A stretch of 64,000 nt of DNA from Prorocentrum cordatum (taxonomy: Eukaryota > Sar > Dinophyceae > Prorocentrales > Prorocentraceae): contig CAUYUJ010014549.1 in the NCBI GenBank assembly GCA_963575745.1, positions 551,501 to 615,500 on the forward strand, written 5' to 3'. The notes under the pieces are model-generated. The model was not told where the DNA came from. It was given only the letters and a program-made list of their open reading frames with translations, and searched no databases. How positions within the stretch are numbered: position 1 is the first letter of the stretch; each line of letters starts with the position of its first letter. The position numbers were made by a program, and so were the translations under genes. Shown piece after piece: positions 1-64,000 of the stretch.

Positions 1-788
1 CGTCAATGAGACCCAGAACACAAAGAAGGTGACGTTCTATGACAGGCCGCCCGGAAACCACGATTGTTATATATGTGATAACCTAGCTACCTTCACTTGC
101 GCATGTCGCACCGGCACACCCGTGAGTTGTGAACGCCAAGGTCCTGCCCGAACTACAAGTAAGATGTGGACATGGTGGGCTTCGTCGAGGGAGACTACTC
201 GAACCTCCTTTCAGAAAGGCAGGTAGCGCTTCATGAAGCGAGGCCAGCAGAAGCATAACCTTGCCGGGATCACAAAGGCCAAGACGCTACACGACCACAT
301 CGTGAGACCGAACAAGGTGAAGAAGCTGATTCAACTCGAACAAGCAGATCAAGTTCATGGGCAGGCAGTTGGAGCTATCCGGCGAACACGCCCAAGGAGC
401 CATAGCCTGTTCGAGCTAGCGCGTGAGCCCAATAGCCTACTAGGGAGAGAGTTCAACGCCACTGGCAGACATGATCGAACCTTCCGAGTTCACCTAACTA
501 AATGCGACCCTCGGAAGAGAGGAACCGCGGAGGGCATACTGGTGAAGATCACGAAGGAGAAGAAGCTTGTCAGGATACCAGTGCTTTGGATCAGTATCCC
601 GTGTACTCCGTGGTGCGCGTACCAGCGGATCTGCATTTCAGGGCGCCGGCCCAACGCGTTCGCTTTAGAATGGCCCGACAGGAGAATGATAAGATCTTGC
701 GCAACATACTTTGGCTCTTGAGGGAGCTACGACCGACCTCATGCAGTTCCTACGGGCTTCGAACTACCTGTCGTGAGCGACATGCGGA

Positions 789-1340
789 ATGACAGGTTCA
801 AGCCGAAGGACCTCTCCCAGATTCAAGACATCCTTGGACTACGAGCTGTGTTTGACGGATGTCGGTATGGCATCAAGACCAGTAAGGGGGAGCCCATTCG
901 GAAAAAAAACGTTCAGGGACCTGACGAACCATCAGCCCACAGTCGACGAGCTCCACAAGAAGTGCGACGGGAAGCACGTGCACGCGAAGGTGGTTGGCGG
1001 AAAGGACCTTACCCAGACCAGCCGCTACACCGTCCCACCCGTGAAGGACATCGCCTCAGGACCGCGAGCAATTCGCCGCGGCTGCGACGTGATGCCGGTG
1101 GCCCACGACTGGGAGGTCACTGCTCGCGCCAAGGCGGTCCTCGACGCCATGGGCCCGGCAGGGCGGGCGCAGCTCGAGCGCGCGGCCAAGCTGGCGCGCG
1201 CCAACGCCGGCCACCCGACCAACGCCAGCCTCGCGAGGACCATCCGCTTGCAGGGCGGCTCGGCCGAGGCGATCGCGGCAGCTGGAGCTCACCGCTGCCT
1301 CGACTGTGAGAGGCGAACATCTCCGCGCCTGCAGATCTGA
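789..1340 (+). pseudogene. copia GAG-pre-integrase region
   Basis: The reading frame ends in a segment with the GAG-pre-integrase signature: GHPTNASLAR, then a spacer, then CLDC, forming an H/C zinc-binding arrangement like that preceding copia integrases. Upstream, ELHKKCDGKHVHAKV resembles the linker usually found before this domain in dinoflagellate copia elements. The integrase N-terminal catalytic part expected between 1340 and 1398 is missing or scrambled, so this copy cannot encode a full integrase. Confidence 0.6.
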
Positions 1341-1397
1341 GGTCCAAGTTCCGCGACGTTGGCGATGGAGTCGCTGCCGACCTGATGGCCCTCGCCG

Positions 1398-2336
1398 ATG
1401 AAGGGCAACGAGGCTCAGCTGCAGAACAACCTCGACATGGCCGCCGCCTTCCAGTTGCTGGCACCGCAGGCCGACAAGAAGCCCGTCACATCGTGGACGA
1501 CGCTTCCTATGAGGTGGATGGGCTGGGCTGGCCCGCCCCAGGCGAGCATCGCAGACCTCGGAGGCGAGTTCGAGAGGGGGTTCCGCAGCGAGCTCGAAGG
1601 CATGGGTTCCGAGCTCATCGCCACCGCCGCCCTGGGTCCAAGGCAGAACAGCATCTGCGAGCTGCGCAGCGGCGAACGGAAGTACAACGCGAAGGCCATC
1701 ATCGACGAGTACCGTATCGATTTCACAGCCCCAGGCGCCTTGGAGTGGCTCTGCACTGTGGTCAACTGGGCGAAGCACAGCAAGGTGGGGCCGTCTGGAC
1801 ACAGCCTGGCGCAACGGGCGCTTGGTCGCGGCAACCGCCTGCCCTACAACATCCTCTCCAACCACGCGAGGCTCTCGCTCCACCAGCGCACCCGGGGCGA
1901 CCAGACGTTCCAGCAGCGCGCGGGCATGCTTGCTGCCGCTCAGCGCGCGGCCAAGGAGGTCGAGTACGACCGTCGACTCTCGGCGGCCTTCCTGGCCAAG
2001 AGCCGTGGGCAGGCTGCGAGGCCATCGAGCCTCGCATTCAGCATCGGCGACCAGGTCTACCTCTGGCGCGGCCTGAACAAGGCCAAGAAGATGCGGAACT
2101 TCAAGTGGCATGGCCCTGGAGTCGTCATAGGCTACGAGGGGAACAACGCATGGGTTTCGCATCGGAACGCTACCCTGAAGCGCTCCCCGAAGCACCTGCG
2201 GCCGGCGCTTCCCGAGGAGCGCGTGCCCTGGAATGAGATCTTCGACGCTCTGGCCCGCAGCGAGGAGCCCGACTTCGAAGCGGACGCGCCCTACATGGAT
2301 GACCCCCCGGGGCCGACGCCGATTACTACGACATGA
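1398..2336 (+). pseudogene. copia integrase, core fragment and C-terminal domain
   Basis: About 312 codons. IADLGGEF (residues about 52-59) matches the second catalytic Asp region of retroviral-type integrases. A downstream NSICELRSGERKYNAKAIID stretch corresponds to the Glu-containing helix. The end carries the basic/aromatic C-terminal domain seen in copia integrases (GDQVYLWRG, WHGPGVVIGYEG, NATLKRSPKHLRPA). The first catalytic Asp segment is not present. The frame ends at a TGA at 2334-2336, after which coding character continues in another frame (ADADYYDMTVDEEQIPG), so an indel lies near 2320. Confidence 0.75.
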
Positions 2337-2561
2337 CCGTCGACGAAGAGCAGATCCCTGGCCCGACAAATTCAATTCCCGACCACGGGAAGGCGTCAGA
2401 CTGGGAAGCGCAGTGGACGTTTTGGCTACCGTCCCCATGGTTCGGCCAAGGAGGAGACCCAAGGGCCCCCACCCGATTTTGACGCTTCGGGCCCTGATGG
2501 GTCGGCGAATCTAGGGGCGAAGCGACCGCAATTTGCTTCAGAGCCTGAGATTGAGATTCCA

Positions 2562-3176
2562 ATGGAGCCGCAGCCAGTACAGCCACCGCAGCAAGAGCCA
2601 GAGCCAGTTTCGGTGGAGCCCGAGACTCCTGTCGAGCAGCCGATGTTCGACCAGGAGCAGCTCCTGCAAGCGCATTCCAGTCAGGTTCCGGACGCCTTCG
2701 ACCCATATCTGTACGAGCAGGAACCCGAGACCCCGTGGGTCCACCAGGGCGCCCCCGACTTCGATGAGGACCTCGACGCAGAGGAAGAGCAGGAGACGCC
2801 ACGTCCGCAGCAGCAGCAGGCGCCCGCACCGGAGCCCGAGACTCCAGTCGTGGAGGAGCGTCGTCAGCTTCGGCGATCTCGCTACGACCAACTCACTGAC
2901 GTGCCTACCAGCATTCGGCAGAACCTCGAGGCAAGGAGGAGGGCCACGACCTACGACCCGCTCAACGTGCCGCACAGCATTCGACGAGCGCTGCAAGACC
3001 AACAGACCACCAAGAAGCCCAGGGTCGACGAGCACCTGATCATTGAGCTCTCCCTGAAAGAGTCGGTGGACTTCAACTGCTCGACCCTCTATCCGGCCAG
3101 GTTCAGGCGCGTGGGCCTCGTGGGCAAGTCGAGGAGCAAGGAGCTGGCTTTCAAGAACCTGGCTGGCGGCAACTAG
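2562..3176 (+). pseudogene. copia linker between integrase and reverse transcriptase
   Basis: A 204-codon Pro/Glu/Gln-rich stretch in the same frame as the integrase and reverse transcriptase. It ends with the lead-in to the reverse transcriptase (SKELAFKNLAGGN) followed by an in-frame TAG at 3174-3176. The coding sense resumes directly after the TAG with VKMRKAMASQWDKW, typical of the segment just before copia reverse transcriptase. Confidence 0.6.
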
Positions 3177-3182
3177 GTCAAG

Positions 3183-4646
3183 ATGAGGAAGGCCATGGCT
3201 TCACAGTGGGACAAGTGGCTGGCGTTCAACGCCGTGCGGCACTGTTTCAGGGAGGGGCTCGCCCAGCTCAAGCGCAAGCGGCCACAACGCAAGATTGTTG
3301 GCACCAGGTGGATCCTGACCGAGAAGGACGCGAATACCTTCAAGGCGAGGTTGGCGGTGCAAGGGTGTCAGGAGAACGACCTGGGCATCCGCGCCGACGC
3401 TCCGACCGGGAGCCGAGACGCATTTTGGCTTGCGGCTCGGTTCGCAGTTCAGCATGGCTGGGGTGGCGCTTTCTTCGATGCCAGAACCGCCGACTTGCAG
3501 GCAGAGGGCATCGACCGCGTTTTGATCCAGATGCCGCTGGAAAACCCTCTACCAGGCACCACTCCAGCACAAGACTTCTTCGCGACGGGCAGCATTTATA
3601 GTGCGAAGAATGCTAGGAGAGCCTGGTATTTGCGTTTGAAGTCAGTTCTCAGGGAGTACCAGACTCATGAAAGCAAACTGGAACGAGGTTGGTACTACTT
3701 GGCTTACCAAGGCGATAGATTACTGTTCATCCGTTCTTGCGTGGGCGACATGTTTTTCGCCTGGAGACGGTCCAGAACCTACGTCCTACGTCCTAAGCGC
3801 TTGCACCTTGCCAAGAAAGCCGGCGAAATTGACTACCTGGGCACGAACATGCAAATGACGCCGGGTTACATGCATGTGACCTGGGAGAAGGCGATCAAGG
3901 CGATCGAGTACACCCCCATCGACGCGAACCGCATGAAGGCCCTCGAGTCAGAAGCGACACCGGAGGAGGTCAGCAGTTTCAGGACGACCAACGGCCAGGC
4001 GCAGTGGGTTGCGACGAGATCTCGGCCAGATGCGGCCTGCAAGCAGAACTCAGCCCAGCGTATCAGCTGGCTGAAAGTCCAGGACCTCGTCAACCTCAAA
4101 CAGTTGGTCACCCAAGCCAAACAAATTCCGACGCTGGGAGTTCGGCTTGTTCGAGGACGGACTCGCGTCCTACTGGCGCAGCTGGCGTTCTACGGGGACT
4201 CTGCCTTCGCCAATGCCGAGGACGAGCGGTCGCAGTGGGGGCTCGTCGGGGGCTTGACCCACAAGCCCGAAGGGGTCCACCAGGGGAATTTTGACGAGCT
4301 GATCCCGCTCACCTGGCGCCCAGGACGCGTCTGGAGGGTGGTGCGAAGCACCCTCAGCGCAGAGGCCCATGAAATCAGCGAAGCTTCTGACTATACCGAG
4401 TAGCATCGCCAGGTGCTGACAGAGCTGAAGATGGCGGCTAAGTTCGGAGGCCCACCGAAGCTGAAGGACGTGGAGCGCCAGGCGGACAACATCAAGATGA
4501 CGACCTTCACGGACAGCAAGAACTTGGAGGAGATGGCGGAGAAGGACGCCGGAATCGCCCAGGACAAACGCCTGAGGATCGCGGTCAGCATGCTGAGAGA
4601 GACCTTAGCCCCAACGGCCTCGATCCTGCGGTGGATTCCCAACTAA
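3183..4646 (+). pseudogene. copia reverse transcriptase and RNase H, inactivated
   Basis: Copia reverse transcriptase landmarks are KARLAVQGCQEND, DAPTGSRDAFWLAARFAVQHGW and FFDARTADLQAEGIDRVLIQMP. The catalytic box that should read VDD reads CVGDMFF (about 3740-3757), so one catalytic Asp is Gly. RNase H follows: FYGDSAFANAEDERSQWGLVGG, then STLSAEAHEISEA. An in-frame TAG at 4401-4403 interrupts RNase H; the frame continues with a DSKNLEEMAEKDAG segment to a TAA at 4644. Clearly copia-derived and non-functional. Confidence 0.88.
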
Positions 4647-4650
4647 TGCG

Positions 4651-5154
4651 ATGGTCGCGGACGTTCTCGCCAAGGTGACGCACGTGGGCATGCTGATGGC
4701 GTTCATGTCCGGGCGCGACGTGAAGTTCACTGCCCCAGCTCCGAAGTCGAAGAAGCTCATACAATTGCTGACGATAGCAACGTCGGCCGTGCCAGGCGCC
4801 GGCTTCGAACTCTGGCCGATCGAGAAGACGAGTACAATCCGGGCCAGCCAAGACCCGACCATCCTGAAGTCGTGCAGTCGTGAAAGCTACGCAGTGAGTT
4901 GGCTCTATTATTTGCAGGGTGTGGCTTTCGGTTTCATGTTGACTCTCTTCTGTCTGCTGGTCTATGTCGTGGTCCAAACCTTTAAATCCATGCAGTCAGG
5001 GCCGCAAGAGATTGCCCAGCAAATGGAGAGATCAGGATCAAGCCGACCCGCTTTTTCCCTGGATATTGATAATCCCTGCATTCTGCTCCAATGCTATATC
5101 AAGATCAGGGGCTCCGCCAAATTCATGACAAAAAAGAATGTTCCGTCAAGCTGA
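4651..5154 (+). pseudogene. copia C-terminal tail with a predicted membrane segment
   Basis: This continues the copia polyprotein after a one-base frame change: MVADVLAKVTHVGMLMAFM is the usual end of copia RNase H. Residues about 85-118 then form a strongly hydrophobic stretch (WLYYLQGVAFGFMLTLFC continuing to LVYVVVQTF) that would span a membrane. What the tail does is unknown. The frame stops at 5152-5154. Confidence 0.5.
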
Positions 5155-5159
5155 CTAAA

Positions 5160-5947
5160 GAAGTCTGTATAAAGTGAGGAGGCCGGCCGGCTGGCCGACG
5201 CGCGCGCAGGCTGGCTCGCCCCTTTTCCGATACTCTTAAGCCAAGCAGCTGCAGGCGAGTAGCGCGCAGAGTGCGGCAGCGACGAGTCAAGGCAGGGGCT
5301 GCAGGCTGGCGGCGCGGAGAGGAGTGCGTTGGCTCCCCCCGCGGCGGGGCGTGCAGGGCCGCCCCGATCCCCCACCCACGCGGCCTGCACATATGAACAG
5401 CCACGGGAGCTAACGCCAAAAACAATTTGACGGCTCGACCGTGGGTGCCGAGGGGCAAGAAACCGAAACAACCCGACGAACCCCACCAGAGCAATATTTA
5501 AGGCCAGCTCACGCCACAAAAGGCCCCCCACTCCGATCGCACCCACATCGCGTTGACGAAGCCAAGCGACGTGGGACTGATGCCGACGAAATCGTACCAG
5601 TCCGTCTGCAAGAGATCACCCCCGCCACCCTTCTTCTCGGCGCTGAGGACGATTCCATTCATAGCCGGTCTGCCAGCTCCACTGAGATTGATCTCGCTGA
5701 CGGCGGTCGTAAGGGTCTTTGCCGTTTCCACCGCCCAAGCCGCTGCACTCGCACTTGCTCTTGCCCTTGTCGACCGGCCTCGCCCTAGGCGTCGGCGGCG
5801 GCGGCGGCGCGGGCATGGATGCAGAGGCGGTTCTCAGTGCTTCACGAGCTTGATCATCTGAGACTGGGTTTCCCGCGGGTGCATCTCCTTTTCTGACCCG
5901 TGATCTCCCGCGAATTCTGCGTTGTACTCCTCCACGGCGAACCAAAA
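5160..5947. other. Spacer between opposed coding units, no gene seen
   Basis: GC-rich unique-looking sequence between the plus-strand copia tail and the minus-strand coding relic. Small open frames exist on both strands but none shows a recognisable motif. It is the only place in the window where the coding strand changes, and the two sides converge here. Confidence 0.4.
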
Positions 5948-6974
5948 TCATGTTCTTTCGCTCCTCGTTATCTGCCGATGGCGATCCACATGAACCCAAT
6001 ATCCCTTGCCGTTGCCGTTGTCGTCCTTGTCAGCGTGATCCAGCGGAGGGCCCCGGCCGCCATCGCGCCCGCGGCGGCCTGCATCATCTACGGGTTCATC
6101 AGCCCACGCAAGCGACCGATCCCATTCGCCCCATTCGGTAGGGGCTCTACGCGACCTCTGATCGCGGTCAGGGTCGCTGCCCGACGCGGCTCGGCCTGTG
6201 GACACTGGGTCGTGCGGAGCTAGCCTCGAGGCGCGTCTCTCATTCCAGCCAGTCCGAGCCCCCTTAATGGCATCCGTAGGACGCCTCGGAGGTGTTCGTG
6301 GATTCCGTGTCCTTTCCCACTCCGAAGCGGCAGAGCCACCAGGAGCATCGGCACCCGTGCCCGGGGCTATTGGGTCGTCAGAATGCTCGACACCAGCTTC
6401 CGTGGCGACTGGGACGTCGGGAGCTGCCGGGGAAGGTTCGGCTGGGCCGACTTCCTGGGTGATGTTCCTTACAGATATGATGATTCCGATGGCTGTGTCC
6501 GTAACCAAAAATCCATAACGGCCGATAGCCAACCGAGCTCTCGCAATGGGGGCGATTTCGCGAGATGTGTTCATGAACTCTATGGCATTGAATGTCAACA
6601 CAGCAACGTCGGACTGCACCACGGCACTCGCTGCTTAAACCTTCGGCCCACGTCTCTAGCAAGTCTGACGATTTAATCGTCGACCTGACACGGCTGCCCA
6701 GCGCAAAGGCGTCGGTCAACCTAGGACTGGGGGTAATACATTCAGCGCTCGTAGGTCACTGCACTTCGTGGCCTGGAAAAGCAGCATGAAGTCCGTCTGC
6801 CATGAACGAGAGTACCTCTTCACGAATGGCCAGAGGGACTCGTCCCCATCGCTGATGCGTGGGGACCCTATTGCTGGGTTCATCCCACATTCTGTCGATG
6901 ATTTCGGTTAGTCCTGGCGGCACATCGTGAACCGCATCCGTCTCCAGTCGCATTTCAGCGCCTGGTGTGGCCAA

Positions 6975-7511
6975 CTACTCAAGAATAAGCTGAACGGCAA
7001 CGTTAATAACATCACGTCGATTGGTAACGACATGCGCCTTTCCATCGCCCCACTCAAAGTGTCGATCCGTATTCGCATTTTTCAATGGGTTGTACAACGG
7101 ATCCCGCATCGCTTCAGACATATGTCCCCTAAGGGGAACTAGATCAAGCCAAAAAGGCAGTGGCAATCCAGTTGTCTCCAGTTTGAGACGTGTTGGCACA
7201 ATGCCTCCGGGCATAACGCCCCCTGATGCTTCTGCAAGCTTATCGCGAGCCACAATCACGCCTGCCTGCTGGCTGGGCCGGATGCAAAGCGATGCAATTA
7301 CTCGATAGTTATTGTCTCCAACAGTGACCAGAATAGGCGCATCGACGCGGCTCAGCCGTTCGGTGAGCGCATCTACTGTTGGGATTTCCGCGCCCGTTTC
7401 TCGCCGACTCATCGCCCACTGATCCCATCCTTCAGTCGGTTGAAATTGTTTACTACCTGCACGGGTCCAATGAAAAAACGGAAAGAGCGGGACATTGAAA
7501 TGGGTTAGCAT
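6975..7511 (-). pseudogene. Best-preserved piece of the unidentified relic
   Basis: An open frame of 178 codons without a recognised domain, with balanced amino-acid composition suggesting true coding ancestry (for example LVTVGDNNYRVIASLCIRPS and LPFWLDLVPLRGHM). It ends at a TAG at 6975-6977, after which the same frame stays open for another 72 codons to a TGA at 6756-6758. Function unknown. Confidence 0.4.
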
Positions 7512-8369
7512 ACTGATCTACGTCGGAAGTCCATACTAATGGCCACCATGTCGCAGCGGTAGGAGCCGCTTTATTCTCCAGCTCTGCATTGCGTGCAAGC
7601 CAACGCATGAAGCGAAGCTTCAATGGTTCGAGGAATTGGAAGAAGGGTTCGTGACGCGCTGGCGGATGAGCCGCAACGCTATCGGGGACCCAGGTTGGGG
7701 CGGTTCCTGGCTATTGGTTGGAAAAGGTCTGACCTCCCTTAGCGAATCTCAGGCGAGCCCCCTCTTTGTTTCAAACCATGTGCGTTGATGTTATTCGGTT
7801 TGATTCAAGTGTCCAATGCGTCAATGGAGCTCTTCTTCATTTCCCTCCGGTCTTTTCCAATCACGAGCGATTCGGTTTCCTTGCTCGGGCAATCTACAAC
7901 GTAGATTTTAACCCCAAGCTTGCCCATGCACCCATTCATCAGCAAGAGCTTGTCTGCCAAGGTTCGTGAGATAATTCTTCTGGACGCTGTATTGGTACAG
8001 AACCGTCGTCCGACAATGGAAACAATAACTTGTCCGAACTCGCACAGAATGGTAATTCTTGCAAATGAAATCTCCCGTCGTCGGTCCACGGCTTGGTCCT
8101 TGTGAGCCGGAGCTCTTCTGCGTCCAAATGAATGTCGTTGCCGTCGGGTCGTATCTCCTCATCGGTAAACGTCCACCCTCTGATTGAATCAGGCGCGAAT
8201 GCAACCTCGAAGCCAGTCCATTGTTGGGAGAAAACTAAAATCTAAACCACCTGGGGTGTAGGACCCTTGGTAGAATTGAATTTCACAATTCGGACTATAT
8301 CGTTAAATCGTGCCTTTTCCGTCGTCGAAAGCGCACCGTCACGACAGATTCGGTATCGAAGGCGTCCCG

Positions 8370-9031
8370 TTACACGCCCCTAGAAAATACTGACGCAAGA
8401 GCAAATAGCACGCCGAACATTTGCACGTTTCCAGAGCATTGGCGTGACGCTAGACGGCCGCGCACCTGAGTTTGGAGGCCCCTGTTCTTTCGAGGCGGAG
8501 CCGGGACTCGAATAAGTCTTGCCCAGCGGGCCCCCCCCCCCATCCCTCCGCTGGCGGAGCCAGGGGGGGATGCGCTCACTCTGCTCTTCTGGGAAATCAC
8601 GCCTTGTCGGAAGTAGACGTAGAAGTCCGTAATCGCGTTCCTTTCACAGTCCGTGTTTTAGCAGGGAATCGAAAGGTTCTTTCTCCTGCCACCGAGTCCT
8701 TGATGGCATCGATGCTTGTCGCATGCAAAAGCGATCCATGGCATTTCGCCAGGCCAAATTCATGCGGAGCGTGCGTGCGCGCGCTCGATGTTGTGAACAA
8801 AACATGAATGTCCCTGGCACGCGCGATAGAGAACGGGAATTGGCCTGCGTTCCCGCTTTTCCCTTTCGGTGGTAACTATTTCATTCCCGTTATCCCCGTC
8901 GACGACTGAGTCGTGAGAGGCAGGTGGATTAAGGAATTCTTGTCAATATTCCTTCAGCTTTGAGTCTCCCAAGGCGTCAGGGTCCTGGGCCTTGATTCCT
9001 GGGACCTCCACTGCCCCGGGCGGTAAAGCGG
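8370..9031. other. Spacer inside the relic region, no gene seen
   Basis: No convincing coding frame. Near 8528-8572 a C-run and a G-run flank a short hairpin (CCGCTGGCGG core), a local foldback. Nothing else is recognised. Confidence 0.3.
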
Positions 9032-10786
9032 CTAAGCCGTGCACGCGAGGGCTGTCGTAGAATGCGCTATTCCGTCGGCTTCCATTTTAGCGACGTGGTC
9101 TCCGAAATATACCCATCCCCCGGACGACCGGGCGCAGTCCGAGTCCGAACAGCGTCTTGCCAAGTGAGTCGCACGCTCCCCGGCACCAATTGCAATGGCA
9201 TTATTGCGATGACTGCATCTCCTCCAAAAATTGTCACTTCCCCACACGAAGGAGTTCTCTGCGCCCATTTCTGCTACATCGGCTAAGCCGGGAGCATCAG
9301 TGGGCATCGCAAGGATGAAAATGCTGCGTGGGTCGTCTGGGGTAGACAGCCCGGCCAATCATCTGAATCATATTCTGCTCGGAGGAATGAGACAGCCTGT
9401 GAGAACTCTTCCTTGGGAAGCTCTCCCATCAATGTAAACGCGGGGCCATGAACCAATTCAGAATTTCCTCGAACAGCGTTGCGAGTGCGCCCGAGCATCG
9501 CTGCGGCGCGGGGCGGCGACGGGCCAGCCCTATGAATTTCGAAAATCTGCTTCTGAAGCTCGTGAGATGTATCCTGACGTATAGTCTCTCGCTCGGCATC
9601 CCTGAGATATAATTCCCCCCCTGCTCTGGGCAATTTTGCATGGTTGGCGCTTCTCCTCCTTCCAGGGGGGCCCCGTTCCTTCGGACGAAGCTGCTTATGC
9701 TCAGGGGATGGCGGAACAGCTGCACGCAAAAACAACTTGACCGGTCCCGCCCTGGCTTCCGCGCCCTCGGCAAGTTGAGAAGTCAGGTAGAACCTGCCCC
9801 CCTTATGGGGGATGCTCAGCGGTGCATCAACCGCTGATGTTGGACTCCCAAGACCGCTCTCTTCTCCGCCTTCTGAAACACCTTTAGCGTCGTCTTCAGC
9901 ACCGGTTAAACCGGGCTGTACAACAAGCGCAGTAGCTCTCAGCGTCTCGGGGACTTCGCGAGATATCTTGAAATCCTCATAACGGCCAACAATAAACAAT
10001 CCGGTCACATTGGCCCAATTCTTATAGGGCAGTGGGTATTCGTTTGGTTCGTTCGCTTTTCTCCCAAACTCTTCCACATAACGTCGAACTCAGGTGGCCA
10101 AATCCTCATTGAGGTGTTGAACCTCCATCGCCGTCAAAAGTCTTACACCTTGAGTTTGGCCTCCATTAGGGCTAACGTGCCAGGGCCAATTCAATTCATT
10201 TCCCCATGAAATCCCGCGCGTGGAGTTGGAGTGCAAATGCACGGAACCCCTGATCCGCACGTAGAGGAAGGAGGGAAAGATAGGGATCTTTTCCTCCTGT
10301 GCGACCACCAGCGCCCTGGTCTCTTCCAGTACCTGAGCCGATAGGGCAGGCAAAAGGGCGAGTGAGGAGTAGAGACGAGGTTATGAGACGGGTTCCTTTC
10401 ACACGCCCCGCCCCGAATCCCGCCCGCGCGGGCAGGGCTCGGGAAAAGGAAGAAAGAACCCGTCACCCTCTTACTCCTTAAAGCGCACAAGTAGCAGGGC
10501 GCAAAAGTATGTAGCGCCTCTGCTACGTCCCGAACACATCAGCAGTGCGCCCAAGTACGTGGCGCCTCTGCTGGTGTGAACGGGCAAGGCGAGGACGACG
10601 GAGCATCCAAGTGTCCATAATCCTTTTCCGAACACACTTTGGCGCCCCTCGGTGCGCCCCAAAAAAACGCTTCGGCACCCGAGGGTTGAGAGGAATGGGA
10701 CACGGATGAACAGAGCAAGAGGATCTGAGCGATCTAGAACAACGTCAAAAGCCGCTGCGTCCAGCCTCGTTAGTACAGGAAGGACG

Positions 10787-10806
10787 CAGCGGGTGTTGCC
10801 ACCAGC
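10787..10806 (-). repeat. 20-nt recurring motif, copy 1
   Basis: Plus-strand sequence CAGCGGGTGTTGCCACCAGC. The same 20-mer or a near copy recurs at 12417, 12823, 13578, 14433, 15901, 16627, 56579 and 57219, always in this orientation and never inside the giant transposon. It is read here on the minus strand as AGGNTR. Confidence 0.7.
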
Positions 10807-11058
10807 ATCAAGCAAAAGCTGGGTATATCATCAAACTCAAAGCTCCGTCATCTGTAGTGCGGAAGCTGCCGCACAGAGGATTCACGCGATCAAAATAAAT
10901 TCGGCGTCGTGTTGAAGAACACGAAAAGCTACATCATCAAATTCTGCATTGGGTGAGTCTCCTTGGCAGTGCTCCTAAGGAGCGCGCCTCGGACATCACC
11001 AAGATGTGTATGAGAAGCCACTTTTTGTAGATAGTGGAGTGGCTAAAAGGTTGTGTTT

Positions 11059-11904
11059 TTACTGCTCGAGGCGAACTCTGTAAAGACTAAATCCAAGCAA
11101 ACTCGAGCAGTGGGCCTTGCAGCCGACATCTCTTGGTGTTGCCGCGCGGGTAGAACTCACTGGCCCAAACACGGTGGCCATCGATACCAGTGAAGCTCGT
11201 CGTATATGTTTCCCACGCGGTCCGCGCGTGCCAAGCGTAGAATCGAGGATTCTGCTGGAGGTCGCGGATGTACACGAACTCATCGTCGTTCTCCAAGATG
11301 TACATCCATCAGTTGTTGTGGTAGCTCCAGCACCTGGGGCCCCACTCGCTGCCCTCGAGATTGTGGCGCCAGTAGGCGGCGTACTCGTCGGCGGCGCGCG
11401 CCCGCTTAGTCCGCGGGGGCGTCGCTGGGGCGCGGGCGCCAGCGCTGCCGCCAACCGGCTGCCAGCCGCTCGGGTGTGGCGCGGCAGCGGCGTCGCCGCG
11501 CGGCCCAGCGGGCATCGCTGCCAGCGCGCCGGTGGCGCGGGCACCGGCAGCGGCGCCAGTGTCAGCGCGAGGCGGCGGCGGCGCCATGGCATCGTGTGTA
11601 AAAGGTGTGTGCGTGGGGGGGGGGGGGGGGGTATCAGGGTTCCTACTCCTGAACCCTTCCCCCCCCGGCCTTTTGATCCAAGGGCAGGTCCGACAGAGGC
11701 AGCTTTGGCAAGATTACGACGCGTGGTCCGGTCATAAGTGCCGCCCCCACGGGGAACGGCAATCGTGACCATACCGCGTTCTTGCCTGGTGCGTCTGTCC
11801 ATGCCGCCCTCGTTCAACCGCCAATTCCTGCGACCGGCGAGGCCAAGCGTCTGGCTGCGATAATGAATATTGCAAGCCTCACACATGTCGTCCGATAGCC
11901 GCAC
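11059..11904 (-). pseudogene. Host locus, final identifiable segment
   Basis: Minus-strand coding remnants in more than one frame. The start (MCEACNIHYRSQTLGLAGRR) continues from the segment ending at 11879. After a Gly/Pro-rich low-complexity part with a poly-G run (about 11617-11630), another segment reads CWSYHNN, an in-frame TGA (11306-11308), then WMYILENDDEFVYIRDLQQ and further coding text to 11087. I do not recognise the family. Confidence 0.45.
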
Positions 11905-12793
11905 GGGCTCCGGTCATTTGGTGGTGGAATCGAGATTCATTTAGGAAGCGCTGAAGGACGTTACGGTAGGGGTGGTACAATGGGCGGTTGTCGTCGGGCT
12001 CTCCCACGAGCCTGCCATAGCGGGCAGGTGGGCAACCCGCAGCGCGCCACCGATTGTACCTCTCCTCGGCCCTCTTCGCCATGATCCTCAATGTATTACG
12101 CTGCTCACTGATGGCCGAACGCTGTCCCCCGAAGTAGATCTTCGTGCCCTCAGCGGCGAGGCGGACCACCTCGTTGTGGGACAGGTTGGTCCTGATCCAC
12201 TGGTTGAGCTCTTGCAGGTACGCAAGGTCGGCAGCCTCAGCGCCGCCGACTCCTGTGGCTCCCGCAGAGGTGCTGCATTGCCAGCATATGTCACATAGAG
12301 TGCCGCTGGCTGTAACATTCCCCAGGGATAGGAAGCGACCGCAATTGCTGCATCGAGTTAAGTCATGCTGGAACGACTCAGGGGCCCCGCTCGAAACGAG
12401 ATCCCCGAGGGTGCTCCAGCGGGTGTTGCCACCAGCTTCAGAGGCAGAAGCAAGAGAATAACCGAGCAGGTTCATCGCGTCTCGATTAAGCTCGGCGGTG
12501 GCACGGGAAGCGACCGATCGGCCGATCCCCTCGATCTCAGTGAGCGATAGTCGATCGCCGGGCAATCCAGCGCATTCGGTCGGTCCGATATCCGATGCAT
12601 CTAGGTCAACGCAAGTCTTGGCCAATTCTGCGCGGATGCGCGCAGCTTCGGCCTGAAGGGTAGTCTCGTTGACACCCTCGTTGCGGTCGAGCTTCTTCTG
12701 CTGCGCCATGACCTGCACCATCGTTTCCTGATATGGTGCTGCCGAAGCAACACTGCCTGGGTCCTGGGGTATTTCGACGGGAGCGTCGGGCAT
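11879..12793 (-). pseudogene. Host locus segment with zinc-ribbon-like motif
   Basis: About 304 codons, with the frame open upstream to about 12915. It contains a likely zinc-binding pair, CSNCGRF and LCDICWQC (C-x2-C, about 17 residues, C-x2-C), and a basic C-terminal part. It carries two copies of the 20-nt motif, at 12823 read as AATPA and at 12417 read as AGGNTR, so the motif is used in two frames within one open segment. A frame change separates it from the 12997-14694 segment. Confidence 0.5.
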
Positions 12794-12842
12794 GGCAGCG
12801 CCTGGCTCATCCTGGTCAAGCGCAGCAGGTGTTGCCGCCAGC
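12417..12842 (-). repeat. 20-nt recurring motif, copies 2 and 3
   Basis: Copies at 12417-12436 (identical to copy 1) and 12823-12842 (CAGCAGGTGTTGCCGCCAGC). They fall in different reading frames of the same minus-strand open segment. Confidence 0.7.
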
Positions 12843-12996
12843 TCCTCCCAAAGAGGGAATCCTGGAGATCCGTGCTGATCCTCGCATTCTTTGTAGAACG
12901 ATCGGAGCGCTGTGAGGGCAGGATAATAAGCGTTAATAGACCTTGTTGAATTTGGTCAGCTCTTGTATGCCCTCCAGCAGAAAGTGCTGGTATACC

Positions 12997-14694
12997 TTAG
13001 ATCCACTGGAAGATCCCTGTAGTGGTACCCTGCACGGACTCGGGGTCGAGGAACCGCAACAGCTTCTTGAAGAAGTGCTCTGCAGTACAAACGTGAAGGC
13101 CCCGTGCCCACGTATGAGTGTGGTTGTAATAAATATTGTATATATGTGTCTCGGTCCCAAAACAAAACTGACATATCAAGTATGATGCAATATTGTCCTG
13201 TATGAACAAGTCGGGGCCGCCGTGCATCTCGATCACCTGTTTGAGCTTGAACATCGGCGACTCCATCAATGGTGCCGATGTCCAGTAATACACCATATGG
13301 TTGTCCGATTCTGTCGTCCAGTTGTTGATATCCTTCGGACGGTAATCCATCTGGTTAAGGACTTTCTCAAGTGGATCGAGGACGCCTTCAAAGAGAGATG
13401 TGACAGAGTTCTGATATGCCTGGATCTCGGCTGCCATCTCAGCCTCCATGGCATTATTGGCGGCCCTCTGTTCGTCGCTTATCACAACTTCGGAAAGATC
13501 AACGATAATGGTTGAGCGTTCGGCGGTGGTGTCAACCACGCGTTGCCGAGCGCTCTCGTCGATCTCCATCTGATCATCAGCGGGCGTTGCAACCGGCTCC
13601 CGTCCGGACCGTGGCGTCCGAGGAGCGGCGTTTCGAGGCGGTGTCCGTGGGATACGCACTCGCTGAAGAGAGGGAGTACCGAAGAATGGAAGCCCACGGG
13701 ATTGGGCATACTCAGCGACCAGGGAGCTGCATGACGACGGTCCCTTCATAGCTACCTCCATGTGGGCACCATCAATCTTGTCGGCACGGATGGGCAAAGC
13801 GTAAGCGATGCCCTTGAGGGGCAAATTCTTGTCGCAGTACCAGATGCCTACCCAGCGCAATCCGCACTGCAGTATCGGTATCTGTACTGCGAAGAACTTA
13901 CCAAAGACGCCGAAGTGCATGACGGGGCCGTAGATGTGCCCCTTGTTCATGCGAGCTTTGGTCCGATGATCGCCTTTGGGGTAGTGATTGTCGTAGTGAT
14001 AACACTTGACCTGGCCCCCATTTTTCGCGAGTATGAAGTCGCCGACACAAACATCCGTGAAGATAGGACGACGGCTCCAATCTCTCTGTGTCAGCTCTGC
14101 TGTGATGGGCCTGAGCGCCGCCCTGCAGCACGTCATCGAGATAAGCCAAGCCTTGTCCTGCTGGTTATATTTGGGGCTCCTGTCGACCAGAGCACGGACA
14201 ATGGCCTCTTCGTCGAACGTATCGGGGGCGGCAAAGGCTTCTGCCGAATGAACGAATGCTGCTTTCTCTGCGGGATGGCCAACAGGGGTTGCCCCCGGCG
14301 TAGGAGCAAGGGGTTGATGTGCCGATGATGCAGAGGCAGACTCATGTGCAGAAGGTCGCGCGGAACCACTGAGCTGGGCGATCGGCGTCTGCTGCAGAGG
14401 CTTTGGCGAATACGCCACAGGAGAAGCCTTCGCAGCAGGCGTTGCCGCCGGCGCTAGTTGGCATGCGTCTGAACGGGATGGCAGAGCAATCCCAGGAGGG
14501 TCGGCAATCATGTCAGCCTCTAACTCCTGGGCAACTTGCTCCTGTCGTGACTGCCGACGAGGCGGAGCGCAAATTTCATATTTGCTGACTGGTGCACGCT
14601 GGCACTCCAAAGGCGGGTATTCCCAACGTGGTCCCTTTGCAGGCCACAACTGTTTGCCGCAGTCGCGGCCCCCCTTGCAACGGCGCGTGGTCAC
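12997..14694 (-). pseudogene. Host locus segment, unidentified large open frame
   Basis: An open minus-strand frame of 565 codons. The N-terminus has a Cys-rich start (RRCKGGRDCG) and a long Ala/Pro-rich linker. The middle is a globular-looking region (about residues 165-330) containing DVCVGDFILAKNGGQVKCYH and GVFGKFFAVQIPILQCG. The last 100 residues are acidic and helical, then aromatic. Two copies of the 20-nt motif lie in linker-like parts (AATPAA, VATPAD). No family is recognised. It stops at 12997, and the next coding segment is in another frame, so the locus is frameshifted or spliced here. Confidence 0.5.
13578..14452 (-). repeat. 20-nt recurring motif, copies 4 and 5
   Basis: Copies at 13578-13597 (CAGCGGGCGTTGCAACCGGC) and 14433-14452 (CAGCAGGCGTTGCCGCCGGC), both translated on the minus strand as an ATPA-type linker. 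Confidence 0.65.
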
Positions 14695-15560
14695 AATTGC
14701 AGCGGTGGAACCACGTCCTCAGTCATGATAGCGCCTTGGGCGCCAAGCCAGAATCTGCAGCCAGACTGTGTGGCGATATACATGTCAATCACGATCTCCA
14801 TCACCTCGTTGTTCCAACGATTGAACTTGTAAGGCGGAACGAACGTATGAGGATTGGGCTGCGCACTACTGATGTACGTGCTTGAGCTGTAGATGGCTTC
14901 GGTGCGCGGCTCCTCCTGATGCTTTTTGTCCCGCAGAGCAGTGTCTTTATATCCTGGGATAATTCCATGCGCCAAGCATGTTGCTCCAAGCACGGTATGT
15001 CGTGCCGTGGTGGAGGTATTTCACGTCGGTCCACTGTAGACTTTCCCAGCCCATATTCCATGGCTGGGAACGCGGATTAACCGAACTATGACCATCCTAC
15101 GCAACGTATGGCAATAACGCTGCTCCAATCGAAGCAGCGGGGATTGCTCCCGGCGGATAATGGTTTACCGTAGATCTCAATCCTCTTCTTCTCTGGACCG
15201 ATGTGCGTCTGTAAAGCACGTAGAATAAAGTTCGGGTAATAATCCGTCCAGGATTCCCAGTCCATGCCGTCTTTAAGGTCGTGTGCCATGGCCGCTTCAT
15301 TGGACGGGCCATTGCTGCGATCCCCACGTCCGCGGAATTTCCACTCTACCATTTCCTCGGAAGAACACCATGTGCTGGTAAATTTCCACTGAGCCTTTGA
15401 TCGCCTGCGCCACAGGGTAATACGCCGATCAGTGAACTGATCAATGTTGAAGTTCTTGCTGTGCGAGGCGTGGCGCAGCATCGTCGAGATATCTTTGCTC
15501 ATGTACTCGGGGTCGCCAAGATATTCGGTCGATACCAGGTCGGGGCCATGCGGCGTGTCG
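14691..15560 (-). pseudogene. KptA/Tpt1-like RNA 2'-phosphotransferase segment of the host locus
   Basis: KptA/Tpt1 enzymes remove a splice-junction 2'-phosphate from tRNA using NAD. Two pieces resemble the family. One is YMSKDISTMLRHASHSKNF (about 15440-15510), like the SK-x-LS-x-LRH start. The other is a C-terminal part, MEIVIDMYIATQSGCRFWL then GAIMTEDVVPP (about 14700-14790), like the V-x-IDA...G-x-x-F...NGV-x-LT-x-x-VPP end. The central region is frameshifted: 15086 ends in one phase and 14993-14691 is in another. The resemblance is by eye only, and the catalytic Arg/His set cannot be confirmed. Confidence 0.4.
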
Positions 15561-16015
15561 TTGTATGGTGGGAGGGAAATCCATTCGTACTCAGGAAAGC
15601 AGCCAGAATGGTCGAGATCAGGTGCGTGGGTGATCACGTTATCGTCGTAGTCCAACTGAGCTGCCCAAATCTGGTCAGTGGTACACTGGATGCCCCCTGG
15701 CGCGCCCGTCCCCCGAAGTGGAGGGGGCGCATGGCAATGCTCATCTGGCTGTCGCGCGCGGAGCTTATATTCACGAGGAGTGCATGTATTGTCGAACATA
15801 GTGTACTGACTTGACTCTTCATGGGAAGCGCGCTTACAGCAATGCTGCCGTGGAAGTACACGCATTTTGTCCAAACGCTGAACGGATGTAGGAACGTCGT
15901 CAGCGGGAGTTGCCTCCGGCACCGTGGCCATGTCTGCGTCCGATGGGGGATGGGCAGGTGGCCCTGCGACAGGGCGCGTGGCCGGCGCGGTCTTCGGTGG
16001 TGGGCCCGGTGGCAA
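15086..16015 (-). pseudogene. Host locus segment upstream of the KptA-like part
   Basis: This frame is in phase with the 17047-16244 segment, separated only by an in-frame TAG at 16244-16246 and a Pro/Ala-rich linker. It reads through the 20-nt motif at 15901 (EATPADD) into a globular region with WAAQLDYDDNVITHAPDL and then the KptA-like LRH start. The continuity of phase across the TAG supports one original gene. Confidence 0.5.
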
Positions 16016-16646
16016 TGGCGGCTTGTTCGGCCTGGGCAGAGGCGCCGGCGTCGTCGCGGGTTCGGCTGCAGGAAGTACTGCAGCGGGCCTCGCGGCCGGC
16101 GTTGGCTCGGCAGTCGCGGAGGGCGGTGCTTCGAGCGGCGGTGCCGGCGGTGCTCTCGGGGAGGCGCCCTGCGGGGCGCTGGGCGGCTCTGGGGGAACCT
16201 CGATGCCGTCCAGAGCGGTCAGCGCGTGGAAACCCTTGCACCTCTAGATGGTCTCCGCATTGTCGAGTCGAGGCCCATCACGATGAGAGGCCAGCAACGA
16301 ACGCTCTCGGATGATGCGATTGTTGTTTGCCGTAGTTGCCTCCACTTTAGCCTCGATATTGTCTACGAGCTGCTCGTATACCACCCATGTGAGTGCATGC
16401 GTCTCAATGGAATGGAGGTTGGGCTGTGACATGAGTGTCTTCCTTTCTTCGGAATCGCGGCATGACCAACTGCCCGGGTGCGCGTCGATCAATGGTATCA
16501 GGCTGTAGTACAGCTCCTCGTAGGCCGGGCGGAATGGGTCATCATCTGGGCGCTGTGGTGCTGGTGGCGCTGATGGCGGCTCGCCTGGCGTCCCTGGGAC
16601 GGGACGATGATGCTGGGCCTGCTCATCAGCGGCCGTTGCCACCGGC
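15901..16646 (-). repeat. 20-nt recurring motif, copies 6 and 7
   Basis: Copies at 15901-15920 (CAGCGGGAGTTGCCTCCGGC) and 16627-16646 (CAGCGGCCGTTGCCACCGGC), again in Pro/Ala-rich linkers between globular segments. Confidence 0.65.
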
Positions 16647-17052
16647 ATAGATTGCGGCAAATTGCCGCTGGCACATGAAGCCATCCAAGCACAGTGGGCC
16701 ATTTCGCCGGCGGCTTGATTCATCAACGTAGTAAGGCAGTGGTATCGCTTCCACTCATCCGTTATCTTGTTGCGGAAGACAAGAACCGCTGATATTTCCT
16801 TGGCCTGGGTGTATGCCTGGGAATCCGTCACGGCCTTCAATAGTGGCGGCCGAAACGGATATGGCTGAGAAGGCAATGATTTAATAACGGCGCAGAAGTT
16901 GCGGTAGCAAACGGCGTCGTTGGACTGAGTAGTCATCATCGCCAAGTTGTGGCTGTTCATTTGGGCATGCCAAGCCGTAGGAGATGTCTTGTCGTAGGAC
17001 TCGATCCATTGGTCTGCAGAGAGAACAACGATGCCTCTAGCCTTCATGTGAC
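16244..17052 (-). pseudogene. Host locus, segment directly downstream of the giant insertion
   Basis: An open minus-strand frame of 267 codons (SADQWIESYDKTSPTAWHAQ, then helical segments) ending at an in-frame TAG (16244-16246). Its apparent ATG at 17047 is part of the 8-bp target-site duplication and is not a true start. With the giant element removed, the codon series at 56031-56023 joins AAG at 17044 without a phase change, so this is the interior of an interrupted protein. Family unknown. Confidence 0.65.
17045..17052. repeat. 8-bp target-site duplication, left copy
   Basis: CATGTGAC directly abuts the left terminal inverted repeat at 17053. The identical octamer abuts the right end at 56023-56030. 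Confidence 0.92.
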
Positions 17053-17078
17053 TTAGGGTCGGCCTCCCTGTAACTTTG
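17053..17078 (+). repeat. Left terminal inverted repeat
   Basis: 26 bases identical to the reverse complement of 55997-56022. It is followed by CTTAGAG, also shared with the other end after a 10-base offset. Confidence 0.9.
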
Positions 17079-17124
17079 CTTAGAGCCTCCTGCCGCTTAT
17101 CCCCTGGCCCTGCCGCTTGTCATC

Positions 17125-17420
17125 TGGCGTTCCCAGAGAGGCCTGCCACTTATCTTTTGGCGTTCCCAGAGAGGCCTGCCACTTATCTTTTGGCGTTCCC
17201 AGAGAGGCCCGCCACTTATCTTTTGGCGTTCCCAGAGAGGCCTGCCACTCATCTTTTGGCGTTCCCAGAGAGGCCTGCCACTTATCTTCTGGCGTTCCCA
17301 GAGAGGCCTGCCACTTATCTTTTGGCGTTCCCAGAGAGGCCTGCCACTTATCTTTTGGCGTTCCCAGAGAGGCCTGCCACTTATCTTTTGGCGTTCCCAG
17401 AGAGGCCTGCCACTTACCCT
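17125..17420 (+). repeat. Left subterminal 33-bp tandem array, 9 units
   Basis: The unit contains GGCGTTCCCAGAGAGGCC followed by TGCCACTTATCTTTT. Nine nearly identical copies lie in a row, degenerating into shorter CCTGCCGCTTAT words up to about 17500. The same unit is present inverted at the right end. Subterminal repeat arrays of this kind often serve as transposase binding sites; that role is inferred. Confidence 0.9.
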
Positions 17421-18387
17421 GCCGCTTATCCTGCCGCTTATATCTTGGCCCTGCCGCTTGCCCTGCCGCTTATTTCCGCTTATCCTGCCGCTTATCTTTT
17501 CCTACTTCGAAACACGCTGTTACACTGTTTGGGGCCCACGGTCCGCCACTGTTCGGGGCCCACGGCCCACGCGGGGTAACATTCGACGACGACAACGACG
17601 ACGACGCACGACGCCGACGACGATGGCGACGACGACGACGACCGACGACGACGACGACGACCGACCGACCGACGACGACGACGACGACGACGAGGCACGC
17701 GGCGGCGTGCGCGCGCGGAGGCACGCGGCACGCGGCACGCGGCGGCGCGCGCGGGGCGCGCGCGCGGCCGGCGGCGGTGGCGACGACGACGGGCGACGGG
17801 AGGACGAGGATGAGGACGAACGGAGGACGGAGGGCAGGTGGCAGGTGCAAGGAGGGGAGGAATGAAGGGAAAGGAGAAGGCGGTGAGGAGGCGCGAGGCG
17901 CTGCGGAGTCAAAACAAGGACCCAACACCACAGGATTAGTTAGAGGTAAGGGGTTGTGTGCGTGCGCGTATGTGGGCGTGGCACTAAACGTACCTCCAGC
18001 GGAGAGGCACAACGCTGAGCGGCCGCGATGAGGAGAGGGAAGATGGAAGATGGGAGGAGGCTTATTTTGAGGAAGGGTCAGGGGTCGGATGACGAATGGA
18101 GGATGGAGGAAGCAAGGCAGGATGCATGGAGCAGGGGAGCTGGGGGGAAGATGAGGAGGGCGAGGGCGTGGGAAATAGGAGAAGGGAGAAGGCATGCTCG
18201 AGACTGGAGAGGGAGGAGGAGGAGAGGAGGAGGAGGCATAGGGCATAAGAACAGCTGCACTCTGCACTCCCGGCCCCGCCCAGTCGGAGCCGCTAGCGCC
18301 AGGCCCCGGGCTAGGCGCCAGGCGAGTGACGCCCCAAAACCGAATTGCCAAAATACGAGGCTGCCGGCTGCCTGGGCAGCTGGGCAC
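17421..18387. other. Left subterminal low-complexity region, no gene
   Basis: It contains a duplicated GGGGCCCACGG word (about 17530-17570), a GAC/ACG trinucleotide tract (about 17580-17700), a GCGCG-rich tract (about 17700-17780) and purine-rich sequence to 18240. Long open frames here are artefacts of the triplet repeats. The minus-strand gene next door ends at 18388. Confidence 0.6.
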
Positions 18388-19513
18388 CTAAGCTGAGGCT
18401 GCCGCGGAGGTGCCATGCTCGGAGGATGGCGGCGGCTCGCCCTTCTCCTTGGTGCTGAGCTGCTTCAGCGCGATCCCCAGCGGGGCCGGGATAGTGAGAT
18501 CCTCGACGGTCTTAAGGCACTGCTCGGCCATGGCGTCGCGGGACTCGCCGGGCTGAAGGTCCCTCCAGATCGTCTGCGAGCAAAGCAGAATGCCCATCAC
18601 GTTATGATAGCTCGCGTACTCATCGCCCGTGAAAGTCCCGATGCAAGCGTCCAGCTTGGCAACGGCAATCTCGATGTTAATCGTGTCCTTGATGGTGATG
18701 GCAGTCTTGCGAATGTTATCCAGGCAAGTCTTGGCCTTCTGGGACTTCTTGAACGTTCTGTAGTACTTCACAGCTTCCTAGCTCTTGACCAGATCCATGA
18801 TATTGTTGATGCGGTCGGTCGTGTAGTCGCCCTCGTTGCAGAGGGAAGTCAGTTTAGTCAGTTTTTCACCCGCCATCAGCTTCTGGAGTTCCGTAATCAG
18901 GCTGGCGCCGGCCGCAGCGCCCGAGTCGAGGACCGCCGTGGCTGCGGCATCGAAACGATCGCGGCTTACCTTGAGGATGGACACCGCCCGCTCAAGAGCC
19001 CTGGGCCCCAGGCCCTCAGCAGACTTCATCGAGTTGACCATCTTCTCCGCGAGGGCAACGAACTGAACGCTGGAGTGGATGTCCTGCATCGTTTTGACAT
19101 GCGCATCACCCTTTGAAGTCAACTCTGCGTTGTTAAAGGTTTTAGCCACATCATCGCTCTTCACCACGCGTTGCCCCACGTGCGAGATCGGCTGGGTCAA
19201 GATGAGCAGGCCTGCACGGAGCGCAGTGGGCGAGGTGTTGCATACGAAACCCACGCCGAGCCATTTGGCGAACTTGTCGAAGTAAACGTCCAAGCGGGCG
19301 AGGCTCGCCAACTCGGTAACCTCGCCAACCTTCTCCTTCAGAAAGATCACCTTCAAGAAAGTAGTCGTTTCCTCATGTAGGGCCAGTTCTGGATCAAGAA
19401 CTGCATCTGGCTGACCCTCAGTCTGCTCGGGCGCCTTGTCGAGCCACTCGGCCACCAGCTTAGCGAAACTAGAGGGGCAGATTGTTTCAATGCCCCTAAA
19501 TCCTACCTCCCAC
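18388..19513 (-). CDS. Last exon of the unknown cargo gene, with an in-frame TAG
   Basis: It starts after the AG at 19514 with WEVGFRGIETICPSSFAKLV and is mostly helical. At 18778-18780 a TAG follows MDLVKS. The same frame then continues for about 125 more codons (EAVKYYRTFKKSQKAKTCLD and onward) to a stop at 18388. The downstream part has ordinary coding composition, so the TAG is either a nonsense mutation, a readthrough site, or the true end with fossil sequence behind it. Confidence 0.55.
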
Positions 19514-21447
19514 CTGTCGTCAGTTACCAAGGGCTCCCAGCTTCGCGCTTCGCGCTGCGCGAAGCGCGAAGTGCGAGTGACTTCGCGCTCTCGCGCCGCC
19601 TCCCAGGGGAGAAGAGGAGGATGAGGAATCGGAGCCGAACCGCGAAGCGCGAAGCGCGAATAACTTCGCGCCCTCGAGGGCGCCCTTGGTTACCCGCCCA
19701 GGAGGAGGAGCGCGGGGGATCGGACAAGGAGCTGGGGCAGGAGACGGGCAAATGAGAGGAATGAGGAAGGGGGATGGGGTTGGAGGAGAAGAGGATTGGA
19801 GCAGGGAGCAGGGGCCCCCACGAAACCCAGCACACAGAACCTCTGGAAGGGCGCGGTCGTCTGCACGACCTTCGTGGAGAGAGCTTTCGTGACCTCAGTC
19901 CTCATCCAACCCTCGAACTTGGCAACCTCTTCCCCAGCCCAACTTGCGACGCGCGCGGCTCTGGGCCCGAGCTGCGCAAAGTAGTCCGCCAGACCCTTGA
20001 CCTGGGCCGTCCTGACATCAAGGCACGTCTTCTTCTTGGAGACCTCGGCGATGGCGGGGATCAGCTCCTTCAGATGCTGCGCGGCCACCTTCCCCGACTG
20101 AAAAAGCTCGTCGACCTCCTTGGCCTTATCCACGCCGGCAATGTCGTTGATGCCGAGCTGCTTCATCGACCCGAACTCCGTGAGCGCCTTGTCGAAGCTC
20201 TCGGAGATCTTGGTCAAAAACTCGCCGTCGACGTTGCCGCTGAGCCCGTCCGTGAGTTTCAAGACTGGGTTCATGCGTGTAACCGCGTCCTCTAGGGCGA
20301 CCTTCTGGCGAGACCTGCAGCACGCAACGATGGAGTTGACGATGGCGTCTCTATGGTCGAAGACCTGCTTCATCTTGCTCGCGCTGAGCTGCTTGTAGCC
20401 TTCGGAAAGCTTCCCATCGAGCTCCAGCGCATTGATGCAGAAAGTCTTGAGATTTTTGCGGTTGTCGATTACGATAGGGCCACGGAGATCAGCGTCAGTC
20501 TTCGGCGCGAATACTGGCGCAGTGGAGATCGACGACACCAGCTTGTCAAGGTTCTGCGAGCACTGGAGGTCTCGCTTGGACTGCAACACAAGCTCGTCAA
20601 TCTTGGCCGTGATGTGCCGCCCGGCGGGCAGAAAGAAGCAGATCTTATGGAACCTGTGGTTGCGATCCTCGTTGATCTTGGTCTTCGCAGCCGCTCCCTC
20701 TGTCAAAGCCCGCGCCTTCTCCTCGGCCGGGAGCGAGTCCCTGATATGAGGCATGCATCCCATTACCTTTGCCATCTGGTCCAACTGGGGCTTGAATGTC
20801 ACGGTCTCCTCGACGTTCTCGATGATCGTCACGGGCGCAGTGAGCGCCTGGAGCGTTTTCATCATCATGTCGAGTGACTCGGGCTTGTTAACATCCGTCG
20901 TCCTGACTGTGTCCAGGAGCTGCCGCATGATTAACTTCTCCTGGATGGGGGCAGCCTTCGACTGATCGTGAATCTGAGCCTGCAACGCGACTCCGTGTCC
21001 GCTTCCACCGCCGCCGCTCCACTGCACCACCGCCGTGGCGCGTTCGAAGTCCTTGTCGGCAATGGCCTTGGTGAGGGAACGGTGCAGAACGGAGAACGTC
21101 AGGGACTCTGGAATTGCCAATCCCGAAGTACGAGCGGTTACCATGGCATCGAGCAAGCCGTCGCCGCCCTCCTTTCAGGGCGGGCGGAGATATCAGAGAA
21201 AGAGCCCGCGCCAGGGCTCAGGACTCAGGGCCCACGGCCAAAACGGCCTAGGGGGGGGCAGGGCGAGTAGGAGGAAGGAGGAAGGCGGGGGTCTCTGGGG
21301 CAGTGGGCAGTTGGAAGATAAGTATGAGGAAAATGCGAGGAGGCGGGAGGGCGGGGGCGGTGTCCAGCTCGCAGCTCGATGTCCCCCGCTTCGAGCTTCG
21401 ACGCTTCGACCCCTGGAGTTGCAATTAGACGTTTGTTGTCATCTGTA

Positions 21448-21478
<31 letters not shown>

Positions 21479-23272
21479 ATCTATAAGCAGTAATTCGCTT
21501 ATCGCCTATACACTATACAACGTGGTTTTGTCAAATAGGGCGGGGGTGGGTCGTGGAATATCTAATATCAAATGTCTAGCGGCTAGCAAGGGGCGAGGGA
21601 CGAGGGACGAGGGATGTGTATTGTCGTATTTCGGAAGGGCTAATTCGACGCCCGACTCCCGACTCCTCCTGCTTGCTCTGAAGCTTGGTGACCAGTGGCG
21701 TAGCAGCATCGATCTTGGAATTGATATCGTTCATCTCGCCGAGGAGCTTGTCGACGCTGTCCAAGGCGCCGCTAGCGCCAGTGATCAACTCCTCCGAGCC
21801 CGACGTGAGGATCTTAATCTTATCAGGTCCTAGAGCGATGTTCATCTTCTTCTTGAGTGAAGTCATGTTGGTCGTCGTGACTCCGTGGACCATCTGCTCG
21901 TCTTCGAGCCTATGGATCACGCCCTGGCACTCCAACAAGGCTGCCTTTGCGAACTGCTCGGCGCCCGCTCGTTTCTTGCGGTCGCCGCTGCTGCCTCCGC
22001 CACCACCGCCACCCGAGCCGCCGCCTGCACCGCCTGCACTGCCTCCTGCGCCTCCGCGGCCTCCTCCGCCGCCGCCGTTGCCGCGGCAGTTACCGCCGCC
22101 GCCGCCGTCGCCCTCATCGCCATCGCCGCCGGCGCTGTTCGAGCTCTTGCCACCTTTAGACTTGACGATGGGTCCGAAGAGAGCGTCGTAGGGGTCATAG
22201 TCCTCGTCGTCGCTGTCGGCGCCGGCCTTCCTCTTCTTCGCGTCGGGCAGCTTGACCTTCACGTAATTGCCATCCGCATCGCCCGCCGCTTTAGTCGCGT
22301 CGTTGCCCTTGGTTATGGTTGGCTTCAACTTGGCCGCTACCTTCTTGAAGGCCGCGTCAGCGTCGTTCGCCGGGAGCTCGTTGTGCACGGTGACTTCAGC
22401 GCCAGATATCGAGCTCAGCTCAATGCACCCATCAATGAACGGGATCGTTGATGAGAGTGCGATTCCTGGAAGGAGCGCCCGAACACAGTACACAAGTACA
22501 CAGTGAGCGCGAGGAGCAGAGAACCGCTCCTCTCTCTCGAATCTCGAATCTCGAACGAAGAACGAAGAACGAATAATGAAGAACAAAGAATGCTGACGGG
22601 TGAAGGGTGAAGGGCGAAGGGTGAAGGGGCGAGAGGATGAGAGTTGAGAGTCCAAAGTCTAGTGGCAACTGGCAACTGGCAGCTGTCGACTGTCGAACGA
22701 GTAGGAGCAGGGAGGAGAGAGGAGGGGAGACAGGAGACAAGAGACAAAGGAGGGGGCGGGGGAGATGGGAGATGGGGCGAGGATCGAGGAGTCGAGGGGG
22801 GGATGGCGCTACGAGTTCATTGTCCAGTGTCCAGTCCTGTGAGGTCGGTGTTGCCATGCCTGTACTGCGTGCTGAAAGACGCAGGCAACTTCTTGCTGAA
22901 GTGTTCCTCGTAGATCGCCTTCGGCCAGAATACCCCGCACTTCATCTTGCCCCCCAGCTTGAGAGTCTCCGTGGCTTCAACAGTCTTCCTCGACTTCTTC
23001 GCGCGCCGCTTCCCAGAATGATCGGCGGCGTCAGATTCCTCCTGCTCCTGTCTGAACCGCTTCTGTCTCTCTGGTCCATCCCTCTCGATGTCCTTCTCAA
23101 GCTGCTTCCTCTCATCCTTATCAGCGTAGTTCCACTGGAGGTAGCTCGTGCACTGCCGACACTGACAGCCCTCTCCGCCGCGAGTCCAGGTTACCTCCAA
23201 GCTGGAACGCCCGCATCACTTGCAGAACTTCTCCCTGTTGGAACCCTCGCTCCCCGAGTTGGATACGGGCAT
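18388..23272 (-). CDS. Multi-exon cargo gene of unknown function
   Basis: Exon 1 runs from ATG at 23272 to about 22830. It has a zinc-binding-like cluster (FCK, TGA, CGRSS, then CQCRQC) and a basic, helical, KKSRK-rich middle. The next exon, about 22450-21669, has a Lys/Asp-rich linker and a long Gly-rich tract followed by a helical end. The following exons are 21171-19841 and 19513-18388, both largely helical (for example LDMMMKTLQALTAPVTIIEN). Phase-consistent introns are 21172-21668 (GA donor, AG acceptor) and 19514-19840 (GT-AG); the second contains a short inverted-repeat element. Two in-frame stops interrupt otherwise continuous coding text: TGA at 23216-23218 and TAG at 18778-18780. 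It is therefore a recent pseudogene, a recoded gene, or incorrectly modelled there. No known family recognised. Confidence 0.55.
19523..19693. mobile_element. Short inverted-repeat element, copy A (in an intron)
   Basis: The element spans 19528-19688 and is flanked by GTTAC at 19523-19527 and 19689-19693. Its ends are CAAGGGCTCCC and GGGCGCCCTTG, an 11-bp inverted repeat with one mismatch. Inside are GCTTCGCG/CGCGAAGC foldbacks. A closely similar copy lies at 54640-54793. This copy is inside the 19514-19840 intron, 14 bases from its 3' splice site. It looks like a non-autonomous MITE or introner-type element. Confidence 0.85.
19841..21171 (-). CDS. Central exon of the unknown cargo gene
   Basis: The exon starts with EGGDGLLDAMVTARTSGLAI after an AG at 21172 and ends ...TTAPFQ plus two bases of an Arg codon at 19841, completed by the first base of the next exon. 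It is almost entirely alpha-helical and heptad-like, without recognised motifs. It lies between two introns whose phases match its ends, which is the main support for the model. Confidence 0.6.
21446..21475. repeat. TA dinucleotide microsatellite
   Basis: An uninterrupted alternating TA run inside the GA-AG intron at 21172-21668. Confidence 0.9.
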
Positions 23273-24380
23273 CGCTGGGGCCCGGCAGCCCGTGGACGCA
23301 GGATCCCATATGAGTTGTAAGTAAGGCAAGCGCAGCAACCTGCACAAAACAAACTCCTGCCAAACCAAGCGGCTCGAATGGTGGCGGCGGCCAGGAGTAG
23401 CACTAGCAACTAGCAGTGGGCAATGACAAAACAAAGGGGTATACCGAGCAGACCTGACCCCCCCACCCGCCTTGGGACTTGGGACCTAGGAAGGAGGGAG
23501 TCGAGTGGGGGAGAGGAGAGAGGAGAGGGGGAGGAGGAGGAGGGGGAAGGAGGAAGGAGGAGGGAGGAGGACGGAGGACCAGAAGGAGGAGAACAGCGGA
23601 GGAGGCGGAGGGAGGATAACGCACCCAGCGAACGAAGCCCGTCGACCGTCGATACATGCACCACGCGCGCTCTTGCATGCCAGGTGCCGCGGAGCCCCTA
23701 GCCCAGCGCCCAGCGCCCAGCTGTGGACGGCGGGCGGCCAGCGCGAGATGCTCGATGCTCGATGCTCGATGCTCGATGCTCGATGCTCTGACGCCTGACG
23801 CCGTGCGCTCTGAGCTCTGAACTCTGAAGTCTGACGTCTGACAACGCGCGCAGGTCTGCTCGGCTTGAAGAGGGCAACGGGCAAAGGGCGACGGGCAACG
23901 CGCAACGCTGCATCAGGCATCAGGCATCCGTGCCTCAGCTAGCTACAGTCGGCAACTCGCCTAAAATGTGAAACCTGAACTGCGAACTGTGAACTCGTCA
24001 CTCGTCAGCTCGACTGTCGACGGCTCTCGGCCCTCGGCACCCGCAACCCGAAACCCGCATGCCGCATGCCGCGTTAATATATTCGCTCTTCGCTCGATCC
24101 TCTTTTCCCTAGCTTATCTATAAATGATATATACGATGTCCCATTTCCTATCTCCTATCCCCCTATCTCTCTCAATCACTTTCTCTCATGTATTGCTGTC
24201 TTGCGTCTTGCTCTCGCCTCTCGCTCACACTCCTCCCTCCTCCCTCCTCGCTCCTCCTGGAGAAATCTAAAGGCCTCCAGCCCCTGGCAATGGGCGCCCC
24301 GCCTCATAGGTTGAGTGTCGCAGCTGAACCTGGTCCGTCACCCGTCACCGTCGTCCTGGATCGTCCCGGGTGCTCCATCG

Positions 24381-25186
24381 TCACTCGTCGCTCTCGTCGC
24401 TGTCGCCGTAGCCCATGCCCATGAGATTGTAACCGACAGCCATGGCCCGTTGTGTGTCAGTGTTCCGCGGCATGGCACGAATGCGCAAGCGCATCTCGCC
24501 GAGGAACACACTCAACACCACCTGCGCGACCATGTAGGCGGATGAGTCGAATGCATTGCCGGCCATGTTCTTCAAAAACGAAGAACTGAACTCCATCATG
24601 CGAGCGGCGACCTCGCTCGCCCGCGGCTGCGGCCCGAGCAATTCATCGACGAGGAAACCCATCATCATCAGATGTTCCACTCCATGGGCAAGCCTGCCTT
24701 TATGAGCTAGATAAACCAGGCTCTTCTCGGTGAGGCGCGCCGAACCATGCTTGATGAGCTCGCGGGAGCGACCGAGGGACATGTTGACATCTACGGTGCT
24801 CGGCTCATCCTCTGGCAATGACAAGTTGAGTCTCTCCAGCATGTCGAGCTGCCTGGCGGCCAACGCCTTCAAACCTGGATGTCGCGCGGCCGCGTCCTCC
24901 CCCCGGAACGGCGAGGGCTGCCACCAATCAGATCCAGCCTTCTTATTCCACACGGCGTGTCTGCCAGGCCATAAAGGGGCGGCCTCCTTCTTCTGTTTCT
25001 TCCGCGGCGGCTCAGCCGTCGTTAAGGAATTCATGTAGCCCTCTAGGATGGCGCGTCTCTCCGGGAGAAGGAACTCGTCCAAGGGGGCCGCAGGGTGGTG
25101 GGACAGGCGGGCCAATACGGCCTGCGCCTTCGCCGCGAACTCCTCCTGCGAGACGCCAGCGGCCTCGAGCAAATCGTTCTTGACAC
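24381..25186 (-). CDS. Cargo exon of unknown function with acidic C-terminus
   Basis: About 268 codons. The exon begins after an AG at 25187 (VKNDLLEAAGVSQEEFAAKA) and ends with GYGDSDESDE and a stop at 24381. A PPRKKQKKE stretch looks like a nuclear localisation signal. The rest is helical (RLAHGVEHLMMMGFLVDELL). It has no upstream ATG in phase, so an earlier exon must exist or the gene is truncated. It may be the 3' end of a separate gene or belong with the ankyrin-like fragments upstream. Family unknown. Confidence 0.5.
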
Positions 25187-25199
25187 CTTAGAACCCCCG

Positions 25200-26760
25200 C
25201 CAATCGCAAATCGGGGCGCGGGGCGCAGAGAGGGGAAAGGGAGAAGGTAGGGGAGATGGGGGGCGATGACAGAGAACAGAGACGAGAGAGGGGGGGGCGG
25301 GGATGGGGATGGAAGAGGCGAGAGACAAGAGGAAGGAGGAAAGGGATGGGGAGGAGGGGAGAAAGGAAGGGAAAAGGGGAAGGATAAGGGAGAGGATGTG
25401 AGAGGGAGGGGAGGAGGGAGGGGAGGAGGGGGGGGGAAGAAGCGGGGGAAAAGGTGAATGTGGGAGAAGGGAAGAGAGGACAAAGGTGGGGGGAAATACG
25501 TAAGAGTGGGGAGGGAGGAAGGATGAGGGACGAGGGAGAAGGAATCAGGGCCCACGGCGTCGCAATATTCCATTGGTTGGGGCTTGCTTGCGCCATCGGT
25601 TGCGCCCTCGTCCGCCGAGAATAAAACAAGCTCCTATTGCTTGCGCCATAGGTTGCGCCCTCGCCCGCCGAGAATAAAACAAGCTTTTATTGCTTGCGCC
25701 ATAGGTTGCGCCCTGGGGCGCCGAGAATAAAACGGGCCCCTAACATATGCGACCAGTTCAGTCCAGGCCAGCCCAGTTCAGCTTACTGCGCGAAAAACAA
25801 ATTCGGGCTACGCCCGAAAACAATCAAAACTAAACTCGGCGACATGTTTATTTTTTTGTTTTCTGTGCGCGCACCTACGCAGATGTATACGTGCATATTG
25901 CATATGGCAAATATGCACATAGCGAACACGCGGCCCGACGCCCGAACAAATAACCAATTGCAGGGCCCGGCTCCCGACTCCGTGCAATTGAGAAAAACAG
26001 AAAACAGAGGTGCCCTTATCCCCTCCCACCTCCCACCTCATTAACGGTTGCGCGCAGAGAGAAGTTCGGATCCCGGGGCCCGAGGCAGTGCGAAGCACGG
26101 GACATGGGGCGCGCGACATCGCGGGGGCGCACTCGCGCGCCCCCGCGCTTCACGCGCGGCACAGCGCGCAACCCCGCGCCCCATGCCCCCATCGCGCGCG
26201 CGGGGGGGGGGGGGCGTTAGCGCGCGGCGCGCGGCCCCCTCTCCCCGCGCGCGGATGCTTCCCCCTGTGGGGCCGCGAAACGTTTGGGGCATGGGGAATG
26301 GGCGGGGGCACGGGGGATGAGGAATGGGAAATGGGAAATGAGGATGAGGAGTGGGGAGCGGGGAATGGGCGGGGCGAAATCATTTCATGTGGATGCAGAC
26401 GCACCCGCTGGGGGCTGGGGCCTTAGGCCTTAGGCTTTAGACCTTAGATTCTAAATTGAGCTCCCAACGGGGTCGCGAAGCGCGAAGCGTGGGAGGGGCG
26501 CGCCGAAAACCGAGGCGGGGGGCGGCGCGCGGGCGCGCGGGCGCAGCCGCTCGGGCTTCAGGCTCTAGCCAGGCGATGCGACGGGGGCCCCCGCCCCCCC
26601 TTAGGATGTCGGTCGTTTGACTGTTTGACTTGTTTCTTGTTCGGTGGTCGGGGGTCTGGGGTCTGGGGACCGAGGTCCGAGGGGATTGCATAATGGATAA
26701 TCGGCGGTCTCCACTGCGGCTGGGGGCTGGGGAGGGGGGATGGGGGGATAGGCGAGGAGC
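25200..26760. other. Purine-rich spacer with small tandem duplications, no gene
   Basis: At 25200-25550 the plus strand is almost pure purine. At 25600-25740 a roughly 55-bp unit containing TTGCGCC, GCCGAGAATAAAAC is repeated about three times. A C/G-rich tract with a poly-G run follows at about 26200-26215. No coding frame is supported. Confidence 0.55.
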
Positions 26761-27999
26761 TCAAACGCCGCGGCCTCGACGCCTTGACCTCGTTGACATT
26801 GTCAACCTGGTGGACGGGCTGGCCGCACTCCACCGCGCGCCGCGTTCTTCAATCAACGCGCTGCAGGCTGCAGCTTGGCTGGCGTTGTTGTCGGCTCGGC
26901 CGGCCTCCTTCAGGAGCGCCGCGCAACCCTCCAGCACCATCCCGCGGCAACCCGAGTAGTTAGCGTCGGGGCCGAAAATGCGCGCTGCCAGGGGCAACGG
27001 GCAACAGCCCGGCGCCCCCGCCAGCCGCGCGGCTCAAATGGGGCCGCCCTGGGGGCCGGGAGCGGCACGTGGACGCAGCCGCTGGAAGCTGGAAGCTGGA
27101 CCTCGCGCCATTTGCTGCGGCCAGCGGCCAGCGGCCAGCGGCCGGCGGCGACGCGCGCGAGGCTCTCATCTCTGACGCGCGCGAAACGCGCGTTTCGAGC
27201 TCATAGCCCGACGGCTCACGGCCTGCGGCTTGCGGCATGTATCTCCACCTCCAAAGCGCCGTCTTCGTCCATGGGCCCGCGTTGCCCAAGATGTGGGATG
27301 TGGGATGCGGCCTTCGCGCGCCTCTCCGTCCGCAATGCCATCCTCGGACGCGCCTGCGCGCGCGGCGTGCATCGCAAGAGGCAAGCGCCCATCCTAGAAC
27401 TCGCGACAAGAGGCAAGACCGGGTAATATTTGAGAGCCCCCACGATGCGCTTCGCACGCTCGGGCAAGGGCGCAGCGACCCGCCGCGTGGCCGATGCGGG
27501 CACTTGGCGAAATGCAGGTAGGCCGTAGGACGTAGGACGCGAGCTCGGGCTTGCTCTGCCTTGTCCGCTATCGCCTCAAGTCGCTCAAGGGGCATGAAGC
27601 TTCCCTTGCCATCGTGCGCAGTCAGCTGCGGCGCGATTCGGTCGGCCGTCAATTGCCCGAGATAAAAGACAGGCCAGCCGCCGGCGCGGCGAAGGCATCC
27701 GCATACTGCAACAAAGCAGTCTCCACCATGTCCTTCGCCATCTTGTCCAACGAGTTTTTTACTTTCGTCGCTCTCTGCGGCGTTCCGCCTAACGTGGGCG
27801 ACCTGTCAATCCGATTGACCTCTGCTACGCGGCCACGTGCGCGGCGCAAGGCTTGATCGCCGTCATCGCACGCATCAACGGATGCCGCGTGCTCTAAGAG
27901 CTGTGCTATCACGTGCTCACGCCCGCGCCGCGCAGCGATATGGTGCGCAGAGCGCAGTGCCCCCCGCGGCGCCTGCTGAATGCTGAAGTCAACAGTCAA
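26761..27999 (-). pseudogene. Possible ankyrin-repeat gene fragments
   Basis: At 27999-27880 the minus strand reads HHIAARRGREHVIAQLLEHA, close to an ankyrin repeat helix pair but lacking the TALH start. Further coding-like pieces are KNSLDKMAKDMVETALLQYA (about 27760-27690), a second frame PLERLEAIADKAEQARARV (about 27600-27545), and GMVLEGCAALLKEAGRADNN (about 26950-26880). They lie in different frames, so they are exons with unrecognised junctions or decayed remains. Moderate-to-low support. Confidence 0.3.
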
Positions 28000-30900
28000 C
28001 AGTCAACAAGACATTCAAGCCACTCTTCGCGACTGGCGCAAACGCTCCCACGGCTTACGGCTTGCAGCTTGCAGCTTGCGCAAGCCGAACCTGGTGCCTT
28101 GGTGCACCATCGCCAGTCACCTAATTTCAGTCCATGTGCATCTGCATCGCCTCCACCTCGATCCTCGGCCCCCATCCCCCATCCGCCATCCGCCGCTGCT
28201 GCTCGCGCCTCGCGCCCTCTGCGCGCACGCGGGCCAGCGCCCCCGGCCGCCGGCCACCGCTGCTTCCGCGAAATCGCGGCAGCTGGTCGCCAGAGAAAGT
28301 TTACGCGCCCTCTGCGACTCCTTGCGCGTGCGTCCCACAAGGGGCAAGGGGTTCACCTGGCCTTGCCGTTCCCATGACGGGGCGGTAGCCCGTGGGTCCG
28401 CGCAAGGATGGGGGGCTCGCCAATGTTGGCAAGGCCGCGGTCAGAGGGTTTAACCTCTCTGGCCGAGCGCCGAGCGCCGAGGGGCCATGGGCCATGGGGC
28501 GGCAAGCGGCAAGCGGCAACCACGCCGCGGGCGCTACATGCCCGGCCGCCGCGAAAACTTGCGGATCTGGGATCTGGCGCCGCGCGCCGCAGCCGCCGCG
28601 CGGCGCCCGGCGCCCTATGGCGCGGGGCGCCCGCGAGGGCATTGTTGGGACAGGAGAAAGGAGAAAAGAGAAAGGACGACGACGAGGAACGAGGACCCAT
28701 CACTTGCCGCTCGCGGCTCGCGCAGGCACGCGCGCCACGGCGGCAACCGCGCCTAAAGAAAAAAGAAAGGAATGGGGGCAAGGCACAGGGCAAGGAGGGC
28801 GGGGGGCGCGAGGGACATACAATCAACAATCAACAACGAAACGTGTTTCTGGCGCGTCGCGCGTCGCGTGGGCCCGTTGACCGTTTCTGGTTTACGTGCA
28901 TGCTGCATGCCATGCGATGGCAAGCAACGCGCAAATCATATGGCGCGCGGCGTACGCGTGCCCCGATGAAGGTTGTAAAAGTTGCGCGCGGTACGCGGTG
29001 CGCGCGCGCCGTGTGAAGCAAATGAGGGCAAGCGCAGCGCGTGGAAGTTAAGAATTTTCATGTTCAAGTAGTCGAAATCAAAAACATGCGTTCTATAGTC
29101 TATAGTACAATCAACAATCAAATTCATGTTACATTGCCACAGTGCCAGCCGAAAAGTTCGATAATCTGACGATTGGTTGTGGAGTGGGAACATTTGCTCC
29201 AACATGTTCTCTCTCTCTCTCTCTCTCTCTCTGCCTCTCTTCATTCTCTCCTCTCTCGTAATCGACGCCGCGGACAAGCGGGTTGTCGACCTGCCTTGGA
29301 TGCCTTCAGCCTTCAGGCGAGCTTGAGGCCGGCGCCGCGACAAGACACCGATGCGTCACACACACGCAAGCACACCTTTTCCACGCCTCCGCGGGGACAC
29401 CTCCAGCGCGCAGCGCGTCCAACATAGTCCACAGCCCGCAGCCCACAAACGACGCATGCCACATACACGCAACACGCAACCCACACGCACAAACACGCGC
29501 GCACCTCGCACCTCGCACCTCGCACCTGTCACTTGTTTCGACCGCGGCGCGGCGAACGCACTGTCGTGACACGTGACAGGCAACTAGAGACACGCGCACC
29601 GCGCACACACGCCCGCGCACCGCGCGCAAGCGCACTCTCTTTTTCATCCTCCAACGCCCAACGCGAGGACGACTCCAGCGGGCGCGCTATGAATCGGGAT
29701 TCGGGATGCGAAACATAAATTGAATATTGAATTCCAACACACACACGCACGCATGCACGCACACACGCACGCACGTCACGCGTCTTCTGCGCACTCAACC
29801 TATTTCCCTACCGCCTAGAGCCTATAGCCTAGAGCCTAGAGTCATCCAATGCCGCCTAGAGTCATCTGTCATCCAATGCCAGGCGGAGCATGCGCCGAGA
29901 AACGCATCCAATGCCGCCGAACGCCAAATGCAAATTTGCAAACCAATCTGGAATCTGGTCTCAGGCTGGCTCAGGTCATAGGTATTTGGCATTGGGGCTT
30001 GGTCTGAAATCTTAGGTGCATGCGCGGGGAGAGCCAGAGGGTTCCAGGTTCCAGCGGAAGGAGGAAGGACCTAGGACCTACCACCTACGAGAAACGAAGC
30101 ATGTAACATGGAACACTGAGCCTCATTTCAACATCTTAACGGGGTTGATACTCCTTCTGGGGGTCGGCGGAATGGCGTAAGCCACATGAATCATTGATCA
30201 CAAATCACACTGGGGTTACTCCTTACTCCTGAGCCCTGAGCTTGCTACGCTGCACTTTGCGACACCTGGGCCCTGGGGGGAGAGGGGGGAGAGGAGAGAG
30301 GGGAGGGGGGAGGAGGGAGGGAAGAAAGTGGAAGGAGGAGTGGGGAGTTGGGTGAAAAGGGAAAGGGGAGAGGAGGGAGGAGGAAGGAGGAAGGAGGAAG
30401 GAGGGCAAGAGGTAGGAGGTAGGAGGTAGGGAGTAGGGAGGTAGGGGGTAGGAGAGGGGAGAGGGGAGAGGGGAGAGGGGATTGGATACTGGATGGGGGG
30501 GAGGTCGGCAGGAGGCGGGAGGTGGCAGGGGAGGAGGGGGGGATGCATTGCCTCCAACGGGGCGATCGGGCGATCGGGATCGTCGTCGTCGCGAGTCGTG
30601 AGTCATGAGTCTTTAGGTGCCGGGCGTCGGCACGACAACGGGCAAGTGCTTTGGAGCTTGGAGCTCGGCAAAGTCAGCTGTCAGCTCTCAGCTCCCTGCC
30701 CCTGACTCCCTGCCCCCTACGGGCTATGGGCCATGGGCTATGGGCTATGGGGCCACGGGCCACGAGCCACGAACCGTTTGAGGTGCGTGCCGATTGCCGA
30801 TATGGAATATGGAATATGGAATATGGAGATATAGACGGTCTGGGGTCCGGGGCCTGGGGCCTGGGGGCCTGGGGGGTGCGGGGATGCATGCGAACGGCGA

Positions 30901-32438
30901 ACGGTGCCACCAGCAGGGGGCTCAGAGTTTTGTTTCGTGTGCATCTGCAAATTCCGAGTGCGGGGTGTGGAGTGTGGGGCGTGGGACTGGGGAAAGGGGG
31001 AAGGGGGGCTTGGGGCTTGCCCAGCACCCAGCACCCAGCAGCGACGTGGCATGTGGCATGTGGCAGAGGGCATGAGGAGATCGGAGATCAGGAGGTGAGA
31101 GGCGAGAGGTGAGAGGTGAGGTGAGAGGTGAGACGTGAGAGGTGGAAGGTGGAAGGTGGAGGGTGGATGATCAAGAAGCAGGGATCAACCAAGCTTGGTT
31201 AGGGTAAGCGCCAAGGCCCAAGGCGCCCAGGCTGATGACTGCTGACTGCTGACTGTTTCCTGGTTTCTGATTCCAGCTTCCTGCTCCCTGCTCGTCGGGA
31301 TTCGGGATGATGGCGGGAGGCGGCCTCTGCCCGGCGTTGCGGGCGGCGGCCTATCTCCCATCTGTCACCTTTCACCTTTGACCATTGTGTAGGCCGTAGG
31401 CGGTAGGCGTGCCAGAGGCCAGAGGCGAGATGCCAGATCAGATGTCAGAATGCCAGAATCGGGATTCCTAAGCTAGTCTTGGCCTCTTGGCCAGGGCCAT
31501 CCTGGCCCAGGATCGGAGCGCGCGCCTTGATTGGCCAGGGCATGGGGCATGGGGCATAGGGCATAGGGCATAGGGCATGGGGCATGGAGTATGGAGTCGG
31601 AAGGCGGAGGAGGATGCAGGAACTGGGGGACGGAGGGAAAAGGGAGAGCGGGAGAGGGAGAAGGGAACACGGAAGTGGCAAAGAGCAAGGAGCAAGGATG
31701 GCGCCCACGCTGATCCCGGGCGCAGTGTGGCCGCGGCCTGGAAGCACTGAGCACTGCTGGGCAAAGATGGGACCTTCACCATCCATCACGAAGCGCCCTT
31801 GCCTGCTATCCGCCACCGTGCCCCCCTGGCACGCGGCGCGCTGAGGCGTGGTACGTAACGCGCAACGAGGGGGCCGACGCCCAACGTGGCCCAATATGGC
31901 ATATGGCCCCAGACGCCCAGACCCCAGACCGCGCCAGATGGAAGCTGGAAGCTGGAACCAATATGGCTTCCTACCCCCGATCCCCTATTCCCGTGGGCCG
32001 TGGGCCCGAGAGGGCCTCGGATGGAAGATGGAAGATGGACCCACGACCTAAGACCTAAGACCTACGACCCGCGATGTCATCGAGCATCGAGCATCGAGGC
32101 AGCCCCCCGAGATGCCGAGATGCCGAGAGGCGAGAGGACCAAGACAATCCAAAAAAGCCCCAGAATCCCACGGCAGAGGGGAGGGCCCCACAACGGCCGA
32201 CGGCGCGAAAGGGACGCACGACGCACGATAACCCCAGGAAAGCAGAAAGCGGAGAGCCGCAGGCAGTGTATTTGAAAGGGTGCGCAGACCTGCGCAAGCG
32301 CGCAGGACCACTGATCACTTAGAGTCTAGAGAACAGAGAACAGAGAACTGCGTCCTCGCAAATTATGCGAGAGGGGGCAGGGGGCTGCAATGCCATGCCC
32401 CACTCGCTCCACTAGCTCGCTAGCTGCTAGCTCGCTGC
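28000..32438. other. Long spacer of scrambled short-word repeats, no gene seen
   Basis: Dense GC-rich sequence made of locally repeated short words (GGGCATGGGGCATAGGGCAT type at 31540-31590, AGGTGAGAGGTGAG at 31080-31160). Also present are a CT run (about 29212-29232), ACAC-rich stretches (29340-29780) and a purine-rich minisatellite (30280-30480). One minus-strand stretch at 31830-31700 reads protein-like (TVADSRQGRFVMDGEGPIFA) and could be an exon, but without supporting motifs. Confidence 0.45.
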
Positions 32439-33869
32439 TCACTTAAGCCCCTGATCCCAAAGCGTATTCTCACACACGCGCACCTTCCAGTCCAGGTCCG
32501 AGAGCCTACCCGAAGTCTCAGTAGTCTGCTGGTTCACCTGCGTCATCTGCCGATCTATCTGGTCCATGCGGTTGGTGATGGTCTGCATCTCATTAGTATT
32601 ATGCCGGCTCACCTGCGTCATCTCCTGACCCAGCTGGTCCATGCGGTTGGTGATGGCCTGCATCTGCTGCTCCGTATTGGCCAAAGCCAAGGTGGTGGCC
32701 AAGGCAGATGCTCTGTCACCTGCTCCGTCACCTGCTGCTGCACCTGCTGCTCCGTCACCTGCTGCTGCACCTGCTGCTCCGGCACCTGCTGCCGCACCTG
32801 CTGATCCGCTCGATCCGCCCGATGCCGCGGCTGCCTCCAGTGCTTGCACGCGTGCCTCGGAGGCCTGCAGGCGATCATTTGCATCCCTAAGCTGCCTCTG
32901 GAGCTGTTCTGAGCATCCCTCAGCCGCCTGGAGACGATCCTCCATTGCCTTCATGCGCTGGTCCCAGCCTGCTAGATGCCGCACGAAGAATTGCTCCAAT
33001 GGCTCCTGCAAGCGAGTCGTCATGCCCATCACGCGCTGGTCCGTCTCCAGCAGCTGATCCTGCACTTGCCGCAATTGATCCGATAGTTGGTCCTGGATGC
33101 GCTGGACCTCGCGCTCGGCCTTCTGCAAGTTGGTCTCCGCGCTGGACATCGTCGTCTCCGCATCCTGCAGATGGGTCCCCGCGCGGGTAACCGTCGCCTC
33201 CGCGCGCTGCAACGTGCCCTCCGCCTCCTGCACCTGTTTCGCCAGGCTATCGCGAACCTCCTGCGCCCGCTGCAGAGTCTGCAGAGAGGTGTCCACAGTC
33301 TTGCGAAATGCAGCCGCCTCGTTCGCCTGGGCCTGCGACCACGCTGGCCAAGACTGACCTGCACCATCACTTGGAGCAGCTGCTGCCTGAGTGGGCTGCC
33401 CGCGGAGCTGCCTGTCATCACCAGCTGCTGCCGCAACGCCTGCACCTGGCGGAGCTCCTGGTGGCGGACTTGGCCGAGGCGGAGGAACTGGTGCCGCTCC
33501 CGCTGCGGCTCCCGCTGCCGCTGCCGCTGGCGCATCCGCTGCCGCTGCCGCTGCCGCTGCCGCGTGCCGGACGCCGCCCCACGAGGCTGGGCGCGGGGGC
33601 CGCTGTGGGTTCGAGATCACAGCATCCTCTTGGCCAGATTCTTTCAACCACGCCATCAAGAGTGCATCAACCCTGCTCAGGTGCTTCTCCGACATCAGGT
33701 GGGCGTCCCAGTCCGCGTGCTCCCCGCGATTGCAGCAGTGCGCGTTGCAAAGTTCGCAATGGAAACATTGCCACTCAAGTGCATACTTGAGGTAGTTGAC
33801 GGGCTCCATAGTCGACTCCCAGACCTGCGGCGCGATCATGGCTGTCGTCGGCGTAGCCCTGCGAGACAT
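32439..33869 (-). CDS. Single-exon U1-type zinc finger and coiled-coil protein
   Basis: 476 codons from a clear ATG (33867-33869). Near residue 35 a U1-like C2H2 finger reads FHCELCNAHCC, then HADWDAHLMSEKH (C-x2-C, H-x5-H), a type that binds RNA or DNA. A Pro/Ala-rich linker follows. A long heptad coiled coil comes next (about residues 195-340: LQKAEREVQRIQDQLSDQLR), then an Ala/Gly-rich hinge and a second helical segment with repeated ITNRMDQL units. No introns are apparent. A relict spliced-leader-like sequence lies 133 bases upstream (34003-34020), suggesting a retroposed mRNA. It is carried by the giant element; role unknown. Confidence 0.72.
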   Translation of the reverse strand: MSRRATPTTAMIAPQVWESTMEPVNYLKYALEWQCFHCELCNAHCCNRGEHADWDAHLMSEKHLSRVDALLMAWLKESGQEDAVISNPQRPPRPASWGGVRHAAAAAAAAADAPAAAAAGAAAGAAPVPPPRPSPPPGAPPGAGVAAAAGDDRQLRGQPTQAAAAPSDGAGQSWPAWSQAQANEAAAFRKTVDTSLQTLQRAQEVRDSLAKQVQEAEGTLQRAEATVTRAGTHLQDAETTMSSAETNLQKAEREVQRIQDQLSDQLRQVQDQLLETDQRVMGMTTRLQEPLEQFFVRHLAGWDQRMKAMEDRLQAAEGCSEQLQRQLRDANDRLQASEARVQALEAAAASGGSSGSAGAAAGAGAAGAAAGDGAAGAAAGDGAGDRASALATTLALANTEQQMQAITNRMDQLGQEMTQVSRHNTNEMQTITNRMDQIDRQMTQVNQQTTETSGRLSDLDWKVRVCENTLWDQGLK

Positions 33870-34002
33870 GTCTGCAGGCTGCGCCCGCCGCCCGCACTAT
33901 GAGAAGGCAGTTCGCTGTTCGCTAGCCGCTAGCTGCTAGCTGAATGCTGAATGTCGACTGCTGACTTGTCGATGCTCAATGCTCGACTGGATGTCGAGCG
34001 TC

Positions 34003-34020
34003 GAGCCAAAACGACTGCGG
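34003..34020 (-). other. Relict DinoSL-like sequence upstream of the 33869 gene
   Basis: The minus strand reads CCGCAGTCGTTTTGGCTC. Over the 21-base core of the dinoflagellate spliced leader about 16 positions match, including the run TTTTGGCTC. The position, 133 bases before an intronless ORF, is what a reverse-transcribed trans-spliced mRNA would leave. Confidence 0.55.
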
Positions 34021-34029
34021 CCATCGGCC

Positions 34030-34992
34030 ATCTCGTGTTTCGTGTTGGCACTTTGCATGGGGGCTTCTTGGAAGCCTTCTAGGGGGCCGGGGGCCTGCTG
34101 AAAGCGCCGAGCGTCGAAGTTCGTGTGCCCCCATCCCCCATCTTGGATCTTGGGGTCCTGGATCCTGGATCCTGGGCCCAACGCTCTCTGATCTCTGACC
34201 CAGTCCGCGGCGCGCGGCTACCTTCGCGCCCCGCGCCCCTGGGGCGCGACCGGCGACCTAACATCTTGCAGTGACCAATTGCCCTCGCACCTCGCACCTC
34301 CTCCCTCCCCCCCCCCCCTCCCCCCTCCCCCCCGAGCCCCGAGGGGTGATGGGGGGGAGAGATGCGAGATGAGGAATGAGAGGGGAAGGAGAGGGGAGAG
34401 GGGAGATGGGAGGGAGAGGGAGGAGGGAGGAGGGAGGTGGAGAGTGCGACTGCATACTGCATACTGCATGATGCATGATGCATGATGCATGAGGGATTGG
34501 GGCTTGGGGCTTGGGGCAGTTGGAAGAACGAGTGAAGAATGAAGAATGCAGGATGCAGGATGCAGAATGGGATGCGGGATGCGGCATGGACAGCGGGTTG
34601 GCATGGGAGAGTGGAGATGGGAGATGGGAGGGAAGAGGGAAGGGAAGAGGGATGAGAGGGAAGAGGGGAAGGGGGATGGGGCCGAGGGTCGAGATGGGGG
34701 ATTGGGGATGGGGGGAGGGGGAGGGAGAATGAGCGGTGGGAGGTGGGAGGGGTGGAGGGTGGAGGGTGGAGGGAGAAGAGAGGAGAAAGGAGAGAGGAGA
34801 GGGGAGAGGGGGGGGGAGGGAGGGAGGAGTGGGAGGAGGGAGGAGGGAGGAGAGGGGCGAGCGGGAGTTGACGGTAGACGGTAGACGGTAGACGAGCAGG
34901 TCTCGGGCCTCGAGGTGACAGATCACAGATCACTGTCAGATGTCAGATGTACGACGTAGGACGCAGGACCCAAGAACCCAGGACTCAGGATC
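34030..34992. other. Purine-rich spacer, no gene
   Basis: The plus strand is mostly GA-rich (GGGAGAGGGGAGATGG type words), with a TGCATGATGCATGATGCATGA repeat at about 34455-34490 and a C-run at 34305-34330. Open frames on the minus strand are Ser/Pro low complexity. Confidence 0.55.
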
Positions 34993-35227
34993 TCAGGATG
35001 GCTGATGGCTGAGGGGGAGACACAAAATGTAAAGGCGTGTTCGCGAACAGGGGAAGCCAAAATGCCTGGGATCCAGCTGCAAGGTGACCGAGGCAAAGCC
35101 GGCCTCTGTGCTGAGGCGGTACACCGCCACGTCCAGGTTGGAGGGCCCCATGATGGTGTACTTCCCCCCCGCCGACTTGTGCCTCGGCGGGGTCTTCAGG
35201 GTCTCGACATTCTCCAGAATAGCCCAC
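34993..35227 (-). CDS. C5-methyltransferase-like exon with motifs VI and VIII
   Basis: The minus strand reads WAILENVETLKTPPRHKSAG, then GPSNLDVAVYRLSTEAGF, LQLDPRHFGFP and CSRTRLYILC. C5-cytosine methyltransferases have an ENV motif (VI) that contacts the target base and a QxRxR-like motif (VIII). Here these are LENVETL and SRTRL, and the order and spacing agree. An acceptor AG at 35228 and phase 2 entry fit the exon at 40588-40544. The 3' end of the exon is uncertain; the frame runs to a stop near 34993. Confidence 0.65.
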
Positions 35228-36532
35228 CTTAGAGCAATTGGCACTGGGCAGCAGCAGCAAAGAGCAGGGTCCGGGGTCCAGGTGGCGAGAATGGAATGAA
35301 GACTAAGGACAAGGGAGGGGACGAATCGGAGAGAAGAGGATGGGATATGGGATATGGGAGATAGGGGATAGGGGATAGGGGATAAGGTGGGATAGGATAT
35401 GAGAGATAGGAGCTCGGAGAAGGAGAGAAGCAGAGGGAGATGATGGATGATGATGAGCGGGATGCGAGGTGCAAGACGGCGGTGGTGACGGTGATGGGTG
35501 ATGGGTGATGGGGGACGACAATGATGATGATGGTGATGATGATGATGATGATGAAGATGGGCGATGGATGATGGATGATGGCGATGATGAGGGCGAGCGG
35601 AGAGCGGAGGCGGACGGGGTGAGGAAGAATGAAGAATGAGGGATGAGGAATGAGGGCGAGTGGCGAGTCGGAGGTAACAGGTAACGAGGCCAGAGGGAAC
35701 GCGTATGTAATGAAGATTCAACGCTTACTGGGTAACAGGCTCCGAGGAGGGAGGAGGACGGAGGGCAAGAGGAGAGGGAGGGGGGGGAGGGGGGGAGGGG
35801 GGAGGGGGGGGGGGGAGGGGGGATGGGGGATGGGGGACTCCAGACTCCAGACTCCAGACTCCTGGAAGGACCTGGCGACAGAAGGGAGAAGGGGGAAGCA
35901 GCAGGGAAGAGGGGAGCGGGAGAGAAAGACTCGGGACTCCTGAGAGACTCGGCGCTGCGGACTGCGGGCTCCTCCCTCCCCCCTCCTCCCTCCTCCCTCC
36001 CCCCTCCTCCCACGACGCCCCGGAGGGCGGAGAGCCAGGGCAGCGGCGCGTTAGCGCGTTAGCGCGATCGGTCCTCGTGGCTCGTGGCTCGTAGGAGGAG
36101 GGGGAGGGAGGAAGGAGGAGGGAGGAGAGAGGAGGAGGAGGAAGACGAGGAAGCGGGGCGGAGGACGGAAGGCCGCTAGGGCGGCCCAGAGGGCCACAGG
36201 TCGGGGCCGACGCAAGCGGCAGGCAAGCGGCAGGTGGCCGGCAGGAACGGCCCCTCATGGGCGGCAGGTGGCTGGCAGGAGCGGCCCCTCATCAGTGGCA
36301 GGTGGCTGCCCCCCCCCGATAGCTGGCAGCCCCCCTCCCCCTGATAGCTGGCAGCCCACCCCCTGATAGCTGGCAGCCCCCCTCCCCCCCTTCCTTGATA
36401 GCCGGCAGCCCCCCCCCTGATAGCCGGCAGCCCCCCCCTGATAGCTGCCCCCCCACCCCCCCCCTAATAGCTGGCAGCCCCCCCCCCTCCGATAGCTGGC
36501 AGCCCCCCCCCCCCCCCCCCGGCAGCCCCCCC

Positions 36533-36565
<33 letters not shown>

Positions 36566-39500
36566 TGGCAGCCCCCCCCCCCCCCCCCCACCCCCCCCCC
36601 CCCCCCCCCCCCCCCCGATAGCTGGCAGCCCCACCAAAAAAAAAAGTTACAAAACGCTTGTGTTTTTGTAACTGTCCGCCCCCTGCCAGCGACGCCTGCC
36701 AGCTATTCCTGCCAGCTATCCTGCCCCCCCCAGCTCTCCCGTCAGCTATGCCGTCAGCTATGCCGTCAGCTATGCCGTCAGCTATCCGTCAGCTATCCGT
36801 CAGCTATCCGTCAGCTATCCGTCAGCTATCACATCGGGCTCCTCGGAGCCTCCTTGGAGGCTGGAGGCCGGAGGCCCGCGGGCCCGCGGCCCGCGTCGGG
36901 GTTCGGGGTTCGGGTCGGGCGGGGGTTGGGGGCTGGGTGGCTGGGTGCTGGGTGGGGGGAGCCAGGAGCCAGCAGCCAGCCCGCCGCTCGCCGCTCGCCC
37001 TTGCGCCCCTGCACCCTGCACCCTGCACCCTGCCTCCTGCCTCCGAACTCCGAAGGTCCGAAGGCTATGGGCTGCTCCTTTTCCCTTTCCTCCTGCCTCC
37101 TGCCTCCTGCCTCCTCCCTCCTCCTTCCTCCTCCTCATCCCTCCTCCCTCCTCCTCCTCCTCCCTTCTCCCTTCTCTCTTCTCCTCCTCCTCCTCCTCCA
37201 ATGCCCTCGCGCAGGTCGCAGGTCAGACCGAATGCCCCCCCTAGTTACCAGTTACCCCCGCCCCCCGCCCACACGCACCACGCACCGCGGCCCACGGCGT
37301 CAAGCAGTTCAACGAACCACGGACCGCGGGCCACGGACCACAAGACGCGAGACGCCCCCAGAGCCCAGAGCCCAGAGGGCAGAGGGCTCCCCCAAGACGG
37401 TCGACAGACGATCGATGCCAGATGCCAGATGCCCGATTATTTTTCTTTCACCGCGGCCCCGCGGCCTGCAGAGGCAAAAGACACGCCGCGCGCCGCGCGC
37501 CGCGCGCGGGGACGCGTCTCGCGGCTCGCCGCAGCACAGGGCGCAGGGCGCAGGGTGAAAGGGCCGCCAGCGGCAGCGAGACGCGAGACCTCAGACCGAC
37601 GACCGACCTGGGCCATTCGCCATTCGTCGGCCGTCGGCCCATGCCCTTATCTGTCATCTGTCATGTGTCATGGGTCGTGGGTAGCTGGTAGCTGGTAGCT
37701 GGTAGCTGGTAGCTAGTAGCTAGTCGCTCGTCTTCGGGAACATGGCCTCTATGCATTCGTCGGCTTGTACACTCCACACATCGCTTCGATCTTCTCCACG
37801 GATGGTGAACTTCAGGACGATATTATGCTTGCCCATCTCGCTCACCAGCGAGACGCATTCCAATGACGCGCTGGGGCCATGCGGACACGAATTGCTATCA
37901 GGGTGCTCTGCAGAGAGCCGCCTTAACCATACTTGGTCTGTGATACTGATACTCCCCGACTCCGACTGCTGGGACTCGATCGTGCGCAGCGTGTCGAACG
38001 CATCAGCTTTGTCCTTGGGCTTGTGGCCAGCCCAGCCCTTCTGGTCCTCGGGAACACCGCCCTTGTTGTCCACAACGCCCTTGTTGTCCTCGCCGGCCGG
38101 CTCGCACTCGTCGCCCTCGTTGCCCTTCTTGCGCCTCCTCTTGCCGCGCTTCTTGGTGCTGATGAGGTTCGCCGGGGCCGCCGACTTCGAGTTGCGCTCG
38201 CACCTCCTGGTGTCCAACGCCCTGCGCATCGCATCTTCCCACCGCCGCTGCCGCTGCCCCTCCCAGGGCTTCGGCGAGATGGGCTCCACGATATGCGCGG
38301 TCCCCTGCTTGTGCCTGGCAGTCTGCACGTGATCCTGATCCACGCCGTACAATTTCCACCACTCTTGGACCTGTATGTCGCAGTGCATGCATATGAACAT
38401 GTTGTTATTGACATGGATTTCTTGGCGCCACAGAGATGGACCCTCCTCGCTTAGCTTCAAGAAGGAGTGGATTCCCTGCTTGGCGTATCTTATGTGTTTG
38501 GCCTTCGCCACGTGCGAGTCGCGATCCTGCTCGCCCACGAGCGTGTCGCAATACACGCACACAAATCCTTCGGCGGTCTCGTCGAACGGGTCATTCGTAC
38601 TGTAGTCTTGCAACATAGGGAAGTCCTTGCCTGGCCGCGGCATCGGGGGCTCTCCATCCGCACGCTCATCATCGCCAGAGTCGTGGCCCACCCGCACATC
38701 GTCGTCCGAGTTGCGCGCGCCCCTGCGAGAGCGCTCGGAGTCGCCCCCCGCATCGGAGTCGTCAACGAACCAGAACTCATTGTCGCCTGTGTAACCCGTG
38801 TACGTGTTCTTGCCCCCGCGCCGGCGCTCATCGTCGTCCTTGTCCTTGTCCTTGTCCCCGCGCCAGCGCTCCTCGTCGGCCGTGGCATCGTCCTTGTCTT
38901 TGACCCCGCGCCAGCGCTCCTCGTCGCCCGTGTCCTCGTCCTTGGCTACTTTGACCCCGCGCCAGCGCTCCGAGCCCGAGCCCGACGCGCCTTGGTCGCG
39001 CTCCACGAACTCCTTGTCCTTGAGGCTGAGCGTCTTGAGCACGATGCAGCGCGGCTGCCGACGCGATGGGGATCGCGACCTGAGAGGTGACATTCGCCTG
39101 GCCAGCTCCCTCCGGGCATCGCTCCCTGTCTCAGACATCATTCCCCCAAACTTTCTCAGCCTCACGAAGGCACCCCGCCGAGATGTTCGGGAGGCAGCCG
39201 CCGCCAACTCTCCAGCTTCCTCTATGAGCATCCCCAGATCAGCAATCTGTTGGCGCCGAGAAGGTGTCAGTTGGCTAGGATGTGGTGTCATCATTCCGCT
39301 GGACGCACTCATGTTGCTGTTGCTACGCGCTGCGCTGCTGCGCCAGCGCGCGCCGCGCGCGCGCGCGCGCGCCGGCCCCCGGCGGCAGCCCTCGCAGGCG
39401 GCCGCAGCCACCGGCTTTGTGCTTTGTTTGAGCCAAAACGGCTATGAGCTACGGGATCGGGGATCGAGGTTCGAGGGTGGCCAACCCACGACGGCCCAAG

Positions 39501-41912
39501 GCCCAGCGGCCCAAGGCCCAACCCAAGACGGCCCAACCTAACCCCCCAACCCCCAACCCCGCCCCGCACCCCGCACTTTCGTATGGTTGGGTCCCCCGTC
39601 CCCCGCCAACTTCCACCTTTCTTGCGGCGTTGGGGGTTGGGGGTTGGGGGATTGGGGGATTGGGGTGCGGGGCGCGGGGGTGTTGGGCGTCGGGCCATCG
39701 GCCATCGGTGTGCACTTTGCACCCGCGGCGCGCATCGCTGTCCTTTTAACTGTTGCTTTCTGCTCTCTGCTTTCTTCATTGCTGCATGCTGCGTGCTGAT
39801 TGCTGATTGCTGATTGCTGCTTGCTGCTGGCTGTTGGCTGCTGGTTGCTGGCTGCTGGCTGCTGGCTGCTTGCTGATTGCTGCTTGCTGATTGCTGATTG
39901 CTGCTTCCCGCTTGCCGCATGCTGCTTGCTGCTGGCTGCTGGCTTCGGTTGATCTCCCCATGGGGCCACGACGCGCGTGACGCGTGGAATGTGGAATGCG
40001 AGGTGCGAGGGGTGGCGTGCCGAGATGGGCGGTGGGGGCGCGGGGCGCGGGGCGCCACTGAGATTTCGGATTTCGATACTCGATGCCCGATGCCCGATAC
40101 TTCCGCTGGAGGTTGGAGCTCCCAGCTCCCTGTGGGATGTGGGAGGTGGGAGCTGGGAGATGGGAGTCCTGAGTCCTGGTCCTGGCTGAGGGCTGAGGAG
40201 GAGGAGGGAGGAGGGAGGAATGAGGAGGGAGGAGGGAAGAGGGGGAAGGAGGAAGGGGAGGAGGGAGGAGGGATGAGGGAGTAGCGAGGAAGGCAGAAGG
40301 CAGGAGGCAGGAGGCAAGACGTTGTACGTAGTGCGCGTCGCCGCCGGCTGCCCCTTTCAAAACGAAGACCCAACGCACCGCGGGGCAGCAGCAACGGCGG
40401 CAGCAACAGCAACAGCAACAGAAACAGAGCCCGGCAAGCAACGATCTCGAATCTCGACCCTCGTCCCTCGACCCTCGAGGCAGGCGGCAGACTACGCAGG
40501 GGGCAGGGGCGCAGGGGCCAGGCGCTAGGCTCAGCACGCATACGACAGCTGAGCCTTCAAGAGATCGAGGATGTCGTTGAAGACCTTCCTAGTCCTGTAG
40601 CGGGCAGCGGGCGGCGGGCATGCTTATCCCCCCTTATCCCCCGCCACCCGCCTCCTCCTCCTCCTCCTCCCTCCTCCTACGCCCCGCGCCTCCTCCCTCC
40701 TCCCTCCTCCCTCCCCCCCCTTCCCCCTTCCTCCCCTCCCCCTTCCCCCTTCCTCCTCCTCTCCTCCTCCGCCTCCTTCTTCACCCTTCACCGACATCCA
40801 CATCGTCGTCTTTCTTCTCCTCGCAGCGCGCTCTGCCACTGCCCATTGCCCGCTGCCACATGCCGCGCCCTGCTCAACGCTCGACTGCCAACTGCACACT
40901 CCAACGTCCAACCTCCACCTCCCTTCTCCTCATTCCTAATTCCTATAATCCATACCCCATACCTCCTACCTTCTACGTGCCAGTTGCCAGGTGCAAGGTA
41001 TACCCCGCCCCTCTCCCTCTTCCCGCCTCCCACCTCCCACCCCCCACCCGCATCCCTCCTCCCTCCTTCATCCCCCTTCCTTCTCGTAATATCGTCCTCA
41101 TCCTCCATCCTCCTCGACCCTCGGCCCTCGACTGCATCTCCCCCTTCTCCCTTCTCCCTTCTCTCTTGACTCTTGACTTTAATGCTGCATCCTGGCTGCT
41201 GATCGCTGATCCTCGTCGGCCTCCCGCCCCCTCCTCATTGTTCATTACTCATTACTCATTGCTCATTGCCCTCCTCATCCCTCATCCCAAGACCCAAGAG
41301 ATGCAAATCGAATCCTGTGTGTCCCGGCTGCAACGCAATACATGTTGCCTTCGTCGCAGCAGTGACGGTTCACGCGAGCCACGTCGTCGCAGGGGAAGCC
41401 AGCTATGAGGCCATCGGCCTTCTCTATCATCTGCTCCGTGTCCGAGATGCGGTCGGTCGCAATGGCCGTCTTGAGGTCGGCTGCATCTGAAAATATTGAA
41501 GGGCAGTCTGGGTGCAGCTTCATGATGAACCTCTGCTTGCAAGGATCGTTCTCGCAAGCCCAGACCTGCCGACGCGCTAGATCAGGACCTGGGGCGCGCG
41601 ACTCTGAACTGCAGACTGCGCGCGCCAGGGCCTTATTGCACCGGACAGCCAAATCCGTGCCACTACAGATCGTGCTGAAAGAAAACCCGCCGAGAGTGCT
41701 AATTGCCTTCATGTCATTCGGGTTCAGCCTGGCAACCAAGCGCTTAGCAAGCGCGGCCTGCCCGCCCTGGGGCGAATCGATGACCACCTCGTCAGGCTGC
41801 TGCCGCGCGAGCAATTGGGGCAGCGGCCCCCGAAACGGAGACTTCAGCGCAATGCGCGGTCGCCCCGGCGGCGGCCTCCTTGGACATGGCCCGACGCGGG
41901 CCGCGGACAGCA
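34993..41912 (-). CDS. Split C5-cytosine DNA methyltransferase-like gene
   Basis: At least three exons: 41912-41315 (motifs I and IV), 40588-40544 (linker helix) and 35227 to about 35000 (motifs VI and VIII). Motif I is FSTICSGTDLAV. A motif II/III-like stretch is VWACENDPCKQRFIMKLHPD. Motif IV is GFPCDDVARVN, with the catalytic Cys preceded by Pro. Junctions keep phase: 41315/40588 makes an Arg codon and 40544/35227 makes a Ser codon. Introns are 40589-41314 (GA-AG, 726 bp) and 35228-40543 (GT-AG, 5.3 kb). Target-recognition and C-terminal motifs IX-X were not found, so the gene may be incomplete or have further exons. Whether the zinc-finger exons at 43-44 kb are its 5' part is undecided. 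Confidence 0.62.
36300..36625. repeat. Poly-C minisatellite
   Basis: Units of GATAGCTGGCAGCC separated by C-runs of variable length, ending in nearly pure C. Related AGCTAT words follow at 36740-36830. Confidence 0.85.
37720..39312 (-). CDS. Single-exon protein with two U1-type zinc fingers and acidic repeats
   Basis: About 530 codons from ATG at 39310-39312; the frame is open further upstream, but that is 5' leader rich in GC dinucleotides. Residues about 120-200 contain imperfect repeats of ERWRGVKDKD alternating with acidic text. Two U1-like fingers follow: FVCVYCDTLVG with DSHVAKAKH, and FICMHCDIQVQ with DHVQTARH. A Lys/Arg-rich block (KKRGKRRRKK) looks like a nuclear signal. The C-terminus is globular (SLVSEMGKHNIVLKFTIRGE). 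A relict spliced-leader-like sequence lies 113 bases upstream (39426-39447). It is nested in the methyltransferase intron and intronless, so it is most likely a retrogene. Confidence 0.72.
   Translation of the reverse strand: MSASSGMMTPHPSQLTPSRRQQIADLGMLIEEAGELAAAASRTSRRGAFVRLRKFGGMMSETGSDARRELARRMSPLRSRSPSRRQPRCIVLKTLSLKDKEFVERDQGASGSGSERWRGVKVAKDEDTGDEERWRGVKDKDDATADEERWRGDKDKDKDDDERRRGGKNTYTGYTGDNEFWFVDDSDAGGDSERSRRGARNSDDDVRVGHDSGDDERADGEPPMPRPGKDFPMLQDYSTNDPFDETAEGFVCVYCDTLVGEQDRDSHVAKAKHIRYAKQGIHSFLKLSEEGPSLWRQEIHVNNNMFICMHCDIQVQEWWKLYGVDQDHVQTARHKQGTAHIVEPISPKPWEGQRQRRWEDAMRRALDTRRCERNSKSAAPANLISTKKRGKRRRKKGNEGDECEPAGEDNKGVVDNKGGVPEDQKGWAGHKPKDKADAFDTLRTIESQQSESGSISITDQVWLRRLSAEHPDSNSCPHGPSASLECVSLVSEMGKHNIVLKFTIRGEDRSDVWSVQADECIEAMFPKTSD
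39426..39454 (-). other. Relict DinoSL-like sequence, possibly two overlapping copies
   Basis: The minus strand reads CCGTAGC followed by TCATAGCCGTTTTGGCTCAA. The second part matches the DinoSL core at about 17 of 21 positions, and the first part repeats its 5' start. Stacked relict leaders are known from repeated rounds of trans-splicing and retroposition in dinoflagellates. Confidence 0.65.
39455..40530. other. Low-complexity part of the methyltransferase intron
   Basis: Repeated CCCAAC/GGGGTTGGG words (39540-39670), then TGCTGAT and TGCTGGC repeats, then GAGGAGGGAGG tracts. No gene seen. Confidence 0.5.
40544..40588 (-). CDS. Short methyltransferase-like exon
   Basis: A 45-nt exon reading KVFNDILDLLKAQL plus split Arg and Ser codons at its ends. 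In C5-methyltransferases the segment between motif IV and motif VI carries a helix of this kind. Acceptor AG at 40589-40590 and donor GT at 40542-40543 both give continuous phase. Confidence 0.5.
41315..41912 (-). CDS. Methyltransferase-like exon with motifs I and IV
   Basis: The minus strand reads a basic/Pro-rich lead, then TLGGFSFSTICSGTDLAVRC, VWACENDPCKQRF, then KADGLIAGFPCDDVARVNRH. CSGTDLA resembles the cofactor-binding motif I and GFPCDD the catalytic motif IV. Spacing (about 95 residues) is somewhat long for the family. The exon ends in the middle of an Arg codon at 41315 with a GA-type donor. Confidence 0.62.
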
Positions 41913-41919
41913 CTAAGGA

Positions 41920-42910
41920 CTAAGATGTTGCGGGCGTGGGTGGCGGCTGTAAATAAAGCTCTCTGATCTCTGACCCTTGGCCCTTGGCCCTTGGAGCCCA
42001 GAGCCCAGCGAACGCGCTGCGGATAAATCGATGACCGATCACCGCCCGACGCCCGACTCGGGACATCCAGTTAGGTGCAAGGGGCAGAGGGCAAGGAGGC
42101 AAGGGCCGATGTGGCAGGGGCGACGACGACGCGCGCGCGATGCCTGGGGGGGCGCTGCCGCAGCCCCCAGCCCCCAGCCCAGCCCCAAATCCCTAGTCCT
42201 TGCGAGCGGTGAGTGGTTCGAGCAGCGCCCTGCGCGGCAACGAGATCCAATGTCCGAGATCCGCCAGCCCGCAGCCCGCCGCGGCCCGAAGCCCCGAATA
42301 ACATGGAAAACAAATTATATCCTCTCCTCCCTCCCCCCTCCCTCTCCTCTCATAAACCATAAATCATAATTCATACTCTTCGTGCTTCGTGCATTGCCTC
42401 CTCCCTCCTTCCTCCTCCCTCCTCCCTCCTCCTCATCCTCCGAGTTCCCCCCCTTCCCTCTTCCCCCTCCTCCTTCCTTTCATCCTTTCACTCTCTACTC
42501 TCTCCTCTCCCCTCCTTCGCTCCGCGCGCCCCCCCCCCCCCCCTCCCGACGCCGTGCCGCGTCGGCGACAAGTGCGGCTCCCAGGGCTGCCCTGGGACGG
42601 GCCGCTCCGCTCCCCCCCGCATCCCCCTCCTTTGATTTCTGATTGAGTTCTGAGCTTCCGCCCATTTCTCTACCTCCTTCCTCCTCCTCCTCCTCCTCCT
42701 CCTCCTACTCCTGATCATCCTCCATCCTCCATCCTCCATCTCGAGAAACTTGCCAGGGTAATCCCCGCGAGGGGCCCGGGGGGCGTTCTCGGCGGACGTT
42801 CAGCCAGAAGGCCATGCCACCTGCCACCTGCCACCTCGACGGTTTCCGGACACGTGAGCAGCGAGAAGGATGTTGAGGGAAAAGCGAATTTGCAACGGCT
42901 CAGGGCGCAG
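41920..42910. other. Pyrimidine-rich spacer or intron, no gene
   Basis: CT-rich tracts (42310-42530, 42660-42740), a C-run (42530-42545), and repeated CCTTGGCCCTTGG and CAGCCCCCAGCC words. It lies between the zinc-finger exons and the methyltransferase exon and may be an intron joining them. Confidence 0.4.
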
Positions 42911-42923
42911 GGGCCAGCGAAGA

Positions 42924-43134
42924 TCACACCTCCACGAACTCCTCATGGTCCGTTAGGTTCGGCCTCGCCTCGTCCTCGGAGCCCCTCGTCGTCATCGGAA
43001 CCATCGGAACCGTTAGGTTCGGCCTCGCTAGAGCATAGCACGCGTCGCAGCCAGGAAACAGATCACCGAAACTGAACTTGTAGTCAAAACACTTCAAACA
43101 CGTCAAGTGTGCGTAGTACGGGTCATCCTTGTTC
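42924..43134 (-). CDS. Exon with C-x2-C pairs
   Basis: After an AG near 43134 the minus strand reads ENKDDPYYAHLTCLKCFDYK, then FPGCDACYALARPNL and an acidic end. Two C-x2-C pairs 12 residues apart form a likely zinc site. A duplicated GTTAGGTTCGGCCTCG word encodes the two ARPNLT segments. It probably follows the 43943-43341 exon; its donor is likely AG|GT near 42930. Confidence 0.45.
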
Positions 43135-43340
43135 TCCTACGTGGGATATATGATGCAAACATACACAGAAACACATATATCAAGCATTATGCCTCCTCTA
43201 GTTGTCCCGCTCCCCTCTCCCTCCTTCCCCCCTTCTCCTGCTACTTCTCCCTTCTCCCCTCCTCCACCTCCGACCTCCGTCACTGATTCGTTCCATGCTT
43301 CACTCCCCCTCCCAAATCCCCTACTCATCTCACCTATGAC

Positions 43341-44065
43341 CTATGTGTGATGTGGGTTGGTAAATTGGTGCCCTGCCCAGTCCTGCCAACTCTTCTCGTG
43401 TAAGCGCTTGATATACTCAGGTCGGTTGTCGACCCCGCCCCATGGTGGCGCTGGCGCATGGTCGATTTGAACGTTGCCGCTCGCACTCGAGGTAGCACAG
43501 CGGTCGGTACCACAGCCCATGCAATGTGCATGTTCGTCGTTCTCCATCCTGCCACGCACCTGGCACTTCCACTGAACGCCCTCCATGCCCTCCTGCTCCG
43601 AGTCGTTCTCGTCCTCCGAGGCGGCCTCCCTGCCCTCGTCCTCCGAGGCGGCCCCCTCGCCCTCCGGGGCGGCCTCTTGCTTGCCCGTGCGCAGAGACAA
43701 CGTCTTGCACGACAGTGAGCCGTGAGAATGCGAGCCCCCCTGCTCCGAGTCGTCGTCGCGCATCCCGACATCGTGCCACGCCGCCGCCGCCCTGAACAAA
43801 GGGTCATGATAGATCCAAGAGCCTTGCCAGACCGAGCCGTCCGAGTCGTCCTCCTGCTCCGCGCCCCCCCCGTCGAGGCGAACGTCCTCCGCGGGCTCTA
43901 TCTGGGCGGGGGGATCTGCGCCGCCGCCACGTCGGCTTCGCACCTCGCGATCTCTGCTTCACTGTATCGGATGGCGCCGGCGCGGCGCGCCTCGAAGTCC
44001 TGGTTCAGCCGCTCCATGGAGCGAATGAGCTCTGAGCCAACAACAGGGCTGCGGGCTGCTGGGCT
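43341..44065 (-). CDS. RanBP2-like zinc-finger exon with a homopolymer frameshift
   Basis: From about 44065 the minus strand reads SELIRSMERLNQDFEARRAG in one frame. After a C-run (plus-strand G-run near 43908-43913) it continues in another as IEPAEDVRLDGGGAEQEDDS to 43341. One extra C restores a single frame. Further on, Ser/Glu/Asp-rich text precedes VQWKCQVRGRMENDEHAHCMGC, which fits a RanBP2-type finger (W-x-C-x2-C...N...C-x2-C) except that the second Cys is Arg. The C-terminus (YIKRLHEKSWQDWAGHQF) is aromatic. It may be the N-terminal part of the methyltransferase gene or an independent gene. Confidence 0.5.
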
Positions 44066-44109
44066 GCTGATGCCTGATGCCCTGAGCAGTAAGCAGGGCA
44101 ACATTACGA

Positions 44110-44940
44110 ATTACGAATAAACTATAAAATGCGATTCCTCCTTCTCCCTTCTCCTCCTCCCTCCCTGATCCCTCCCCCCAGCAACTCTCTCTTGCACTCT
44201 TGCACAGGCGCGCGGCGCGCGCGCGCGCCGCCCCCCGCTTCGGCGCCTCGGAGTTGGCGTTCAGCGTCAAGCGGGCGGCGGGCGGCGTGGGGGGAAACGA
44301 CGACGACGACGCCTCCTCCTCCTCCTCCTCCTCTCCTCCCCCCCTCCTTCCTCCTCCAGCCCCACGCCCCCCGTCTCCTCACTCATCGCTCGTCATTCCA
44401 CATCCACTCCACCCATCCTCCTGCTTCCCCTTTCATCTTTCTCCTACTGTAAACGAGGAAGGAGAGGAGAAGGCAGACGGGAGGGGCAATCGCGTGGGAG
44501 AGGAGAGAGGAGAGAGGAGGGAAGAGGGCGGGGAGGCGGAGGAGCGGAGGAGGGAGAGGTGGAGGGGGGAGGGGGGATGGGGCAGGCGGCAATCAGAAGG
44601 GGGAAGGGGGAGCAGGGAGCTGGCGGAGGAGGGAGCAGGAAGGAGGAAGGGGCAACTACTGGCGAGCAATTTGCTTCACCAGTCAAATGACTGACCTTTG
44701 GCGGTGGCTAACGGCTCGCACCGAGAAACGAGAAACTGGGAAAGCGGCATCCCAGGAGCCGGGAAGCCCGTGCATGGGGGCCACGAGGTTCACGGTTTAC
44801 GCTGGCAGCAGAGACCAACGGGCTAGGTGGGATAGGAGAGAGGCGGGGCCAGAAACACGCCCGGCGCGTGTCACGTGCCACATGTCACGCGACACGCGGT
44901 CACCCGGCCGCGCGCCGCGCGGCGCGCAATCGCGCGTTGC
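44110..44940. other. Intergenic low-complexity spacer, no gene
   Basis: CT-rich (44140-44180, 44310-44360) and GA-rich (44455-44650) tracts and GCGCG words (44210-44230, 44900-44945). It separates the stop of the transposase-candidate gene at 44949 from the next minus-strand exon. Confidence 0.5.
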
Positions 44941-44948
44941 GCGCCGCG

Positions 44949-47900
44949 TCAGATGACATACAACAGGAGCTTGCTCACAAAGAAGAGCATGTGTGGATCG
45001 GCCGTGCTGGGGAGGAATCCAGCCGCCACCTGCCCAGGGACTGAAACCCTGCGCCCCACCGAACACGTGGCCTTCCCCCTTCTCGCCGAGGAAGCCCTCG
45101 TCGCCGAAGAAGCCCTCCTCGCCGAAGAAGCCTTCCTCGCCGATGAAACCCTCCTCGCCCCACGCCTCAAGCGGCAAGCGGCAATCTGCCTCGCCGAAGA
45201 CCGAAGAACGACGAAACCCTCATCGCCGAAGAAACCCTCCTCGCCGAAGAAAACCTCATCGCCGAAGAAACCCTCCACCTCCACTCCCCACTCCTCGCAC
45301 ATCACTCAAGCCTCATGCCTCAGGCCTCAGGCCTCAGGCTGCAATCTGCAATCCCAACTCATTGGACAAAGCCTGCAAATCTGGCTTGAATGTCTTGTGC
45401 TGCTCCGCGTTCTCCTTTGAGTACTTGCAGCCCTCCGCGAGCCAAGCAATGCAGTGATTCACCGTGTGTGCAAACCCGCACTTGATATCTATGAACAACG
45501 AGCACTTGGAATCATGCCCTGGCAATCGGCAATATGCCTTGAGGCTGCGGCCCGACGGCAACGCCCTGATGTGACCCACCTGGGGGAGAGCGACAATGGG
45601 GCAAAGTGCTAATGCCCGATGCCCCCGCCCCCCCTGGCCCCTGGCCCCTGCGGCATCGCACCGACGGGTTCGAACAAGATTGACGATTGGCGCTCATGCC
45701 GCATACCGCACGGCACGTCACCGCAACCACATTGCACATTCGCACCGCGCACCATGCTCCATGAAGCACATGCTGCACGGACGGCCTGGAAACCCGAAGC
45801 CCGAAGCCTGGAACGATGTGCGAAGCACGAAGCACAACGTCCGACGTCTCAAACATCAAACCGAATCCCGAGTCCGAGCAGCTAACGACGGGCGACGGTG
45901 CAATCTGAGAGACCGAGAGGATGAGGGGGGCGGGGGTCGGGGGTCGGGGCGTCAGGGCGCCAAGTGTCAAGACTCAAGACTCAGAGCGAATCAGCAAACC
46001 ATATTCCATATTCCATGTTTCACATGCCCGAACCTTGTGGCCCGTAGGAGTGCAATAGCTCCAGCCCTTCTCTTCCGTGAGCCCCATGCGCTGGCAGAAC
46101 TCAACTGGGTCAAGGTTCAAAGCGAAAGGAGCGGGTGGCGGTGGCAGCACTGGCGGCACTGGTGGCGCCTTGGCTGGGGCGGCTGGCGGTGCCTTGGCTG
46201 GGGCGGCGGGTGGCGGCACTGGGGCGGCTGGTGGTGCCATGGCTGGGGCGGGGCCCGCGGGCTGCGCCGCGTCCGGCATCGGCTCCGCCTTCGCCTTTGC
46301 CTTTGCTGAGGCCGAGGCTGCCGCTGGTTTCGCCTTCGCCTTGGACTTGGCCTTGGCAGCCTTATCGAGCTCATTGGCCTCCTCCTCAGCTGCCGCCTTA
46401 CTCTCCTTGTCTGCTGCTGTAAGCATGCCATAGATATCCTTGATCTCTTGCCCCAGCTCACCCATGGCGCCCGGGTCGAAGCCGGGGGCGAGGGCGACAT
46501 CGTCTTCGATGGCCTTGATGCCCGTGCCGTCAGGGCCAACCTCTGGCCCTGGCTCAGCCCCAGCTTCATGGCCTGCTTCGGCTTTGGTTGTCGCCTTCTT
46601 GCGCGGGAGCGCAGGCTCATCATCATCATCGTCGAAAGCATCCATCATGTCGACGAAGTCCTCGCCGCCCGCCTCCATCTCATCGTGAGCGCCATCCTCC
46701 AGGGCCAAAGCAGGGCCCACTGGAGCGCCATCCGCGAGCGCCAGAGCCACCGCATCGGGGTCCACGACGACGCACTCAAAGTCTGGGTGCACTTCTTGAA
46801 TGACGAAGCGGTCCCCGACCATATCGACGTACCGCAAACGATACATTGATATACGCGGCATCTTCTGGCCCGCGTTCTCGATCTTCTGCGCCAGCTCAAC
46901 TGCAAGGCGGCCCTCTGTGATCCAGTCGATACCACCAACTCCCTGATCGTCCAGCGGGTGGCGAAGCTCGGACACTCTGTCTACAACGGGAACGCTGCAT
47001 ACGTCAACCTCTAAGCCTCGAATGTCCGCGAGCTGGTGGGCAAAGGGGGCAGCGGGGGCGCAGCGGGCGAAAGACTGTTGAGACTGGAAACGCCCGTGTG
47101 CCCCATGGGCGAGGGAAAGCATCAAGAAGACCGAATCCACCTCGCCGTCCAACTCGCAGATCATGACGAACAGCGCCTGGACTTTGGATACGGCATTTGC
47201 CTTGGGATCCACTTGGAACACCAGCAAATCCAAACATTCCAATATCAAATCATGGAATGCGAGACGCCGCTCTGAATTCGAAGTTCTGCACAGACTGCCA
47301 CATTCGACGTCGTAGTTCACTACTGTTGGAAAGCGGGCTAGCGCGGACCAAGGCTTACCTGGCTGCGCCAGGGCGGACTCAAACTTCGCTTGCGCGCCTC
47401 GTATTCCCCCAGGTCTGAGTCGGGTGCCCTTCGGCAAGCTCCTGATATAGCTGTCCACGATCCCTTGGCCCAAGGGGATTGCCCTGTCCAGAGCCGCAAC
47501 CGCCTGGCTCCGCTGCACTACTTCGGACACTGCTTCTGCCGGCTGCGGCTGAAGGATCGGATTATCCGCTGGGGGCCCCAAGGAACCCTCTTGAACGGCC
47601 AGCCAGTCCACGAGAGACGCCACTTGGAGCGTCGTGGCGTTGCCGCCACCATATGGTAGGATCGCCGACTGTTGCGCCGCAGCTGCTGACGGCTCTACTG
47701 CTGTCGGCTCTACTGCTGCTGCCGCTGCCGCGGGGGCGCCCAGGGCCACTGGCCCAGGCGCTGCCGCTGAAGCGCCCGCTGCCTGGAAGGCGGAAGGCGG
47801 AAGGCGGAAGGCAAGGAGACAGGAGACGCGGAGGAGGGGGGGAGAGGAGAGAGTCGAGGAAAGAAAGGGCCCGAGGCCCGAGGCCCGAGGGGGAGGCGCC

Positions 47901-50900
47901 AAGGACCGCAACATCAGACGTCACGACGACGACGATGGATGACGATGACGCCTGACGTCGGACGACGACGACGACGACCACAGACCACGACGACGGCGAC
48001 GGCGGCGGCGGCTACGACGGCGACGGCGACTACGGAGGTTGTTGGTTTTTGGTGCGTTTTCGGCCTCTGGAAGCCGTTTCAGGGCTTCGGGCTTCGCGGT
48101 CATCAAACATCGACTCAGGACGAAAAGCTGGCCCTGGGGAAGTTGTTGGAACCTGGAACCTCGTGCTCCGTACTCCGCGCTCCTCTTTCCTCTTCCCCTC
48201 TTCCCTCTTCCCTCTTCCCTCTTCCCCTTGATCCCTGTTCCCTGTTCCCTGTTACCTCTTCCTCCTCCTTCCTCCTTCCTCCTCCTCCCCCCCCGCCCCT
48301 CCCTCTCCCCCGCCTCTTTTCTCGCCCCATTACCTGCCGACGTCTCTCCTGCCGATTCTTCATCGCGACGCTCTTCTCCAAGGCCGAATCCCGGCAATAG
48401 CGCTCCTCTCGTATACCGCATGCCCTGCCCGACGCCATTGCCCGGCAAGACGCCCCCCCCAGACGACGGACGAGGACTTCTGTCCTCGTCGTTTGTCGCC
48501 TGGGGGAGGCGACTCACGGGGCATTGGCGGGGCGGGGCAAGGGTAGACAGTAGACATGGCACTGGGGGGGGGGGAGGGGGGGAGGGGGGGGTCGGAAGAT
48601 CCTGCTCATCCTGCGGGAGAGCGGCCCACTCGCGCCGTATGTCATCCCACTGGCTAGCGTGCCAGCGCAAGCTCTCCCCCGAGAGCTTCCGGCGAAACAT
48701 CGCGTCGTCCCGGAAGATCTGGAGCGCCGATCGGGCCTGGACAAAGGGCAGAGGGAGGACGGAGAGGGAAGAAGGGAGGAAGATGGGGGAACGGGGAACG
48801 GAGAAATGAGGAGGAGGAGGAAGGAGGGAGGAGGGAGGAGGGAGAAGGGAGGAGGGAGGAGGAGGAGAAGGCGGAGGAGGGGGTGGGAGGGGGTGGAGGG
48901 AGAAGGAGGAAGAGGAGGAGGAGGAGGGAGAAGGGGGGAGGGGGGATGGCGGGACGGGGTTGGAAGTTGGAGGTTGGAGGGCAGAGGGCTCGGGGAGTGG
49001 GGGGGCCCTTCCCTCCTCACGCTCCGCCTCCTGCCGTTCCCCCTCTTGCTCCTCCTGTTCCGTGCCCCCTCGCCCTTCGCCTGGTACCGCGCGCTCGAAT
49101 CGTCTGGCCGGCGAACTGGCCCTGGCGCGTCGGCGTCGGGGGCGGGCGCAGCGGCAGGCAGTTGCTCGCCGACCGCTTGGTCGGGATTACCTGCAATCGC
49201 TGCGGCCTGGGCCGCGGCGTGACGCAACCTTGACATATGTTGCCTCGCCGCCTGCAAGTACGTCGCCTCACGAGTCGTGTAAGAGGACGCCAGTGATTGG
49301 CAACTTGTAGACTCCGAGCTGTGTCGCCTGTTCCAAGCGTGGCGCCACTCGACGCGCGCAATTCCCAGTCTGGTCTTCCTAGCGTAGAGCTGGTATGACA
49401 GGATCATTTCGGGGGTGGGCAGTTGCTCCTCCGACGTGGTTCGCGACCTGAGACGTCTTGCAAACCCTGGCCTCTTACAACATGGCAACTCATTCATGAA
49501 ATCCTTCGCGATCAATAACCGACGGGACTCTGACTCCCTAAGATCCCCTGCTCGAAGAAGCCTCCAAGGGTCTTGCTGGAGAGGAAGAATGAGCCTGCGA
49601 TGGACACCAGCACTGGCAACGAGAATACCCGTGCGGAACAGCCCGAGGAACTTCTGATGGTCGGCATTCTCGGAGGCGCACAAAGCACCCCAAGACGATA
49701 ACCCCAAATGCCTGTATAGGAACTGCAGCCGCGTGCCCCGGCCGCGGAGGAGAGCCGAGAAGTATTGCTGCACCGCTGTGAAAAATGAACGCTGCGGCTC
49801 CAGCGCGCCCAGCGCGCGAGGAGCAGCTGTTGGATCCTGCACTTCGCGCCCCGCCGCCAGGAGCCACGTCGTCAGCAACCTAGGCGGGGTCCCAAAGCCC
49901 AAAGCATAAGGCAGGGGGCGCTTAAATGTGAAAAGCAGCAACAAAACTTCTACTGGCGATCCCTACTCCACGCCCTCCTCCCTTTTTTCCTTCCCCCCTC
50001 CTCCCTCATTATTCATCATGCATTATCAATTGTCCTGCTTCCTCCCACCTCTTACCTCCTAATCCTTCATCCCCCCTTCGTCCCTCCTCTCCCTCCTCCC
50101 TTCCCCCCCCATCCCGTTGATGATCGGCCCTCGACCTGAGCGGCTCAATGACCAGGGCGATGATGATCACGTGCACCTGCGGCTCGAAAGAGTTCAAAAA
50201 CCCGTCGGCCTTCTTGATGCGAGTGCTCGTCACTGCCTTCATCTGTTCCTTGACCTGCTCCTCAATGTCATCATCTGGATTATGGCTCACAGGCACCACC
50301 TGGAACTGGGAGAAGGCAACCGTGAAGATACGCGGTAGAATATTCCAAAGGAGCACTCCTGGAAGCACGAAATCTATGCAACTCCCAACTTTGGTCCACC
50401 TAGACGCTACTGGGACAACTGGCAGTGAATTCAACAATAAGCCACGTATTGCCGCCAGAACCTTCTCTTTGCAACCATTTCGGCCACGCGACGAATCAGA
50501 ACAATGGTGTTTGATAATTGCATCCCAGGGGGCGCCCGTCAACAGACACTTGAAATCGATAGCTGCCCGAACGAACTCGCACCCAGGCCCCCGGAGAGAA
50601 ACTGCATCTGCGGGCGCCATGCTCATCAGCTGGTTGACGGTGTAATCCTTGTACTTAGTGGCGTTGGCATCTTCGTCGAAGGCCCTTCCCATGCCTACAA
50701 CGTTGTCAGCGGATTCGTGGGCTGAGCCGTGGTGCATCAGCAAGTATTGGCACAGCTCTGCCATGAAAGCTTGCCCCTCCTCGCTGGGCTGACCGCCGGG
50801 GGCGATGTCGAGATCGAGCTTCTTCTTAGCGAATGCTTCGCCCACAGCTCGATGCAATCTCAGAAAATATCCGTGAGTCCTCAGCGCAAGAGCCATGCTG

Positions 50901-52185
50901 TACATGGTAGACACAATCTTGCTGTCGACAGCGAAGAGAACACACCCGTGACCAAGGTGATTCTGATGCAGACAACAGTTGTTGTTCTCTCTCAAAGTTT
51001 GGAAGGAGTCCAAAGACCTCGCGAAAGCAATGAGCTTGTCACTACCGCTAGCGGCATCTGCTTCGTCCAGTATCATTGTCATGCCACCCTGATCACCAAC
51101 ATTCGCCAATATATTGCGCAACACTGCTTGTATTGGCCCAGTGAACGGGCCTCCAAAAAGTGCGTAAAATATTGATGCCGCATCTGTCGTCTTGACGAAT
51201 GCCGTGGGGATGACGAGCTCGACGTCAACGGGCTGAGCGACGCCTTTCCAGGCGAACGAAAGGCATATCCTGCATGCAAAACATTCGTATGTCGACGACA
51301 CTAGCGTCTTGAATTCTGGAACGACCAGCCGGAGACGTTCGCCCGTCTCATCCCACATCTCGTGCACCACTACTGCCGATGGGGGCGCAGCTCGCAGCGC
51401 CAGTGCAATCCTCTCTAGCATGCGCTGTTGGCCCCACATATATGCCATAGCACCCAACTTCTGGCAGCGGCTAACGGTCCTGGGGTGCATGCCGTGGATC
51501 TCGCCCATGGCAGTCAATGAGAACTTCTTCGCAAAAGCTGCCTCCATCATCTCGGACGTGGCATGCAGACATCTGCCGCCCCCCTTCTTTTGAACGACAA
51601 TCTTCAAGCCAGAATATCTCAACGCATTGCCAGTTTTGAGGGGGTCCCTCGGCCGGCGCTTCTTGTTCGCAGTCTTGGTGAGTCTCACGCGGACCCCTCG
51701 GCCTCCCTTGCCTTTCAGCTTGATCCCCGATGCTTCTAGGAACGCTGCTAGCTGACCTGCTTGCTGCTCGCTGTGGCTGTGCATCTGCTTGCTCATCTTG
51801 GCGTGCAGCATCTTGCGGCTCAGCAGCTGCCGCTCCTCCTTGCTTCCATGCCGACCTCCCCCCGCGCCTCCTCCTGCTGCGGCGCGCGCCGCTGGCCTGC
51901 GCTTCGGCTGGGCGGCCTGGGCAGGCACCAGCTGCTGCTGCACTGGCTGCTGCTGCGTAGGACCGCCTGGGCGCTGGGCGGAATAAAAAATACCCCCCTC
52001 CCCCCTCCCCCCTCCCCCATCCCCCCCCCCCCCTCTTCCCGCTTCCTTCTTCCTTCTTCCCCGGGTGGGCGGAGGGAGGAGGGAGGGGGGAGGGTGCAGG
52101 GGGAAAGCATCTGGCCTTGGGCGCGGATGATCCCTCCGAGCACGTCGGCGCCGTCGTCATCGGACGACGGCGCCGACCCCGGCAT
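44949..52185 (-). CDS. Multi-exon transposase-candidate gene of the giant element
   Basis: Phase-consistent exons are 52185-52116 (ATG at 52183-52185), 51966-50136, 49879-49081, 48736-48602, 48499-48334, about 48133-48040, about 47782-46034, 45579-45373 and 45029-44949, for about 1,700 codons. Residues about 172-196 look like a helix-turn-helix (AMGEIHGMHPRTVSRCQKLG). Candidate acidic catalytic positions lie in HEMWDETGERL (about 228) and MTMILDEADAASGS (about 325). CCLHQNHLGHG follows at about 354, and VASRWTKVGSCIDF at about 545 recalls the RW region of hAT-like transposases. The large last exons are Ala/Pro-rich with acidic DDDDDE and a Cys/His C-terminus. It is the largest gene of the element and the best transposase candidate. 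DDE assignment is unproven and the 48040/47782 junction unresolved. Confidence 0.62.
45070..45290. repeat. 18-bp-type tandem repeat in an intron
   Basis: Repeats of CGCCGAAGAAGCCCTCCT with small changes, inside the candidate intron 45030-45372. The open minus-strand frame through it (GFFGEEGFFGDE) is a consequence of repeat length. Confidence 0.8.
46034..47782 (-). CDS. Large Ala/Pro-rich exon of the transposase-candidate gene
   Basis: 583 codons. A globular N-terminal half (LDRAIPLGQGIVDSYIRSLP; CLDLLVFQVDPKANAVSKVQ; MYRLRYVDMVGDRFVIQEVH) is followed by an acidic DDDDDE tract, Lys/Ala repeats (AKAKSKAKAK) and Pro/Ala repeats (APAKAPPA). It ends GWSYCTPTGHK at a GT donor, joining in phase to VGHIRALPSGRSLKAYCRLP in the next exon through a 454-bp intron (45580-46033). 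Confidence 0.6.
50136..51966 (-). CDS. Catalytic-core candidate exon
   Basis: 610 codons, starting with a Gln/Ala-rich lead after AG at 51967 and ending in EPL plus two bases of an Arg codon at 50136. It contains the helix-turn-helix-like segment, the WDETGERL and ILDEADAASG segments, the CCLHQNH cluster and the SRWTKVG segment described for the full gene. It is uninterrupted, with no stop or frameshift, unlike the retroelement frames, which suggests recent activity or selection. Confidence 0.65.
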
Positions 52186-52189
52186 GGCC

Positions 52190-53310
52190 GCCAGCCGCCA
52201 GCCGCAGCGCGCGGCGCGAAGGGCCGAACGCCCTGGGCCCAAGGAGGAGGAAGAAGGAAGAGGAGAGAGGGAAGAGCAGGAGCCTCCTCCTCCTCAGCAT
52301 TCAGCACTCAGCACTCAGCATCCAGCATCCTCTATCCTCCTCCCTCCTCCTCCCTTCCTCCCTCCTCCTCTTCTTCCCGCGTCCCCCCTCCCTCCTCTTC
52401 AATTTTCTCTTCGTCCTCTCAGCTCTCAGCGTTCTCTTCATCATCCTTCATCCTTCATCCTTCATCATTCATCCTCTCATCCTCTCAGACTTCTCATTTC
52501 TCATTGCTCATTTCTCTTCCTCATCTCTCATCTCCTCCTCCTCCTCCTCCTTCCTCCTCGCTCCTCGTCCCCCTCCTTCTCCTTATCCTTCCTCCTCCTC
52601 CTCCTCCCTCCCCCCATCCACCCTCCATGATCCTTCCCCCAGCGGCGCGCGCGGCGCGCGCGGCGCGCGGCGCGCGCGCGCCCGCCTCGAAGTTGAAGAC
52701 GTCGGCCGGGCGGCGCGACGAATGACGACGGCGACGACGACGACGACCGACGACGACGACCCCCGCGTCGACGCCGACGCCGACTCTGACGACGACGACA
52801 ACCGACGACGACGACACCCGCGTCGACGCCGACGCTGACGACGACGAAGGGGAGAGGGAGCGGACAGCGGACAACAACCAAGCGAGGGAGGAGAGCAGCA
52901 TGGTGGCGAAGGACCCAGTCATAGCCTGGCGAAGAACCCAACCATAGCCTGGCGAAGGACCTAGCCATAGGCCATAGCCCATAGCCCATAGCCCGGCGAA
53001 GGACCCAGGGGAGGAGACTGCGGAGTGCGGAGGAGGCGGAGAGGAGAGAGGAGAGGAAAGGAGGAGAGAGGAGAGAGGAGGAGAGGCAGAGGATCAGAGG
53101 ATGACGGATGAGAGGAGGAAGGAGGATGGAGGATGGAGGAAGTAAATCGTTAAGAGTATAGAGGATGCCCTGCGACTTGCGAATGGACGGAGGACGGAGG
53201 ACGGAGGACGGAGGAAGAGGACGAGAGGACGATATTGGCGATTTTTCTTCAGCCGCCGACCCCTCCACGCTTCCCGCTTCCACGCTCCACGCGTGGTCCA
53301 CGCTCCACGA
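52190..53310. other. Spacer with triplet and pyrimidine repeats, no gene
   Basis: CT-rich tracts (52280-52620), a GCGCGCGGCG tract (52640-52680), GAC/CGACGACG triplets (52715-52850), and three copies of an AGCCTGGCGAAGGACCCA-type repeat (about 52905-53010). The motif GGCGCGACGAATGACGACG at 52715 recurs at 55499 near the right end. Confidence 0.55.
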
Positions 53311-54639
53311 CTACCCAATGCACATATACAGATATGAGTAGCGAATGGGCCTAATCTCCAGCCCTCTTGCATCGTCTACTTTGTTATTCATATTCGAACC
53401 CAGCGAGTCGTGAATTGCCATCTTCTCGGCCGCCGCGCACTGGCGGTCTGGCATCAATGCCACAACATGCGTTACTTTATAGTCCAGGCAATGGGGGCGC
53501 ATATCTTTGTCGCGACGGCGACGGCCGTCGCCGTCATCGTCGAGAAAGCCAGGGCCACCTAGAAACCTCCACTTCGGATCAGACGTCGTGCCAATGTATA
53601 TTGGGCGGCGGCCCGCGCTCTTGCGCAAGTACCTCAAACGGGCGCGCCACTCCTCCTCGTGGACGTCTAGCAGCGGCTGGTGCACCACAATCCTAATGTC
53701 GTCTATGTCCTTGCACTGCTGGTGCACGTCGTCACGCGCCATCTCCCAGAGCACGCGATGCCGATTCTCACGAGACCGTGAACGCATCCGACGCATGGCG
53801 AGGCCTGTGCGATCATCAGGGCTCCTTCTGGGGCCTGCGCCAGCAGCAGCCTTCTTATCGGGGCCCCCATCATCGTCGTCGTCACTGGCGATTTTCACGA
53901 CCTCGCCGACGTCTTCGACTGCTGCAAGAAGCTCGCCGACGTCTTCGACTGCAGGCGGCGCCCATGCCGGGCTCTTTGTAGATTTAGTGCGAGCGCCGAC
54001 GCCATCATCATCATTGTATTGACTCAGCCAACTTTCATCACTGCTTTGACTCAGCATCGTCTGAGATGATGCTCCCGCTGCTCTGCCCTCGCCTCCAGCG
54101 ACTAGCGGGAGCAATGCACCATGGGCCGAGGAATGCGGCCCAGCCTCCTGGCCATTGCCGCCGCCGCCACCCACTGCTCTGCCGCCCATCTCATCCTGCT
54201 GGCCGATGACGGGCTTGACCTCCTCGACGTTGCCACCGCCGCCGATTTCATCAGCTGCTCTGACGCGAATCTCCTGCTGGTCGATGATGGGTTTGACCTC
54301 GCCGGCGCTGCCACCGCCGCCAGATGCATCAGCTGCTCTGGCACCCATCTCCTCCTGCTGGTCGACAATGTGTTTGGCCTCGCCGGCGCTGCCACCGCCG
54401 CCAGATGCATCAGCTGCTCTGGCACCCATCTCCTCCTGCTGGTCGACAATGTGTTCGGCCTCGTCGGCGCTGCCGCCGCCGCCATCGTGCTCGACGGCGC
54501 CCTGAATCCGCTGCCGCTCGCACCGCTCGATGAAGTCCTCGACTGCATTGGCCATGCAAGTCATCTCGTTCTTGCACTTTCCCTTGTTGACGGGTGGTCG
54601 GTTCTTGGCCGACGCAGGCGAGGGGGCCGCGCTGCTCAT
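53311..54639 (-). CDS. Single-exon protein with GIY-YIG-like C-terminal region
   Basis: 442 codons from ATG at 54637-54639. The N-terminal half has four imperfect repeats of about 30 residues (GGGGSAGEAKHIVDQQEEMG). A Ser/Asp-rich and basic middle follows (RRMRSRSRENRHR). The C-terminal 110 residues resemble a GIY-YIG nuclease: RRPIYIGTTSDPKWRFLGGP, later AAAEKMAIHDSLGSNMNN, giving YIG, a following Arg, a Glu in a helix and an Asn. Homology is by eye. No introns. A relict DinoSL-like sequence lies upstream (54836-54853), and a short inverted-repeat element has inserted exactly at the start codon, duplicating ATGAG. Probably a retrogene. Confidence 0.6.
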   Translation of the reverse strand: MSSAAPSPASAKNRPPVNKGKCKNEMTCMANAVEDFIERCERQRIQGAVEHDGGGGSADEAEHIVDQQEEMGARAADASGGGGSAGEAKHIVDQQEEMGARAADASGGGGSAGEVKPIIDQQEIRVRAADEIGGGGNVEEVKPVIGQQDEMGGRAVGGGGGNGQEAGPHSSAHGALLPLVAGGEGRAAGASSQTMLSQSSDESWLSQYNDDDGVGARTKSTKSPAWAPPAVEDVGELLAAVEDVGEVVKIASDDDDDGGPDKKAAAGAGPRRSPDDRTGLAMRRMRSRSRENRHRVLWEMARDDVHQQCKDIDDIRIVVHQPLLDVHEEEWRARLRYLRKSAGRRPIYIGTTSDPKWRFLGGPGFLDDDGDGRRRRDKDMRPHCLDYKVTHVVALMPDRQCAAAEKMAIHDSLGSNMNNKVDDARGLEIRPIRYSYLYMCIG

Positions 54640-54799
54640 CAAGGGCTCCCAGCTTCGCGCTTCGCGCTGCGCGAAGCGCGAAGTGCGAGTAACTCCGCGC
54701 TCTCGCGCCGCCTCCCAGGGGAGAAGAGGGGGATGAGGAATCGGAGCCGAACCGCGAAGCGCGAATAACTTCGCGCCCTCGAGGGCGCCCTTGACTCAT
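54635..54799. mobile_element. Short inverted-repeat element, copy B (at a start codon)
   Basis: The element occupies 54640 to 54793 or 54794, flanked by CTCAT at 54635-54639 and 54795-54799. It has the same ends and internal foldback as copy A, with one internal GCGAAGC unit fewer. On the minus strand the duplication is ATGAG, covering the start codon of the 442-codon gene, so either copy can supply an ATG. Confidence 0.85.
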
Positions 54800-54835
54800 A
54801 GCCCTGCGGCCTCTGAGCCCTGAGCCCTGAGCCAA

Positions 54836-54853
54836 GAGCCAAAACGGCTATGG
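54836..54853 (-). other. Relict DinoSL-like sequence upstream of the GIY-YIG-like gene
   Basis: The minus strand reads CCATAGCCGTTTTGGCTC, about 16 of 18 bases as in the DinoSL core. It lies about 36 bases from the original start codon once the short inverted-repeat element is ignored. Confidence 0.65.
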
Positions 54854-54864
54854 TGCATGCTGCG

Positions 54865-55015
54865 TGCTGCTGCTGATTGTTGCTGCTGCTTGCTGCTGCT
54901 GCTGATTGTTGCTGCTGCTGCTGCTGATTGTTGCTTGCTGCTGCTGCTGCTGATTGTTGCTGCTGCTGCTGATTGTTGCATGCTGCTGCTGATTGTTGCT
55001 GCTGCCGCCGGGTCG
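54865..55015. repeat. TGCTGC/TGATTGT tandem repeat
   Basis: Alternating TGCTGCTGCTGATTGT units over about 150 bases. Poly-Gln/Ser frames on the minus strand are repeat artefacts. Confidence 0.85.
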
Positions 55016-55029
55016 ACAGCGGCTTGCAC

Positions 55030-55510
55030 TCCTTGAAAAGTGCTTGCACTATTTCCTCAAACAGTGCTTGCACTCCAATATACACACGTAACACGTATGA
55101 TATATAAGCGGCAGCGGCATGATATATATATAAGCGGCGTGCGTATGATATATAAGCGGCGTCGTCGTCGTCTCGTTTCGTCGTCGTTTCGTCGTCGTCA
55201 TTCATTGTCGTCGTCGGTCGTCGTCGCCACTCGTCGTCGGCATTCGGGTCTTCCTTCGTCAGTCGTCGTCGTCGTCGTCGTTTTTTTCGTAGTCGTCGTC
55301 GTGCGTCGTACGTCGTGCGTCGTCTTTCGTCGGCCGTCGGTTGCCAATCGTCGCCATTCGTTGTCGTCGTCGCTCGTCGTCGTTCGTCGTTCGTCGTTCG
55401 TCGTCGTCGGAGGTCGTTGTCGTCGATCGTCGTCGTCGTTCATTGTCGTCGTCGTCGCGCGCGCGCGCCCGCCGCGTCGGCCGTCGGCGGGCGGCGGGCG
55501 GCGCGACGAA

Positions 55511-55547
<37 letters not shown>

Positions 55548-55585
55548 CGCGACGACCACGACGACCACAACGACTACGACCAACG
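55030..55585. other. Right subterminal triplet-repeat region, no gene
   Basis: Two AAGTGCTTGCACT-type repeats (55035-55075), several GATATATAAGCGGC repeats (55098-55160), then TCGTCGTC and GACGACGAC triplets up to the 33-bp array. Triplet-rich DNA is also found at the same relative place inside the left end. Confidence 0.6.
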
Positions 55586-55589
55586 AAGG

Positions 55590-55965
55590 TTAAGTGGCAG
55601 GCCTCTCTGGGAACGCCAAAAGTTGAGTGACAGGCCTCCCTGGGAACGCCAAAAGTTAAGTGGCAGGCCTCTCTGGGAACGCCAAAAGTTAAGTGGCAGG
55701 CCTCTCTGGGAACGCCAAAAGTTAAGTGGCAGGCCTCTCTGGGAACGCCAAAAGATAAGTGGCAGGCCTCTCTGGGAACGCCAAAAGATAAGTGACAGGC
55801 CTCTCTGGGAACGCCAAAAGATAAGTGGCAGGCCCCTCTGGGAAACGCCAAAAGATAAGTGGCAGGCCTCTCTGGGAACGCCAGATGATAAGTGGCAGGC
55901 CTCTCTGGGAACGCCAAAAGATAAGTGGCAGGCCTCTCTGGGAACGCCGAAATCATAAGTGGCAG
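55590..55965 (-). repeat. Right subterminal 33-bp tandem array, 12 units
   Basis: Same unit as the left array in reverse orientation (GGCCTCTCTGGGAACGCC core). Units next to the interior read AGTTAAGTGG and those nearer the end AGATAAGTGG, so the array has internal subfamilies. Confidence 0.9.
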
Positions 55966-55996
55966 CCCCCCCTGGGGCCCTCTAAGCAAGCGCGCC

Positions 55997-56022
55997 CAAA
56001 GTTACAGGGAGGCCGACCCTAA
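55997..56022 (-). repeat. Right terminal inverted repeat
   Basis: Reverse complement of 17053-17078 without mismatch; ends GGCCGACCCTAA. Confidence 0.9.
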
Positions 56023-56030
56023 CATGTGAC
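56023..56030. repeat. 8-bp target-site duplication, right copy
   Basis: CATGTGAC, identical to 17045-17052. Confidence 0.92.
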
Positions 56031-57923
56031 GTGTGACGTCCCATGTCAGGTAATCGAAGTTGGGATGCAAGCCCCATTGTTTAGACAAGCCTGGGCTCAT
56101 CACTGTAGGGCATCGAATGTACTGCATCACGTCAATGAATCGCGACACATCAACCTTCACGTGTGCAGGCATGTGCTCTGGAACGCCAGACTCGCACTTG
56201 ATGTAGTTGTCGTTGGGGCGTCCGGTCTTGTCTGGAGCACGATCAGCATGCCGCCGTGCGTCTAGCCACTGTTGGTCGTTGTCGGCGCAACCGATATCAT
56301 TGGCATTCCAGACAACGAAAGCATTGAGGCCTCTGCAATAGTGCCGTTGCTTTATATATGCAGGGAACGCCGTACTCCAATAATCTCAAATCTGCTCATT
56401 TATGTTGCGCCACTGCGCCACAGAAGCATTATCATTACAGTACAGTAAGGTTCGCGCCTGACGAATGGTACCGATCATCATGCGCTGTTCGACCGTGGCA
56501 TAGGTCTGCAACTGGAGAATTTGTGCGATACGCTCTTCCTGCACGGCCGCAGCACGTGCACGTAGGGTTTGCATATCGCAGCGGGTGTCGCCACCGGCTT
56601 CTGGCAATATGATCAAGTCCTGGCCGACGGGTGTGTCGTTCTGCTTGAAGAGTTCCTGGTAGTCTTCGTGCGAGAACGCCCACATCATGATGTCGTCGCG
56701 GATCAAAGTTGCTAAATGCTCGAGCGTGGCGCCGCCCATGTGCTCTGCCTTGTTGAGACATGGGATAAAGAACGGGACAAGGCCGACGTTGGAAGCTTGC
56801 GCGAGCTCACCGCGTCGGGTCGGGCTGTTGAGCTCATCGATGCCGTACCCTGGGTGGCGCTTGAAATCCTTGGCCTTGTCGCCCTTCTTCTTGTGCATGA
56901 TCCATGTGGAATCCGTGTAGATATTAGTCCATGTGTGCGCATGGCCTGCAGGTCCAACAGCGTGAACGAGGAACATTCCCAAGTCCTCGTGTACCACGCC
57001 CATCCAGCCCCTTTCTGAGAGAAGGGCATTGACCAATCGACCACCACAGAAGGTACTGTATTTCGCCTGGGGTAACTCCAGCGGATCCAACCTGGATCCG
57101 GGAGTAGCGCCAGGCTCGCCTCTTCCCGGGAGCTCGGACGGGCGAAGGCCGCCCTCTTCATGGGGCTGCCATAGCTGCATTCCGAAGTGCGGGAGAAGCT
57201 CCCAGCCGCCAGGGTGATCAGAAGGTGTTGCCACCGTCTGGGGATTCGAAAACCTATCCCTCCCAAACCGCCGCGATTCGTCAGCCAAGCGATGAGCTTT
57301 CGGGCGTATTTCTTGGTTTGCTGGAGGTCGTGAAAGGCTCGCCTGTCGGCGACAAGATGGTCCTCCACAGCGTGGCCAATGTGCCCCGCCACATCGGACG
57401 TCCTGGCCAAGGCAGGAGGCCGCACTGGTAACTTCACTTGCTCTCGGTCGAGAGGGCGTGCGTGATTCGGAGTCATTAATCCTTCCTGCTAGAGGCCTGG
57501 CGGCATGTAGTAGTCGCCCACATAGAGATCTCTCGTATCCTTGACCGTGTCCTCCGACCACTGGCCGAGCATAGCGCAACCGACGTTCGACCATTCAGTG
57601 TGCAAGAGCCGCCACTCGGCATCAAGCATGCTGGTCGCGAGGCCCATCGGAGGGCACCGTCGAGAACCACCCTGACCAAGGATCGCGGCGTTCAGGTGGT
57701 CAGGCAAGTTGCGGGTTGCCTCCTGCACGACCGTGTTCCGCGTGAACAAACCTGACAGCGTACACATGGCTTTCAGCATCGAAAGCCATGGAGTCGCCGT
57801 AGCCGTGTACTCACAGTAGGCGTTGCTGGCGACGGGCTCCATGATGTTGAAGACCACCCCAGTCACGTCCAGCGTGGCGGAGCGGGTGGTCTCGACGAGC
57901 GCGGAGTCATCTGGCGCGCGCAA
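56031..57923 (-). pseudogene. Host locus, part upstream of the giant insertion
   Basis: Coding text runs from about 57923 to 57230 in one frame, through an in-frame TAG (57489-57491). It then runs from about 57230 to the insertion at 56031 in a second frame, through an in-frame TGA (56386-56388). The frame change lies at or next to a copy of the 20-nt motif (57219). Segments include EYTATATPWLSMLKAMCTLS, TNIYTDSTWIMHKKKGDKAK, RDDIMMWAFSHEDYQELFKQ and GLNAFVVWNANDIGCADNDQ. The frame is open across the junction to 17044 once the element is removed. I do not recognise the protein. Confidence 0.6.
56579..57238 (-). repeat. 20-nt recurring motif, copies 8 and 9
   Basis: Copies at 56579-56598 (CAGCGGGTGTCGCCACCGGC, read AGGDTR) and 57219-57238 (CAGAAGGTGTTGCCACCGTC, read VATPSD). 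They are on the other side of the giant element from copies 1-7, which fits one continuous ancestral locus. Confidence 0.65.
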
Positions 57924-58560
57924 GTGCGGCGCTGATGCAGGAAGTGGTGTCCGTCGTCGCCCTCACGATTACGGCCTGTCTGAAGCAGGAACGCGGGGCC
58001 CACGCGATCATCATCATCGGCCTCGGGGCCCCAGCGGACGTCGCCGCCGACGGCCCAGCCGACAAGGTGGAGGGGCGGGACCTCGGGCATCTCAGATGGG
58101 GGAAAGTCGGGGGCGGGACCGCCCCCCTTGACTGTAGGAGCGCGCGGTGCGAGCAAAATGCTGGTAAGCGTAGTTGCTCGAGTCGTAAAACAGCTGCGGG
58201 AGCAACGTGATCGTATAACAAGCGTCCTAGAGTGAATGGAACCAAGGGTGGACGAGGAGGACTGACTGGAGCGTCTACCGCGCGGCGAACGGGCCCGCGG
58301 CGAGAGGGAGCCAGCCCCGGCAGGGACGCCGATATGGTACACGCGCGCATGTAGTCCCTCGTGCTCCTTTGGCCCCACGCACTGTTGTCCGCATCGTGTA
58401 CCTGGCGCGCCCCAGTGCTCACGATCAGTGAGCAGTATCTCACAACCCTCGTCACATCCATCAACCTTCGGAGGTTCGGCAATGTGCGGTAGACCGTCTG
58501 GCCTCCTGGGCCCTCTCAACGGTCTCCAAGGGTTCTTCGGGGGCACTGCATGGGAGTGAA
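57907..58560 (-). pseudogene. Tail after the copia polyprotein
   Basis: The copia frame continues past the end of RNase H into about 200 codons, with a Cys-rich part (DGCDEGCEILLTDREHWGAP, then GQQCVGPKEHEGLH) and a Ser/Arg- and Pro-rich end. It is not a standard copia domain and may be an element-specific extension or flanking sequence read through. Confidence 0.35.
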
Positions 58561-59041
58561 GGGGAAGATGGGCGATATATTCCAATGGATCCCTCCAGAG
58601 ATCTGCTTTCTTAGGCTCAAAATGTTTGGTCATCATGTCGGCAATCTGTTCTTTAGTACCCGCATACTTAAGCTCGACATGTTCATATTGGCATGTTTCG
58701 CATATCCAATCCAAGTTGACACGGTGTGTGCGATGAAGATGGCGAAGTGCTGGTGTACGTCCTTTTTGGACAATCTTGATCACGGCCTGTTTGTCCTTCA
58801 GGACGATAAGGTGCACGTTAGGTGAGCTTCTCGTAGGAGCCGGCTCTGGGTCCACGTGTAGCAGAGTACCTTCGTGGGAAATCGTACGCCTCTTGGGAGT
58901 CGCAAGTGTCTCCGACTGCAGCGGGAGCTGCGTCCGGCTAGGAGAAGATCCTCTTGTAGGGGACGCCTTGCGAGGCGGTGTCTTACGCCGCCGCTTTTTG
59001 GCGGCCAGGGTTGAACATATCGTCGTACCGACACGTCCCAA

Positions 59042-59740
59042 TCAACCTAGGCAATTGGTCTTCTCCTTGCAGGTTCTAGCAACCTCCACCACGGCCCCCC
59101 AGAAGGAAAACAGTGGAAGTCCCTCAAGTCGTAGTGCAGAGTCAAGAGCGACGATCTCGGACTCCGTGGATGAGTGGGGGACGACCGTCTGTTTCTTGCA
59201 CGCGGCTTTGACGGGGAAGAATGCGTTTGGTCCAACGAGCGCCGCGAAGACGCCTGTGGTGGACTTAGATGACGAAATGCAGTCAGCAAAGGAGGCATCG
59301 GTGAAGAGCATGATGGACAACTGGTCCTGAGCGTCACCGATCCATCCATGTAGACAATGTGTACGAGTCGTCTTGAGGTAGCAGATGAGCCGATGAAGGC
59401 GTTTGTCACACGTAGTACTCCACTTATTAATCTCTCTGGCTAGCATGCACACTGGGTGCAGTTGATCAAAACGACAACATCGTGCCAGATAGAGAATCTT
59501 CATCAACACGCTCGCCGCGTCCTGGCCGACGATGCCCTCGTCAGAGTAGTCGGACTTGGTAAAGGAAGTGTCCTCGATGCCAGGTATCTCCGCGGCGGGA
59601 AGGTCGTCGTAAGTGACTGTCGTAGTATGCGACATATCAGTAGGTCTCTCGACCGACCCAGCTGGGCTGGACGATCGGGACCGAGCGCTGAGCACGCCAG
59701 TGGGTCCCGCGACCGACCCAGAGGAACCTTGGAGGCGCAC
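59042..59740 (-). pseudogene. copia RNase H segment
   Basis: 232 codons. Contains ILYLARCCRFD, the TDASFADC strand with the first RNase H Asp, SSKSTTGVFAAL, and STESEIVALDSALR with the acidic residue of the following helix, all in family order. Upstream linker VTYDDLPAAEIPGIEDTSFT is typical of dinoflagellate copia elements. Confidence 0.8.
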
Positions 59741-59753
59741 TCAAGGTAGCGCT

Positions 59754-60374
59754 CTATATACATTGATCGGTAAAGCCAAGCATGTCAAGTCGTATACCAC
59801 AAACCTGCTTAGCTGTATGAAAATATTTCTCGCTGTGGTTGGGTAACATTGGGCGAATGGTAGCCATCCGCTTGTCGAAGACGGTCTGCGGAACGTCATA
59901 AGCCTGTTGTCCACAGCCAAGGTATTGAGAGCACGGAGTAGGCGGATCGAGCTCAATGCCGCTCCAGCGGATCAGATCCCAGCCGGCGTGGAGGTTGGCG
60001 GCGGGTCCCGCAAGCTTGAAGTCGCCCACGTATACGGAGAGTATCAGGCCCAGTTTCTCGTGTCTCCACACGCATTCCCAACCAGGGATGGGCTCGAAAC
60101 CAACGCTCTCCAGGCACGCGCGACACTTGTGTTCCCAAAACACACCTGCCAAGGGGTGTCCGTAGAGTGTCAAGCGGAGTCGGCACACAGGGTTACTGTG
60201 CTCAGCCCAGGAGTCGGGCTGACGCCGCTTGGGGAGCGTAATCCTCGTGTCGACCGGGTCAATCTGGCCGTCTCCGTACAGTAAGGCCTGAGTGTACGCG
60301 CCTGGCGCGTCACTCTGTTCGCCTCCGTAATTTGGCAATAATGCGGTGGCGTCACACAGCTTAGAAACCTCCAT
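59754..60374 (-). pseudogene. copia reverse transcriptase segment with YVGD box
   Basis: 206 codons of the palm domain. The first catalytic Asp is in QSDAPGAYTQA. The YVDD box is changed to YVGD, which should abolish polymerase activity. It ends in a stop near 59754 where the frame shifts to the RNase H part. Confidence 0.82.
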
Positions 60375-60534
60375 GTGTGACGCACTGGACGCCGCGTCAG
60401 CGAAAATGGCAGCTCAGCCAGTCTCGTCTTTGCCAGTGTTGCCCTACACCACCACGCGGCCCTTGAACTTGCGTAGTTCCGGAGGAAGTTCTTCATGTTT
60501 CACATATGAGAGCTCCAAGATGTTGAAGACATGA

Positions 60535-61018
60535 ACTTGCTTGGACCGCGCAGTGCCTCTCGCACCTTTAGGCAAAGAGATAGGAAACAAGAAAGACAGG
60601 GAGGGGCAGGAGCAAGACGATATGATCATTTTTCCAGAGCGGCGAGCTGCGCCCACCGAACAGGTGCTTTGAAGACAAGTGCCAGCAGCTTCACCGCACC
60701 CTGCGTCTTTGCCAACCCCAAGGGCAGGGAGGGTGGGCGCCAGAACTCCTTTGAGCTGCAGGTGGCCGCGGAGAGCATGGGCCTCCGCTCTGAGAGGCTC
60801 CTCGAGGCCACGCAAGAACGTTTAGAAACCAAGCATGCTTGGCCCGTCCAGTGCCTCTCACACATTTAGGCAAAGAGATAGGAAACAAGAAGGACAGGGA
60901 GGGACAGGAGCAAGACGAGATGATCACTTCTCCAGAGCGGCGGGCTGCGCCCACCGAACAGGTGCTTTGAAGACTAGTGCCAGCAGCTGCACCGCACCCT
61001 GTGTCTTTGCCAACCCCA
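60535..61018. repeat. Two direct copies of a sequence of about 185 bp
   Basis: 60535-60721 and 60831-61018 align almost throughout: GCAAAGAGATAGGAAACAAG, then GGAGCAAGACGA, then AGAGCGGCG, CTGCGCCCACCGAACAGGTG and TCTTTGCCAACCCC. They are about 296 bases apart and differ at scattered positions. They lie just 5' of the minus-strand copia reverse transcriptase and may be leader or LTR-related. No coding content recognised. Confidence 0.8.
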
Positions 61019-61207
61019 TAACAACAAGCACCCATATTTGGTGACATGGCAGGCCTGTCGTGGGTGGGTCGGGAGGGGCGAAGCGCGACTGCCTGCGCTA
61101 AAAATCTAAAAAGAATATGACAAGCTTGAGGGCTCGATTAGGTTGGGCGCTCGAACTTGCGCAACGCAGCTCGCAGTTTGCTCGGGAGAGAGGGCCCCAG
61201 ACAGAGG

Positions 61208-61870
61208 CTACGCGCCAGGAAAGACTGCAAACTTAGATCTTACTCGCAGCAGGGTGCCCGCCTTCTCGTGCCGACGGACGGACTCCCGAGCTTTCCAGCG
61301 GCCTCGGCGCTGGTTCGAGCGAAGATCCTCGAACTTCTCAAGTGCGTCCCGGCTGGCACCTCCATGCCGCAGGCAATGTGGCGTGAAGGTCACGGGCAAC
61401 TGCAAACGTCGGCAGGTCGTCTTCGCGACCGCCTCGAGCCTGGCAAGCGTGAGACCGCCGAAAAACTTATCTTGGCCTGCGCGGGACATCAAGATGCTCA
61501 GGATGTCGCCCACGAAGGCCTGGCCCTTGGCGACGCTGCCGAGGAAGACGGTGTCGTCGAAGGTGTTGGTCTTGGACGGGATGGGCTGCGTCGCCGGCGC
61601 CCCCCTTGAGGGCCTGCTTGGCCCGTGGTAAGGCGCCGCCCTTGGTGGCCCAGCCGCGCTGCCGGGCGAGTCCGTGGAGGCAACAGCGGGCATTGGCCTT
61701 GGCCTCGCCGCCGAGTAAGAGCGACTCGAAGGAGCGCTCCAGGGTGGCGTCCGCGGCGTGCGGATCCGAGAGGCTCCCGCCGTTGTCCCCGACGAACTGG
61801 TCGAGCTCCTGCACGCAGCTCGAGTTGCGGGCAGCTGTCGCCGACCGCGCGGTGGAGCGCCGCAGGAAGC
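61208..61870 (-). pseudogene. Tyrosine recombinase domain, catalytic Tyr replaced by His
   Basis: The N-terminal core-binding part is read in a second frame: LSDPHAADATLERSFESLLL and GALPRAKQALKGG. The catalytic part is in the long frame: TNTFDDTVFLGSVAKGQAFV, then TPHCLRHGGAS (H-x-x-R), RRGRW and SVRRHEKAG. In DIRS recombinases the last motif reads RYEK with the nucleophilic Tyr; here the codon is CAC instead of TAC (near 61268). Confidence 0.7.
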
Positions 61871-62079
61871 CTGGCGCATGCTCCAGCGGCTCGGCCCGCG
61901 CCTGCCCGCCGCGGCGCCCCGCCCTAGTCCCAGCGCCTCTCGCCAGGGCAGCCGGTACCTGAGCGGGCAGCGCGGGGGGCCGACTCCAGCGGCACTGCAG
62001 CCGCACGCGGCTGCCAGCTGGCGCTCCCGGCGGCGCTCGAGCTCGGCCTCTCCGTCGGGCCGGGCGGCCGCCGCGGGCG

Positions 62080-62700
62080 CCAGGTGCTGGGCGACGCCGG
62101 CATAGGCGCGGCACAAGCCCGGCGGATACGCGGCAGCCAGGCTCGTCTTCCACTCCCAGCGGCCTCTCACGAACACCTTCCCCTGCAGCACCTCGCAGTG
62201 GCGTCGGCACTTGCACTCGCGGTGCAGCGTGGTGAACAGAGGGTGGGGCGCGGCAAACCTGGTCGGGTTCTGGAAGGGCGTCCCGAAGCGGCGCTGGCAC
62301 AGGTCGACGAGGGTCGCCCCAGCTGACCTGAGTGCTCTCGCCAAGGGCCTCCGCGTCCAGAGACGCGACCGCTGAGGGTTCTCGAGCGTGAAGTGGACTC
62401 CTGCCCGCCGGCACTCCTGGATCTGGCGCACCGTGAATCGCGCCGCGGCCGAGCCCCCCGCGGGTTCTGCAGTGCCAGAGGACCGCGCAACAGACCACCG
62501 TGTGCACGGGGTCGCGAGGCGCATGAGCCAAACGGCGCCGGAACGGATCCACCTGATGATGACCTTCTGGACCTTCGGGTCCGTGGTGTCGAAGTGCGAG
62601 CCCTTCTGGAGGTCCATGGGGATCCCCACGCGGAGCCCCGCCTCCAGGACGGCCCCCGTCATGTACCCCTCGCCCGAGAAGATCTCCAAGAAGAAACGTC
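62080..62700 (-). CDS. Methyltransferase-like domain inside the DIRS-like element
   Basis: FLEIFSGEGYMTGAVLEAGL (cofactor-binding motif I-like), MDLQKGSHFDTTDP, then ATPCTRWSVAR (a PC motif like the catalytic motif IV of C5-methyltransferases), then HFTLENPQRSRLW (ENP, motif VI-like). Methyltransferase genes inside retrotransposons have been reported in dinoflagellates. Whether this one targets cytosine or another base cannot be decided from motifs. It is in frame with the RNase H part of the long open frame. Confidence 0.6.
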
Positions 62701-63049
62701 GGCCCCGACGAGGCCTCTGACCCACTGGACCTCCAGGATGTACGAGAGCAGGAAGGGGGTCCAGGCCTGGTGGTGGGCGGAACCCAAGACGAACTTGACC
62801 CTGATGTTGAGGATGACGGCCCTGGGGGTCGGTTCCACGTGTGCTGTCCATCTGGTCCCCACGGAGCCCTTGATGAGGCTGAGCAGGGACTAGTGGCCGA
62901 GCCTGTCTTGATCTCGACGAGGAGCTTCCTGGGGGCTCGGGCTCGGGCTGAGCTGGAGGACCCTTTTTTACAACGATGGTTGTGCCCCGAGCTGGGTGCC
63001 GATCCGGGAGACGGCCAGTCGGCAGCCGTCCCCGAGGCCCGCGCCAGAC

Positions 63050-64000
63050 CTGGCCAGGCTGCAGCAGACCGCGGTCCGCGGCGCGGCTCATGTAGTCCGC
63101 TGCGTTCCGCGCGCCCTCGACGTGGCGCTGCCGCCGCACGATGCTGGTGGCCAGCTGCAACGCGGCCGCCCGCCGGCACTGGGCGAGGAGCTCCCTGTTC
63201 GCCGCCCGGCCCTTCTCGAAGGCCAGGACGGAGCCCAAGTTGTCCCCGGCCGAGAGCAGCTCCGCGTCGTGGTACGGTGCGTAGCTGGCCGCCCGCGCCA
63301 GGCCCATCAGCCCGCAGCGCGCCTCGTTGTCGCGGATGCGGCTGGCGTCGCGCCAGGCGCCGGCTACGACCAGCCCCCAGCGCTTCGGGTCCACGAAGTC
63401 GTCGGGCAAGGGCGGCGGCCGCCACCCCGAGTCGACCTCGACCCGACTCCGCTCCGGCACTGGGCCGCGCGGCCTGGCTCTCTCGAGCAGGCCGTCCCAC
63501 CAAACCCCGCCAGCGTCGCCGATCGCGAGCGAGCCCCGGAAGCCGTCGTGCTCCCGTTCCACGAACTTCTCTCGCCTGCTGAACCTGGCCCGCCCCCGGA
63601 AGCGGCTGAGATCGTGAACCTCGTCCGCCGAGATGTCGGTCTCCAGCAGCGCGTAGCTCTTCATGGAGGCGTCCGTCACGAACGCGACGGGGCAGGCTGG
63701 CAATCCCCAGCGGCCGGCGGCCATGAAGAGGATCGACTGGGCTATCCGCAGCTCCTGCAGCGCCGCCGTCGGCAGCTCGCGGACCTCTCCGAGGTCCTCC
63801 TGAACGAAGTCGTAGAGGACACGAAAGACTGAGAGCCCGGGCCTGAGCAGCTGGAAGAAAGACACCAAGTGGCCCAGGACCGCGCGCACCTGCCAGCCCG
63901 CGGCCTTCCCCCACTTCAGGAGGAAGGTCATGCCACTGCACAGCCGCCACAGCCGCTTCGGCTTGGGGCGAACCAGGCCCTGCACGCCGTCCACGATGAC
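63050..64000 (-). CDS. DIRS-like reverse transcriptase end and RNase H, partial
   Basis: The frame enters from outside the window. RLCSGMTFLLKWGKAAGWQV and LGHLVSFFQLLRPGLSVFRV resemble the connection after reverse transcriptase. RNase H signs are PVAFVTDASMKSYALLETDI, LLSAGDNLGSVLAFEKGRAA, and RHVEGARNAADYMSRAADRG, giving the Asp, Asp and His/Asp positions typical of DIRS RNase H. Confidence 0.75.

Follow-up and report, generated by a model that had tools for sequence, protein, structure and literature searches.

Within the window (the whole 64,000-nucleotide stretch of Prorocentrum cordatum DNA that was analysed), an element of 38,970 bp extends from 17053 to 56022 (Table 1). Its first 26 bases are identical to the reverse complement of its last 26 bases at all 26 positions, and the octamer CATGTGAC lies directly outside both ends. 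Inside the ends, a 33-bp unit, searched with up to 9 mismatches, forms an array of 9 copies on the left and an inverted array of 10 copies on the right. Tandem Repeats Finder reports 9.3 copies for the left array, at 17109-17416. At the same threshold the unit is absent from the rest of the window, and it gave 0 occurrences in three mononucleotide-shuffled windows taken as a control. The identical inverted termini, the matching octamers beyond them and the inverted arrays of one 33-bp repeat had all been claimed in the original prediction, and all were confirmed.

Table 1. Features of the 39-kb element and its flanks, with positions in the window.
Feature	Position	Strand	Basis
Left 8-bp target-site duplication CATGTGAC	17045..17052	no strand	sequence and family-wide duplication check
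Left (A-type) 26-bp terminal inverted repeat	17053..17078	+	end comparison, genome search
Left subterminal array, 9 x 33 bp, first unit +57 from end	17109..17405	+	
ORF, conserved frame broken here by one in-frame stop	18391..19689	-	Ka/Ks run, copy comparison
Family-specific ORF	19693..21174	-	Ka/Ks 0.484
Conserved ORF	21579..22658	-	Ka/Ks 0.468
Conserved ORF	24384..25187	-	Ka/Ks 0.406
DNMT5-like C5 cytosine methyltransferase, N-terminal part, apparently truncated	41278..41799	-	PDB sequence match
Gene B, directly downstream of transposase	45977..47920	-	Ka/Ks 0.339, homologue positions
Probable transposase, second exon	49105..49887	-	placed by homology to single-ORF paralogue
Probable DDE transposase, first exon (WDETG, ExDAA, CxLH motifs)	50102..51940	-	homologue alignment, models
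Right subterminal array, 10 x 33 bp, inverted, first unit +91 from end	55602..55932	-	
Right (B-type) 26-bp terminal inverted repeat	55997..56022	-	end comparison, genome search
Right 8-bp target-site duplication CATGTGAC	56023..56030	no strand	sequence and family-wide duplication check

Selection was estimated by comparing 14 minus-strand ORFs with the fetched parts of a copy about 80% identical to the element (C17970). Nine of them found a match and gave Ka/Ks values of 0.235-0.622; the three plus-strand ORFs taken as controls had values of 1.08, 0.77 and 0.31, one control thus falling inside the minus-strand range. With this overlap, the nine ORFs agree with the at least six minus-strand genes predicted earlier. 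Five ORFs had no match, four of them in or near the unfetched part of C17970; ORF 53314-54795 is unmatched though it lies within the fetched part. At the position of the stop that breaks ORF 18391-19689, all six of the other copies examined carry a sense codon. Among the matches listed genome-wide, ORF 19693-21174 was found only in 8 copies of the window's element family. Of the four distant homologues of gene B, three are found 1.2-2.1 kb downstream of a transposase paralogue. PDB sequence searches with gene B and the ORFs at 19693-21174 and 37723-39441 gave no match, and a Pfam scan of 68 ORFs yielded solely weak matches, among them coiled-coil and ankyrin ones, the best at E 9.7e-4. A GIY-YIG-like string spotted by eye in ORF 53314-54795 was rejected, being without Pfam or PDB support.

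The two transposase exons show Ka/Ks values of 0.265 and 0.235 against C17970, indicating purifying selection. The motifs WDETG, ExDAA and CxLH are invariant in seven of seven aligned proteins with identities down to 25%, in an alignment that left out P0006, which misses two of the motif stretches. Among the matches listed, the coding sequence occurs on 8 contigs carrying family copies and in none of the 6-kb copies. Pfam contains hAT, KDZ and MULE transposase profiles; the protein matched none of these, nor a Pfam family of any other kind. A second protein search, using the alignment, returned the same five relatives again; no relative of the transposase was confirmed in viral contigs or in bacterial or archaeal genomes. 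AlphaFold gave weak models, with a pLDDT of 40.7 for P0004 with 7 sequences and 57.2 for a shorter core. The strand order in these models is consistent with an RNase H fold, and Foldseek searches with them returned RAG1 or Mos1 in 8 of the first 9 PDB rows. Judging from the motifs and the models, we propose that this conserved protein is probably a DDE/RNase H-type transposase.

ORF 41278-41799 matches PDB 7r76_A (E 3.5e-5, chain residues 294-419). The chain is labelled Rad8 and we take it to be DNMT5; the matched region presumably represents the first catalytic motifs of a C5 cytosine methyltransferase. By eye, no later catalytic motifs were recognised in the minus-strand frames of 39.9-43.5 kb, where short spliced exons could escape. 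Mycobacterial phage methylases matched the same ORF weakly (best E 0.08). The rest of the genome holds 57 diverged transposase loci; at 16 of these a methyltransferase relative lies no more than 40 kb away, in every case downstream and on the same strand, where 0.12 pairs would be expected. Therefore, the transposase and the methyltransferase look like an ancient core module rather than cargo. Among the matches listed, the order and strand of the transposase, gene B, the methyltransferase and ORF 19693-21174 are constant in the large copies.

A check proposed with the original prediction, the search for the 26-bp end in the same 4.13-Gb genome, was run with up to 3 mismatches tolerated and found 26 sites, compared with 0 for the reversed pattern. 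Twenty-four of these ends assemble into 12 inward-facing pairs with spacings of 6, 26, 39-43 and 92 kb. The 8-bp duplication, also checked at the paired ends, is exact in 10 of the 12 pairs, 7/8 in one and 3/8 in one. Six copies measure 38.7-42.7 kb and four measure 6 kb, and the remaining two are a 25.9-kb copy and a 91.8-kb scaffold; 11 of the 12 elements have one A-type and one B-type end, and one C2158 end was left untyped by the script. In the fetched parts compared, the large copies share long blocks with an identity of about 96-98%. The 91.8-kb C19654 was rejected as a larger natural element because it contains a gap of 5,000 Ns and, nested inside it, another element of 24,157 bp, and C20754, whose left terminus is missing, was rejected as a further intact diverged copy. 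The same genome also contains a second giant family (24 kb, TTAA, 470 ends).

Joined flanks match uninterrupted DNA elsewhere at 6 of 10 sites, one of them weakly, and among the matches listed, 40 of 40 run across the junction. The window's own insertion site has uninterrupted counterparts at 23 places. As for the proposed search for empty sites, the uninterrupted targets are continuous through the predicted insertion point, and insertion is exact; these targets are paralogous copies, not allelic ones. Some observations would fit a segmental duplication or an assembly artefact with chance inverted ends: C15809 and C19265 have the right flank and right arm in common (99.8-99.9% identity), C17564 and C20538 are one and the same insertion, and one end of C18981 is duplicated. 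However, ten distinct insertion sites have differing flanks, the 8-bp duplication is exact at nine of them and 7/8 at the tenth, and uninterrupted target copies are present, leaving such an origin next to no probability. For the family as a whole, chance or artefact is rejected by the genome-wide pairs, the duplications and the uninterrupted sites. The genome holds a multi-copy family of very large transposable elements, which is apparently undescribed. No description of this element was found in the open-licence literature searched, and the excerpted text of PMC11453091 on dinoflagellate transposable elements does not mention one.

The six 38.7-42.7 kb copies, at five or six separate sites, share their ends and gene order, with fetched sequence covering the parts outside their middles. 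This argues against a smaller transposon that has swollen, in which only the ends and the transposase would be mobile and most of the 39 kb would be captured or nested junk, as do the Ka/Ks values of the nine ORFs against the 20%-diverged copy and the transposase-methyltransferase order conserved across diverged relatives. Such swelling would nevertheless fit the middle of the element (about 25-46 kb), which is full of simple repeats, the relaxed Ka/Ks between close copies, the nested 24-kb element in C19654 and the unmatched ORF 53314-54795; we regard it as unlikely. Size, TIRs and the many genes are also compatible with an integrated DNA virus whose genes have diverged, of the Polinton or Polinton-like type (14-40 kb, with TIRs and an integrase), and integrated protist viruses of 14-40 kb were long hidden by poor sequence conservation (PMC10120064, excerpt). 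Polinton/Maverick and Teratorn elements are likewise giant and rich in genes (Polintons up to 40 kb; PMC6431247, excerpt), whereas the 68 minus-strand ORFs scanned here show no polymerase, capsid or herpesvirus profile. A viral origin is quite improbable, as capsid, DNA polymerase B and packaging ATPase profiles are absent from the 68 of 108 minus-strand ORFs covered (diverged capsids may escape), no transposase relative was confirmed in viral contigs, and the four 6-kb derivatives, apparently non-coding, carry the same ends and 8-bp duplications at three insertion sites, which is typical of transposons.

Known transposons resemble the element in part. hAT elements have subterminal repeats and a CxxH motif after the second D, and Mutator-like elements have a CxxH-like motif. 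Starships of fungi are giant cellular transposons carrying genes. According to PMC12134995, Starships are classified by a tyrosine recombinase, whereas the element has TIRs, a duplication of 8 bp and an enzyme that is probably of the DDE type, and no tyrosine recombinase profile was found in the minus-strand ORFs scanned. Zisupton and KDZ transposons share the possession of TIRs with the element. Excerpts of PMC12730594 describe 8-bp duplications for hAT and for Zisupton, and tie fungal KDZ to the DNA-methylation enzymes TET/JBP. The element differs from hAT in its size and in having no hAT profile match, and from Zisupton/KDZ in its 39 kb, in a methyltransferase instead of a TET/JBP dioxygenase and in having no Pfam match. 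Mutator-like elements share duplications of 8-11 bp and extra ORFs, but their TIRs are commonly hundreds of bp (PMC6446971, in part) compared with 26 bp here, and no MULE profile matched. DNMT-carrying retrotransposons are described from Symbiodinium and charophytes (PMC5890265), so that cytosine methyltransferases on dinoflagellate mobile elements are a shared trait; the Symbiodinium elements, however, are retrotransposons whose enzymes are Dnmt3 or orphan ones, whereas a nuclear TIR DNA transposon with a DNMT5-like fragment is found here. The same paper mentions DNA transposons of marine viruses that encode a DNMT.

Taken together, the element is very likely a dinoflagellate DNA transposon of class II (TIR), giant in size and carrying multiple genes. 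In keeping with a dinoflagellate, part of a paralogous ORF of this genome shares 99% identity with a protein assigned to Prorocentrum cordatum in one source and to Polarella glacialis, likewise a dinoflagellate, in another. The original prediction of a cut-and-paste DNA transposon is supported as to the DNA transposon by the pairs, duplications and uninterrupted targets, whereas the cut-and-paste mode is one we infer from ends and a duplication that suit a DDE transposase, and no excision footprint was seen. We propose that the protein encoded at 52.0-49.1 kb acts as a DDE/RNase H-type transposase, which would bind the inverted 33-bp unit arrays close to the two asymmetric ends (A and B), bring the two 26-bp termini together, excise the unit and insert it by an 8-bp staggered cut. 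Gene B would belong with the transposase and the DNMT5-like methyltransferase to the old core module; the methyltransferase would most likely alter how the element or its copies are methylated, serving their expression or recognition, and the remaining genes may be family-specific accessories. The chances are about even that the elements represent a single branch of an as yet undescribed dinoflagellate superfamily of giant DNA transposons, whose heritable core keeps the transposase, gene B and a DNMT5-like methyltransferase in fixed order. Transposition would then be coupled to self-methylation, and giant DNA transposons, the 24-kb TTAA family included, would shape dinoflagellate genomes to a substantial degree.

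If true, the linkage of transposase and methyltransferase would extend the dinoflagellate methyltransferase-retrotransposon pattern to nuclear DNA transposons, and transposon self-methylation becomes directly testable. DNA transposition falls significantly above 6 kb of cargo, and 100-200 kb have been mobilised in artificial constructs (PMC6431247, excerpt). An element with TIRs and a length of about 39 kb, present at five or six sites of one genome, provides a natural exception for studying this cargo limit.

The element is a DNA transposon unusual in its size, gene content and probable transposase. It spans 38,970 bp between two copies of the octamer CATGTGAC, with its first and last 26 bases forming perfect inverted copies of each other. 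Just inside the ends lie mutually inverted arrays of nine (left) and ten (right) copies of a 33-bp unit, which is absent from three shuffled windows. The inverted ends, flanking octamers and inverted arrays of the original prediction were all verified base by base, in a window with a GC content of 55-70% per 2-kb block. Searching the same genome (4,128,499,153 bases, 21,875 contigs) with the 26-mer, allowing up to three mismatches, revealed 26 sites and none for the reversed pattern. The other paired ends that had been predicted do exist, as 24 of the 26 sites form 12 inward pairs, the window's included. Six pairs measure 38,970 (window), 38,663, 39,450, 39,563, 40,288 and 42,660 bp, and the others 25,910, 91,784, 6,009, 6,139, 6,147 and 6,189 bp. 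The outer octamers, predicted to be 8-bp duplications, are identical in 10 of the 12 pairs, with 7 of 8 bases matching in contig C19654 and 3 of 8 in C19265. The right flank and right arm of C19265 are 99.8-99.9% identical to those of C15809 and its left flank is different; therefore, C19265 is a recombinant between copies or a chimeric assembly. The left arms of these two copies are about 96% identical. C17564 and C20538 represent the same insertion on two contigs (98.8-99.6% identity over flanks and element). The family is thus dispersed over ten distinct insertion sites: at nine the duplication is exact, and at the tenth it matches in 7 of 8 bases. Two unpaired ends on C18981 share one orientation, and their outer flanks are identical; they lie 8,189 bp apart and are probably a tandem duplication of one end.

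Coordinates of the features in the window and on other contigs of the genome
Feature	Sequence	Positions	Strand
Left octamer	window	17045-17052	
Element	window	17053-56022	
Left 33-bp array	window	17109-17405	
Frame with in-frame stop	window	18391-19689	
Family-restricted ORF	window	19693-21174	
Methyltransferase ORF	window	41278-41799	-
Gene B	window	45977-47920	-
Transposase exon	window	49105-49887	-
Transposase exon	window	50102-51940	-
ORF with GIY-YIG-like string	window	53314-54795	-
Right 33-bp array	window	55602-55932	
Right octamer	window	56023-56030	
Flanking ORF	window	61211-64000	-
Unpaired ends	C18981	99117-107331	
Diverged relative	C20754	226200-246700	
Transposase paralogue	C253	73400-76400	
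Nested element	C19654	2425433-2449589	

For ten insertions, 120 bases from each side were joined with a single octamer and run against the genome, with scoring of 40 among 2,493 candidates. Each of the 40 matches listed runs across its junction. The window's site yielded at least 23 uninterrupted matches at 84-93% identity, of which 16 span the whole query at exactly 240 bases. The others listed belong to C15809 (11), C7335 (2), C114 (2) and C17564 (1), with one weak match (80%) for C19488, in a repetitive flank. No uninterrupted target was found for C18766, C19654, C2158 or C17970 among the matches listed, an absence of little weight with 40 of 2,493 candidates scored. These matches are other copies of the repeats hit by the element, not alleles, and the target sequence is unbroken at the predicted insertion point; insertion was precise, with an 8-bp duplication. 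The window's site itself is part of a repeat with at least 23 further copies. Ten long flanking ORFs outside the element, including the one in the table, gave no Pfam match.

Eleven of the 12 elements combine an A-type end (left in the window), with 33-bp units from +57, and a B-type end (right in the window), with units from +91; in C2158 the script could not type one of the ends. Comparison of the large copies, over the outer 8.5 kb per side for six and the whole 91.8-kb copy, revealed long blocks about 96-98% identical to the window, or 93-95% with the arrays included. The identity falls to about 80% in the old copy C17970, whose arrays retain 0 and 4 recognisable units. Gene order is conserved, with the transposase, gene B, the methyltransferase ORF and the family-restricted ORF in one order and strand among the matches listed in copies. 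The four 6-kb elements have nothing in common with the window beyond the ends and a single short internal repeat, and their mutual identity is 99.1-99.4% (99.9% for the duplicated pair). They are not among the matches listed in any of four protein searches; one of them, C18766, was read, and by eye its ORFs seem to be of low complexity. All four have the look of recent non-autonomous derivatives, which would have been moved in trans. In addition, C20754 holds a diverged relative of about 20 kb with its left terminus missing.

Nine of the 14 minus-strand ORFs tested were matched in the fetched parts of C17970. Against this copy, Ka/Ks is 0.235 and 0.265 for the transposase exons, whose limits were inferred from homology, 0.339 for gene B, and 0.406, 0.468, 0.484, 0.513, 0.622 and 0.268 for six other ORFs, with 1.08, 0.77 and 0.31 for three plus-strand control ORFs; the genes are under selection. 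The close C19654 copy, compared over 15 stretches with few differences, gave values from 0 to 3.0, 11 of them in 0.5-1.1, a scatter that fits drifting individual copies, as expected. One frame contains a single in-frame stop in the window copy, with a sense codon there in six of six other copies. The family-restricted ORF has eight matches listed, all in copies of the family. No Pfam model reached the cut-off for ten minus-strand ORFs, and the best E-value among the 68 scanned (chosen from 108 listed) was 9.7e-4. By eye, one ORF carries a GIY-YIG-like string close to its end; this ORF is unmatched in C17970, and database searches gave the string no support.

The methyltransferase ORF aligns with residues 294-419 of PDB chain 7r76_A (E 3.5e-5), taking in the TxCSGT stretch and the later cysteine region. 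This chain is labelled Rad8 by its depositors, and we take it to be DNMT5. Pfam and NCBIfam yielded sub-threshold methylase matches only. The ORF occurs in at least eight family copies, two of them with a stop, and the genome contains at least 107 merged distant methyltransferase loci. Since methyltransferases are carried by dinoflagellate retrotransposons, according to PMC5890265, many of these loci may lie inside retrotransposons. Comparing them with at least 57 merged distant transposase loci, both lists covering the part of the candidates that was scored, revealed 16 pairs within 40 kb against 0.12 expected under uniform placement. In all 16, the methyltransferase lies on the same strand, 4.5 to 18 kb downstream of the transposase, as in the window; the first transposase list alone gave 12 of 12 pairs in this arrangement. 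Gene B has four distant loci, three of which follow a transposase relative at 1.2-2.1 kb downstream. Some of the transposase-methyltransferase pairs are evident copies of one another, and by our reading of the spacings nine to eleven arrangements are independent. For 41 of the 57 transposase loci, the C253 group included, no methyltransferase is among the matches listed within 40 kb. The C253 paralogue occurs at nine places on seven contigs, and 45% of its length is 99% identical to the public protein P0006, assigned to Prorocentrum cordatum by one source and to Polarella glacialis by another. P0006 lacks the stretches bearing the invariant WDETG and CxLH motifs, which its gene model seems to splice out.

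The element has 8-bp duplications in common with hAT and Zisupton, and also with Mutator-like elements; no profile of these families was matched in the Pfam search. The open-licence literature searched yielded no description of the element. DNA transposons encoding a methyltransferase are mentioned for marine viruses in PMC5890265, and therefore the combination is not wholly new. We propose that the transposase would bind the 33-bp arrays and that the A and B ends would be brought into synapsis, with excision and then staggered integration probably following. Most speculatively, the methyltransferase might modify the element, in a parallel to the self-methylation that PMC5890265 suggests for retrotransposons.

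Within the 91.8-kb C19654 copy lie a gap of 5,000 bases and a nested element of 24,157 bp. The nested element has the inverted ends TTAATCCAGAAGCCGCATT and occupies a TTAA site that is empty in the window copy. Five of its ORFs gave no Pfam match, and the longest ORF has 1,061 codons. Across the genome, the end of this element is present 232 + 238 times, against 0 for the reversed control. At least nine opposite pairs among the 100 listed sites have a spacing of 24.0-25.6 kb, and other spacings range from 0.2 to 54 kb. The nested element represents another family of giant DNA transposons, far more abundant than the first.
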